From NCBI GenBank assembly GCA_002189035.1, contig NEEC01000020.1, positions 1,488,001-1,552,000 of the forward strand: 64,000 bases of DNA. Direction: 5' to 3'. The notes under the pieces were generated by a model. It searched no databases. It saw nothing but the letters and a program-made list of their open reading frames with translations, and was not told the origin of the DNA. This document shows positions 1-64,000 of this stretch, in pieces. The stretch is from Utricularia gibba (Eukaryota; Streptophyta; Magnoliopsida; Lamiales; Lentibulariaceae). The translations under genes and the position numbers were made by a program. Numbering within the stretch: position 1 is the first letter of the stretch; every line of letters begins with the position of its first letter.

Positions 1-333
1 TCCCAAAGATCGAGTACTAATAAAATGATTAAAAAAAAATCACCACTCGAACGAAAATGCTTCCAAGGATCGAGTGCTAATAAAATGATTAAACAAAAAA
101 ATCACCGCTCGATCCAATTCAAACTTAAGGAGCGAGTGCTAATAAAATGATTAAAATAAAAAATCATCGCTCGATCGAAATGACTCTCAAGGATTGAGTG
201 CTAATAAAATGATTAAACAAAAAAATCACCGCTCGATCCGATTCAAACCTAAGGATCGAATGGTAATAAACTTATTAAAATAAAAAATCACCGCTCGATC
301 CGAATCAAACGTAAGGATCGAATAATAATAAAA
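1..333. repeat. 62-bp tandem repeat array with a dyad in each monomer
   Basis: About five and a half monomers are visible. The GGATCGAG-type start recurs at 67, 129, 191, 253 and 315, an exact 62-bp step, with a slightly shorter first unit beginning near 7. Each unit runs GGATCGAGTG, then CTAATAAAATGATTAAA, then an A-rich stretch, then CACCGCTCGATCC. The first and last blocks are reverse complements, so every monomer can fold into a hairpin. The array continues off the left edge and decays near 333. No coding potential is seen. Confidence 0.9.
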
Positions 334-585
334 AACGTTTGGGTGTGAAGTGTTTTAGAAAACGTTATCGACCGAAATGAGGTGCAATATGGAAAGGTTT
401 GTATACCTTTTGATTTTTTCTCACGGAATTGTTGCAGAAATGCACAGGGAATTGATAATAATATTAGCACACAGAATTGTTACATAAAATCAAATTCAGT
501 CAAACATCCACATGAAATAGTTCAACTTTAAAGAAAACGATGTTCTTAATACATTTCAACTTCTCTTACTAATAGTCAAAGAAAA
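334..585. other. Spacer with no recognised feature
   Basis: Sequence between the tandem array and the Myb/SANT-like pseudogene. I see no gene, repeat or RNA signature here. Confidence 0.5.
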
Positions 586-1450
586 CTATTTTAGATGAGC
601 ACTCTTATATGCTCTGATAGATGCCAATCTCTCTTCATTGCTTGTTATACTCATAAAAGCTCCACGATAAACAATCTTGCCAAACGTCAATGCAGCAGCT
701 CCAAACACACTTGTATCCTCTCGTACTTCTGGAATTCTCCTCACTATATCTAAGCACTCTGCAATCGAGGGTATCTTTGATCTTTGAAGCACAGATGAAT
801 AAGATCCACTCTTTAACTGATTTGTTAAATCAGCGACTGACTCAACCAACTTTTCTCCTGTTTCTTTCATGGTTCTTCTTTGACATTTGTTTCCCACATT
901 CACACTACTCACACCAACTTCCACACTTCCCTAAACATCAACGGATTAGAAGTAGGCTCAACCATGCCGAATCAGCTGTCGCAGTCACTAGTGTGAAGAT
1001 AACATTTTGCAAGTCAGAATAAATAGGTGGAGTGGTCTTGAATTTTTTACATGCTGGCATCTGTTAAAAAATATAAAATAATTGAGTCATAATACATTAA
1101 TCATTTATACATAAGTGTAAATATAACAAAAAATCACCTTAATTATTTTTTACCACCATCCATATGTTCCTGTTATTATTCCCAAATTGTCATCCCAACC
1201 ACTTCCAGTTGTCTTTTGAAGCCTAATCCATGTAGATCAATCTTTTTTTATTGTATTGAATTTATTCTTCAACTGTTTTATCACATAACGATGGCCCGTC
1301 CTTTCATTAAACTCTTTCAAAATCCCATGCCACCCTTGAGAATTGAAACATGTTCCAAACATATTGTTTGCATAGACTTGATGTACACAAGCTTCTAAAA
1401 ATATATTAGTATTTTTGTCCCAAGCAGCACTAGAGGTAGGCGAAAATGGT
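586..1450 (-). pseudogene. Myb/SANT-like domain protein pseudogene
   Basis: Read on the minus strand, 1,450-1,140 encodes a recognisable Myb/SANT-like (Myb_DNA-bind_3) domain. It has an AAWD start, FLEACVHQV, GWHGILKEFNERTG, KQLKNKFNTIKKD and a final GWDDN...YGWW block. In-frame TGA at 1,237-1,239 replaces the Trp expected after KKD. After a probable short intron near 1,075-1,135 the reading resumes and ends in a 112-residue open stretch (586-924) with a helical C-terminal region typical of this plant family (SIAECLDIVRRIPEV). Family members are plant nuclear proteins, many related to transposon-derived DNA-binding proteins; their functions are mostly unknown. An upstream in-frame TAG and no obvious start suggest the 5' end is lost. 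Family assignment is from motif recognition, not a search. Confidence 0.7.
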
Positions 1451-3776
1451 CCCTATTTATCCACGTGTTCCCTGGTTTCAAAAATTATTTATACATCATT
1501 TAATTATAAAACATCTAATACTATTTCAAATAAATTTTTAATAACAAAAGATAAAATAATAAAATTACACATATAAAAATATAAATACATACAACAAAAC
1601 AAGCCAATAGTATCATTAAATCACATATACACAAGAAAAGTATAAGGGATCATGATTTTTTAGACAATTAGTTACCCAAAATGTTCAATTACAGCAGCAA
1701 AAGTAAGAAGAAAGGTATGCGTCAGCTAAGAGTCCATCTCCCTGCATAGGCAACCGCACACAACACCAAGGAAAAATCAGATTTGTGAAAAAAAAGCCAC
1801 GCCTTGGATCATTGGCTCCCAACATTAAATACATACCATAAATAGAAAATAACATGCTTAAGATTATGTGTTTAGAAGAAAAAAACCTGATGAAACATAA
1901 GTGTAAGTTTTGATCCGTAACAGCAAAAAAAAAAAAAAAGATCCCTCTTGAGATGCTATTATGTTTTAATGCAAAATTTTCATAAATAACACTTAACAAT
2001 GATAATAAATCAATTTGACATTATGTTCTAATACAAAACTTAAACTCTAAAATTATCCCCAAATAAAAAATGATACTAAATGTCATGTACAAATAAACAC
2101 ATATTTCAAACAAGTTTCACATTTGAATAAACACTCATTTTATATAGTCAAATATCACATTCATAATCTCTCATGAAAATATAAATCAAAAACTCACCAC
2201 CAAACCTTAGCCAAAGACCCACGAGAGAAATGGTCCGATGAAGTCAAATTTATCTCATTTTATATTTCAATATGAGGGCATATAAGTAATTTCACAGAAT
2301 TTTTTTTATTTAAGTTACAATTAAGTAATTACATACCTACTTTTAAAATACTATTTATATGTAACTTATAAGTCATAATTTATAAGTTAAAAAAATAATC
2401 ATTTAATAAGTTGACTACTTATAATTTGGTTAAATTACTTATAAGTTATGTAAAACCCCCCCTTATCGCTGCTTGATAGTGTTGAACTCTATGCAATTTT
2501 CCTCATTTTGCCACTACTCTCACCGTATCCTCTAGATGTAATAATATTCAATCTCATTTCCACATAACTATTAGCGTTCAATTCGGATATAGGCTTCTGC
2601 AAAACATTAGTTACGTATATAGCCTTATTTTGTAAAAGTTCGCAAAATAATCCTCTTTTATTAAAAATATTTATTTTATTAATAGTACATTTTCTTTCAT
2701 GGATATTATAAGTATTTAAGAACTCTAATTTTTTTAATAATAATAATATATTTATAAAATATATTTTTTTAAATAATAAAAAAATATTAAAAAAATTAAT
2801 ACGTTTTATTGTAATTAATTATATTAATATTTCGTTGATTAATTAATTATATATTTTTGAATATTATAATTCATAATATTTTTTAAGTAAATTTATTTAT
2901 TTTATTTTAATATAACCATAATAATATATTTTAATTTCAATATTTTACAAATCATAGTTTCAATATATTACGAATTATGTTTTCAAAAAATATATTTTTA
3001 TTAAAAAATTTAAAAATAAAATTCATGCACCGACATGCAATGAGGAAGGGCGTAAGCCGCGCCCATTGGAAGGGTGTAACGCCCCTAATAAGAGCATGGT
3101 TTTTAAATATGATTAACGTGATTTTCTAATTATAGTTAAATTACTATAAATATAATTATAAATACCTTTTAGAAAAATATATATATTTATATTTAGTATA
3201 TCAAATACATATATTTTTATCTCAAATAAATTACGGGTATTTAATAATTCAAAAAGACAAGGTATTCAATATATTTACATGAAAAGAATGATATTTTGCA
3301 AGCCTTATTTTTTGTAGATGGGTATTTTAATAAATGACTTTATCTAAACATAAACATTATATTTTTAATCTTATATCTTATCAGAATTCAAATGTTTCAA
3401 GGATATTGTAATGTATGAATGTCTGTGATGAGTCTAATAACATGTATTTGATAACAAGAGTCATCATGATAATCTTAAAATGACTTATATAAACGGAAAT
3501 AACACATAGGTGTCAATTATGTATAACAAAAATTTGTATATATCCTTAATCCCAAACCTTATTATTTTTGAACTAATGTTCATTTTATAAAAAATAAAAA
3601 TTAGAAACGAAAAATAATCAAACCTTCTTTATTGTATCTGACGTCTATGTTAGACAAAATCACATCTAACAGCACTACGCACCAGTATGCACTGATTAGA
3701 TACATAGGAAATATATTTTCTATATACTCAATATGTAAAATATAATACATTTAGAATTTGAATAGTTTTTAAGTCA
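1451..3776. other. AT-rich intergenic sequence
   Basis: Very AT-rich, with long A/T runs around 2,640-3,000. A short GC-richer patch lies near 3,030-3,090 and a C-run near 2,455. No gene, RNA or bounded repeat could be supported. Confidence 0.5.
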
Positions 3777-3781
3777 ATTGA

Positions 3782-4957
3782 TGATAAACGAAAAATTTAG
3801 TAATGTTGTTAATTTGTAAATTTCTCCTATCAAATAAAATTTATAAACCTAATTCACATCAAATTATATGAAAAATATGAGCATAGTGAACTAGGGTCGA
3901 ATACAAGAAGCTAGGTGCTTAATATGTAAAGTTCAATAGATGAAATTAGTGTCACGTTGGTAGATTTGGTTTTAACTAAGATTAAGGTAGAACTACGATA
4001 AAATACAGTAAAGAAAGGTAACAAGTTTATGAAGTCGGTTGTTCCTGAAATGAAATGGGTGATCCCTTGGGACTCATAGGGGATGTATGCTCATCACTAA
4101 ACACGCTCACACAAACCATAAATCAAACACTTAACATACAAGGTCTAGGTTTCACCGCACTCTTGTTTTCCCCCTAATCTTTGGTCTACCTCTAATTAGG
4201 ATTGTTAATGTGGGTTTCACTACTTACCCCTCCTATATCTATCCTAATTTGTTAATGAAATGATGTGACTTATGATTGATTAGGTCTGAAGATTGACTAC
4301 CACAAATCTCTCTTTTTCACCCCAAGACACTCCCTAAATGCTTAACCACTCATACTTAAGATAAACGAAAATAGAAAATAAAACATCATCTACATTGTAC
4401 TCATTCTCTCAGTCAACAATCAAAAAGTAAACAAGTAAGGAATTTAAAATGTCAACAGAAAACTAGAAAATGTCACTAGCTACTCTTAGCTAAGAGTAAT
4501 ATTCTTTGGAAAACAAAAAATAATCTTAAGACATCAACTTCATTCCTATTCGTCTTACTTCTTCTTCTTCCCCCCCAGAAAACATTCTCCATAAAAAATG
4601 TCGTGTGTCTTCAATTGAGGAGATCTTTTTCTCTCTCCATCTTGTTCCCTTTTTTGTCTAAAATTCTACCTTTTCATTTCTTGGATTTTGTGTGTGTTTT
4701 TTACTTTGGCCCCATCTTCTGCCACTACACTGTTTATATACAGTTCCTTGGGATTTATATTGCGACATGTGATGCATTACTCAAAAAAAACTATTAAAAG
4801 GTTGAGACTAAATTACAATTTAGTCCCAACTAAGACTCAAATAACACAACTATGGTATTTACGCGTAAAAATATAGAATTAGATAATAAAACTTAATTTT
4901 TGTAACACAATATGAATCTTTTCCATATACTTAATCACTCAAAAATATGTATTATTA
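3782..4957. mobile_element. Solo LTR, TGATAA...TTATTA family (copy A)
   Basis: Starts TGATAAACG and ends ATGTATTATTA. It is flanked by the 5-bp direct repeat ATTGA at 3,777-3,781 and 4,958-4,962. The body matches, with divergence, the elements at 42,188-43,333 and 17,704-19,071: shared blocks include the 'gaacta-gggtcga' region, the conserved 'ctcacacaaacc' region and a hairpin at 4,801-4,830. The length (about 1.18 kb), lack of coding sequence and 5-bp duplication fit a solo LTR. The terminal TCA has decayed to TTA. Confidence 0.8.
4801..4830. repeat. Hairpin in LTR copy A
   Basis: GTTGAGACTAAAT is followed by ATTTAGTCCCAAC, an imperfect stem with a very short loop. It is the counterpart of the perfect hairpin at 18,917-18,944 and of the one at 43,181-43,203. 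Confidence 0.6.
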
Positions 4958-4962
4958 ATTGA

Positions 4963-6521
4963 CTTAAAAACCCTCACCAGAATGCAAACATGTTTATCTG
5001 GTCAAAAGTGTTTGATCCTATGTCTTGCTCCGGATGTCGAATTTCAAATAAAGCCATAGCAATGAAATAGGGATGGGTAAGATATGGGAGGTATAACAAC
5101 CAGCATTTGAAGTTGAAAGTCATTGCAATCACCTCAAAAAATTTTACATAAAAATACAGCTTCATACGGACATTATTTAGGCATAAACTACATCTGTATT
5201 ACCGTAAAACCTATTGTGTTACTCATATGAATGTGACTTATGCCTGCAATGCTCATAACTTAGTCAGCCATATTTTTGTTTTGACATTTGTTTGTCATAA
5301 GTTCAATTTATCTTTAGTTCAAGTTATATATTTTATTATAAAATTAAAATTAATTAAAAACAGTATTAATTGATTAAAAAATAATTAAATAATTGATTAT
5401 TTTTAAATGTATTAAATAATTATTTTTTAAATAATTAATAACATATTTTATTTTAATATAAATTAATTTTTGAAACAAATTCAAAAATATCTATGTCTAT
5501 TGACAATCTGACATGGTTTATACAATAAGCCTATAACTTATTCCACTTATAAAACGCACGATCAAGTTAATCTTTAAGACAGCACTAAATCTAAAACTTA
5601 TATATTAACCCTAAATTCCAAAGCTCTAAATTCTATAAATATATTGCGACACGAGTAATGTTTATATATAATCCATATCATAAACCCTAAGCTCTATAAA
5701 TATACAATCAGATGGGCGTAGGTTGTATATAATCTACTGCTGTAATCAAGTTGATTATATTTTGCTTTTAAAAGTTGCTAGTCGAAGGTTTGATTCATCT
5801 TTATACCAAATTATATGGTTTTATAAATTACAATTAATTCAAAAAAAGTATTTAAGGATTAAAAGAGTAAATAGTTATATGATTGAAATTATTATCAGCG
5901 TTATACATTTGTAATTTTTATATAAATAATGCTTTAATATTGAAATATTAATTCATATTAATATATAATTTTATTAAAAATATACTTTATGATGAAAATC
6001 ACTAACCCTTCATCATGAAGTATAAAAAAAAAATTCAATTAAATGATGACAGTCGTAGATTACCTAAATGACGGTCGTAGATTACTTAAACCATGCTCAA
6101 GTATTATTTGGAATATGATATGGATGTGTTATGTACAAGACATACTTGTAGCTTAATTTGATATAATGTATTCTTTAAATTTAATGGTCAAGCGTTCGAT
6201 TCTTCTTCATTACAAATTATATTTTTTATAAAATTAAAATTTAATTTAATAATATTATTAAAAAATTATGTACAGTTTTTTAATATTTTAATTAATACGA
6301 ATTTTAATTAAATATATAAAAAAATGGCTAATTTGCTAAAAGTTATAAAAGGATATTTTACTAATAATATCAAATTCTAGCCGATCGATCTTGGGAAACA
6401 CCGTTGTTTGTTAAGTTCAACATCGTTACATTTTTGTCGGACATCTGATTGTATATTTGGTATATACAATCAGATGATTTGATTCGTCTTTATACCAAAT
6501 AAAAGCAATGTTTGTCAAGAA
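4963..6521. other. AT-rich spacer with short local repeats
   Basis: No gene supported. A 22-bp direct duplication around 'gtcgtagattac' lies near 6,047-6,090. A short module ending 'ttataccaaat' (or 'ttacaaattat') after a 'tcgaaggtttgattc'-like lead recurs near 5,780, 6,190 and 6,475, which suggests shuffled repeat debris. Confidence 0.5.
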
Positions 6522-6524
6522 TAA

Positions 6525-6758
6525 GGCAGTAGTCTGTACAACTTATTTTGTGACTTATAACTTAAAATAGAAGTAATTTAAGATATTACTACTAATTATA
6601 TAAAGTCTACTTCTATAATTTAACTTCTACTTATTACTAACTTCTACTTATTAATAATTTCAAATAGACTACTTCTACTTATTATGTATCTACTTGTACA
6701 ATAACTTCTACTTGTGAATTAAGTAAAAGTTATTGAATAAGTTGCACATACTACACCC
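6525..6758. mobile_element. Tourist-like MITE (PIF/Harbinger type)
   Basis: The terminal inverted repeats are GGCAGTAGTCTGTACAACTT on the left and, as reverse complement of the right end, GGGTGTAGTATGTGCAACTT. They are flanked by TAA at 6,522-6,524 and 6,759-6,761. The element is 234 bp and AT-rich, with no coding capacity. The 3-bp TAA duplication is the signature of PIF/Harbinger transposition. The inside is rich in 'cttctactta' repeats. Confidence 0.7.
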
Positions 6759-6949
6759 TAAGTCGTCCACTGCATGAAAACACAAAAGTTCGAATACACA
6801 CAACTTGCAAACTACTCCAAACTATGTTGTTGCAGCACCAATATACCAATCAATAAATTTACAACCCACCTTTGAAGCACCTACTAAGAACTACTACACA
6901 AATATTTGTATGTTTGAAGCCATATTTATGACATAGCAGCCTCTGGGCC

Positions 6950-7903
6950 CTAAATTCGATATCTAGGATTGAGCCACATGTGCATTTTATAAATTTCCCT
7001 TCTGTCATACCTACAGTTGACCCTGTGATGACAGCAGCAAAATGTTGTTATTTCTATGGAAGCATTTGTGAGGTATGCTCGTGCCTTTCGATTACTTTTG
7101 TTAGTTCTTCTTTGTCTTCTTTCCTAATTAACTGGAAATGACGCATTTTGTAGATGTCTTCTGTGCAACCAGCATTAACCGTGCCTGGAAATAATAACTG
7201 GCCTGTGACTAGGGGCGCGAGTAATGACAGAAATCCAAGCAAAAATAAGATTCTTAGACTGTATGTAGCTGGCTATCAACATGGATCAGTTCGAATATGG
7301 GATACGAGCCGTCGTGTTTTTCGACTCTCCTGTGTTTTGAGCAGTAAGGTAATAGAAATGATGTTGCAGAAATCATTCCCTTCAATCAGGAAGGTTAGCT
7401 AATGTTAATACCAAGATTAACATCTATGGTAATGAATGCCAGTTCGGGAGTCTTGTTGTTTCCAAGGCTCCACCGGTAGCAGCACTTGATTTATGCTCTT
7501 CCACTTGATCATTAGCTGTGGGGAGAGAATGTGGTCTGGTCAGAAATGCTTGGAAGAATATGTACATCAAGGAGACGTTGATTTCATTCCTTAGTTACTG
7601 TATCCAGGTCCAGTTGTATGATCTTTCCGGTAGTGATGACTGATGACACAAGATGTTATTTTGTTTCAGAAAGTCAAAAAGAAGCTGCTTTTTTCTGTTG
7701 AAGGCACTTGTTTTTAGATCATATGGCATTTGCAAAACTCATTGATAATTTCACTTCTTTTCATATCATGAGCTAAGTGAGCTCATGGCTTTCTTGGTCC
7801 TTGCTTCTCAGATTGCAGTGCTAGCCATGAGCTCGTATGCGGTTATATTTTTGAAAGATCCAATATCAAATTCTCCGGTTCTCTGGAAAGACTTTCTCAG
7901 TGA
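6950..7903 (+). pseudogene. Lgl/tomosyn-type WD40 protein pseudogene, 5' exons
   Basis: Exon-like blocks of a plant lethal giant larvae/tomosyn-family WD40 protein (a syntaxin-binding exocytosis regulator family). About 6,950-7,070 reads HVHFINFPSVIPTVDPVM. From 7,154 to about 7,350 it reads ...NNWPVTRGASN...LYVAGYQHGSVRIWD, a clear WD40 blade. About 7,395-7,525 reads APPVAALDLCSST, then stop TGA at 7,506-7,508, then SLAVGRECGLV. From 7,812 to 7,903 the final exon half reads IAVLAMSSYAVIFL...WKDFLS. GT and AG dinucleotides sit at the inferred exon edges. The N-terminal part of the gene is absent. The exon at 7,812 is cut by a copia insertion and resumes at 20,593. Nonsense and frameshift lesions make this a pseudogene. 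The family call rests on recognised motifs. Confidence 0.72.
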
Positions 7904-8121
7904 TGTCAGTCAGATCAGCAGCCTGATCGGCAGCGAAGACCACAAGCTGGCGCATTAATGGAATAGAGACGTTGAAATAAGCTTCGGAAGATCAAATGAC
8001 ATAAGCACTACACCCACTGTATAAATACATAGATACTTAAGGTGCATCTCTGGAGTTTCATTGCTTCTATTTATACTACTGATTTTTCTTCAAAGTATTC
8101 TGCTTCATCGCTGGTTTTACA
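7904..8121 (+). repeat. 5' LTR of copia element 1
   Basis: Starts TGTCAGTCAGATCAGCAGC and ends GCTGGTTTTACA (218 bp), directly followed by a primer-binding site. A TATA-like 'tataaataca' lies near 8,022. It matches the split 3' LTR at 17,341-17,478 and 20,493-20,587, with visible divergence that indicates an old insertion. Confidence 0.9.
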
Positions 8122-8133
8122 TGGTATCGGAGC
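8122..8133 (+). promoter_or_regulatory. Primer-binding site of copia element 1
   Basis: TGGTATCGGAGC is one mismatch from TGGTATCAGAGC, the usual plant site complementary to the 3' end of initiator methionine tRNA. It immediately abuts the LTR. Confidence 0.88.
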
Positions 8134-8169
8134 AAACAATAACCTTCTCGCAAGTCCTAGAAAGTCCTA

Positions 8170-8464
8170 GATGCCAACTGAAACTCTCATTCAAGAACTA
8201 ATTACTGTACTTAAAATGGCAGCAGTGCAATCCTCTTCCTCTACACATACTGATCTACCCTTACCCTAAAAGTTGCTACCTAATAAGACCAGTGATATCA
8301 CCCTCACTACTCTTTCTCTACTCAACTATGCTCAATGATCCCGTGACATTTTTTGCACGCTTCGAATCTGGGGAAAAGAAGCCTTCTTCAATGGCAATCT
8401 CAAGCAACCCACCCAAAGTATCAGATCCGTTGTACAAACAATGGGAGAGATGTAATGATCTTGT
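8170..8464 (+). pseudogene. Copia element 1 gag, N-terminal fragment
   Basis: Decayed gag start. It is recognisable by a region ending DPLYKQWERCNDL, the conserved segment of copia gag (UBN2-type) preceding the '...SWL.NS' block. Several frames are needed. The reading continues at 15,058 (VIGWLHKCIEPTIS) once copia element 2 and one copy of CTTGT are removed, which shows the two parts were one gene. Confidence 0.75.
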
Positions 8465-9000
8465 TGTAGTGGGCCATGTCTCCCCCATGGTGGGTTGGAT
8501 AAATTACTTGGCCTACGTCCACTGAAGGCCCACCAAAAATAACCGCTAACGGTTATGAAGTCCAGTAGCTAAAAACAAAGGGTATCAGAGCTGAGTAGAT
8601 GAGGTCGAATCCGATGAACTAGAGGAGATGAAGGAGTGACTCTGGTCCCCTCCAACGATGATCTGGTGATTGATCAAAGGAGCAAGAACTGGTGCTGTGG
8701 AGTTGTAACTCGGTTTGTAGCAGACTCCCTTTATTGCGTGTGGGAACCTTCTTGGAATCTTGCTGTGATTGCAGATTCTTGGTTGTGCTCCTTGGAACTG
8801 AGATTGTTCTCAATTCTTTATCGCTGTTAGTGGATTTTCATGCCTAGTGTGGAGCACCCGAGGTTTTTCCCTGAGAAGGGTTTCCTCGTTAAAATTTCTG
8901 ATGCATTATGCCATCATCTTTCATTTCCAAACATGTAGGTTTGAATGATTAATAAATATGGGTTTGTGTAATCAGTGGATAATTGTCAAAGATCCCAAAA
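8465..9000 (+). repeat. 5' LTR of copia element 2
   Basis: 536 bp, TGTAGTGGGCC to GATCCCAAAA; the final CA has mutated to AA compared with the 3' copy ending CAACA. It is clearly homologous over its length to 13,996-14,514 plus 15,018-15,052. Confidence 0.92.
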
Positions 9001-9003
9001 AAC

Positions 9004-9015
9004 TGGTATCAGAGC
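9004..9015 (+). promoter_or_regulatory. Primer-binding site of copia element 2
   Basis: TGGTATCAGAGC, an exact match to the common plant initiator-methionine tRNA primer site, three bases after the 5' LTR. Confidence 0.93.
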
Positions 9016-9049
9016 GGCGTTCTTTGGACATAACAAAATCAAATATCTT

Positions 9050-9880
9050 TGTGCTTCTTCACGGTTGTAAATGGAGGATTTCCTTGGGATGATTAAACTG
9101 AATTCCTAGAACTACTCCATGGCGCATGAAGATGAAGGTTGTACTTATCTGCAAAGACCTCTGGAATACAGTCATTCTAGGAAAGGAAAAACTAGAAAAG
9201 ACCAGTGAGGCAGATTAGAAAACTTTGCACTTGAAAGCTTGTGCATACATGCAGCTTTGCATCGAAAATGCATATGAGAAAAGATTTAGGGATCATGAAG
9301 ATGCAAAGGAGCTATGGAAGAAAATTGAAGAAAGTTTTCGTCCCTGCACAGCTCAAAACAAGATGCTGCTGGATCAAAAACTCTCAAGTCTCAGGTACAA
9401 GGATGGTGAACCTATGGCAGATCACATTAGCAAGTTTGAAGACCTGGTGCATGAAATGACATCCATAGGTATGGACTTGGATGAAGAGACTTAGGCAATT
9501 AAATTGCTTCGCTCATTGCCACCAAGCTGGGAGGTTCTCACGGTCACCTTAACACACACTTCCAGTGGACTGACCTATGACTCTGTGGTGAACTCACTGC
9601 TGCACGAAGAACTGAGGTAGAAAGACACCAACCGAAACATTAAAGGGAATCTAGCTATCACTGAAGAGAAGGGAAAATGGAAAGGCAAGAAATCCCAGAA
9701 CAAGAAAAAATACTTGAAAGAAAAAGAAAAAGAGGTGCAAGAACCTGATAGAAATAAAGCCTTTGAAGAATCAAGGACTTGCCACTATTGCAAGAAGGTG
9801 GGACACTTGAAAGGACAATGTAAATTCTGGGTGAGGACACAGCCACAAGGGCAGTCTGGAAGTGATCCTCAAGGGTAGAA
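9050..9880 (+). pseudogene. Copia element 2 gag
   Basis: The UBN2-type gag domain reads through 9,225-9,494 (ELWKKIEESF, LLDQKLSSLRYKDG, FEDLVHEMTSIGMDLDEET). It then meets TAG where Gln is expected and continues in the same frame as AIKLLRSLPPSWEVL. A second stop follows EELR. The C-terminal basic region leads to a zinc knuckle CHYCKKVGHLKGQC near 9,781-9,822, with all three Cys and the His intact. A further TAG lies near 9,877. The protein forms the virus-like particle in active relatives. Here it cannot be made full length. Confidence 0.88.
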
Positions 9881-9949
9881 GAAGGGTGAAAACTCAAGCA
9901 TAACACTTGCTCCCTGGAAGAGGAGCTGCTGGTCTTACTTCCACACTCA

Positions 9950-12646
9950 GAAGACAATGGAATCATGGTATCTCAGACGGCAAGAGAATCTATGAGAATC
10001 ACTAATTCAAAATGGGTAGTTGATTCTATAGCCAGCTATCATGCCACACCATGTAAAGAGATCATGTCTAATTTCAAACCAGGTGACTATGGAAAAGTGA
10101 AGATGGGAAACTCAGCCATTTCGGACATTGCAGGCATTGGGGATATTCATATCACAACAAACCGTGGATTCAAACTCACCCTAATGATGTGAGATATATC
10201 CCTGATATTCGGTTGAATATGATGTTAGTGAACCACCTGGATCAGTCTGGCTATGTGAGCTCATTTGGAAAAAAAAATGGAAACTCATAAAAGGATCAAC
10301 GGTTTATGCAACTAGAGAAGTGGATAGGACACTGTACAAGACAGAGGTTACTCCTATAATTCATGAAATACATGTGGCTAGTTTCTCAGAAAATCTGCAC
10401 AACTTGTGGCACAGAAGAATGGGACACCTGTCAAATAAAGGCTTGAACCTTATGGTGAAACAGAACCTCATCGACAGATGTCCATCTGATCAGTCAAGAT
10501 GTGAGGAATGCTTGATTGGTAAACATCACAAGGCTGAGTTTAAGAAAGTGTTCAGTAAGAGCAATGAGTTGTTGAACACTCTATTTTCAGACGTTGGAGG
10601 GCCATTCGAGTGTGAATCAGCAGGAGGGGCAAAATTTTTTGTTAGCTTTATTGATGATGCCTCCAGGAAAGCTTGGGTTTTCCTAATTCATAGAAACAAT
10701 GATGTATATGCTTGCTTCCAGGAATTGCACATGCTGTTGGAAAGACAAACAGACAAGCGGCTGAAGAAATCAAAATTAGATAATGGTTGTGAGTATTGCT
10801 CAGATGAATTCGAAAATTATTGCAAAAATAGGGGAATTAGGAAAATCACAACCACTCCTAGAACCCCTTGAACACAATGGTATAGCAGAAAGATTCAACC
10901 GAACTATCATGGACAAAGTAAGAAGCATGTTACACACAACCAAGTTACCAAAAAATTCTGGGCAGAAGCCCTGAAGACAGCCTGTTTTTTATCTAGCCAA
11001 TCCCCCAAAACAGCACTGAACTTCCTGACTCCTCAAGAAGTATGGACAGGGAAGAAACTGAATTTGAGTTACCTTAGGGTATTTGGATGCAAAGCATATG
11101 TACACATACAAAAGGAACATAGGCTAAAGTTGAATGACCGATCTAAGCCCTGCATACTGCTTGGATATGGTGAGGATAAAATGGGATATAGAATTTGGGA
11201 TCCGATTGAAAACAAGATTCTGAGATCAAGGGATGCCGAATTCTTAGAAGACCAGACTATCCTAAACATTCGTGTGGAACAAGAGACTCAACCAATTGCA
11301 CTGCCTTTAAGGTCTGAAGCATGACACTCATATGATTGGCAAATTGAGTTCGCTGGTGATTCTGATGAAGCCAATATTCCGAACTCTACAGGAGAACAAA
11401 TTGGCCTCAGAAGATCAGAAAGGAGGCCAGTCCCCTCTACCAGGTATCCCACTGATGAATATAAACTATTGATAGAGGAAGGAGAACTTGAAATTGTGAC
11501 AGAGGCAATGTGTTCAACAAATAGAGAAAAATGGATGGAAGCTATGAATGAGGAAATGAATTCCATCTGGGCCAATGATACATACGACTTGGTGGTTCTC
11601 CTAGTTGGGAGAAAGGCATTGGACAATAGATGGATCTTCAAACTCAAACGAAACTCAGATGATTCAATTAGGTCCAAGGCAAGAGTAGTAGTAAAAGGCT
11701 TCAAACAGTAACCCGGACTAGACTTTGAGGAGATATTCTCTCCAGTGGTTAAACTAAACACTATAAGGATCATCCTATCCCTCACTGCCTACTTCAACTG
11801 GGAATTGGAACAACTAGATTTAAAAACCGCCTTCTTGCATGGTGGCTTGGCAGAAGAAATTTCCATGAATTAGGTTGAAGGATTTGTAGAACCAGGAAAG
11901 GAAAAGCTTGTTTGCAAATTGAAGAGAAGTCTTTATGGGCTCAAACAAGCTCCTACATAATGGTACTTGAAGTTTGATAGCTTTATGATAAACAATGAAT
12001 TCCAAAAGACCACAGGGGATCAATGTGCTTACTGGAAGACCTATGGGAAAGGTGATCATGTGTTCCTTCTCTTGTACGTCAATGATATGTTGGTAGCAAG
12101 CCCTTGCAAATACAGAATCATTGAGCTGAAGAAGTCAATGGAAAGGAATTTATGTATGAAGGATCTAGGACCGGCTAAGAAATTCCTAGGGATAAACATA
12201 TGGAGGAACAGATCTAAAGGGACCATAGCACTGTTCTAGAGTAGCTACATAGATCAGATATTGAGAAGATTGTGTCTAGATGAAACAAAATCGGTAAACT
12301 GTCCCCTGCCAGGCCATTTGAAGCTCTCAAAAGAAATGGCTCCTTGGGACAACTTGGAAAGACAATTGATGGCCAGGGTACCTTATGCCTTTGTTGTGGG
12401 ATCAATCATGTACTTAATGGTGTGCACAAGGCCGAACATCAGCTTTGCAGCAAGCACCCTCAACAGATTCTTAGCTGATCCTGGTAAAATGCATTGGGAA
12501 GGTGTCAAATGGTTGATGAGGTACCTTAAGGGTACCAAAGAATACTACCTATGCTATGGCTTAGACAACACATCTCCTAGGATAAATGTACATGCAGATC
12601 TTGGAGGAGATCTGGACACAAGAAAATCAGTCACAGGTTTGATCAC
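9950..12646 (+). pseudogene. Copia element 2 pol: protease, integrase, reverse transcriptase
   Basis: Protease near 10,008-10,050 reads WVVDSIASYHATP; the catalytic DSGAS has become DSIAS. Integrase begins near 10,400 with LWHRRMGHLS and RCEECLIGKH (HHCC zinc site). Core acidic residues are at LFSDVGGPF and KLDNGCEY; the third is at NGIAERFNRT after a frameshift near 10,868. Another frameshift lies near 10,958. The GLGY-like tail reads SYLRVFGCKAYVH and ILLGYGEDKMGY (11,064 on). RT spans about 11,470-12,240 (WMEAMNEEM, RWIFKLKRN, DLKTAFLHG, SLYGLKQAP), with YVDD changed to YVND. At least four internal stops are TAG/TAA where relatives have Gln. RNase H starts near 12,400 and is cut by a solo LTR at 12,647. 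Confidence 0.92.
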
Positions 12647-13561
12647 TGTTAAGTGTCATTTTCTAGTTATTTGTTAGGTGTTATTATGTGTTAATTATAT
12701 ATTAAGTCACCCAATTAGGAATTATATTGATGAGAAATTGATTTTCCTTAGAAAATCCCTATTTTCCTACTTTGTATATATTCCTCTTTTTTTCTCACAC
12801 TTTGACCGAGGCATGTGAGGAGACTGTCAGGAGTGTTGCAGGAGTATTGTAGGTGGTCAGACTCTGAGTTTTTGTGCCTTGTACGCGAGTTGGAATGATT
12901 GTGGGCGGAAGACTGACACTAGTCAAGGTCCATGACTTACGGCATGTCAGAGTCTGTAGCAATGATTGGGCGCAAACTTGCACGCAAAGAAAGGCTGCTG
13001 GCACACACAAGACAGAAGGAATGATGAGAAGGGAACCCAAAGGAGTTAATGCACGTAGGAAGTCATATAAAAGCCACTTGGAGCACCTAGTTTCGAATTT
13101 TTTAACAATTTCTCTTGTACTTAGAACTTTTGAGTTCTTCCTCCCCTCAAGGAGGAAGAACACTTAGTTTCTTTTCGTTTCTATTTTCCATGGCCCTTTT
13201 GGGCTAAGTACTTTAGTTTTTGGGAAGTAGATTAAGTCCTTCTAAGTTTCCACTCGGTTTTTTGCTTCTATAACCAGCTATTCGGAAGAAATTAGTGAAA
13301 ACCGAGGCAAGGACGGACAAAGGAAGGAGATGGAATTTGATTCCCAGGAACTGCGTACTGTAGTCAAGGCCCATCACTTAGGTTGTAACTTTTCTTTCTG
13401 CACTCTACAAACCCCTTTTTACAAAACCGTGAAATTTTGTAGAAGTTCTTTACAAAACACTTTCCACGAAAAACAACTCCCTGATATCGATACTTGTACT
13501 ATGCTTTCTAGTGTTTTACGTTTTAATTATTTAAAATTTGTTGAGGAAACGACACGCAACA
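12647..13561. mobile_element. Solo LTR, TGTTAAGTGTC...GACACGCAACA family
   Basis: 915 bp, starts TGTTAAGTGTCATTTTC and ends GACACGCAACA, with ATCAC at 12,642-12,646 and 13,562-13,566. It interrupts the RNase H region of copia element 2; excising it with one ATCAC restores the reading ...KSVTGLI-TIMGGGAMTW. The reverse complement of its right end matches the start of the LTR at 30,399, so the same family occurs there in opposite orientation. Confidence 0.9.
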
Positions 13562-13566
13562 ATCAC

Positions 13567-13980
13567 TATTATGGGAGGAGGTGCTATGACTTGGAGTTCA
13601 AAACTTCAGAAAACCGTGGCATTGTCAACCATAGAATCAGAATACATGGCACTCACTAAAGCATTGAAAGATGCACATTGGACAAGAAGGTTCTTAACCG
13701 AGATTTGTCTCTTGGAAAGAAAACTAGTTGTACTCTTTGACAGTCAAAGTGCATTCCAGCTCAGCAGAAATGCCACCTTCCATGCTCGAATTAAGCACAT
13801 AGAACAGTGGTGGCACTAGATCAAAGAGGTATTGGAAGGAAATGAAGTTGAGTTTTGTGAAGATAGAAACAAAAAGAAACATCACTGATGCCCTGACTAA
13901 GCTACTACCATCCTCAAAATTCATGTTCTGCGTGCAGCACATGGGCATCAATAAGAGTTAATCCAGTGAGGGATGACCAG
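13567..13980 (+). pseudogene. Copia element 2 RNase H, C-terminal part
   Basis: Continues RNase H after the solo LTR: GGGAMTWSSKLQKTVAL, STIESEYMALTKA, LTEI, FDSQSAFQLSRN and ARIKHIEQWWH. The order is that of the plant copia RNase H tail, with stops after WWH and in the last segment. It ends just before a polypurine tract. Confidence 0.9.
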
Positions 13981-13995
13981 CTGGAGGGGGTGATT
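13981..13995 (+). promoter_or_regulatory. Polypurine tract of copia element 2
   Basis: CTGGAGGGGGTGATT immediately precedes the 3' LTR start (TGTGGTGGGCC), in the expected place for second-strand priming. Confidence 0.75.
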
Positions 13996-15052
13996 TGTGG
14001 TGGGCCACATCTCCCCCGTGGTAGGCTGAATAAATTACTTGGCCCATATCCAGCAAGCTCATCCACCGAAGGCCCACCAGAAATAACCGCTGATGGTTAT
14101 GAAGTCACAGTAACTAAAAACATAGGGCATCAAAGCTGAGAAAATGAGGTTGAATCCGATGAACTAGAGGAGACGAAGGAGTGACTCTGGTCCTCTTCAA
14201 CAACGATCTGGTGATTGATCAAAGGAGCAAGAATTGGTGCTGCGGAGTTGTAACTTGGTTTGTAGCAGACTCCCTCTATTGCATGTGGGAACCTTCTTGG
14301 AATCTTCATGTGATTGTAGATTCTTGGTTGTGCTCCTTGGAATTGAGATTGTTCCCAATTCTTTATGCTGTTAGTGGATTTTCGTGCCTGGTGTGGAGCA
14401 CCCAAGGTTTTCCCCTAAGAAGGGTTTCCTCGTTAAAATCTCTGATGCATTCTGCCATCATCTTTCATTTCCAAACACACAGGTTTGAATGATTAATAAA
14501 TATGGGTTCGTGTATGTTGTGGGTGAAAATCGGTGTTCATGGTGGGACCGATTTTTGGGTGAAAACCGGGAAATTCCGCACCTTAGTATGCTTTTCATGA
14601 TTATATTCGGTTTGATCCACGAAAACGGGAGTAGGTGGAGATTTTTACGTGGAAACCGAAGGTAGACGGAAAAAATCCTTCACTAGACGGAGGCAGTGGA
14701 ATAAATTACAGGTTGGGAGGCTTGGGGTCGAACCCCTTTCTTCTCAGAGCTTCTCCTATTTATGGGAGAGATTGATTTGACCGTCATGAGTTCTGCAGAT
14801 GTCAGTTGCTTTCTACGCCTGCTATCTGATCTTGCTTTTTAGATACCGGTCGCCTGCTCTGCCGTAATTCGGTGACTTTTCAGATTGTACCATACGGACA
14901 CCACTGTCAGATTTCTAACACATACCGGTCTATCGACTGACGTTATCCCTTCCGTTAGAGCTCTTTTTGGAAGCCTTTTAGAAGCCGATTATCATCAACT
15001 GATTTATCCCCCCATCAGTGGAATCAATGGATAATTGTCAAAGATCCCAACA
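13996..15052 (+). repeat. 3' LTR of copia element 2, interrupted
   Basis: Matches the 5' LTR from TGTGGTGGGCC to GATCCCAACA, but is split at 14,514/15,018 by a 503-bp solo LTR. Numerous substitutions against the 5' LTR show an old insertion. Confidence 0.9.
14515..15017. mobile_element. Solo LTR inside the 3' LTR of copia element 2
   Basis: 503 bp, starts TGTTGTGGGTG and ends CCCCCCATCA. It is flanked by GTGTA (14,510-14,514) and GTGGA (15,018-15,022), a 5-bp duplication with one mismatch. The intact 5' LTR supplies the empty site (GTGTAATCAGTGG). A TATA-like 'ctatttatggg' lies near 14,757. Unlike its neighbours it is GC-richer. The family is not identified. Confidence 0.85.
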
Positions 15053-15057
15053 CTTGT

Positions 15058-17319
15058 CATAGGGTGGCTTCACAAATGCATCGAACCGACCATATCCACA
15101 ATGGTGGCACAGCATGAGATAGCTAGAGAGATATGGCTGATACTCCAAGAAAGATTCATGCACCTGAATGAAGATTGGGTCACACATCTACAACATGGGA
15201 TAGGAAACTTGGTTCAAGGTAATCTATCAATCAATCAATCAGTTTTTTCAATAAGTTAATTAACCACTTTATAGCACAAATATGATGCATCTCACCCACC
15301 TAGATGATGCAAGTGTGGCAAGTGCAATGATACCTATTTCCAAACCCTTCAGGAGCAGCAAACTAAAGACCTTGTACACAAATTTCTGACCGGCCTCAAC
15401 CCCGAATACCACTCGGTGAGGCAACAGTAATTGAATCAAAACCCACTACTCGACGTCAATGAGTCCTATCAATCTGCATTTCATGAAAAAACCACCTCAA
15501 GAAACCAATCCTCTCAACTCCAATAGAAGCATTGGCACTATACAACAGAGGACCTTCACAAATAGAAAACAAAATATCCATCAACAAAACCTACAGGAAA
15601 TATTGTACTAATTGCCGCCAAACCAATCACAACATTGATTAGTGTTGGAGAATTATCGGAGTTCCACTTGAGTTTAAGAAAGCAGACAAAAATGACAAAG
15701 GAAATAAATCCCATACCTTCTATGCTAACAATATGAGTTCTATGTCACAAGATCAATCCATTGATGGAGAAGTAACTTTCATCACCAAGAGCCAGCTTCA
15801 CACCTAGCTTCAAAAAATTATTGAAAACAACAAGCTGACTCAAGTGGGGGCTCCTCGTCCAACCATGGGACATGTCCATCAACTGCAAAAAAAGAAGGGA
15901 ATCCTGCAATAGATGGATTTTCTAGTAACATAATTAATCCTACAAACACTAGAACACACACATGGATAATTGACTACGGGGCCAGCGAACAAATGTGCTA
16001 CAACCTAGAACTTTTCGAATCCTATACTCCCTTTACAACACAACTGAGATTTCCTAACAATCACACTATCCAAGTGCTACACAAAGGAACATTTGAACTC
16101 AATAAGGATATCACAATCCACAATGTGTTGCCCATACCATCATTTACAGTTAATTGTATAGCAATGTCTCAACTATTATCTAACAGCACCATTTTCCCTG
16201 TCTACTACTCATGAGTGTCCACTACAGGACACATTGTGCCCTAAGACAACGATTGAGAAAGCTAGACTACAAAATGGATTATACCTGTTTGATCATATTG
16301 TCTTCAATTTGAACCTCTTGCACATTGACAATGATTATGATTCTACTTCTAGTGTGCTGCCAACTAAATGTGATTTACATTCCACTACTGTTAATGCATC
16401 ATTTTTTATTTATGGCATCATGGAATGGGACACCCATCCCATCATGTGATTTCTAACCTTTCGAAAACATCTTCCTAAACGTATAGCATGCCCTCTCGTG
16501 TTCCACACTACCTGCCCTTGAGCTAATTAACATAAGCTACCTTTTCCTACTCATGACGGATCAACTAACAAGCTTGACTTGATTCATTTAAATACATGGA
16601 GGCATTATAAAACACAAGCCTAGGGAGGATATGGGTATTTTCTCACAATAATAGAAGACAATACCCAAGCAACATGGATATATTTGATGCGGATGAAATT
16701 AGAAGCAAAATCCCTCATCACATCATTCATAAAAATGGTTGAAACACAGTTTGGAAAATGTGTAAAAAATGTAAGTGATCAAGGCCTAAAATACTCACTA
16801 GTGAACTTCGTGGATTTGGGAATCCATCATCAAAATAGATGCATTGAAACTGTAGAAAAAAATGACATTGTTGAAAGACAACATTAGTGTCCCATCAACA
16901 TCACTAGTGCGTTACTATTCCAAGCAGAACTACCCGAAACATTGGGGGAGACATTGTCCTGATTGCTACGTATCTCCTCAACAGAACTCTCATGAAAAGC
17001 TGCTCTCGGATGGTACTCTAGAACAAAGAAAAGTTCAGCTAGTTGCAAAAGGATACAATCAAGTGGGAGGGTTTGCTACAAGGAGACATTCAGCTCAATT
17101 GCAAAACACATGATTACTAGGCCATTTTTCGCTCTAGTTGTTGCTCACTCTTGAAATCTAAAGCAACTAGAAATAGATAATGCTTTTCTAAATGGAGATC
17201 TTGAAGAATGCATCTACATGGAAATCCCTCTAGGATGCAAACATCATCAGAAAGTCAGGAAGGAACAACACAACTACCTAATCAGCAAGATGAGCATGAC
17301 TAGCATCCATGCTCCTCAT
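15058..17319 (+). pseudogene. Copia element 1 gag-pol remainder
   Basis: Continues gag with VIGWLHKCIEPTIS and REIWLILQERF. Protease near 15,963-15,995 reads WIIDYGASEQMC, with DSGAS changed to DYGAS. Integrase is patchy: GHPSHHV-like block near 16,430, DLIHLN near 16,575, YFLTIIEDNTQATWIYLM near 16,640-16,690, FIKMVETQFGK, and ENDIVERQHQ near 16,855. The next recognisable segment is RT (QLVAKGYNQV near 17,035), then DNAFLNGDLEECIYMEIP near 17,175-17,230. The rest of RT and all of RNase H are missing before the polypurine tract. Many stops and frameshifts are present. Confidence 0.85.
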
Positions 17320-17340
17320 GAGGGGGGAGGGGGGGGGGGG
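17320..17340 (+). promoter_or_regulatory. Polypurine tract of copia element 1, G-expanded
   Basis: A 21-base all-purine run, made of G except for two A residues, ending directly at the 3' LTR start TGTTACCTAG. The G-run is unusually long. Confidence 0.85.
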
Positions 17341-17478
17341 TGTTACCTAGATCAGCAGCAAGATCGACAGCAAAGGCCACAAGTTGGCGCATTTATGGAA
17401 TAGAGACATTGAAATAAGTTCCGAAAGATCAAATGACATAGGCACTACACTCATTGTATAAATACATAGATAACACTA
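17341..17478 (+). repeat. 3' LTR of copia element 1, left part
   Basis: Matches the 5' LTR from TGTTACCTAGATCAGCAGC to 'aaatacatagata'. Homology stops where a roughly 3-kb composite repeat begins, and resumes at 20,493. Confidence 0.88.
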
Positions 17479-17703
17479 TGTTTTAAATCAAATAAAGAAA
17501 ATGAGAAATGATCAAAACCTCAGGCATGTATACACGTTCTAAAAAATTTTGCATAGCTTTTTGGGTTTCATGGCCCTATGAAAGTCCAAACTAATCTACT
17601 AAATTAGAAACCCTATATACCCACAAGGTGCAACTCACTCACAAGTCCATCAAAACTAATGGTTTGATATCCCATCCCATATAAACTAGTTGAAGAGGAC
17701 TTC

Positions 17704-19071
17704 TGATAAACGGGAATTTCCTAATATCATTGTAAATAAAATAGAAACCGTATCAAATAAATTTATAGTCCCTAATCTACACAAAATACAAATTTAGAAA
17801 ACTTGTATAGTGGGTATCGGGGTCGATCACGAAGAGCTTGTGCTTGCTAAGTATTTTAGTAGATGCAAGATTTCGGATAACAGTAGGTTTTAGTCTAAGC
17901 TCGGACTAACAGTGGTACACAAGTTCAGTAAACAAGGTAGGTAAGCAATATCAGGTTTCTACGCTAAGGTATACTGGTTTTGACTCAGACTAATACGAGG
18001 ACGCCTTGAGGATCTGCGGGTGGTGTTATGCTAAGCTTCCTAACTTAATTTATTATCTTCCTACACTCACAACTTCAAATAACCAACATATTTTTGGCTT
18101 AAGCTAGTCCCCAATATCATAACCAACATTGCAATTAGGTCTACCCACATGCAAGGCATATAGAACTAGGTCTACCCGATTCTACTAGTTCTACCCTGGA
18201 CTAACACCGACTGATCTTGTCTTGGTTTGTTGGTCTACCTCTAAACCAAGCATCTAAGTTGTGAAACTACTTGCTCCCCTCCTTAGGTCTACCCATGGTT
18301 TGTTAGAAAAAAGAGTTAAGGAAGACAACTAAATTTCATCATCAACCTAAGCACATACCACCCACTTCTCCTTAAGGCAACCCTAAGACTCTAGCCACTC
18401 ATGCTTTGGAAATAAAACACGATTTCATTCATATAAGTTGGCCAAAATGGCAGAAACATTGTAAACAAGTAAAATGCAAAAAGTCGAAATGTTCAGAAAA
18501 CTAGAAAGTAAATAAAGATTGTTCTTCTGCCGTTAGCTACTGTTCACAGCCCGGAATAGTAGCCCTGGACTGGGCTCCAGTGCTATTCTTGATGATGGAG
18601 GCGTTTCTTCCCCCTTCTGGTTGGTTTTTCGCGTTGGGGAAGAAGACCCCTTGCGTTTCCCCCCCGGTCGCTTCACTTTTTCGAAAATAAATTTCCTCTT
18701 TCCTTCACTCCATTGCACTGTTGGTGTCCGCCATTACTATTCCCGACCGCCAGCAATGTTCTCGGCCTGAACTTGCAGACTGCGGTGGCGGTAGAACAGT
18801 GCTCTTTGTCCTTCTCCGGATTTTGCGCCTTTTTTTTTGCTTGTTTTACACGTTTGTAAGTCTGATTTTCGGCTCATCTCCCTGCTGAACTTACTGAAAC
18901 ATTAGTAACAAGAGTTGTGGACTAAATCAAAGGATTTAGTCCACTTTTCAACATAATCACATAGGATTAACATAAACACCACTAAAGCATGAAAAACCAC
19001 ATTTATCTAACCTAAATTATGATAAAATATAGCTATTTTGTGATGAATTTTAGGAAAAATGTGTGTTATCA
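17704..19071. mobile_element. Solo LTR, TGATAA...TTATCA family (copy C)
   Basis: 1,368 bp, starts TGATAAACGGGAATTTCC and ends GTGTGTTATCA. Perfect target duplication ACTTC at 17,699-17,703 and 19,072-19,076. The paralogous repeat at 20,443-20,447 keeps the uninterrupted site (GAGAGGACTTCAAATATC). It includes a 12-bp perfect hairpin at 18,917-18,944. No coding region. Confidence 0.93.
18917..18944. repeat. Perfect 12-bp stem hairpin in solo LTR copy C
   Basis: GTGGACTAAATC, loop AAAG, GATTTAGTCCAC. The stem is exact, and related hairpins lie at equivalent places in copies A and B. Confidence 0.9.
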
Positions 19072-19371
19072 ACTTCAAACAGCAATGTGGGATAGAAACT
19101 TCTTCTCCAATGTAAGAATTTCCGACAATCCCCTACATATTGGAGAAGAGCTAAGTCGTGCAAGCTCTAATGTTTGGAAAATGATATCTTTCGATGGTGA
19201 ACCAAACTCTTGATTGCATTATATATGTATCACTAATTAGATGGTGAAACCGTATTTCTATAAAGCAAATACTAATTTTGGGATACAAAGGTATAGTCAA
19301 TCACATTAAGCTCATCCCTACAACTATCAACTGTTTAACACTCAAGTGCACCTATAAGTCAAATGTAGCTC

Positions 19372-19834
19372 TGATTAACGAAAATTTCCTAATATCGTTG
19401 CAAAAATAGAAATTTCGTATCAAATAAATTTATAAGCCCTAATCTACACAAAATACAAATTTAAAAAACTTGTATAGTAGATTTTGGGGTCGATCACAAA
19501 AAGCTTGTGCTTACTAAGTGTTTCAGCAGATGTAGAATTCAGAATAATAGTAGGTCTTAGTCTGAGCTCAAATTAACAATGGTAAGCAAGTTTAGTTAAT
19601 GAAATCAGGTCTCAACACTAAAGGTAACAAGTACTGATTCTAACTCAGAGTAATACTAAGATGCCTTAAGGGTCTGCAAGTAGTATGGTGCTAAAATGTC
19701 TAATTTAATTTACCATATTCTTACACTCACAACTTCCAATAACCCAAGTCTACCAAGGTCGTTCATCATATTTTCGGCTAAGCTAGTCCCCAATATCATT
19801 ACCAACATTGCAATTAGGTCTACGCGCATGCATT
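19372..19834. mobile_element. Truncated LTR of the TGATAA family (copy D)
   Basis: Starts TGATTAACGAAAATTTCC and aligns with the first third of copy C (shared 'gggtcgatca', 'cttgtgctt', 'cacaacttc'). Homology ends abruptly near 19,834. No 3' end or target duplication is visible, so it was truncated or captured within the composite repeat. Confidence 0.75.
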
Positions 19835-20492
19835 AGAGGTGAATAGTTCAATCTTTGTAATGTCAAGGAATTGTTGACCAATAACCGAATGATTCATAGA
19901 TAGATTGCGAACATTAGAGGTGACTCATGGTAGATAGGTCGAGAGAAGCAGATTATGGAAAGGGTTTGTCTATGACAATGGGAAAGGGACCAGATCTGCA
20001 TCAAAGAAGACCATCGGAGTTGTTGTGGCATTGGTGAATAGTGCATGGGTAACCAAAGGCATGGCGAACAATGTAGGGGTAGGGTTTTCAAAAGGAGCGG
20101 CTGCTGAATCCTTCGAGATAACTCCTTTAGATTGTTGTAAATTGAATATAAAAAATGAGAAATGATCAAAACCTCACGCACATATACAAGTTGTCCTAAA
20201 AGAATTTTTGATCTCCCATGATTCAAGAGGATCTTTGTTCGATCTAGAAATCAGTCGAATATATATATCTAACCCTAATTCTAAATTAGAACCCCGCACA
20301 TGCAGTCTTTTTGGGTTTCAATAACTTCCAAAAGCCCACCCCAATATACTAAATTAGAACCCTATGCGCACATGAGGCCTAACTTAATTTCAAACCCATC
20401 AAAGTTAATTAATTGATATCTCATATAAATTAATTGGAGAGGACTTCAAATATCAATGTGGGATAACAACTTCTTCTCCAATACATGAATTT

Positions 20493-20587
20493 CCAGCACA
20501 TTGTAAAGAGCATTTTTGGAGCTACATTGCTTTTATTTATACTAAGGATTCTTCTCCAAAGTATTCTGCTCCATTGCTGGTTTTACA
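20493..20587 (+). repeat. 3' LTR of copia element 1, right part
   Basis: Completes the 3' LTR: 'gagcatttttggagc' to 'gctggttttaca' matches the second half of 7,904-8,121. It is followed by the target duplication AGTGA at 20,588-20,592. Confidence 0.9.
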
Positions 20588-21590
20588 AGTGAATCTTGTA
20601 AAATCATAAAGGGAGAAACCATGCTCATCTTAACCATGGATACAAGTTTTTGTGTCATTGATGGTTATAGTGGTAACACAATACAGCTAAGGAAGAAGCC
20701 AAATGCTGTTACAATGCACGTTATCGGGTAGTATCTTTGTTGTTAACTGCATTGCGATTATCAGATTTGTATTCATTATCTTGTTTCATAAAGTCATTCT
20801 CTGGATCGCAGCAACAGCTCTGTTCCAAATTTAAAGAATTTGTATGTCTTACTCTCTTGCAAAGATTCTTGGCGCCTCTACTCTGCTAGGTATTTGATGC
20901 AGGTAAGTGGCTTATCCTTCTTTACTTTTTTTGCGGATACTCTTTCACAAAATGCATCTTTTATCAGCCAACAAGCAAATCTATTCACAGGGTGAAGCTC
21001 TCCAAACCCTGCTGCTGGACTGGCTATTTCAAGAAAAGATGAAATAGTCGGTGGATTAGTTGTATTTTATCAGAGAGGGGAACTGGGAATCAGGTAAGTC
21101 CTTCACTTCGAGTTATCAATCAAAGAGTTGTCGAAACTGTCACTCACTTTTGACTGCACTGCAGATCTCTGCCTTATCTAGAAGGGTTGAGGGAGCTCCG
21201 CTTTCATGTTGAACTCGAGATGGAACTTCAATTAAATTCCAGAGCTGCAGAAGCTCATTACCTCCACAGAGGAAGGAGATGTTATATTGGTAACTATGGA
21301 ACAATTTTTACTGCTTTGGAAAAATGATCCATCACATTCGGGCTAATTTTCCAGGCATGATGACGCATCGTTGTTGCTGTTCAATGGCACAGGCAGATGG
21401 CTGTGAAGTACTATTCATCAGTGTGCTGGATGGTGAAAATACTTTCAGGTTTCTGTTCTTTATGCAATTGATTTCCTGCCTGTCATCATTTCATCCAAAG
21501 GCTGAACGGCTTGTCTTGCAGATCCCGCATTCCTCACATGATCGGCAGAAAAGGAAAAGAAGGCAAAGGCTTAATGTAAATGTTGTGGGA
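20588..21590 (+). pseudogene. Lgl/tomosyn-type WD40 pseudogene, 3' exons
   Basis: The exon cut at 7,903 resumes after AGTGA and reads, in the same frame, ESCKIIKGETMLILTMDTS, FCVIDGYSGNTIQL and VTMHVIG to about 20,728. Further exon-like blocks follow. About 20,812-20,901 reads NLKNLYVLLSCKDSW. About 20,990-21,092 reads RVKLSKPCCWTGYFKK, then a 1-bp frameshift, then DEIVGGLVVFYQRGELGIR. A block from 21,165 reads SLPYLEGLREL. A block near 21,380-21,448 reads CEVLFISVLDGENTFR. A short IPHSSHD block begins at 21,523. GT/AG dinucleotides flank most blocks. The KPCCW and LVVFYQ.GE.EIRSLP-like motifs are typical of plant Lgl-family proteins. The C-terminal SNARE-like part is not seen. Confidence 0.72.
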
Positions 21591-21680
21591 AAGTACATCA
21601 AGTTGTTATAAACTATGGCAAAACTAACTTGAGGAATCATTACAAAAAATGCTTAAGAGGTAAATGCGATGATATTTAGA
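21540..21680 (+). pseudogene. BED-type zinc-finger fragment, hAT-like
   Basis: In one frame 21,575-21,665 reads CKCCGKVH...INYGKTNLRNHYKKCLRGK, with the C-x2-C, YG.(S/T)NLR.H and terminal Cys of BED fingers found at the start of hAT transposases. It directly abuts the last WD40-like exon and follows a Lys/Arg-rich stretch. Only this finger is recognisable. It may be the edge of an old hAT insertion. Confidence 0.5.
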
Positions 21681-21739
21681 TAATAAATATCACTAAATAA
21701 TTCTTATGAAAAATAGAAAATAAATTAATTAGAATATCA

Positions 21740-22680
21740 AATTTAGCATAAATATTATTCTCTATTTGAATTCCTCTTCAAAGTTCTGAATGGTAAATTT
21801 TCAACTTACACAAATGTATAAAATCAATCTTTCCAAGGCTATAAGTTTTCACTTATCACTTTCATTGACCTAAAAAAATAATCACATAATATTGACTTCA
21901 TAAAAGATCTTAACATTGAGATTGCAGAAATATAATTGGATGCATTATCATGATTAATGTTAAATATATAATAAAAAATAGAATATATAATGCCTAAAGT
22001 GGTAATAAATTCATCATTTGTACACGTATGTGTGGAAAATCCAAAATCTAAAACTCAAGTATCATCTTTTATAGTATCCATTTGCAATTGCGATAGGCTG
22101 TCAAAATGAAAAAATGCAAACCATCACACATTAACCCAAATTTTCATTTCACTGAATAAAAAATAGAAACTAGTCATGCTTTTTTTTTGTCAAATTGTTT
22201 TATTGCAATTCTAATTGTCTTTCTAGACATCAGATTATGTAGGCTACAATCAATATTCATATAAATGCCTTATAAATGGATTTTTTAATTCAAAAAAAGA
22301 TTTCTCACTAAAAACAAAGCAAGTACATAATTATCTTGACCAATATTAAAATCAAATAAAAAGTGGAAATGTTACCACTGATTAAATTTAAAATTGTTTG
22401 TCTCAATGAATTATAAGTTTTATCTTTATGTTTATTTATAATATAACATATAAATTTCAGAGTAGATCCACTCTTACTATGATCATAGATAATGCCATAA
22501 TACTTTAAACATATCTTTTTTGCTCTTTATTATGATTGAAATACCCTTCCAATGAATGGAGGAAGCATAACGTTTTCTTAAAGTGAAAGACACACCTTCA
22601 CCTTCACTGGAAATGCCAATTGCACAAGAAGTTTCTTCTTCATTTATAGGCATCAAAGTTTGATGTAATTTTTTCATTAA
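21740..22680 (-). pseudogene. Decayed copia gag/protease remnant
   Basis: On the minus strand, 22,054-22,000 reads LDFGFSTHTCTNDEFITT, resembling the copia protease site (W-LDSGCS-HM) with Ser and Cys changed to Phe. Further upstream, at 22,677-22,483, an open stretch ends in KSKKDMFKVLWHYL, plausibly the basic region and first half of a gag zinc knuckle. Stops are frequent between them. The call is tentative. Confidence 0.4.
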
Positions 22681-23109
22681 AGGTTACGAAAATACATTCT
22701 TGATATATTAATAGTCTCAATAATCATCAAAATGAGATAAACCGAAAAACTAATAATCCACAGGTAAATTCAGAAAACATGTACGTTGAGTTTTTCTTTA
22801 GACAATTAGACAGCTTGGTGTTAAAAGGCTTGCGATGCACTGTAAGGCGTGAGTAATGCTTCAATTGAACACAAAATAGCTAAGAACAGCATTCTAAGTG
22901 AAGAATGGGCTTTTTCATCCATTTAATGAGCAATAAATTATATGCCTCTAAATCATATTATACCTCAATTATAAAATCCTAATGGCCCAAGCTCTAAATG
23001 GGACAAGCCCAAGAAATTATTTTTTTAATGATATTATAAGCCCAACCCATTAAATCGCACTCCTATCCATCAACTATCAACTCGATATCTGGGTCGATGC
23101 ATCGTCACA
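22681..23109. other. Intergenic, nothing recognised
   Basis: No gene, RNA or bounded repeat seen between the copia remnant and the hAT MITE. Confidence 0.5.
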
Positions 23110-23117
23110 TGTGAGGT

Positions 23118-23788
23118 TAGAGCTGGGCACGGATACGGGTTGACCCATGTATCCGACGGGTTGACTCATGATGGGTCTGACCTATTACCCATAACCGTCG
23201 AAAACGGGTATGGGACGGGTCAGTTGTACATGGGTATGGGTCGACCCGAGGGTCAACCAAACTGGACCTATAATGTAATGTATCAAGAGGCTTCAACGTC
23301 TTTCAGATGCCATAATGGTATATTTACAATGCCTGGACATCAAGAGGCTTCAATTTATTTCAAGCACCATGGACATGCCATTGCAGTGCCTGGAACACGT
23401 TTGCTTCAATGTTCTCCAAGCATTGCGGACATGCTATTGTGGTGCTTGGAAGACACTAGTTTCAATATTATTCAAGCATCACAAATATGTCATTGCAGTG
23501 CTTGAAAGACACTGGCTTCAATATTTTCTAGACACCACAAACATACAATTGTAGTACCTGAAAGACATTAACTTTAATGTTCTTCAGACACCACAAATAT
23601 GCAAATTGTAATGCCTAGAATCTAATATTATTAGATTCTAAAAAAAAAAAAATGCTGACCCATGTCAACCCGTGACCTGGGACGGGTTGACATGTCCATC
23701 CCCTCAACCCGTACCCATCGAGTCATTTCATGTTTTACTCGGCAGATTCGACCCGTGAGCCACCGAGTCGGACCCATGTCCAGCTCTA
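23118..23788. mobile_element. hAT-type MITE with internal minisatellite
   Basis: 671 bp. The left end is TAGAGCTGGGCACGG; the right end, reverse complemented, is TAGAGCTGGACATGG. A perfect 8-bp duplication TGTGAGGT lies at 23,110-23,117 and 23,789-23,796, the length made by hAT transposases. Subterminal regions are full of 'gacgggt', 'gggtcgacccg' and 'acccgt' words typical of plant hAT ends. The centre is a minisatellite. No transposase. Confidence 0.9.
23285..23615. repeat. Degenerate ~60-bp minisatellite inside the hAT MITE
   Basis: About five or six units share a 'caccacaaacatgccattgc' core followed by 'agtgcctggaagacac' and 'ggcttcaat'. Units near 23,335, 23,370, 23,430, 23,480 and 23,540 differ by many substitutions. 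The open reading that crosses it is a by-product of the repeat, not a gene. Confidence 0.7.
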
Positions 23789-23796
23789 TGTGAGGT

Positions 23797-24390
23797 TGAT
23801 TTTATGACACTCGTATCATGACATGTGCAAGTCCGTGATTCGAGTATGTCAATGCTTCTTCATTATTGTCATATTTGTTAAATGCATGCTTGTCTCAAGC
23901 CACAATGGCTATTTTACTCACAATGTATCTAAAACAAATAAACTGAAAACCAAAAACACAACAAATCAAATATTCCCAATATTTAGTAAAAATATCTAAA
24001 TACATAATGTAACTCCTAATTGTATAACTCTAGTATAAATTAAATCATAAAATATATGAAACATTGTACTTAGCATAAGGTTTATATGAAAAAAATGACA
24101 TAGTTGTATGGAAACATTTCGAATTGTGCAAAACATGATTTTAGTAGGCAATGAGTCCTGTGAGATTTATGAATCACTAAAAAAATTAGTAATACGTAAT
24201 CCTGTTATATTAGAAAATGATATCACTCGAACTTACAATGTTGTATCAGTGAAACCTAATAAGTAAATAATTCACTTTTATTTCTCAAAATATTTGTATC
24301 TTTTCCTAATAATTCATTTGGAAAAAGTAATTTAAAAATAATTAAATTAAAAATTATGGTATTTAGGAAATGTTTTTTTTTTTTTGTTTT
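23797..24390. other. AT-rich intergenic sequence
   Basis: Nothing recognised apart from homopolymer T runs near 24,365. Confidence 0.5.
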
Positions 24391-24591
24391 ACTATGGGCA
24401 TTTGGCAAGTGCACGCTTGATTTGTATCACAAAAGCAATACTGAAATTGTTCTGGCTGTTGTCGCACCACTTTGATTGATATGCTTCAACAGGATAACTA
24501 AATTGAATGCCGTGACAATAAATAGCAGACGCCTAACTCCTCATTCGATAATCAAGAGAACACTACATTCAGATAAGGCCACTCGTTATTG

Positions 24592-24716
24592 CTGTAGGCA
24601 TGGAGCCTACACAGCACGGTGTTCTGCACACTGGAACTCAGGCATGTCGGCCGCTAAATGCTGAACACGGTGAAGAGCTTTGTTGATTGTCGTCGTTTGT
24701 GCAGGCTTCATGCCTA
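24592..24716. repeat. Long imperfect inverted repeat
   Basis: Left arm TGTAGGCATGGAGCCTACAC (from 24,594) pairs with the right arm whose reverse complement is TGTAGGCATGAAGCCTGCAC (ending 24,716), 18 of 20. An inner pair, CGGTGTTCTGCA and CCGTGTTCAGCA, extends the fold. The left arm is itself nearly palindromic. Its nature is unknown; it could be the core of an LTR or a foldback element. Confidence 0.55.
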
Positions 24717-24799
24717 CAATATGAGTTGATCAATGCTGACGGAAGGATGGCTTGCCACTTGCCAAGTTGTGTGGTGAGCTAGCTTCGTCTCCAGCAATT

Positions 24800-24961
24800 A
24801 GCACACAAATGTTGAAGACAAATATGGTTTCAAGTATTAGTAGATCTGGACTTAGTGGATAAAGTCCATATAGTAGGTGTTTTTATTATAGTAGTTTTGT
24901 GAGTTAGTTAAACAAGTAGTTAGTAGTATGTAATAGATGCAGAGAATTATGCTATAAATGA
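24800..24961 (+). other. Possible LTR promoter remnant upstream of copia gag
   Basis: AT-rich, with 'gttagttaaacaagtag' words and a TATA-like 'ctataaatg' at 24,952, just before a copia gag fragment. The position would fit U3/R of its 5' LTR. No matching 3' LTR or primer site was found, so this is inference. Confidence 0.3.
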
Positions 24962-26090
24962 TTGAAGTATGTAATAGATAGGGATGTGATCATGGAAAAC
25001 TTTGACTTACAGACATTCTCTTATTTCCTTGTTTACAGAAACATTCCTTCAAATGACATCGATATAATGTCATTGGATGAACTGAGTGGTTCACTACAGG
25101 CTTATGAAAGCAGGTTAAAGAGCGAGGAACTTGTTGTGCAACTTTTGCAAGTAACGATTGCTACCAAGTATGAATCCAATCATAAGGAAGGGATGTCTTT
25201 GAGACTTCAAGTTAGAGGCAGATTTTCTTATAGAAGTCGAGGAGGATGGCAAAACTAGCAACAATTCCATCAAACTTCCCTTGCTGAGAAGGAGCTTGTC
25301 TCATCCTCGAGGGGATAAGATAGAATAGCAGAGGTAGAGGAGAACGGAAGAATGGGAAAAAAACAATTAATAAGTCCAACATTGAATATTACTTTCGTTA
25401 TAAGAAAGGGCACTTTTCTTGGGAATGTAAGAATGCCAATACAGATGAAATCCAACAATCCAACATGACTCATGAAATGTTTAAGTAGGAGGAAAGTCCA
25501 ATTCTGCTCATGGCTATTAAAGAGAAAAATTCAAATCTTTTTAAACTATGGTATTTAGACTCAGGGGTGAGCAGTATATGAGTAGCTATAAGCACATGTT
25601 TATGATCTTGATGAATCTCATAGAAACAAAATCATATTGCGGAATTCCACCACCATTGAAGTTGCTAATTAAGACTATATTTTGATGAAATTGCATCATT
25701 AAAGTCATAAAGTTATCTTCAATGTGTTCTTATTTCCTAGTTTGAAGAATTTGACTCTTGGCTGAGTTCTTGAGAAGGGATATCAAATTTATTCTCATGA
25801 CACAAAATGATTATGTGGAATTCCTCCATTGAAGTTGTTGGCTGAGGCTCTATTTTGATGAAATTATATGTTCAAAGTCACAAAATTATCTCTAATATGT
25901 TGTTAGTTCTTGGTTTGAAGAATAATATTTTGAGTCTTGGCAACCTCTTGAAAAGGAATATCAAATTTATTCTCAAGAGAATAAATTTTGGAGGTGAAGT
26001 GTGTCACATTAAACTCTTGAGGCATTTTTGATCATGTGTGTGAATAGTTGGGGGTAAAAATAAACCTGACCTAGTTAGAATATATCAATC
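24962..26090 (+). pseudogene. Copia gag-protease remnant
   Basis: Open at 24,962-25,258 with the gag signature MSLDELSGSLQAYESRL. Downstream, other frames give NIEYYFRYKKGHFSWEC, a zinc knuckle whose first two Cys are Tyr and Arg (about 25,385-25,435). Protease follows near 25,545 (WYLDSGVSS). After that the 'phe-gln-leu-leu-glu-lys-gly' neighbourhood occurs twice because of an internal direct duplication (about 25,637-25,805 and 25,813-25,975). The duplication junction that defines the 21.6-kb unit cuts through this remnant at 25,982. Confidence 0.7.
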
Positions 26091-26099
26091 TAAACTGCA

Positions 26100-27849
26100 A
26101 CTTAAATTTTTACTATTGTATTTTCGATTGGAATTCCGATGTATGTATTAGTGTTTCCTTTATTTTATTGATTTTATTTAAATATGTATTTTTAAAATTT
26201 ATTATTGATGGGGCACAACAATTGTGACTATTATTTTCCATAGGGATTACAATATAAGTAACATTTGTAATATTCTGGATCATTATTTTTGAATAGAAAT
26301 GGATTTCAAATCAAAATGAAAACAAAATTCTTATACCTGACCTCAATTATCATGATTTATATTTTTATACCTGACCACAACAAAGACAAATCATATATTT
26401 AAATTGCAAAGGGCAAATATATTTTGAGGTAGTTCAACTTTAAGCTCGATAAACGTAATATGATGTTATTATATAAAAAAAGTGGTATTTTTTAATTAGA
26501 AAATGAATATCATGACCCAAACCTTATTAATTATTAAAAAATTATTTTCTCGATCAGTTATTCAAAAAAATTATTGCTTGCATTTTTCTAATAGATGGGT
26601 AAATACAGCAAATGTGCATTTGCAATGCTTGAATTTTTTTTTTTTTTATAAAGAAACATTACCACCTCAATGCATAGTTGAAGCACTTGCAATTTTTTTT
26701 CATAAATGCGCAGGCACCACAAACGAACATTTACAGTGATTGTGAAAATTTTAATTTCTTTATAAAAAGCATACGCACTTTAATGCAGCATTTGTGGTGC
26801 TCACAATTTTTTAAAAGAAAATGGGAAGGCAACGTCAGTGCACATTTATTGTGATAATTTTAATTTTTAGAGAATGGGGTCGCCGAGTTTAGTGCAATCC
26901 ACACACCCTCAACTTATTTTTTAAAAAATAAATTACCATGTTGATTTACAAGAAAAAAAAAATTGAAAGACATTCAATGAAATCTTTGAAGTTTTCCATT
27001 AAAGTAAAAAGGAAAAGAATGAATAATTATTTGGATTTGATTATCGCATTCGCCAACTTGGTGCATTAGGGGCCAATGAATTACTAATTTTAGAAAATTA
27101 GGTCATGCGGTTTAATGCAATATGTACTGACCTTGTTTTTTTTTATTAAAAAAAATATTTTTTAAAATAAATCACCACTTTGATTTACAAAAAAGCATTT
27201 GAAAGATCTCTAACGAAATCTTTCAAATTTTCTATTTAATTATAAGAGAAGAAGAAATATAAGTATTTGAGGGCCAATGAATCACTAATTCGTGTAGTTT
27301 GATTCAATCCATGAAGCTAATAAACGTAAATGATAAGTGATTTTGTGTTACTAATATTTGTGTTTTTTATGATTCACTTAGATGGGTTTTGCATTCTTTT
27401 AATCCTACTTTCCTTATCTTTTTAAAGAATTTTATATCTTCATACTATTTTGATCTTTTTGGAGTAAAAGTGTGTTTTGTGATTTTTTAGTACGAATTTG
27501 GAATAATTTGGAGGATTTTCGAACTACTTTGATGAGATTTGGTCTATCCGGATAAAGACTCGGTCAAAGATTCTCGAATAAGATAAGATTCGTATCTTAT
27601 CTTAGAAAATTTGGATCTTATCTTAGAAGATTTATATCAAATCTTAGAAGATGAAGATAGAAAATTTGATGTAAGTCCATCAAGAAAGCCCAACAAATCT
27701 CCACCATTATATAAAAATCCAAAGACGAAGATCAAAAGGGAGCCATGAACTAGATGTCGACCATATACTTTGTATCAAATAACAAATTCCTCCAAAGGAC
27801 TCGATCATGGGGGCTGGTCCAATTGCACTGTTCTAAAGTAGTTTATGCC
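26100..27849. other. AT-rich repeat debris before the rRNA pseudogene
   Basis: 26,590-26,830 holds short inverted 'gcaccacaaa'/'tttgtggtgc' blocks, weakly like the minisatellite of the hAT MITE. About 27,320-27,770 resembles an LTR promoter region (TGATAAGTG start, 'attatataaaaatcc' TATA-like box). It carries three 'tatcttagaa' repeats near 27,590-27,650. No gene is seen. Confidence 0.4.
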
Positions 27850-28385
27850 GTTAACTTTGATTTTTCAATGTCAAAATGCTTGCTGACTTGTATAGAAAAA
27901 CATTCAACTTGTCTAACAAAGTGGGTCACAGTGAACAGCCCCTGGAAACTTTTTACCAAAAAAACACGTCTTGGCAAAGTTGTAACACATGTATGGGGCT
28001 GATGCCTGCCAACTATCGGAAGGTGAAGGAAGTTAGTGATCTGATGATAGGGGAGCCCGTGATTAAAGCCTCAGTGAACGAAAGCTGTAATTATAACGAT
28101 TCTAAGTTAGTGAAATTCATTTTCGGGTAAGTTCCAAATGTTTAACGATCTGAGCACTATATCAAAGAGAGGATCGACATGTTTGTGAAAAATGCGGACT
28201 ACCTATGAAGCTTGATTGTTCCCGGGAACACCTGCATCGCTTAGGTGGAAGGCGAAGAGTGCAATACCACTCTCGAATAGCTAAGGTAGGATTCTAAGCT
28301 TGTGTCAGGAGCTATGGAAGTCTTAGGTAAGATAGTGTTCATGCAACATAGGCCTCCTAAAAGGGATTTATATATGCACATTCAA
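27850..28385 (+). pseudogene. rrn26: Mitochondrial 26S rRNA fragment (NUMT), unit 1
   Basis: Clearly large-subunit rRNA, domains IV-V. Landmarks in order: 'atgcttgctgacttgtatag', 'aaagtgggtcacagtgaaca', 'gatgcctgcc', 'cggaaggtgaaggaagtt', 'gtgatctgatgataggggag', 'ataacgattctaagttagtg', 'cgggtaagttcc', 'aacgatctgagcac' and 'atgcggactacc'. These correspond to universally conserved 23S segments. The extra 'gcttaggtggaaggcgaag' and 'taggcctcctaaaagg' blocks fit the plant mitochondrial gene. Many C-to-T and G-to-A changes and gaps show long nuclear residence, so it is not a functional rRNA. Confidence 0.88.
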
Positions 28386-30116
28386 ATTCGGAATTGCCTC
28401 AATTATCTTTCTTTTTTCAAAGAAAAAAAAATTAACTTAGATAAAATGGATCGATATAAGCACAATTATACGCCCACTCATATGCTACGTTTAAAAGGTT
28501 TTCCCAAAAACTATCCTATACACATTTTATTTTTATTAAATCAAAATTTTGGAATGAACAAATTGCATTTTGAAAAAGTTCATGGAAATCTAACAAATCT
28601 TGTGAACTAGTATCCATTTGAATGAGATGTCAAACGAAACTCCTTTTTGATTAACATTGAACTAGTATCCTAGCATTGAAATACTGAAAAAAACTATAAA
28701 AAGAAAAATTCTCAAGTATCTGTGATCATGACACGTCACTAGAAATAAGAACAAGAATTCCAACATTAGTAATTAACAATGCATTGATCAAATATCCGAC
28801 ATCTAAATGAAAATCATTATTGAGGACCCAACCCAAAGAAGGATGGCATAATGGATTGATCAATTACATACAACAATACTTTTTCTAGAGTATTGTACAA
28901 TGTTTTTTATACTAACTTTAAAATTAGGCATATATACATTGAAATAAGTTTAGGATGGATAAACTCTGAAGACACTCTAACCAAATATGGAGAGAACATA
29001 AATTTAGGAAAATTGAATGTCAGATAAAATATATAATATCATAGAAATTGAATTTGAATGGTGACGAGACCATAAATATTGATAATTTTAACTACTATTT
29101 ATTTGTTAAATAGAAAAATTAATTGGCAACATGATGGCTGTAGTTAACAATCAAGTACTCGTAAAGAGACACATACCACGAATATTTGTATTTGTTGTCG
29201 GGAAAAACAGAAGCCCTGTTTCTCTTAAGATAGGAACTTAAAATTGAACCAAAATTATAATTCACGTATATTGATATGTTATGTCCATAAAAGTAGCCAC
29301 ACCGAAAAAAAGAAAACCATGAGTGCCCATATATCAAAGGAATTCCGCTAAGAACTTGAAAGGAAAGTGAACTAAGGGTTGATTTCTTTTTCTAAAAAAT
29401 CGATCCTCATCTGCTTTTCACATCATGTTTATATACTTGCATAAAGTAAAAATAACAAGATAATAAAGTAAAAAACCATTGGTTCCCGAAACTCCATTTG
29501 AGGTGTAGGGTGCTTAGTGTGGGCTCCTGGACCCGATGCAGTGTGGGGTGCAAGAATGAATATCTGATTGAGGGATAAGGAGGTCTTTGTGACCATAACT
29601 CCCGTTGAATTCCATGGGGCTGATGTTCTATAAGATGTAGCTTCACAATAAAGGTTCTAACCTCCTCGGGCAACTTCTCTATACTCTTACTTTATTAGAC
29701 CAATTACGCTTTCATACCTTGAGGGTTACTAACAATTTCCTACGATGATCTCAACCCCCTTATGATGTGAGAGAACAATTTCATTCCCCATAACATTAAA
29801 CTTTAGCTTTGAGATGCCAATTAGTTAGGGCTAGGGTTCAATCCTATATTTTGTGTAGATGATATGAGATCTTTGGCATTATGACATTTTTTTATTGCAC
29901 TTTATCCAATGAAAAATGTTAGCTTGTACGTGATAACATTTCCATACTCTATTAGCTTGTGGACTGATACCATCAAAAAAAGCACAGCTTGATTAATTGT
30001 GATTGAAAATTGAAACTTAACTAAATATTGTGACTTTTATTTTCTTATTTCTAAAACAATATATCATAGTAACTTCTTATATTCTTCGATTACTAATTCT
30101 TTCATGTGACCAAATT
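28386..30116. other. Intergenic; two unidentified open stretches
   Basis: Reverse-strand open stretches at 29,119-29,337 (72 residues) and 29,407-29,673 (88 residues) have no motif I recognise and no clear start context. A 'gaactagtatcc' phrase repeats near 28,606 and 28,661. No RNA gene or bounded repeat is seen. Confidence 0.4.
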
Positions 30117-33100
30117 TTACAATCAATGAAAATATTATCTTTTGAAACTTTAAAAGATGGATCTTTTACATTCAAGTTATCAAGTTTTCATCAAGAAGAA
30201 TTTAGAAAATTGTTGACAAACATGATTATTATTGATGATTGTCTTTTTATAACCGATGAGAGTTTAGGATTCAGAAATTTTGTTTATAGTTTACAACCAA
30301 GATTTAAGATTCTTAGTCGTTGTCATGAGATTGGAAAGATTATGTCTTACTACAGGTACGTAGACTTCCATACAAAATATGAACTATATGTGTGTTATTG
30401 ATGTGTGTCGTTTCCACAATAAATTTTAATATTTTTAAAACTCATAAAACACAAAAGCGTAGTACGGGTGTCGAACGCAGGGAATTGTTTTTCAGTGAAT
30501 GGTAAGGTTACACTGGATACAACTGTCACGATTTGCAAACGGTTTTGGAAGTAAAAGTGTGAGAAACGTAAATGATGAAGCCTGAGTAAGGGAATAAGAG
30601 GGGTTTGAACAGACAACTGAAATAAATGTAAGCGATGAACCTTAAATAAACTGAATGTTCCTAGGTTTGGAATCCCACCCGGCTATATTCGTTGCGTCTT
30701 CACTCTTCTCTGGTCTTCTCAAATACTCAGTTATAGGAGTAAGGAATTGCCTACCCTCCCTTACATTTTTTTGCAAGAAGGCACAAGAATAGCCCGATGT
30801 TACTCCTCTTTGGACGAAAGTGAGAATAAGAGGTCCTACTAGCATACCCTCACGGTTGAATTGCACATGTGTGCCCAAGTGTTGCCAATGATCCAATGAG
30901 TCCAGATACGAGGTCACTACCTGTCCATTGATCCTGAGGTACAGCCATAGACAAAACATTGTCTTCCTCCTACCAAAAGGACATGAGTTGGTGTTCTCCA
31001 CCTTACTCCTCTCCAAAACTCGTGGGTAGTGATCAATTAACTATGAATCTTGAATAAGGGGACTGTTACAGAAAAACTGCAATATAGTCGCGTGAAGACA
31101 TACGGAACCCGTTCAGATTCAAAGAAGACATAAAGATAAGCTAATGAAACATAGATCTGGGGGTGTCCCAACCCAGAAACAGAAGTTTCTAGCCGTGGAC
31201 GGCCATACAAACTAAAGGAAACGAACACAGATTCTAGAGAAAAGCTAGAGGAAAATCTTATAGATAAAGAAACAAAGTCTAAAGTAAACTAACTACTACT
31301 TGTCCAACGTCTGAATAGAACTGAACTTCAATGAGAGTCTGAGCTTTCGTATCCCCTTGGTTCCTGCTGTGAATTGGGGTAACTTGCAAGCAAACGTCTG
31401 CTCTAAATTGGGGTAATGATATCGCCTGTCAGAGACTCCCGTGTTCCCTACATCAAGGCTCATAATTAGGTGTCTACAGTCTTCCGGAAATCAAGGGAAT
31501 GTCAACTCGAGAAGATCCAATTTGTCGCCATCTGCTGCCCTTTTGCTCTCACTTCCTACCACGTGTGCACCTCTAGAAAAACTCAATTAAAACTAGCAAA
31601 ATTATTATATAAAATACAAGATTTAGGATAATTACCCTAAACTACATAAAACCTAAATCTCATATTATAGATTTCTAATTAGACTATTCTAATCACATTT
31701 AGACTTAAAAACAACCTAAGAAATACTAAGAAAATGACACTTAAGAGTTATATTGTATATTGGATTGATAAAGATTTCAATTTACAGGTTCTCAATTTTT
31801 CTATCATTCCAAATCACAAAGGTAAGACCATTGGTTATATGATTGAGTGCTACCTCTTAGAATGGGGAATTGAGAATCTACTTACAATGTATGTTAAAAA
31901 TTACGAGTTCTAATGATGTTGTCATATGATACATCAAGGATAAGATGAAGGGTTGGAAAAATATAGTTTTGAATAATGAGTTTGTGCATATGAGATGTTC
32001 TTCTTATTTTAAAAAAATTCATGGTAAAAAATGATCTGAAGTTGTATATTGCATCAATTTTGAAAATTAAAAATGATATCATCTTCTCCATCTAAACTTT
32101 GAACTTTTATGAGTTATCCATCCATTCAAAAAAATTGAAAGTAAGAAACTTATATGTCTTGATGTTGACACTCGGTGCAATTCCACTTATTTGATATTAA
32201 AAAATACCTTAGTTTTTTAAAAGTATTTGAAAGTATGTTTGAGGATCATTGAAATTATATAAATATTTTGGTATCTATAAGAAGAAAGGTCATGCTGAAT
32301 TTCATTTTATCAGTTGTATTAAAGAAGCTGAGTGAAATTAATGAAAAAGAAAGCTTAAAAGATAATTATATTGATCCCCCTGATGCTTTTGATTGAAAAG
32401 TGGCAAAGTGTTTTGTCAAGTTTCTGAAATTTTTCTATGATGCAACAATGAGATTTTTGAAAAGTAAATATTCTAAATGTTAACATTTTATTTCAAGAGA
32501 TTATGAGCATCCCTGGTATTTTAAGTGTTTTATTTGGATATCATGATACAAGTATAGCTTTGGTTGCAATGAAACTGAATGATAAATTCTCAAAGTATTG
32601 GAGTAAATTGAATACAACTAATGCTTTATTGTTTATTGAAACTATTTTAGATATTCGATATAAGTTGAGATTTATCAAGTATTATATTGATAAAATATAT
32701 AATCAAGGGAAGCATGGTTATTTGTGTAAACAAGTGTTGGATAAATTGATGAGCACATTAATTACTTTATTTGATTTTTATGCAAAACTTTATTTTTTTG
32801 CATCTAAAGATGATGATATGTATTTCTCAATCGCTAACTCTTCAAATACTTCTTTGAATGCTAGCTTGGATGACATGTTCAATTCTAATTTTTCTCTAGG
32901 GTCCCAATTCGCTAAAGAACTTGAGAAGGATTTTAATAATTGTAATATCTGAGCTTGCCATCTATTTGGAAGAAAAGTGAAAATTAGTTGGAGAACATGA
33001 AACTTTTGATACCCTAATTTGATAGAAAAATAATCCTTCAAGATGTCATCTTCTTTCTCAAATGATTAGAGAAGTGTTGGCGATTTCAATTTCTACCATA

Positions 33101-33452
33101 TCATCTAAATCAGGTTTTAGTGCAAGTGGGCATATGCTTGATTCATATATACGTTCTCTTAATCCAAAAATGGTAGAGGCTCTTATTTGTTGCCACAATT
33201 GGCTGAAAGAATAACCACATTTGCTTGACATTCATTGATCCATGAGAGGAGTTTCATTTAATGATGTAGAGAAGTATGGAGATATCTTCAGTGGTAATAC
33301 TTGAATTTTTCCTATTCTATCTTTGTTATTTGAAATATTTCTCATTTAGTATATTACATTGAAATGTACTTTTTTTATTAATTATAGATGTATACTTCGA
33401 TAGTTCTTCTTCAAAAGAAGATGTAAGGACAATGGATGTTGATGAATATTAG
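30117..33452 (+). pseudogene. hAT transposase remnant (ZBED/RICESLEEPER type), unit 1
   Basis: The N-terminal part at 30,117-30,330 reads FRKLLTNMIIIDDCLF...GFRNFVYSLQPRFK, the conserved lead-in of plant hAT transposases. A solo LTR (30,399-31,746) interrupts it. It resumes with DKDFNLQVLNF...NHKGKTIG near 31,770-31,830. The hAT-like RNase H fold domain at 32,503-32,952 is open for 149 residues (DKFSKYWSKLNT...DIRYKLRFIKYY). The C-terminal dimerisation region at about 32,950-33,290 reads VLAISISTISSKSGFSASG, LDSYIRSLNPKMVEALIC and HNWLKE. A last exon ends DVDEY at 33,452 after a GT-AG intron. No BED finger is found upstream. Stops and frameshifts are many. Confidence 0.82.
30399..31746. mobile_element. 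Solo LTR in hAT remnant, unit 1 (inverted relative of 12,647-13,561)
   Basis: 1,348 bp, begins TGATGTGTGTCGTTTCC and ends AAAATGACACTTAAGA. Perfect target duplication GTTAT at 30,394-30,398 and 31,747-31,751. Its left end matches the reverse complement of the right end of 12,647-13,561, including 'gcgtagta' and 'gggaattgtttttc'. Its right end matches the reverse complement of that element's start. Confidence 0.9.
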
Positions 33453-35829
33453 ATATCATTTCCTTTTTTAATATCTAAAAGTTTCAGATTTATTTGTAAC
33501 TAATGATTCATTCTCAATCTTTATTGTTTCGTGATTTTTTTTGAAGTTATTTTGTTACCTATTGCAATGACTTTGCAGCATTATTAGATTGAATGGGATC
33601 AAATAACGAAGGTTGTTGTCTGCTCTTTAACTTTGTTGGAAATGTTTTTCTATTGAGTATTTTATGTATTATTAGTTACCAGATTATATAATGTTAGAAT
33701 TTGGAATTTTTAGTAATTATGATGTTTGAGTAATGTATAACACTTATTCTTAGCTGTTCAACCGCTTGTTCACCTGCTTTCCACTTGTTGTATTTATATT
33801 TCAATTTGTAGGTTTTTTGACAATAATATTAACTGATGATTTTAAAATATATATAATCTACTATTAATGAATCAAAATAATAATATAGGTTTAAACTGTA
33901 TGACTACGTGTTTACTCACTCCTAATCATATCCTTCAAGATAACATGTCTTATTATCTCTATACCCTTTAAAAAAGAGAAAAGTTAGAGAAATTTCATTT
34001 TATTATTTCTCGATTACTCGAAAATTTTCTATTCCAACTAGCGTTTTTCCAGTGACTTTACTCCTCCAATCTCTAGCAAAAGTCACCAAAGGTATTTTAA
34101 TTCCATCTCTGGATATTTCTCCTTGATATGCGGAAGAAGTTTCAAAATATGCGTTGAGAAGATGAAAAGTCTTAATGTATTGAAAAGGTAAACTCAAGAT
34201 ACAAAGTATTGAGACGTAGGTCCCGTTTGGTACAATTATTTATTTTATAGTCCATTAAGATTATTATTTTTAAATAAACACATTCATTATTTAGATTGGA
34301 GATGCATTTGATAACATTGTATAAGAATATGAATGTTTATATTATTTTGTATTTGATAGATTGTTGTTAAATAGATGATTTTATGAAAATTACCAAAATA
34401 TACTCATTATTATTTGAAGTTTTTTAACATTATTTTCCCCTATTCTTCAAATTTTGTTCATCGAAGATTTTAGGATTTGTGTTTATGTTTTACTTTCATA
34501 TAAGATCTATCTATGTTATCACTTTATTACACTTCCATCTCATCAACTCCCATTCTACCCATCAGACCCAAGAAGAAATCGGCATGTATTGAAGGTGGAG
34601 AAGGTTCTAGGGCTAACTGTAAGGAGAGGAATAGAACTAAGATAATGAGAGTTTGTTAGTGTAAAAGTAGACCCCCTCTTCCCCACTTTAAGTTTCACAT
34701 TCCAAAATTAATTCTATATGTGTGAAGATAAATAAAATTGTCTATTTTCACAATCGCTACCAAACATACTTCTAATTTAAATTTCTTGTTAAAATGCATT
34801 AACAACCTTACCAAACAAATCTGCTTATTTGTACAACATTTCCTGTTATATGCATTTACTTGAGCTAATAAGTGTTTGCTAATCTGTCATGGTCATCCGG
34901 TCAACACTCCCTATAACTCCTCAATATTCATATTGCAATGATTCTGGGGTTGTAGAATGATAAAATTGGTGCCTTTTCATGACCTCCACCACTGTCGGTA
35001 CCTAAGATGCCCTCCCATGCGATCCGCCTTATTTTGGAAGCTTTTAAAGCCAGTTTGCAGATTCCACCACCACCCATTCATAGCTCTTTTATACGCTCTT
35101 CATCCCCACATTTATGAAACTTGTCACATACCTCATTTTTCTCAACATTCAAAAGTCAGAATTTTCTTTTAATTTCTTTTTTTCATTTTATTTTTTTCTC
35201 TGATAGCACCTATTTTGATTCAAAATCTTTATGTAGATAGGAAAAATTTTCTTTTTTTTGCCCGATGAGGCTGCATCTCTAGCTTGAAGCCTTAGGGAAA
35301 CCAAGGCTGAATTCTAGCTTTTTGCAGAATTCTAACCAGCCGCCGATTATTTTCTGCAAAAATAATTTATGCTAGCTTATTTTCTGCCCGATAAGAAGCC
35401 TGAATTCTAGCTTTTTTTTTCATTTCGGTCCTAGTTAGGAAGCAAAAAACTTCTACTACCCGACACGGACTCTAAAGATTCCCTCCTCAATCACAGCTCA
35501 TAGTATTCTTCTTCCTCCAGACAAGCACCTCAAGGGGCTTTGGATGAATGAGGAACGATTTGCCTCCTCATCTTTTTTTATAAAATAAGCTAATGCATAG
35601 TGTTTTCTTTTTGTCTTGCAGAACACAGAATGAATAGCCTCATCAAGTCTACCTTCGGTTACAATTTAAAACACCAAGGCACTTGCTAATTCGGTGGTAG
35701 ATGGAAGCAAGGTGCCTCACTTTCCTTGAGTTACTTCATCGGATTTTAGTTGAATGTCAACTTGATAGGCACTATGATTTTACAGAAGAAAGTTCTGGAA
35801 ATCAGTAGAGTTTATAGATGTTAAAATAA
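33453..35829. other. Intergenic between hAT remnant and TRIM array
   Basis: No gene supported. 'cccgtttggtac' near 34,226 and 'taccaaaca' near 34,810 form a short inverted pair, as at many MITE ends, but no target duplication was found. A patch at 35,260-35,600 is GC-richer and repeats 'gaattctagctttt' near 35,309 and 35,402. Its nature is unknown. Confidence 0.4.
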
Positions 35830-37290
35830 ATAATCATATATCCAAAAATAAAAGTGAAATAATCAAATATATAAAAAATCATAGATCATTAATAATTGAT
35901 TGGGTCTAATTTTTTCTATTGTGATCCATATTTATTATATACTTAGATTTCACATGTAATAGTCTAACCCATTGGATCCTAAATTTTAGCATGGTATCAA
36001 AGCATTTGACTTGCAACATAGCTTGGGTGACCAAAATAAGTTTCATTCTAGTTTGAGCTTCTATTAAAAAAAAAAGAAAAAAAGAAAAAGTAAATGCATT
36101 GGGCTTAGACAACAAAAATTAGATCGATCTATGACTTGCCGAATTGAAGACCAGTTCGACTTGAGCACCTAATCCCACATCGAAAAATGAAAGTGAAATA
36201 TTCAAGTATACAAGTAATTATGGATCATTAGTAACCGATTGGATCTAATATTTTCTATTGTGATCCACGTTTCTTATGTACTTGGATTTCACATGTGCTC
36301 GTTCAATCCATCAGATCCTGAATTTAAATATGGTATACAATCAGATAAAAAAAACACAAGTTTTAACCGGATCGAAGCTCAGTTCCACTTGAGGGCGGGC
36401 ATTAGAATACACAATCCTACATCGGAAAATGAAAATTTTATAGTCAAGTATATAAAAAATTGCAGATCACAAATAATCAGTTGAGCCTAACCTTTTCTAA
36501 TGTGATTTACATTTATTATGCACTTGGCTTCACGTGTGTGCTCATGTAACCCATCAAATCCTGAATTTAAATATGATATAAGAGTGTTTGCCTTGCAGCA
36601 TGGCTCGGGTGGTCAAGATGGGTTTCGTTCACGTGTGCTCACCTAAACCATTGGATACTAGAATTTCAACATGGTATCACAGCATTTGCCTTTCAGCACG
36701 GCCTGGGTGGCCAAGATGGGTTTCATTATTGTCTGAATTCCGATTAAAAAAAAAAGAACAAGAAGATTCATTGGGCATAGATGACAAAAAAATTAGATCA
36801 ATTTATAATCTGAGCACTACCTACAACCAGACAAAAAAATACAAGTCTTATTTGGATCGAAGACCAGTTCGACACGAGGGCATCTTTTAGAATACACAAT
36901 CCCACATTGGAAAATAAAAGTGGAATAGTCAAGTATATAACAAACTACATATCACAAGTAATCGATTGAGTCTAATCTTTTCTATTGTGATTCATATTTC
37001 TTGTGTGCTCGCCTGACTCATCGGATCCTGAATTTCAACATGGTATTAGAACATTTGCCTTGCGGCATGACTTAGGTGGCCAAGATGGGTTTTGTATTTG
37101 TCTGAGATTCAATTAACAAAAAAAAAAAAAAAAAAAAACAAGGACATGCATTGAGCTTAGGCAACAAAAAATCAAAATCAACCTATGACCCAATCACTAC
37201 CTACAATCACACAAAAAAAACCAAGTCTTAACTAGATTAAAGACCGGTTCGACTTGAGGGCAAGTATTAGAATACATAATCCGAATTCTC
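35830..37290 (+). mobile_element. Tandem TRIM-like retroelement array, unit 1
   Basis: About four roughly 170-bp LTR-like units ('acaatcccacat' near the start, 'tctattgtgatcca' and 'ttcacatgtgctc' inside, 'cctgaatttcaaca' at the end) alternate with short non-coding interiors. Each unit end abuts a primer-site-like TGGTATC.AAGC sequence, at 35,992, 36,331, 36,574, 36,672 and 37,041. Interiors share 'gcatggcttgggtgg' and A-runs, and end in a purine-rich 'cttgagggcggg'. No protein is encoded. The LTR-interior-LTR-interior order fits a tandem terminal-repeat retrotransposon in miniature. Confidence 0.7.
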
Positions 37291-37308
37291 ATCCAAGTCT
37301 CTCAATTA

Positions 37309-37592
37309 AAGCATCTTTAGTGGTTTCTGGAAATACTGATGTGGCTTTCCGAAAACTACTATTATTTTTACAGAAATAAGTAATTTGAGGAAATCTCATT
37401 TTATGGAAACCAAAAGGAGGAAATCTTGTTTCCTTATTGAAACCAACTTCCATAAGGAAACTTCACTCTATATTTTTTCAATGATTTTACTACTCGTTTT
37501 CGAAAATTGATAAAGTAATTTAGGAAACTTCGTAAAGAAAACTTAATAAAGAAAAGACACATTACTATTTGCGAGCATCATTAAAGATGCTC
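37309..37592. mobile_element. Tourist-like MITE, unit 1
   Basis: Left end AAGCATCTTTAGTGG; right end, reverse complemented, GAGCATCTTTAATGATGC. TTA lies at 37,306-37,308 and 37,593-37,595. 284 bp and non-coding, with several 'aggaaa'/'tttcct' inverted words inside. The TTA duplication and GAGCATCTTTAATG-type ends are typical of PIF/Harbinger MITEs. Confidence 0.85.
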
Positions 37593-39419
37593 TTAGCATT
37601 GCCTATGAATGTTTGGTGTCACGTTTCCATGAGAGAGGTTGGAGGGTTCTAGGCCGCTCAATGCACAAGTTGCTGTTTCTTAGGAGAGTAGGAAGGAAGG
37701 AGAATGCTATCAAAGAGGTAGTTAAGGAAAAAACTGAGGAGAGAGTGGAGGCCTAACTTCTCCAAGTGGAGAAGTGTTGAGTGGGGATGACTTTAAAGCT
37801 AGAGGCCAATAGCACGGTGCTAAATGAAATGGAATGGACATCACTTGTTCACACTGTAGAGTGGATAGTATGCGGGCGAATACTTTTCTTCGATACTTAG
37901 CTTCCAGGCTCTTCGGGTCGTAAGAGCAGTTGCACCTAGCCTCTATTGAGGATTTTTAGCTCCTAGTCTTCCCGCAGTTCCGAAAATGGTTGGTCGGTTG
38001 TACATATGCATTTACCAAACGCAGACTTGCCTTTTCGTTCATTTCTTCTGTATTCACTTTTACAGGTTACGTACGATATGTAAGTTTCTTTTCAGTTATG
38101 CGCAACAAGTGAGCAGATTTGTTTCCTCGCAGTTGCTATTTCTTTTCATTTTTTCAGCCATGTCTTCATCTTTTGTTTTTAAAATGTGTTTTGAATTCAG
38201 TTTTGCTTCACATATCATTAGTTTTTCAGAATTCAACAATAATTTATGCAATTTGATGATTCCAGCCCCAATTTTTTAGATTTAAACCCTAATTTATGTT
38301 CATGATTTACCAAGATTCTCTAACATAAATTATTTTCATTTTTTATTGTGCTGCAAATTAATTTTTATGGACTTTAGTTTTTTCATGATATTCATATGCT
38401 ATTATCATTTTAATTTTACACTTAATTTTGCATATCTATTGTTCTATTTCCAGATTGAAACATTAAATTATTACATCTTGTATCATCATTTTTTTATTAC
38501 AATTTTTTGTAGGAAATGATTACAGAGGATTAACATCTCAACGAATTATATAAGCAAATACTTTAGATGCAAGATAGAATGAATACAAACTTATTCTTGT
38601 TTTAGCTTGACTAAATGTTAATAATGATTCTGAGAAAGATAACTTCACACAAAGGAAACAAATTTTGGAAGAAGATATTTGATTATCTATTATGAAGTAA
38701 TACCACTAGTTACTTGTAGCATGGATACAATTAGAAAAAAATGAAAAAATTTGAGCTCTGATAATGTCAAGAGAAGTTTGACTATAATGAATTTGATTTC
38801 AAGCAACAAGTCATGTAGCTTTTTAAAATTGATCAACAAGGAGATTTCATTGATATTAAATATTGAGAAACATTATACCATGACTCAAAGTAGATGTCAA
38901 TATGAAAATTAATGTCAAGTTTATTTTTTTGAGTGTATTTACTATATTAAATGTCTTTTTATAAATCACAGAAATTGGTAGGTGCTTAAATGGAAAAGAA
39001 TTATAAGAGAGTGTCGTATGTGCATCAATCAAATGAACAAGGATTACCTTCACAACTATCACTGCCTTTAATAAAAGAAGAAAGATCTTTAGGATAAAAT
39101 TTAGCAAATGTAAATAAAATGAAAGGCAATTGTCTAAGTCTACTTCTTCTTCTTTCAAGACTAATCACTTGGAAGGTATCTTGGTAGTTGATTTGGCAGT
39201 TCAATCAAGTATATTTTGCTAATATGCTTCAAAGACTTTAAAATAAAGATGTGAACAAGTTTATTCCATGACAACAAAAAACAATTCATGATATAACTTA
39301 TCATGACATTGCAAACGCCAATTTAGTGAATGAAGACCAGAGCACTTCTAAAGATGAGGAAAATGCATTTGTCACTTTTTTTTCACTGCTATTCAATTTT
39401 GATTTTCATAACAATGTAT
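37593..39419. other. Probable 5' half of a decayed PIF/Harbinger element
   Basis: 'taagagcagttgcacc' at 37,921 resembles a PIF/Harbinger terminus preceded by TAA. From about 38,520 the sequence has an exon-like start ('taggaaatgattac') and traces compatible with the N-terminal half of the transposase recognised downstream. Decay prevents a firm reading. A short pyrimidine-rich stretch lies at 38,030-38,170. Confidence 0.35.
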
Positions 39420-40050
39420 GGGATCTCCAATAACAGAGTATTTGAAATGTTTGCTTGTATGTGGAGAGACTCAGAGCTTTTACATAATCTTTGGAAACAC
39501 TGATTGCATAGATTGAGAGTGAAAAAATTGTCTCATTTTATTGCAAGGTCAATTTAAATGTGGAGATCATTGAAAACCTTCATTAATGTTAGAAGTCGTA
39601 GCTTTTGAGGATATATGAATTTCACATGCATTTTTAATAATGTCAATTGTGAATAATGATTTAAATATCTTACAACATTTTCTTTATTAGATGTAGATCT
39701 CGGACCTATGAATGGGGATATATATTTTTCATTGTTTTCTGTAATAATTTTTAAAAATTGAAAAATGGATAATCTAAATGAAATGCATAATGGTATTGGT
39801 CCAAAAGTGCAATTTACTTTTAATGAAAATTTTTATGAAATGGAATATTATTTGGTTGATGGAATTCAACTTGATTGGGCTGTTTTTATGAAGTCCATTA
39901 CTCTTCAAGACCAAAAAACTTGACTTTTTGTTAAATTTCAGGAGAGTGCTCAAAAAAATATGGAAATCACTTTCGGTATTTTGTTTGCAATACTTAGAAT
40001 ACCTGGACAAGTTTGGGATAAGACTTAGAAATATTTTATGCATGTATAAA
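39420..40050 (+). pseudogene. PIF/Harbinger transposase remnant, unit 1
   Basis: In order: GNTDCID-E-KNC (family: GSIDCMHWEWKNC), GQFKCGDH-KPS, MLEVVAFEDI-ISH, VNNDLNILQH, then VQFTFNENFYEMEYYLVDGIQ and LDWAVFMKSITL, then FQESAQKNMEITFGIL. These are the conserved blocks of plant Harbinger DDE transposases. The three acidic residues are still present (D in TDCID, second D in NNDLN, E in MEITFG). Several stops are TGA where the family has Trp, and at least two frameshifts occur. The ends of the element are not resolved on the right. Confidence 0.82.
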
Positions 40051-40239
40051 ATATCTCCAGTAGCTGAAGGCGGCTGTCATAAAAGCCACCCAAGCCCATG
40101 TATTGTTGACGGCTGTAGTAAAGAGCAAGAGCTTCTGAACCTGAAGGTAATGCCAAGATGCTCATTCTACTCTTCAGCTACTGCTCACAATATCATGAGG
40201 CTCAAGAAAATAATGAATTATATTTAAAGAATGATGAGG

Positions 40240-40418
40240 TGTTTGTCCAAATGAATACATTAGAGAAAAAGATCATTCCACCAGGACCAATGACTAGGAG
40301 TAAGAGCAAGATGTTTGATGATACATTTAAGGCTTTTCTTAATACTATTGGAATCAAACATGGACTTGAAGACATCTCATCAAAAGACCTCAACTACTTG
40401 AAGGTGGATTTATCTTAG
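40240..40418 (+). pseudogene. Ty3/gypsy pol C-terminal tail, unit 1
   Basis: Encodes IIPPGPMTRSKSKMFDDTFK, matching the short GP(I/M)TR(A/S)(R/K)(A/S)K motif at the very end of plant Ty3/gypsy polyproteins, followed by a stop at 40,416-40,418. No other gypsy domain is seen upstream, where Harbinger sequence abuts it. Confidence 0.6.
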
Positions 40419-40960
40419 AGTATTGGACTTGCTAAATTTTTCTATTTCATTTAGTTTGGGCCAAGTAATGTTAGAGCCCAATTCTAAAGTATAAATACTC
40501 TAAAGTTGTACTCTTTTATAACTTTTAGTTCATTTCATATATGTTGTGAGGATTCTCTTCTTCTTTAAGTGTTTGAATACTCTTGACTTATGAAGCTTTG
40601 AGCTTGTGGTGTTCTAGGATTATCACTTCCAATCTTCTCTCTTTTCTGAAGTGTGGCTCTTAATTTTCTTTGTTTCGAAGTCTAATTGCAAGAGATTCAT
40701 TCTCTTGAGGATAGACTTGGGTGGTTTTCTTTTTAAGCTTCAAAATCACCTCTTGTTCGTCGATTGTTAATCTCTATAGATTAGAGGGTCACATCACAAG
40801 ATAAATAACTATGTGGAATGTCAGAGTAGATGCCGGGGATCCAATAGGAAGATGCGAATTTTCCCTTCGGAGGTTACCGCCTAAGTATGTGTTTGGGCCT
40901 TGAAGACTTAACTTGTACAGTTCATGCAACATAAGACTGGTTTTATTATTGAGTGTACAC
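40419..40960 (+). other. Probable gypsy 3' untranslated/LTR remnant, unit 1
   Basis: Follows the gypsy tail. Contains a TATA-like 'agtataaatactc' near 40,488 and pyrimidine-rich leader-like sequence. Its edges could not be defined and no partner LTR is visible. Confidence 0.4.
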
Positions 40961-42187
40961 TAAAGATGTCACTGGGTCTCGGTATACCTGGACCCGAACC
41001 GAAACTAACCCGAATGGGTTCGGTTTCGGGCCAAGAAGTGCTAATTTTTTTTCGGGTTCGGGTTGTTTTACATGGACCCAACAAGCTATCGGTCATGTTT
41101 GGGCTTAGCTTTCTAAAACCTGTTGATCCGGATCTGAACCGATGCATAAATATTTTTAAAATATTGATAACATTTAATTTCTTAATGGGCTTAATAATTA
41201 ATATATCCTTAACCCTAATTAATCCTTTCAACTTCTATATCCTTAACCCTAATTCATCATTTCAACTTCTAAAATCATCACAGTGGAAACTTGAAGAGTA
41301 TGTACTACATCATTTTCGAATTTCTATTTTGCAACACTTTCGTTTGTGGTGAATATTTTTTGTTTTGTTTGTTTCATCACAATGGAAACTTGAAGAGTAT
41401 GGACTACATCATTTTCAAATTTCTATTTTGCAACACTTTCATTTGTGATAAATATTTTTTTGTTTTGTTCGTTCAATAGTTATATAATTATTTATTATTT
41501 TTTTATGTGAACTACCTTTTTTCCTGTTTTTTGTTTACGTGTGCCGAGCGGTAGATGGTTTCTTATTGTGCATTTTTCCTGTTTTAGTTTTAGGATTTAG
41601 GGAGCCATAGATTGGTTTTTTAATGGCTAGTGACACTAGCTAGTCAGCACACCACACACCATTCGAATATGGAAATAAAATTATTTTTTTTTTTACAAAA
41701 GTTTCTTATTTTTCAGAAACTTTGATTTTTGATATTTTAATTTTACAATTTTCAATTTTCATGAGTTGAAATTTCAGTGTTTTTTCATTCTAAAACTCTA
41801 AATTCCTAATTCTAACCTTTATGTTTGTATTTTTAATTTCTTTAGATGACATCTCAGCAAGACAGTTCACTAACATCACTTCCATTATTGGGATCTCCAG
41901 ATCAAGGTAGCCGTGGAGTTGATGATGATAATGACCTAGTGAAAGCTGTTGAAATATGACAATGGAATCTCTAAAAAAAGAAAACTAAAATCTGAGATAT
42001 GGGAGCACTTCAAGCAATTCCATGATGATAAGACAAATGAATGGAAAACTCAACGCAATCATTGTCAAAAAGTCATGAGTGGAGACACAAAAACTGGTAC
42101 GTCATCTTTGAAAAGACATTTTAATGATACATGTCCTTGGACATCAGATACTATGAATATTAAGCAAGTGATTTTGAAGATGGGAAA

Positions 42188-43333
42188 TGATAAACAAAAA
42201 ATATTGCACGTCATTAAAATGTAAATTTCTTTTATCAAATAAAATTTATAAACCTGATTCACATCAAATCATATAAAATATATGTATATAGTGGATTAAA
42301 ATCGAACATAAGGAGCTAGATGATTACTATATGAAAGTCAATGCATACAATCAGTATCACGTTAATAGATTTAGTCTTAACTAGGACTAAGGCATAAGTA
42401 TGATAAAATACAGTAAAGAAAAGTAACAAACTTCTCAACTTGGTTATTTTTAAGATGAAATGGGTGATGTCTTGAGATTCCTAGGAAATGTATGCTTATT
42501 ATTAAACACGCTCACATAAACCATAAATTAAACAACTAATAAACAAAGTCTAAGTCTACCTCTCATTAGGGTTATTAAAATGGGTTTCACTATTTCCCCC
42601 CTTTGGATCTATCTTGATTTGTTAAGGAAGTGACGTGACTTATGAATGATTAAGTCTAAAAATTGATTAGCACATTTCTCTCCTTTTCACCCCAAGTAAC
42701 CCCTAAGTACTTAGCCACTTATAATAAGGGAAATAAGAGCGTTTTTATAATACATCCTAAACAACATTTTGTTCTCAAGGCTAAATAACAACATAAGATA
42801 CGTAACAAAGCATAAACAGTAAGTTGTTCAAGTAGGGAAAATGAAAACTAGTCTCAGCTAAGAACAGTGTTCATCAATAACAAAAGTAAATCTTCAAATG
42901 GAAACTTATTCTTCTGAATCGCCGTCCCCCTCCTTCTTCCCTCTAGAAAAATTCTCTAGAAACATGTGTCGTGTGCCCCAATGGGGGAGCTCTTGTTTCT
43001 CTCTCTATCTTGTCCCTTTTTTATCCAAAATCCTCATTTCTCATCTACTTAGATTTTGTGTTCTTATTTTCAGACTTTTATCTTATCCTTTGTCATTACA
43101 CTATTCATATCTGACTCCTTGGGATTTGTGTTGCCGATATATGTTGCATTATTCAAAGAAAACTATTAGAAGTAAAGTTAGGACTAAATCAAAGATTTAG
43201 TCCCAACTAAGATTAAAAAAACACAACTACGGTATTATGTGCAAAAATATAGAATTAGATAGTAAAGTTTAAATATTAAAGTACAATATGAGTCATTTCA
43301 ATATATTCAATTACTCAAAAATATGTGTTATCA
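42188..43333. mobile_element. Solo LTR, TGATAA...TTATCA family (copy B), unit 1
   Basis: 1,146 bp, starts TGATAAACAAAAAATATTG and ends ATATGTGTTATCA. Flanks GGAAA (42,183-42,187) and AGAAA (43,334-43,338) form a 5-bp duplication with one mismatch. Strongly similar along its length to copy A at 3,782-4,957, and includes the hairpin at 43,181-43,203. Confidence 0.88.
43181..43203. repeat. Hairpin in LTR copy B
   Basis: GGACTAAATC, loop AAA, GATTTAGTCC, a perfect 10-bp stem at the place equivalent to 18,917-18,944. Confidence 0.9.
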
Positions 43334-44199
43334 AGAAACTTTTGAAATATTGCAAAATTTGTGTTTGATCAAGATCAGTCAACAGAAAACTTTGCAAAAA
43401 TGATAATATTGCATGATTATATACTAAGTATGGCAGATCATGTTGGTTTTAAAAATTTGTGTATTAGTTTGAATCCAAGTTTTAAAACTATTACGAGAAA
43501 TACATTCAGGCATGACATTCTTACTCTTTATACCAAGTACAAATCCATGTACTACAAGGAGTTAGAAAAGGTAAAAAGTCGAATTGGTGTAACGACTAAT
43601 ATGCATACATCTCAGAATAACAATAAAGGATTTATGGCAATTACGGTTCATTACATTGACGAGAATTGGTCATTGAAAAGTTTTATTCTAAGGTATGTTT
43701 TATTTGATGAATATGATCTTAATAGTGATTATTGGCTATTGTACTTTAAATTTAATGTAGTATTTTTTTTCAGATTTGTATATCTTCATGCAACACATAT
43801 AGTAGAAGCAATTTTTGAAGTTGAAGATGAAAAAATAGAATCGTATGTTCAGGACTTAGATAATAAAATAATTTAGAATTTTTGATAATTTTATTTAATT
43901 TAAGTTGTTGAATTAAATTTATTTTTTATATTAATTTTGCTATCATATTATTTTAAGGTAAAACATAAAAAAATTTTGAGAATACCAGAACTCAACCCCG
44001 CCCATTGACATCTCTAGACCAGACGGTTGCGCAAGATTTCGTACCATTGCGAAACCTCGTAACTGCAGCACAGCAGACTGAAGGGAAGGGAAGGTCATCC
44101 CAATGCAACTACGAGCCTCCGTCTTCTTCTTCTCTTACTGCACAAACATGTAGTAATAATTATTAATATGATTTCAAATGTCAGTTTTCAGAGACTTAA

Positions 44200-44348
44200 T
44201 TGACGCAAGTCAAGGAACGCGACGGGGAAGAAGATAATCATGATTGGCAACCGGTTGCTCTCCAAGGCAATTATTATTTTTAATACAGATTGTCTTCATC
44301 TGAATGCCTTCTCAACTCCAACTACGCAATTATTATCTTTGGTTGACC
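44200..44348. promoter_or_regulatory. Candidate W-boxes upstream of the lectin kinase
   Basis: TTGACC at 44,343-44,348, and AAGTCAA at 44,207-44,213 (reverse complement TTGACTT), match the W-box core bound by WRKY factors. Another TTGAC is at 44,200-44,204. They lie 140-290 bp before the start codon, outside the hAT element. Such short words occur by chance, so a role is inference. Confidence 0.35.
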
Positions 44349-44487
44349 GACCGGCGACCGGTGTCTCGCCCCAAAGCCAGCCAGCCTACGCATCTTCAGC
44401 AATTAACACGGCCTACTAATTTGCCGCTGCCATTTGCTTCCTTCTTGTGAGTCCTTCAGACTTCATAATTAAGCTTTATCCCACCCC

Positions 44488-46464
44488 ATGCCTATGCCTC
44501 CTCTTTTCCTGTGTCTTCTTCCTTTCATTTTGCGGATCTTCCCCTCATTGGCCGCATCTTCCTTCTCCTTCAATGGTTTTAAACCTTCAGATCTCGCCCT
44601 CGACGGTGTAGCGCAAATCCAATCACACGGCCTGCTCAGGCTATCCAACGACAGCGCGCTGACAACCGGCCACGCCTTCTACCCAACCCCTTTTCAATTC
44701 AAGGATACGGATAACTCTTCCGTTTATTCCTTCTCCACCCATTTTGTCTTCCAAATTGTTCCAGAAACTAGAGCAGTCTGTGGACAGGGGATTACTTTCG
44801 TCCTCGCGCCAACCAGGGGCCTACCTGGCTCTTCACCCAGAGGCTATATCGGCCTTCTCAACGCGACCAACAACGGCAACTCTTCTAATCACATCTTCGC
44901 TGTTGAAGTTGACACCTTTTTGAACCCCGAGTTCAATGACTCAAATGCTAATCATGTTGGCATCGACATCAATAGTATGTTCTCCATCAAGAGCTCTCCC
45001 GCTGGATACTATGATGATCGAAATGGAGATTTTGTTTCCCTTGGACTCAACACTAGCACACCAATGCAACTTTGGGTTGACTATAATGGGGCCTCTGGAA
45101 CCATTGAGGTCGCTCTGGCTCCCATGAACACTACCAAACCTAGAAGACCTCTCATTTCAACGAGGTACGAGCTTTCCCCCATCTTAAATCAGAATATGTA
45201 TGTGGGTTTCTCAACGGCTGCCTTTGTAACTTCACACTACGTGATGGGGTGGAGTTTTGCCATCAATGCCCAGGCGCCCCAGTTGAATCTCTCTAAACTT
45301 CCCAAGGTTGGGCGTCAGAGACCGTCCAGAGTTTTGGTATTTGGGTTGCCCGTTATTCTCGTCGTTTTATTGGCTACGCTTGTCCTTGTTATAACCTTCT
45401 ATTTCACAAGGAAGCGGAAGTACTCGGAGGTGATGGAAAATTGGGAACGAGACTACGTATCTCATAGATTCAAATACAAAGATTTGTATGCCGCCACCAA
45501 AGGCTTTAAAGACGACCAATTGTTGGGAAAAGGAGGATTTGGGAAAGTTTATAAAGGCTTATTATGTGGCTCCAACACTCAAGTCGCTGTGAAGAAGATT
45601 TCTCACGATTCAAAACAAGGGAACAGAGAATTTGTATCTGAAATATTTAGCATTGGGCGTCTTCGTCACCGAAATCTAGTACCTTTGCTAGGCTATTGCA
45701 GACGACAGGGAGAATTCCTTTTGGTGTATGAGTGTATGCCCAACGGGAGTTTGGAGAAACATCTTCATAGCGAAACAAACTCCAACCTCAGCTGGGCACA
45801 AAGATTTCATATCATAAAAGGCGTGGCAAGTGGACTTGTTTACCTTCATGAAGAATGGGAGCAAGTTGTGATCCATAGGGACATAAAACCTAGCAACGTG
45901 CTGTTAGATGAGAAATGGAATGCAAGATTGGGTGACTTTGGCCTCGCAAAACTACAGGATCATGGCTCCGACGCATCAACCACGAGACTTGTCGGAACTA
46001 TTGGCTATGTTGCACCAGAGCAAATACAGACAGGCAGGGCCACCAAGAGCAGTGATGCGTATGGTTTTGGTGCCTTGTTACTCGAAGTTGCAACTGGTAG
46101 GCGACCCATAGGATTACAAACTTCGCTAGCAGACTGGGTTTATTCTATGTGGATTAAAAATGAAATGCTAGGTGCCATGGATCCGAAGTTGAACGGTGAG
46201 TTCCCCAAGGATGAAGCGGAGTTGACGCTGAAACTTGGATTGATGTGTTCTGATCTTCGGCCTGAGGTTCGGCCAAGCATGAGAGACATTGTGGCGTATT
46301 TCGAGGACCCATCAACGTTGCAAGTACAGGAGTTTTCCATTCCTCGGGACACCTCGTATTCCCATGGATTTAACCAAGTTCCTCCATTGTTCCTGTCGCC
46401 GTCATCAATTACCATCTCGGGGGCCTTCTCCATTTCAAGTTCGCTTGTTGCTGGAGGTCGATGA
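44488..46464 (+). CDS. L-type lectin receptor-like kinase
   Basis: 658 residues in one exon, normal size and structure for the family; acts in the plasma membrane as an extracellular sensor with a cytoplasmic Ser/Thr kinase. Residues 1-23 form a signal peptide. Residues 24-262 form a legume-lectin domain, with GQGITFVLAP at 99-108 and the metal/sugar-site region VEVDTFLNPEFND at 139-151 followed by NHVGID. The membrane span is about 281-306, followed by basic TRKRK. The kinase spans about 341-605: GKGGFG loop 347-352, Lys369 in VAVK, Glu385, HRD 463-465, Asn470, DFG 483-485, APE 509-511. All catalytic residues are present and it is an RD kinase. VIHRDIKPSNVLLD and WERDY...RFKYKDLYAATKGF place it near clades IV/S.4. 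Compared with relatives, about ten residues are missing after GRRPI (540-541), and Ala replaces the hydrophobic residue after the conserved Asp in SSDAY (523). A second ATG two codons in is an alternative start. Clade members sense pathogens or extracellular signals; the ligand here is unknown. Confidence 0.96.
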   Translation: MPMPPLFLCLLPFILRIFPSLAASSFSFNGFKPSDLALDGVAQIQSHGLLRLSNDSALTTGHAFYPTPFQFKDTDNSSVYSFSTHFVFQIVPETRAVCGQGITFVLAPTRGLPGSSPRGYIGLLNATNNGNSSNHIFAVEVDTFLNPEFNDSNANHVGIDINSMFSIKSSPAGYYDDRNGDFVSLGLNTSTPMQLWVDYNGASGTIEVALAPMNTTKPRRPLISTRYELSPILNQNMYVGFSTAAFVTSHYVMGWSFAINAQAPQLNLSKLPKVGRQRPSRVLVFGLPVILVVLLATLVLVITFYFTRKRKYSEVMENWERDYVSHRFKYKDLYAATKGFKDDQLLGKGGFGKVYKGLLCGSNTQVAVKKISHDSKQGNREFVSEIFSIGRLRHRNLVPLLGYCRRQGEFLLVYECMPNGSLEKHLHSETNSNLSWAQRFHIIKGVASGLVYLHEEWEQVVIHRDIKPSNVLLDEKWNARLGDFGLAKLQDHGSDASTTRLVGTIGYVAPEQIQTGRATKSSDAYGFGALLLEVATGRRPIGLQTSLADWVYSMWIKNEMLGAMDPKLNGEFPKDEAELTLKLGLMCSDLRPEVRPSMRDIVAYFEDPSTLQVQEFSIPRDTSYSHGFNQVPPLFLSPSSITISGAFSISSSLVAGGR

Positions 46465-47542
46465 GAACATAAATTCAAGTATCACGTTGCCGATTCCCAA
46501 ACGGTAGAAATGGGGGTTCAAAAGATAGGAAATGTATTATGGGTAGGCGCAGCTGCATGCTCCACCAATCAACAGTTGATGCCTTCAGTTTACGAATTCC
46601 CATGTTTTATTTTTTTTTTCTTTTTTACAAGTATGGGTATGGGATGATGATATGATCTACAATACTAAATGCCCACCTCTTTCATTGACGACTTTGGGTC
46701 AATCCCCTGGAAATCACCTCTTTCACCCATGTGTTGTGTAGCGTTGGCAGGGGATTATCTTTCCCCTGCAAATTTCCTCTTTAAATACAACACGGGGGGC
46801 CTTTTCTTCTTTCTTCTTTCTTTCACCAGGCTGGCTTCTTTTCCTAAAAAGATGCTGAGGTTGGTCACCGGAATCCCGGGACCAAGCGGCTTCGGAACAG
46901 GTTACTCAGGGGATTGACTAGTGGTATTAGTGGATAATCCGATTGGAAATGATAATAAAATGCACATGTCGTAGCTCTAAGATGCATTTGGACATAGTAC
47001 ACAACCACACATTACTCTATTTCATGTATGTGGAACAAACCCACAATCAGAGTTATGTCCTAATACGAAAATGAAATGGATTCAATAAAAATTTTGTAAA
47101 ACATATTAATAAAGTAGAATCATATTATGAGTTGTTTCATACCCTAAATAAACTTGAACACTCAACAGATCCATTGGAACAGTAGATACATATCTCTTAA
47201 AATATCAACGCAATCCTCGGCTGTGGGAGCAGCAGCCATTTGATTAGGCTTACAACCATCTTAGGATACATTGAGTGTATCTTATACGCATATCATACTT
47301 TACTCAAGTGACATTAAATCTATACTTCATAAAATTTCGATCTAGTAATAATAAATAACTAGTATGGAATAAAAATGCACACTTTAAAATATTTGAGTGA
47401 AAATATATATTTAAAACTTTGATGAAAGTTAGGGAATTTTTGTATCATCAAAAACATTTTGGGGTAAAAATATATTTTTCAAACATATGTGACATATTTA
47501 AACATTTTTATAAATATTTTGGGGCATTGTTGCATCTGTGTG
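46465..47542. other. Downstream region of the lectin kinase to the duplication junction
   Basis: Probable 3' UTR with T-rich tract near 46,605. AATAAA at 46,954-46,959 is a possible but distant poly(A) signal. From about 47,000 the sequence is AT-rich with no gene. The junction to unit 2 is between 47,542 and 47,543. Confidence 0.5.
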
Positions 47543-47661
47543 TAAATTTTGGAGGTGAAGTGTGTCACATTAAACTCTTGAGGCATTTTTGATCATGTGT
47601 GTGAATAGTTGGGGGTAAAAATAAACCTGACCTAGTTAGAATATATCAATCTAAACTGCAA

Positions 47662-49411
47662 CTTAAATTTTTACTATTGTATTTTCGATTGGAATTCCGA
47701 TGTATGTATTAGTGTTTCCTTTATTTTATTGATTTTATTTAAATATGTATTTTTAAAATTTATTATTGATGGGGCACAACAATTGTGACTATTATTTTCC
47801 ATAGGGATTACAATATAAGTAACATTTGTAATATTCTGGATCATTATTTTTGAATAGAAATGGATTTCAAATCAAAATGAAAACAAAATTCTTATACCTG
47901 ACCTCAATTATCATGATTTATATTTTTATACCTGACCACAACAAAGACAAATCATATATTTAAATTGCAAAGGGCAAATATATTTTGAGGTAGTTCAACT
48001 TTAAGCTCGATAAACGTAATATGATGTTATTATATAAAAAAAAGTGGTATTTTTTAATTAGAAAATGAATATCATGACCCAAACCTTATTAATTATTAAA
48101 AAATTATTTTCTCGATCAGTTATTCAAAAAAATTATTGCTTGCATTTTTCTAATAGATGGGTAAATACAGCAAATGTGCATTTGCAATGCTTGAATTTTT
48201 TTTTTTTTTATAAAGAAACATTACCACCTCAATGCATAGTTGAAGCACTTGCAATTTTTTTTCATAAATGCGCAGGCACCACAAACGAACATTTACAGTG
48301 ATTGTGAAAATTTTAATTTCTTTATAAAAAGCATACGCACTTTAATGCAGCATTTGTGGTGCTCACAATTTTTTAAAAGAAAATGGGAAGGCAACGTCAG
48401 TGCACATTTATTGTGATAATTTTAATTTTTAGAGAATGGGGTCGCCGAGTTTAGTGCAATCCACACACCCTCAACTTATTTTTTAAAAAATAAATTACCA
48501 TGTTGATTTACAAGAAAAAAAAAATTGAAAGACATTCAATGAAATCTTTGAAGTTTTCCATTAAAGTAAAAAGGAAAAGAATGAATAATTATTTGGATTT
48601 GATTATCGCATTCGCCAACTTGGTGCATTAGGGGCCAATGAATTACTAATTTTAGAAAATTAGGTCATGCGGTTTAATGCAATATGTACTGACCTTGTTT
48701 TTTTTTATTAAAAAAAATATTTTTTAAAATAAATCACCACTTTGATTTACAAAAAAGCATTTGAAAGATCTCTAACGAAATCTTTCAAATTTTCTATTTA
48801 ATTATAAGAGAAGAAGAAATATAAGTATTTGAGGGCCAATGAATCACTAATTCGTGTAGTTTGATTCAATCCATGAAGCTAATAAACGTAAATGATAAGT
48901 GATTTTGTGTTACTAATATTTGTGTTTTTTATGATTCACTTAGATGGGTTTTGCATTCTTTTAATCCTACTTTCCTTATCTTTTTAAAGAATTTTATATC
49001 TTCATACTATTTTGATCTTTTTGGAGTAAAAGTGTGTTTTGTGATTTTTTAGTACGAATTTGGAATAATTTGGAGGATTTTCGAACTACTTTGATGAGAT
49101 TTGGTCTATCCGGATAAAGACTCGGTCAAAGATTCTCGAATAAGATAAGATTCGTATCTTATCTTAGAAAATTTGGATCTTATCTTAGAAGATTTATATC
49201 AAATCTTAGAAGATGAAGATAGAAAATTTGATGTAAGTCCATCAAGAAAGCCCAACAAATCTCCACCATTATATAAAAATCCAAAGACGAAGATCAAAAG
49301 GGAGCCATGAACTAGATGTCGACCATATACTTTGTATCAAATAACAAATTCCTCCAAAGGACTCGATCATGGGGGCTGGTCCAATTGCACTGTTCTAAAG
49401 TAGTTTATGCC
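47662..49411. other. AT-rich repeat debris, unit 2
   Basis: Copy of 26,100-27,849, including the inverted 'gcaccacaaa' blocks and the LTR-promoter-like region. No gene. Confidence 0.4.
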
Positions 49412-49947
49412 GTTAACTTTGATTTTTCAATGTCAAAATGCTTGCTGACTTGTATAGAAAAACATTCAACTTGTCTAACAAAGTGGGTCACAGTGAACAG
49501 CCCCTGGAAACTTTTTACCAAAAAAACACGTCTTGGCAAAGTTGTAACACATGTATGGGGCTGATGCCTGCCAACTATCGGAAGGTGAAGGAAGTTAGTG
49601 ATCTGATGATAGGGGAGCCCGTGATTAAAGCCTCAGTGAACGAAAGCTGTAATTATAACGATTCTAAGTTAGTGAAATTCATTTTCGGGTAAGTTCCAAA
49701 TGTTTAACGATCTGAGCACTATATCAAAGAGAGGATCGACATGTTTGTGAAAAATGCGGACTACCTATGAAGCTTGATTGTTCCCGGGAACACCTGCATC
49801 GCTTAGGTGGAAGGCGAAGAGTGCAATACCACTCTCGAATAGCTAAGGTAGGATTCTAAGCTTGTGTCAGGAGCTATGGAAGTCTTAGGTAAGATAGTGT
49901 TCATGCAACATAGGCCTCCTAAAAGGGATTTATATATGCACATTCAA
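49412..49947 (+). pseudogene. rrn26: Mitochondrial 26S rRNA fragment (NUMT), unit 2
   Basis: Copy of 27,850-28,385 with the same decay. Shared mutations show that the mitochondrial piece was already old when the segment duplicated. Confidence 0.88.
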
Positions 49948-51678
49948 ATTCGGAATTGCCTCAATTATCTTTCTTTTTTCAAAGAAAAAAAAATTAACTT
50001 AGATAAAATGGATCGATATAAGCACAATTATACGCCCACTCATATGCTACGTTTAAAAGGTTTTCCCAAAAACTATCCTATACACATTTTATTTTTATTA
50101 AATCAAAATTTTGGAATGAACAAATTGCATTTTGAAAAAGTTCATGGAAATCTAACAAATCTTGTGAACTAGTATCCATTTGAATGAGATGTCAAACGAA
50201 ACTCCTTTTTGATTAACATTGAACTAGTATCCTAGCATTGAAATACTGAAAAAAACTATAAAAAGAAAAATTCTCAAGTATCTGTGATCATGACACGTCA
50301 CTAGAAATAAGAACAAGAATTCCAACATTAGTAATTAACAATGCATTGATCAAATATCCGACATCTAAATGAAAATCATTATTGAGGACCCAACCCAAAG
50401 AAGGATGGCATAATGGATTGATCAATTACATACAACAATACTTTTTCTAGAGTATTGTACAATGTTTTTTATACTAACTTTAAAATTAGGCATATATACA
50501 TTGAAATAAGTTTAGGATGGATAAACTCTGAAGACACTCTAACCAAATATGGAGAGAACATAAATTTAGGAAAATTGAATGTCAGATAAAATATATAATA
50601 TCATAGAAATTGAATTTGAATGGTGACGAGACCATAAATATTGATAATTTTAACTACTATTTATTTGTTAAATAGAAAAATTAATTGGCAACATGATGGC
50701 TGTAGTTAACAATCAAGTACTCGTAAAGAGACACATACCACGAATATTTGTATTTGTTGTCGGGAAAAACAGAAGCCCTGTTTCTCTTAAGATAGGAACT
50801 TAAAATTGAACCAAAATTATAATTCACGTATATTGATATGTTATGTCCATAAAAGTAGCCACACCGAAAAAAAGAAAACCATGAGTGCCCATATATCAAA
50901 GGAATTCCACTAAGAACTTGAAAGGAAAGTGAACTAAGGGTTGATTTCTTTTTCTAAAAAATCGATCCTCATCTGCTTTTCACATCATGTTTATATACTT
51001 GCATAAAGTAAAAATAACAAGATAATAAAGTAAAAAACCATTGGTTCCCGAAACTCCATTTGAGGTGTAGGGTGCTTAGTGTGGGCTCCTGGACCCGATG
51101 CAGTGTGGGGTGCAAGAATGAATATCTGATTGAGGGATAAGGAGGTCTTTGTGACCATAACTCCCGTTGAATTCCATGGGGCTGATGTTCTATAAGATGT
51201 AGCTTCACAATAAAGGTTCTAACCTCCTCGGGCAACTTCTCTATACTCTTACTTTATTAGACCAATTACGCTTTCATACCTTGAGGGTTACTAACAATTT
51301 CCTACGATGATCTCAACCCCCTTATGATGTGAGAGAACAATTTCATTCCCCATAACATTAAACTTTAGCTTTGAGATGCCAATTAGTTAGGGCTAGGGTT
51401 CAATCCTATATTTTGTGTAGATGATATGAGATCTTTGGCATTATGACATTTTTTTATTGCACTTTATCCAATGAAAAATGTTAGCTTGTACGTGATAACA
51501 TTTCCATACTCTATTAGCTTGTGGACTGATACCATCAAAAAAAGCACAGCTTGATTAATTGTGATTGAAAATTGAAACTTAACTAAATATTGTGACTTTT
51601 ATTTTCTTATTTCTAAAACAATATATCATAGTAACTTCTTATATTCTTCGATTACTAATTCTTTCATGTGACCAAATT
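49948..51678. other. Intergenic, unit 2
   Basis: Copy of 28,386-30,116. It carries the 50,909 substitution between the two unidentified reverse-strand open stretches (50,681-50,899 and 50,969-51,235), which are otherwise unchanged. Confidence 0.4.
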
Positions 51679-54600
51679 TTACAATCAATGAAAATATTAT
51701 CTTTTGAAACTTTAAAAGATGGATCTTTTACATTCAAGTTATCAAGTTTTCATCAAGAAGAATTTAGAAAATTGTTGACAAACATGATTATTATTGATGA
51801 TTGTCTTTTTATAACCGATGAGAGTTTAGGATTCAGAAATTTTGTTTATAGTTTACAACCAAGATTTAAGATTCTTAGTCGTTGTCATGAGATTGGAAAG
51901 ATTATGTCTTACTACAGGTACGTAGACTTCCATACAAAATATGAACTATATGTGTGTTATTGATGTGTGTCGTTTCCACAATAAATTTTAATATTTTTAA
52001 AACTCATAAAACACAAAAGCGTAGTACGGGTGTCGAACGCAGGGAATTGTTTTTCAGTGAATGGTAAGGTTACACTGGATACAACTGTCACGATTTGCAA
52101 ACGGTTTTGGAAGTAAAAGTGTGAGAAACGTAAATGATGAAGCCTGAGTAAGGGAATAAGAGGGGTTTGAACAGACAACTGAAATAAATGTAAGCGATGA
52201 ACCTTAAATAAACTGAATGTTCCTAGGTTTGGAATCCCACCCGGCTATATTCGTTGCGTCTTCACTCTTCTCTGGTCTTCTCAAATACTCAGTTATAGGA
52301 GTAAGGAATTGCCTACCCTCCCTTACATTTTTTTGCAAGAAGGCACAAGAATAGCCCGATGTTACTCCTCTTTGGACGAAAGTGAGAATAAGAGGTCCTA
52401 CTAGCATACCCTCACGGTTGAATTGCACATGTGTGCCCAAGTGTTGCCAATGATCCAATGAGTCCAGATACGAGGTCACTACCTGTCCATTGATCCTGAG
52501 GTACAGCCATAGACAAAACATTGTCTTCCTCCTACCAAAAGGACATGAGTTGGTGTTCTCCACCTTACTCCTCTCCAAAACTCGTGGGTAGTGATCAATT
52601 AACTATGAATCTTGAATAAGGGGACTGTTACAGAAAAACTGCAATATAGTCGCGTGAAGACATACGGAACCCGTTCAGATTCAAAGAAGACATAAAGATA
52701 AGCTAATGAAACATAGATCTGGGGGTGTCCCAACCCAGAAACAGAAGTTTCTAGCCGTGGACGGCCATACAAACTAAAGGAAACGAACACAGATTCTAGA
52801 GAAAAGCTAGAGGAAAATCTTATAGATAAAGAAACAAAGTCTAAAGTAAACTAACTACTACTTGTCCAACGTCTGAATAGAACTGAACTTCAATGAGAGT
52901 CTGAGCTTTCGTATCCCCTTGGTTCCTGCTGTGAATTGGGGTAACTTGCAAGCAAACGTCTGCTCTAAATTGGGGTAATGATATCGCCTGTCAGAGACTC
53001 CCGTGTTCCCTACATCAAGGCTCATAATTAGGTGTCTACAGTCTTCCGGAAATCAAGGGAATGTCAACTCGAGAAGATCCAATTTGTCGCCATCTGCTGC
53101 CCTTTTGCTCTCACTTCCTACCACGTGTGCACCTCTAGAAAAACTCAATTAAAACTAGCAAAATTATTATATAAAATACAAGATTTAGGATAATTACCCT
53201 AAACTACATAAAACCTAAATCTCATATTATAGATTTCTAATTAGACTATTCTAATCACATTTAGACTTAAAAACAACCTAAGAAATACTAAGAAAATGAC
53301 ACTTAAGAGTTATATTGTATATTGGATTGATAAAGATTTCAATTTACAGGTTCTCAATTTTTCTATCATTCCAAATCACAAAGGTAAGACCATTGGTTAT
53401 ATGATTGAGTGCTACCTCTTAGAATGGGGAATTGAGAATCTACTTACAATGTATGTTAAAAATTACGAGTTCTAATGATGTTGTCATATGATACATCAAG
53501 GATAAGATGAAGGGTTGGAAAAATATAGTTTTGAATAATGAGTTTGTGCATATGAGATGTTCTTCTTATTTTAAAAAAATTCATGGTAAAAAATGATCTG
53601 AAGTTGTATATTGCATCAATTTTGAAAATTAAAAATGATATCATCTTCTCCATCTAAACTTTGAACTTTTATGAGTTATCCATCCATTCAAAAAAATTGA
53701 AAGTAAGAAACTTATATGTCTTGATGTTGACACTCGGTGCAATTCCACTTATTTGATATTAAAAAATACCTTAGTTTTTTAAAAGTATTTGAAAGTATGT
53801 TTGAGGATCATTGAAATTATATAAATATTTTGGTATCTATAAGAAGAAAGGTCATGCTGAATTTCATTTTATCAGTTGTATTAAAGAAGCTGAGTGAAAT
53901 TAATGAAAAAGAAAGCTTAAAAGATAATTATATTGATCCCCCTGATGCTTTTGATTGAAAAGTGGCAAAGTGTTTTGTCAAGTTTCTGAAATTTTTCTAT
54001 GATGCAACAATGAGATTTTTGAAAAGTAAATATTCTAAATGTTAACATTTTATTTCAAGAGATTATGAGCATCCCTGGTATTTTAAGTGTTTTATTTGGA
54101 TATCATGATACAAGTATAGCTTTGGTTGCAATGAAACTGAATGATAAATTCTCAAAGTATTGGAGTAAATTGAATACAACTAATGCTTTATTGTTTATTG
54201 AAACTATTTTAGATATTCGATATAAGTTGAGATTTATCAAGTATTATATTGATAAAATATATAATCAAGGGAAGCATGGTTATTTGTGTAAACAAGTGTT
54301 GGATAAATTGATGAGCACATTAATTACTTTATTTGATTTTTATGCAAAACTTTATTTTTTTGCATCTAAAGATGATGATATGTATTTCTCAATCGCTAAC
54401 TCTTCAAATACTTCTTTGAATGCTAGCTTGGATGACATGTTCAATTCTAATTTTTCTCTAGGGTCCCAATTCGCTAAAGAACTTGAGAAGGATTTTAATA
54501 ATTGTAATATCTGAGCTTGCCATCTATTTGGAAGAAAAGTGAAAATTAGTTGGAGAACATGAAACTTTTGATACCCTAATTTGATAGAAAAATAATCCTT

Positions 54601-55014
54601 CAAGATGTCATCTTCTTTCTCAAATGATTAGAGAAGTGTTGGCGATTTCAATTTCTACCATATCATCTAAATCAGGTTTTAGTGCAAGTGGGCATATGCT
54701 TGATTCATATATACGTTCTCTTAATCCAAAAATGGTAGAGGCTCTTATTTGTTGCCACAATTGGCTGAAAGAATAACCACATTTGCTTGACATTCATTGA
54801 TCCATGAGAGGAGTTTCATTTAATGATGTAGAGAAGTATGGAGATATCTTCAGTGGTAATACTTGAATTTTTCCTATTCTATCTTTGTTATTTGAAATAT
54901 TTCTCATTTAGTATATTACATTGAAATGTACTTTTTTTATTAATTATAGATGTATACTTCGATAGTTCTTCTTCAAAAGAAGATGTAAGGACAATGGATG
55001 TTGATGAATATTAG
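51679..55014 (+). pseudogene. hAT transposase remnant, unit 2
   Basis: Copy of 30,117-33,452 with the same LTR interruption. The RNase H-fold segment is at 54,065-54,514 and the dimerisation region near 54,515-54,850. No repair of any lesion is seen. Confidence 0.82.
51961..53308. mobile_element. Solo LTR in hAT remnant, unit 2
   Basis: Copy of 30,399-31,746. The GTTAT flanks at 51,956-51,960 and 53,309-53,313 were duplicated with it, so this copy arose by segment duplication rather than by a new insertion. Confidence 0.9.
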
Positions 55015-57391
55015 ATATCATTTCCTTTTTTAATATCTAAAAGTTTCAGATTTATTTGTAACTAATGATTCATTCTCAATCTTTATTGTTTCGTGATTTT
55101 TTTTGAAGTTATTTTGTTACCTATTGCAATGACTTTGCAGCATTATTAGATTGAATGGGATCAAATAACGAAGGTTGTTGTCTGCTCTTTAACTTTGTTG
55201 GAAATGTTTTTCTATTGAGTATTTTATGTATTATTAGTTACCAGATTATATAATGTTAGAATTTGGAATTTTTAGTAATTATGATGTTTGAGTAATGTAT
55301 AACACTTATTCTTAGCTGTTCAACCGCTTGTTCACCTGCTTTCCACTTGTTGTATTTATATTTCAATTTGTAGGTTTTTTGACAATAATATTAACTGATG
55401 ATTTTAAAATATATATAATCTACTATTAATGAATCAAAATAATAATATAGGTTTAAACTGTATGACTACGTGTTTACTCACTCCTAATCATATCCTTCAA
55501 GATAACATGTCTTATTATCTCTATACCCTTTAAAAAAGAGAAAAGTTAGAGAAATTTCATTTTATTATTTCTCGATTACTCGAAAATTTTCTATTCCAAC
55601 TAGCGTTTTTCCAGTGACTTTACTCCTCCAATCTCTAGCAAAAGTCACCAAAGGTATTTTAATTCCATCTCTGGATATTTCTCCTTGATATGCGGAAGAA
55701 GTTTCAAAATATGCGTTGAGAAGATGAAAAGTCTTAATGTATTGAAAAGGTAAACTCAAGATACAAAGTATTGAGACGTAGGTCCCGTTTGGTACAATTA
55801 TTTATTTTATAGTCCATTAAGATTATTATTTTTAAATAAACACATTCATTATTTAGATTGGAGATGCATTTGATAACATTGTATAAGAATATGAATGTTT
55901 ATATTATTTTGTATTTGATAGATTGTTGTTAAATAGATGATTTTATGAAAATTACCAAAATATACTCATTATTATTTGAAGTTTTTTAACATTATTTTCC
56001 CCTATTCTTCAAATTTTGTTCATCGAAGATTTTAGGATTTGTGTTTATGTTTTACTTTCATATAAGATCTATCTATGTTATCACTTTATTACACTTCCAT
56101 CTCATCAACTCCCATTCTACCCATCAGACCCAAGAAGAAATCGGCATGTATTGAAGGTGGAGAAGGTTCTAGGGCTAACTGTAAGGAGAGGAATAGAACT
56201 AAGATAATGAGAGTTTGTTAGTGTAAAAGTAGACCCCCTCTTCCCCACTTTAAGTTTCACATTCCAAAATTAATTCTATATGTGTGAAGATAAATAAAAT
56301 TGTCTATTTTCACAATCGCTACCAAACATACTTCTAATTTAAATTTCTTGTTAAAATGCATTAACAACCTTACCAAACAAATCTGCTTATTTGTACAACA
56401 TTTCCTGTTATATGCATTTACTTGAGCTAATAAGTGTTTGCTAATCTGTCATGGTCATCCGGTCAACACTCCCTATAACTCCTCAATATTCATATTGCAA
56501 TGATTCTGGGGTTGTAGAATGATAAAATTGGTGCCTTTTCATGACCTCCACCACTGTCGGTACCTAAGATGCCCTCCCATGCGATCCGCCTTATTTTGGA
56601 AGCTTTTAAAGCCAGTTTGCAGATTCCACCACCACCCATTCATAGCTCTTTTATACGCTCTTCATCCCCACATTTATGAAACTTGTCACATACCTCATTT
56701 TTCTCAACATTCAAAAGTCAGAATTTTCTTTTAATTTCTTTTTTTCATTTTATTTTTTTCTCTGATAGCACCTATTTTGATTCAAAATCTTTATGTAGAT
56801 AGGAAAAATTTTCTTTTTTTTGCCCGATGAGGCTGCATCTCTAGCTTGAAGCCTTAGGGAAACCAAGGCTGAATTCTAGCTTTTTGCAGAATTCTAACCA
56901 GCCGCCGATTATTTTCTGCAAAAATAATTTATGCTAGCTTATTTTCTGCCCGATAAGAAGCCTGAATTCTAGCTTTTTTTTTCATTTCGGTCCTAGTTAG
57001 GAAGCAAAAAACTTCTACTACCCGACACGGACTCTAAAGATTCCCTCCTCAATCACAGCTCATAGTATTCTTCTTCCTCCAGACAAGCACCTCAAGGGGC
57101 TTTGGATGAATGAGGAACGATTTGCCTCCTCATCTTTTTTTATAAAATAAGCTAATGCATAGTGTTTTCTTTTTGTCTTGCAGAACACAGAATGAATAGC
57201 CTCATCAAGTCTACCTTCGGTTACAATTTAAAACACCAAGGCACTTGCTAATTCGGTGGTAGATGGAAGCAAGGTGCCTCACTTTCCTTGAGTTACTTCA
57301 TCGGATTTTAGTTGAATGTCAACTTGATAGGCACTATGATTTTACAGAAGAAAGTTCTGGAAATCAGTAGAGTTTATAGATGTTAAAATAA
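55015..57391. other. Intergenic, unit 2
   Basis: Copy of 33,453-35,829; nothing recognised. Confidence 0.4.
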
Positions 57392-58853
57392 ATAATCATA
57401 TATCCAAAAATAAAAGTGAAATAATCAAATATATAAAAAATCATAGATCATTAATAATTGATTGGGTCTAATTTTTTCTATTGTGATCCATATTTATTAT
57501 ATACTTAGATTTCACATGTAATAGTCTAACCCATTGGATCCTAAATTTTAGCATGGTATCAAAGCATTTGACTTGCAACATAGCTTGGGTGACCAAAATA
57601 AGTTTCATTCTAGTTTGAGCTTCTATTAAAAAAAAAAGAAAAAAAGAAAAAGTAAATGCATTGGGCTTAGACAACAAAAATTAGATCGATCTATGACCTG
57701 CCGAATTGAAGACCAGTTCGACTTGAGCACCTAATCCCACATCGAAAAATGAAAGTGAAATATTCAAGTATACAAGTAATTATGGATCATTAGTAACCGA
57801 TTGGATCTAATATTTTCTATTGTGATCCACGTTTCTTATGTACTTGGATTTCACATGTGCTCGTTCAATCCATCAGATCCTGAATTTAAATATGGTATAC
57901 AATCAGATAAAAAAAACACAAGTTTTAACCGGATCGAAGCTCAGTTCCACTTGAGGGCGGGCATTAGAATACACAATCCTACATCGGAAAATGAAAATTT
58001 TATAGTCAAGTATATAAAAAATTGCAGATCACAAATAATCAGTTGAGCCTAACCTTTTCTAATGTGATTTACATTTATTATGCACTTGGGCTTCACGTGT
58101 GTGCTCATGTAACCCATCAAATCCTGAATTTAAATATGATATAAGAGTGTTTGCCTTGCAGCATGGCTCGGGTGGTCAAGATGGGTTTCGTTCACGTGTG
58201 CTCACCTAAACCATTGGATACTAGAATTTCAACATGGTATCACAGCATTTGCCTTTCAGCACGGCCTGGGTGGCCAAGATGGGTTTCATTATTGTCTGAA
58301 TTCCGATTAAAAAAAAAAGAACAAGAAGATTCATTGGGCATAGATGACAAAAAAATTAGATCAATTTATAATCTGAGCACTACCTACAACCAGACAAAAA
58401 AATACAAGTCTTATTTGGATCGAAGACCAGTTCGACACGAGGGCATCTTTTAGAATACACAATCCCACATTGGAAAATAAAAGTGGAATAGTCAAGTATA
58501 TAACAAACTACATATCACAAGTAATCGATTGAGTCTAATCTTTTCTATTGTGATTCATATTTCTTGTGTGCTCGCCTGACTCATCGGATCCTGAATTTCA
58601 ACATGGTATTAGAACATTTGCCTTGCGGCATGACTTAGGTGGCCAAGATGGGTTTTGTATTTGTCTGAGATTCAATTAACAAAAAAAAAAAAAAAAAAAA
58701 ACAAGGACATGCATTGAGCTTAGGCAACAAAAAATCAAAATCAACCTATGACCCAATCACTACCTACAATCACACAAAAAAAACCAAGTCTTAACTAGAT
58801 TAAAGACCGGTTCGACTTGAGGGCAAGTATTAGAATACATAATCCGAATTCTC
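57392..58853 (+). mobile_element. Tandem TRIM-like retroelement array, unit 2
   Basis: Copy of 35,830-37,290. Differs by the substitution at 57,698 and one added G near 58,090. Primer-site-like words recur at matching places. Confidence 0.7.
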
Positions 58854-58871
58854 ATCCAAGTCTCTCAATTA

Positions 58872-59155
58872 AAGCATCTTTAGTGGTTTCTGGAAATACT
58901 GATGTGGCTTTCCGAAAACTACTATTATTTTTACAGAAATAAGTAATTTGAGGAAATCTCATTTTATGGAAACCAAAAGGAGGAAATCTTGTTTCCTTAT
59001 TGAAACCAACTTCCATAAGGAAACTTCACTCTATATTTTTTCAATGATTTTACTACTCGTTTTCGAAAATTGATAAAGTAATTTAGGAAACTTCGTAAAG
59101 AAAACTTAATAAAGAAAAGACACATTACTATTTGCGAGCATCATTAAAGATGCTC
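58872..59155. mobile_element. Tourist-like MITE, unit 2
   Basis: Copy of 37,309-37,592 with the same TTA flanks. Confidence 0.85.
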
Positions 59156-60982
59156 TTAGCATTGCCTATGAATGTTTGGTGTCACGTTTCCATGAGAGAG
59201 GTTGGAGGGTTCTAGGCCGCTCAATGCACAAGTTGCTGTTTCTTAGGAGAGTAGGAAGGAAGGAGAATGCTATCAAAGAGGTAGTTAAGGAAAAAACTGA
59301 GGAGAGAGTGGAGGCCTAACTTCTCCAAGTGGAGAAGTGTTGAGTGGGGATGACTTTAAAGCTAGAGGCCAATAGCACGGTGCTAAATGAAATGGAATGG
59401 ACATCACTTGTTCACACTGTAGAGTGGATAGTATGCGGGCGAATACTTTTCTTCGATACTTAGCTTCCAGGCTCTTCGGGTCGTAAGAGCAGTTGCACCT
59501 AGCCTCTATTGAGGATTTTTAGCTCCTAGTCTTCCCGCAGTTCCGAAAATGGTTGGTCGGTTGTACATATGCATTTACCAAACGCAGACTTGCCTTTTCG
59601 TTCATTTCTTCTGTATTCACTTTTACAGGTTACGTACGATATGTAAGTTTCTTTTCAGTTATGCGCAACAAGTGAGCAGATTTGTTTCCTCGCAGTTGCT
59701 ATTTCTTTTCATTTTTTCAGCCATGTCTTCATCTTTTGTTTTTAAAATGTGTTTTGAATTCAGTTTTGCTTCACATATCATTAGTTTTTCAGAATTCAAC
59801 AATAATTTATGCAATTTGATGATTCCAGCCCCAATTTTTTAGATTTAAACCCTAATTTATGTTCATGATTTACCAAGATTCTCTAACATAAATTATTTTC
59901 ATTTTTTATTGTGCTGCAAATTAATTTTTATGGACTTTAGTTTTTTCATGATATTCATATGCTATTATCATTTTAATTTTACACTTAATTTTGCATATCT
60001 ATTGTTCTATTTCCAGATTGAAACATTAAATTATTACATCTTGTATCATCATTTTTTTATTACAATTTTTTGTAGGAAATGATTACAGAGGATTAACATC
60101 TCAACGAATTATATAAGCAAATACTTTAGATGCAAGATAGAATGAATACAAACTTATTCTTGTTTTAGCTTGACTAAATGTTAATAATGATTCTGAGAAA
60201 GATAACTTCACACAAAGGAAACAAATTTTGGAAGAAGATATTTGATTATCTATTATGAAGTAATACCACTAGTTACTTGTAGCATGGATACAATTAGAAA
60301 AAAATGAAAAAATTTGAGCTCTGATAATGTCAAGAGAAGTTTGACTATAATGAATTTGATTTCAAGCAACAAGTCATGTAGCTTTTTAAAATTGATCAAC
60401 AAGGAGATTTCATTGATATTAAATATTGAGAAACATTATACCATGACTCAAAGTAGATGTCAATATGAAAATTAATGTCAAGTTTATTTTTTTGAGTGTA
60501 TTTACTATATTAAATGTCTTTTTATAAATCACAGAAATTGGTAGGTGCTTAAATGGAAAAGAATTATAAGAGAGTGTCGTATGTGCATCAATCAAATGAA
60601 CAAGGATTACCTTCACAACTATCACTGCCTTTAATAAAAGAAGAAAGATCTTTAGGATAAAATTTAGCAAATGTAAATAAAATGAAAGGCAATTGTCTAA
60701 GTCTACTTCTTCTTCTTTCAAGACTAATCACTTGGAAGGTATCTTGGTAGTTGATTTGGCAGTTCAATCAAGTATATTTTGCTAATATGCTTCAAAGACT
60801 TTAAAATAAAGATGTGAACAAGTTTATTCCATGACAACAAAAAACAATTCATGATATAACTTATCATGACATTGCAAACGCCAATTTAGTGAATGAAGAC
60901 CAGAGCACTTCTAAAGATGAGGAAAATGCATTTGTCACTTTTTTTTCACTGCTATTCAATTTTGATTTTCATAACAATATAT
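59156..60982. other. Probable 5' half of Harbinger element, unit 2
   Basis: Copy of 37,593-39,419. Carries the 60,979 substitution. Confidence 0.35.
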
Positions 60983-61613
60983 GGGATCTCCAATAACAGA
61001 GTATTTGAAATGTTTGCTTGTATGTGGAGAGACTCAGAGCTTTTACATAATCTTTGGAAACACTGATTGCATAGATTGAGAGTGAAAAAATTGTCTCATT
61101 TTATTGCAAGGTCAATTTAAATGTGGAGATCATTGAAAACCTTCATTAATGTTAGAAGTCGTAGCTTTTGAGGATATATGAATTTCACATGCATTTTTAA
61201 TAATGTCAATTGTGAATAATGATTTAAATATCTTACAACATTTTCTTTATTAGATGTAGATCTCGGACCTATGAATGGGGATATATATTTTTCATTGTTT
61301 TCTGTAATAATTTTTAAAAATTGAAAAATGGATAATCTAAATGAAATGCATAATGGTATTGGTCCAAAAGTGCAATTTACTTTTAATGAAAATTTTTATG
61401 AAATGGAATATTATTTGGTTGATGGAATTCAACTTGATTGGGCTGTTTTTATGAAGTCCATTACTCTTCAAGACCAAAAAACTTGACTTTTCGTTAAATT
61501 TCAGGAGAGTGCTCAAAAAAATATGGAAATCACTTTCGGTATTTTGTTTGCAATACTTAGAATACCTGGACAAGTTTGGGATAAGACTTAGAAATATTTT
61601 ATGCATGTATAAA
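60983..61613 (+). pseudogene. PIF/Harbinger transposase remnant, unit 2
   Basis: Copy of 39,420-40,050 with the same Trp-to-stop changes. The only difference noticed is at 61,492. Confidence 0.82.
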
Positions 61614-61802
61614 ATATCTCCAGTAGCTGAAGGCGGCTGTCATAAAAGCCACCCAAGCCCATGTATTGTTGACGGCTGTAGTAAAGAGCAAGAGCTTCTG
61701 AACCTGAAGGTAATGCCAAGATGCTCATTCTACTCTTCAGCTACTGCTCACAATATCATGAGGCTCAAGAAAATAATGAATTATATTTAAAGAATGATGA
61801 GG

Positions 61803-61981
61803 TGTTTGTCCAAATGAATACATTAGAGAAAAAGATCATTCCACCAGGACCAATGACTAGGAGTAAGAGCAAGATGTTTGATGATACATTTAAGGCTTTT
61901 CTTAATACTATTGGAATCAAACATGGACTTGAAGACATCTCATCAAAAGACCTCAACTACTTGAAGGTGGATTTATCTTAG
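61803..61981 (+). pseudogene. Ty3/gypsy pol C-terminal tail, unit 2
   Basis: Copy of 40,240-40,418 (GPMTRSKSK motif, then stop). Confidence 0.6.
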
Positions 61982-62523
61982 AGTATTGGACTTGCTAAAT
62001 TTTTCTATTTCATTTAGTTTGGGCCAAGTAATGTTAGAGCCCAATTCTAAAGTATAAATACTCTAAAGTTGTACTCTTTTATAACTTTTAGTTCATTTCA
62101 TATATGTTGTGAGGATTCTCTTCTTCTTTAAGTGTTTGAATACTCTTGACTTATGAAGCTTTGAGCTTGTGGTGTTCTAGGATTATCACTTCCAATCTTC
62201 TCTCTTTTCTGAAGTGTGGCTCTTAATTTTCTTTGTTTCGAAGTCTAATTGCAAGAGATTCATTCTCTTGAGGATAGACTTGGGTGGTTTTCTTTTTAAG
62301 CTTCAAAATCACCTCTTGTTCGTCGATTGTTAATCTCTATAGATTAGAGGGTCACATCACAAGATAAATAACTATGTGGAATGTCAGAGTAGATGCCGGG
62401 GATCCAATAGGAAGATGCGAATTTTCCCTTCGGAGGTTACCGCCTAAGTATGTGTTTGGGCCTTGAAGACTTAACTTGTACAGTTCATGCAACATAAGAC
62501 TGGTTTTATTATTGAGTGTACAC
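61982..62523 (+). other. Probable gypsy LTR remnant, unit 2
   Basis: Copy of 40,419-40,960. Confidence 0.4.
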
Positions 62524-63406
62524 TAAAGATGTCACTGGGTCTCGGTATACCTGGACCCGAACCGAAACTAACCCGAATGGGTTCGGTTTCGGGCCAAGAA
62601 GTGCTAATTTTTTTTCGGGTTCGGGTTGTTTTACATGGACCCAACAAGCTATCGGTCATGTTTGGGCTTAGCTTTCTAAAACCTGTTGATCCGGATCTGA
62701 ACCGATGCATAAATATTTTTAAAATATTGATAACATTTAATTTCTTAATGGGCTTAATAATTAATATATCCTTAACCCTAATTAATCCTTTCAACTTCTA
62801 TATCCTTAACCCTAATTCATCATTTCAACTTCTAAAATCATCACAGTGGAAACTTGAAGAGTATGTACTACATCATTTTCGAATTTCTATTTTGCAACAC
62901 TTTCGTTTGTGGTGAATATTTTTTGTTTTGTTTGTTTCATCACAATGGAAACTTGAAGAGTATGGACTACATCATTTTCAAATTTCTATTTTGCAACACT
63001 TTCATTTGTGATAAATATTTTTTTTTTGTTCGTTCAATAGTTATATAATTATTTATTATTTTTTTATGTGAACTACCTTTTTTCCTGTTTTTTGTTTACG
63101 TGTGCCGAGCGGTAGATGGTTTCTTATTGTGCATTTTTCCTGTTTTAGTTTTAGGATTTAGGGAGCCATAGATTGGTTTTTTAATGGCTAGTGACACTAG
63201 CTAGTCAGCACACCACACACCATTCGAATATGGAAATAAAATTATTTTTTTTTTTACAAAAGTTTCTTATTTTTCAGAAACTTTGATTTTTGATATTTTA
63301 ATTTTACAATTTTCAATTTTCATGAGTTGAAATTTCAGTGTTTTTTCATTCTAAAACTCTAAATTCCTAATTCTAACCTTTATGTTTGTATTTTTAATTT
63401 CTTTAG

Positions 63407-63748
63407 ATGACATCTCAGCAAGACAGTTCACTAACATCACTTCCATTATTGGGATCTCCAGATCAAGGTAGCCGTGGAGTTGATGATGATAATGACCTAG
63501 TGAAAGCTGTTGAAATATGACAATGGAATCTCTAAAAAAAGAAAACTAAAATCTGAGATATGGGAGCACTTCAAGCAATTCCATGATGATAAGACAAATG
63601 AATGGAAAACTCAACGCAATCATTGTCAAAAAGTCATGAGTGGAGACACAAAAACTGGTACGTCATCTTTGAAAAGACATTTTAATGATACATGTCCTTG
63701 GACATCAGATACTATGAATATTAAGCAAGTGATTTTGAAGATGGGAAA
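63407..63748 (+). pseudogene. hAT transposase BED-finger exon, unit 2
   Basis: Copy of 41,846-42,187, with the same frameshift and the same Cys-to-Arg change in the BED finger, ending where the solo LTR starts. Confidence 0.85.
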
Positions 63749-64000
63749 TGATAAACAAAAAATATTGCACGTCATTAAAATGTAAATTTCTTTTATCAAA
63801 TAAAATTTATAAACCTGATTCACATCAAATCATATAAAATATATGTATATAGTGGATTAAAATCGAACATAAGGAGCTAGATGATTACTATATGAAAGTC
63901 AATGCATACAATCAGTATCACGTTAATAGATTTAGTCTTAACTAGGACTAAGGCATAAGTATGATAAAATACAGTAAAGAAAAGTAACAAACTTCTCAAC
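63749..64000. mobile_element. Solo LTR copy B, unit 2 (partial, cut by window edge)
   Basis: First 252 bp of the copy of 42,188-43,333, starting TGATAAACAAAA after GGAAA. Confidence 0.88.

Follow-up and report, generated by a model that had tools for sequence, protein, structure and literature searches.

Tandem duplications of chromosomal segments by unequal crossing-over (NAHR) between direct repeats are known among plant copy-number variants, and the flanking repeat should be present three times in the product, as Zhang and colleagues set out for Ac (PMC3744419). The same paper cites an NAHR rate of 1e-4 to 1e-6 for repeats of about 1.2 kb lying 4 kb apart in Arabidopsis, and treats the reversed-ends Ac/Ds duplications, in which a transposon terminus lies at a duplication-related joint (PMC3744419). 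Tandem growth of LecRK families is likewise well documented, for example in soybean (PMC5897391). The array described here is like the NAHR variants in having two segments, three recombining repeats and near-perfect identity, and nothing essential differs; the recombining repeat here has an LTR on its right and a truncation on its left, and is a 1,349-bp portion of a dispersed, decayed repeat. With the soybean clusters of L-type LecRK genes it shares a receptor that combines a legume-lectin and a kinase part, and members that lie close together on one contig, although here the copied unit is a 21.6-kb block with all of its flanks and copy 2 carries a frameshift in the assembly (PMC5897391). 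The Ac/Ds duplications (PMC3744419) differ in that the terminus here is an LTR end, and in that the array has three copies of a flanking repeat, which the Ac/Ds ones lack. The array is a young and well-resolved case of a known kind, an ordinary tandem duplication that leaves the general understanding of LecRK expansion unchanged. It offers a clean, base-level example of receptor-kinase family growth in which the recombining repeats, the interrupting LTR and the uninterrupted ancestral sequence can all be read.

The window, which is the whole 64-kb stretch of DNA analysed (C317:1,488,001-1,552,000), was compared with itself together with 10 kb to its left and 50 kb to its right, a region of 124 kb, and the assembly searched comprises 100.09 Mb in 516 contigs. 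Positions are those of the window unless a contig is named. In the self-comparison of the 124-kb region, 25,982-48,892 aligns to 47,543-70,448 with 99.94% identity over 22.9 kb, for which chance is no concern, and R1 also matches R3. The order of the array is A/R-LTR-Y-R-LTR-Y-R/B, with 3 copies of R (1,349 bp) and 2 copies of a 20.2-kb segment (Table 1), and no second haplotype or further copy of it was found elsewhere in the assembly. A sequence-only reading of the window had given 25,982 and 47,543 as the starts of the two copies and 21,561 bp as the period, all of which the self-comparison reproduces, and its proposal of a very recent direct tandem duplication is supported. Extension by 50 kb to the right recovered the second kinase copy at 66,048-68,023, where 66,049-68,025 had been predicted, and placed the end of unit 2 at 69,099 (predicted 69,103). 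The array had been expected to stop at that point, which proved wrong, as a third unit follows for 1,349 bp, up to 70,448. The description of the segment as transposon-laden holds for decayed pieces only, these being hAT RNase-H and BED fragments, the 415-bp LTR end and MITEs. The fragments of hAT-type transposase (RNase-H fold) and BED zinc finger lie within the unit at 32,461-32,952 and 41,943-42,224, upstream of the kinase.

Table 1. Features of the array and of the related kinase locus (window positions unless a contig is named)
Feature	Position	Strand	Remarks
Unit 1	25,982-47,542	+	21,561 bp; R1, LTR fragment and segment Y with intact kinase; from self-comparison
Unit 2	47,543-69,099	+	21,557 bp; 47,543-64,000 in the window, the rest past its edge
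R1	25,982-27,330	+	Left edge is a true breakpoint (A/R), right edge is the LTR terminus
R2	47,543-48,892	+	Left side runs on without a break from native sequence
R3, partial third unit	69,100-70,448	+	1,349 bp; sits in an intact copy of repeat E
LTR fragment, unit 1	27,331-27,745	+	5'-terminal 415 bp; starts exactly at the end of R1
LTR fragment, unit 2	48,893-49,307	+	Same fragment, at the end of R2
Truncated LTR/Y joint	27,745/27,746, also 49,307/49,308		Identical in both units; candidate novel joint
Left array boundary	25,981/25,982		Single-copy flank A joined inside the ~290-bp repeat
Dispersed repeat of ~290 bp	47,343-47,632	+	Spans the unit 1/unit 2 border
Kinase copy 1	44,488-46,464	+	Intact, single open frame, 658 aa, L-type lectin receptor kinase
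Kinase copy 2	66,048-68,023	+	Past the window edge; 1-base deletion at 66,735
Third kinase copy, intact	C317:1,803,424-1,805,397	-	98% protein identity; ~0.27 Mb from the array, inverted

The border between units 1 and 2 had been taken for an informative breakpoint, and this too was mistaken. The ~290-bp repeat that spans it matches other contigs at 81% identity without interruption across 47,542/47,543, so the border is not a breakpoint and the sequence there is continuous and ancestral. R itself is a slice of a dispersed repeat family of about 3 kb, E, an intact copy of which (68,474-71,504) forms the native right flank of the array; in the border between the units, E begins at about 46,917 and runs through R. 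Parts of E stand in the same order at C3:4,833,569-4,837,700, C321:194,206-191,243 and C4:1,744,892-1,743,970 (right half), three loci compared by match coordinates only, and at C317:1,789,161-1,788,552 and C317:1,826,331-1,824,437. The end of Y followed by R recurs at the C3 and C321 loci, and R followed by B recurs at these two, at the C4 locus, at the first of the C317 loci and at C317:1,825,193-1,824,437. At the R/B point (...ATAAACGTAAA/CAGACC...) one paralogous locus aligns gap-free over 54 bp at 88.9%, which makes flank B native; the third unit only appears to end at 70,448 because units 1 and 2 carry the LTR there. The idea that B is foreign DNA attached at 70,448 was rejected, since the paralogous locus is unbroken across R/B, and so was that of a single huge LTR element made up of R1-Y-R3 with R as its LTRs, since R starts with TAAATT, ends with GTAAA and belongs to a larger dispersed repeat. 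A Tourist-like MITE with a likely TTA duplication is nested in E at about 70,460-71,049, 11 bp away from the site that the LTR occupies in the other copies, and the paralogous locus near C317:1824.75 kb is an empty site for both MITE and LTR. Just to the right of the array, 71,949-72,948 is a very high-copy repeat with at least 39 other matches of nearly full length, at 92-94%.

The LTR fragment starts precisely at 27,331, with the terminal TG of an LTR family (TGATAAGTGA...ACCATCA), whose members elsewhere are solo LTRs of about 1.19 kb that end in ACCATCA and are flanked by 5-bp target duplications. The sequence to the right of 27,745/27,746 has no match in the assembly outside the array, and neither the rest of the LTR nor flank B sequence was found when sought inside Y. 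The distance of the LTR to its relatives (about 12%) was dropped as an insertion age, as what it measures is the age of the source lineage rather than that of the insertion. On the left, flank A ends in a 173-bp x 1.8 tandem repeat (25,653-25,975), and no microhomology was seen at the A/R joint at 25,982. The presence of 90 bp of the ~290-bp repeat in R1 speaks for a conversion tract, or for a local copy having been made of this particular E copy, and against an independent insertion.

We think that the array is probably a genuine and very young tandem duplication of the 21.56-kb kinase segment, made by NAHR. The precursor would have been A-R-LTR-Y(kinase)-R-B, with two near-identical direct R repeats of 1,349 bp around the 20.2-kb segment, and a single exchange that paired the left R of one chromatid with the right R of the other would give A-R-LTR-Y-R-LTR-Y-R-B, with this R-R recombination presumably the last step. 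Consistent with this, three repeat copies (starting at 25,982, 47,543 and 69,100) are placed around two segment copies. The LTR-Y joint is identical in both units and so predates the last exchange, and the near-identity of R1, R2 and R3 means that the two R copies of the precursor must have been either recent or homogenised. The precursor could itself have come from earlier local copying of E, with the LTR inserting into one of the copies and truncations at 25,982 and 27,745; the A/R joint at 25,982 is not accounted for by NAHR alone. Insertion of a rolling-circle product or an extrachromosomal circle between A and B is not favoured, R-B being native.

The full alignment contains 5 substitutions and 8 indel events (9 bases, one event being of 2 bases). 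Units 1 and 2 proper differ by 4 substitutions in 21,557 bp, or 1.9e-4 (Poisson range 0.5-4.8e-4); R1 and R2 differ by 0 substitutions, and R3 has 1. All four substitutions between the units are transitions and two of them fall in CpG, although CpG makes up 3.3% of sites. The decay of methyl-cytosine gives such a pattern and consensus errors usually do not, so the four look like real mutations and the units like distinct DNAs. The indels lie mostly in homopolymers, as is typical of consensus errors, and the right-hand copy is the shorter in all five single-base indels from 64,486 to 69,752, so some of the indels are likely to be such errors. At an assumed rate of 7e-9 substitutions per site per year, the duplication would be about 13,000 years old (3,600-34,000), and a tenfold slower rate would make it about 130,000.

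Kinase copy 1 encodes a Lectin_legB domain (24-272, E 1.5e-74) and a Pkinase domain (341-602, E 2e-48), with the hydrophobic stretch VLVFGLPVILVVLLATLVLVITFYF between them as read from the translation, and the catalytic motifs VAVKK, VIHRDIKPSN and DFG. Its predicted product thereby combines the lectin ectodomain, transmembrane stretch, Ser/Thr kinase domain and motifs of an L-type lectin receptor-like kinase. The second kinase had been predicted to be whole, and in the assembly as it stands it is not: at 66,735 there is CCCC in place of CCCCC, the shifted frame runs into a stop after no more than two codons, just past codon 230, and the VAVKK, HRD and DFG motifs are lost. The inverted paralogue keeps five C at this site, which makes copy 2 the odd one out. 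There are about 75 kinase matches in the genome and most are open, so frameshifts are not everywhere in the assembly. Copy 2 is either a pseudogene or mis-called at the five-C run. We take this as a warning that second-copy genes in young arrays may look broken merely from unpolished homopolymers. Both copies have the same 18.5 kb upstream and the same 2.4 kb downstream, and the initial effect of the duplication would thus have been one of plain gene dosage. A quite improbable reading is that the deletion is real and that the new gene turned into a secreted, lectin-only truncation (~231 aa, without the kinase) within roughly ten to a hundred thousand years of the duplication, next to an intact receptor. 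If so, it could represent a newborn decoy or dominant-negative form, inside an array still able to change its copy number by R-R exchange.

We are confident, short of certainty, that the duplication is real, and consider it unlikely that the assembler placed a single real segment, or its two alleles, in the contig twice, the false duplication that the sequence-only reading had named as an alternative. Such an artefact would explain why indels, mostly in homopolymers, outnumber the substitutions and why copy 2 is frameshifted in a C run, but four transitions, two of them in CpG, are hard to get from consensus errors. The units are more alike than plant alleles ordinarily are, as if the same reads had been used twice, yet no haplotig was found elsewhere in the assembly and the region is without N. 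R repeats of this kind are also a place for an assembly graph to loop, although R is found here in three distinct contexts (A/R-LTR, Y/R-LTR and Y/R-B), and the borders of unit 1 with unit 2 and of unit 2 with the third are biologically continuous and not chimeric joints.

That the duplication arose not by NAHR but by a replication-based process such as template switching, or through the alternative transposition of class II termini, seems to us rather unlikely. Alternative transposition of Ac/Ds makes tandem duplications in maize (PMC3744419), hAT-derived fragments are present within the segment, and the LTR start at 27,331 puts one joint exactly on a transposon terminus; that terminus, however, is of an LTR (TG...CA) and not of a class II element, and no 8-bp target duplication of the hAT type is evident at the joints. 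The lack of homology at the A/R joint would also suit these mechanisms, whereas the R-LTR-Y joint is present twice in identical form, and so is older than the last duplication, and the three R copies are the expectation for NAHR and not for reversed-ends transposition. It is highly improbable that the array was once longer, with at least three Y units, and that a deletion of its left part, including the first Y, left a truncated R1 beside A. The start of R1 within the ~290-bp repeat, where no other feature marks the site, next to single-copy A, would fit such a history, as would the identical LTR-Y joint in both units, which implies that the joint was made before the last exchange, but an extra deletion is needed and the A-R-LTR-Y-R-B precursor requires fewer steps. 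An exchange between the R repeats of that precursor is the reading that we prefer.

The third kinase copy shares only 2.7 kb of DNA (96%) with the array locus, around the gene, and copy 1 differs from this inverted paralogue by 5 synonymous and 12 non-synonymous changes (dN 0.008, dS 0.011). Non-coding pieces common to the array and the paralogous locus differ by 2.6-8.4%, and the older, paralogue duplication is therefore clearly separate in time from the tandem one. The sequence-only reading had argued that the tandem duplication could be dated apart from the gene, and the 4 substitutions in 21.6 kb between the units, set against this non-coding divergence, bear it out. We also note that codon 524, in SSDAYGFG, encodes Ala in copy 1 but Val in the inverted paralogue; receptor kinases usually have Val at this position, and the Ala of copy 1 may be derived. 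A further relative of the kinase lies near the start of another contig (C2:3478-5507), with 85-90% amino acid identity in the kinase part, several frames with stops, and a matching 3' flank, and looks like a decayed copy.
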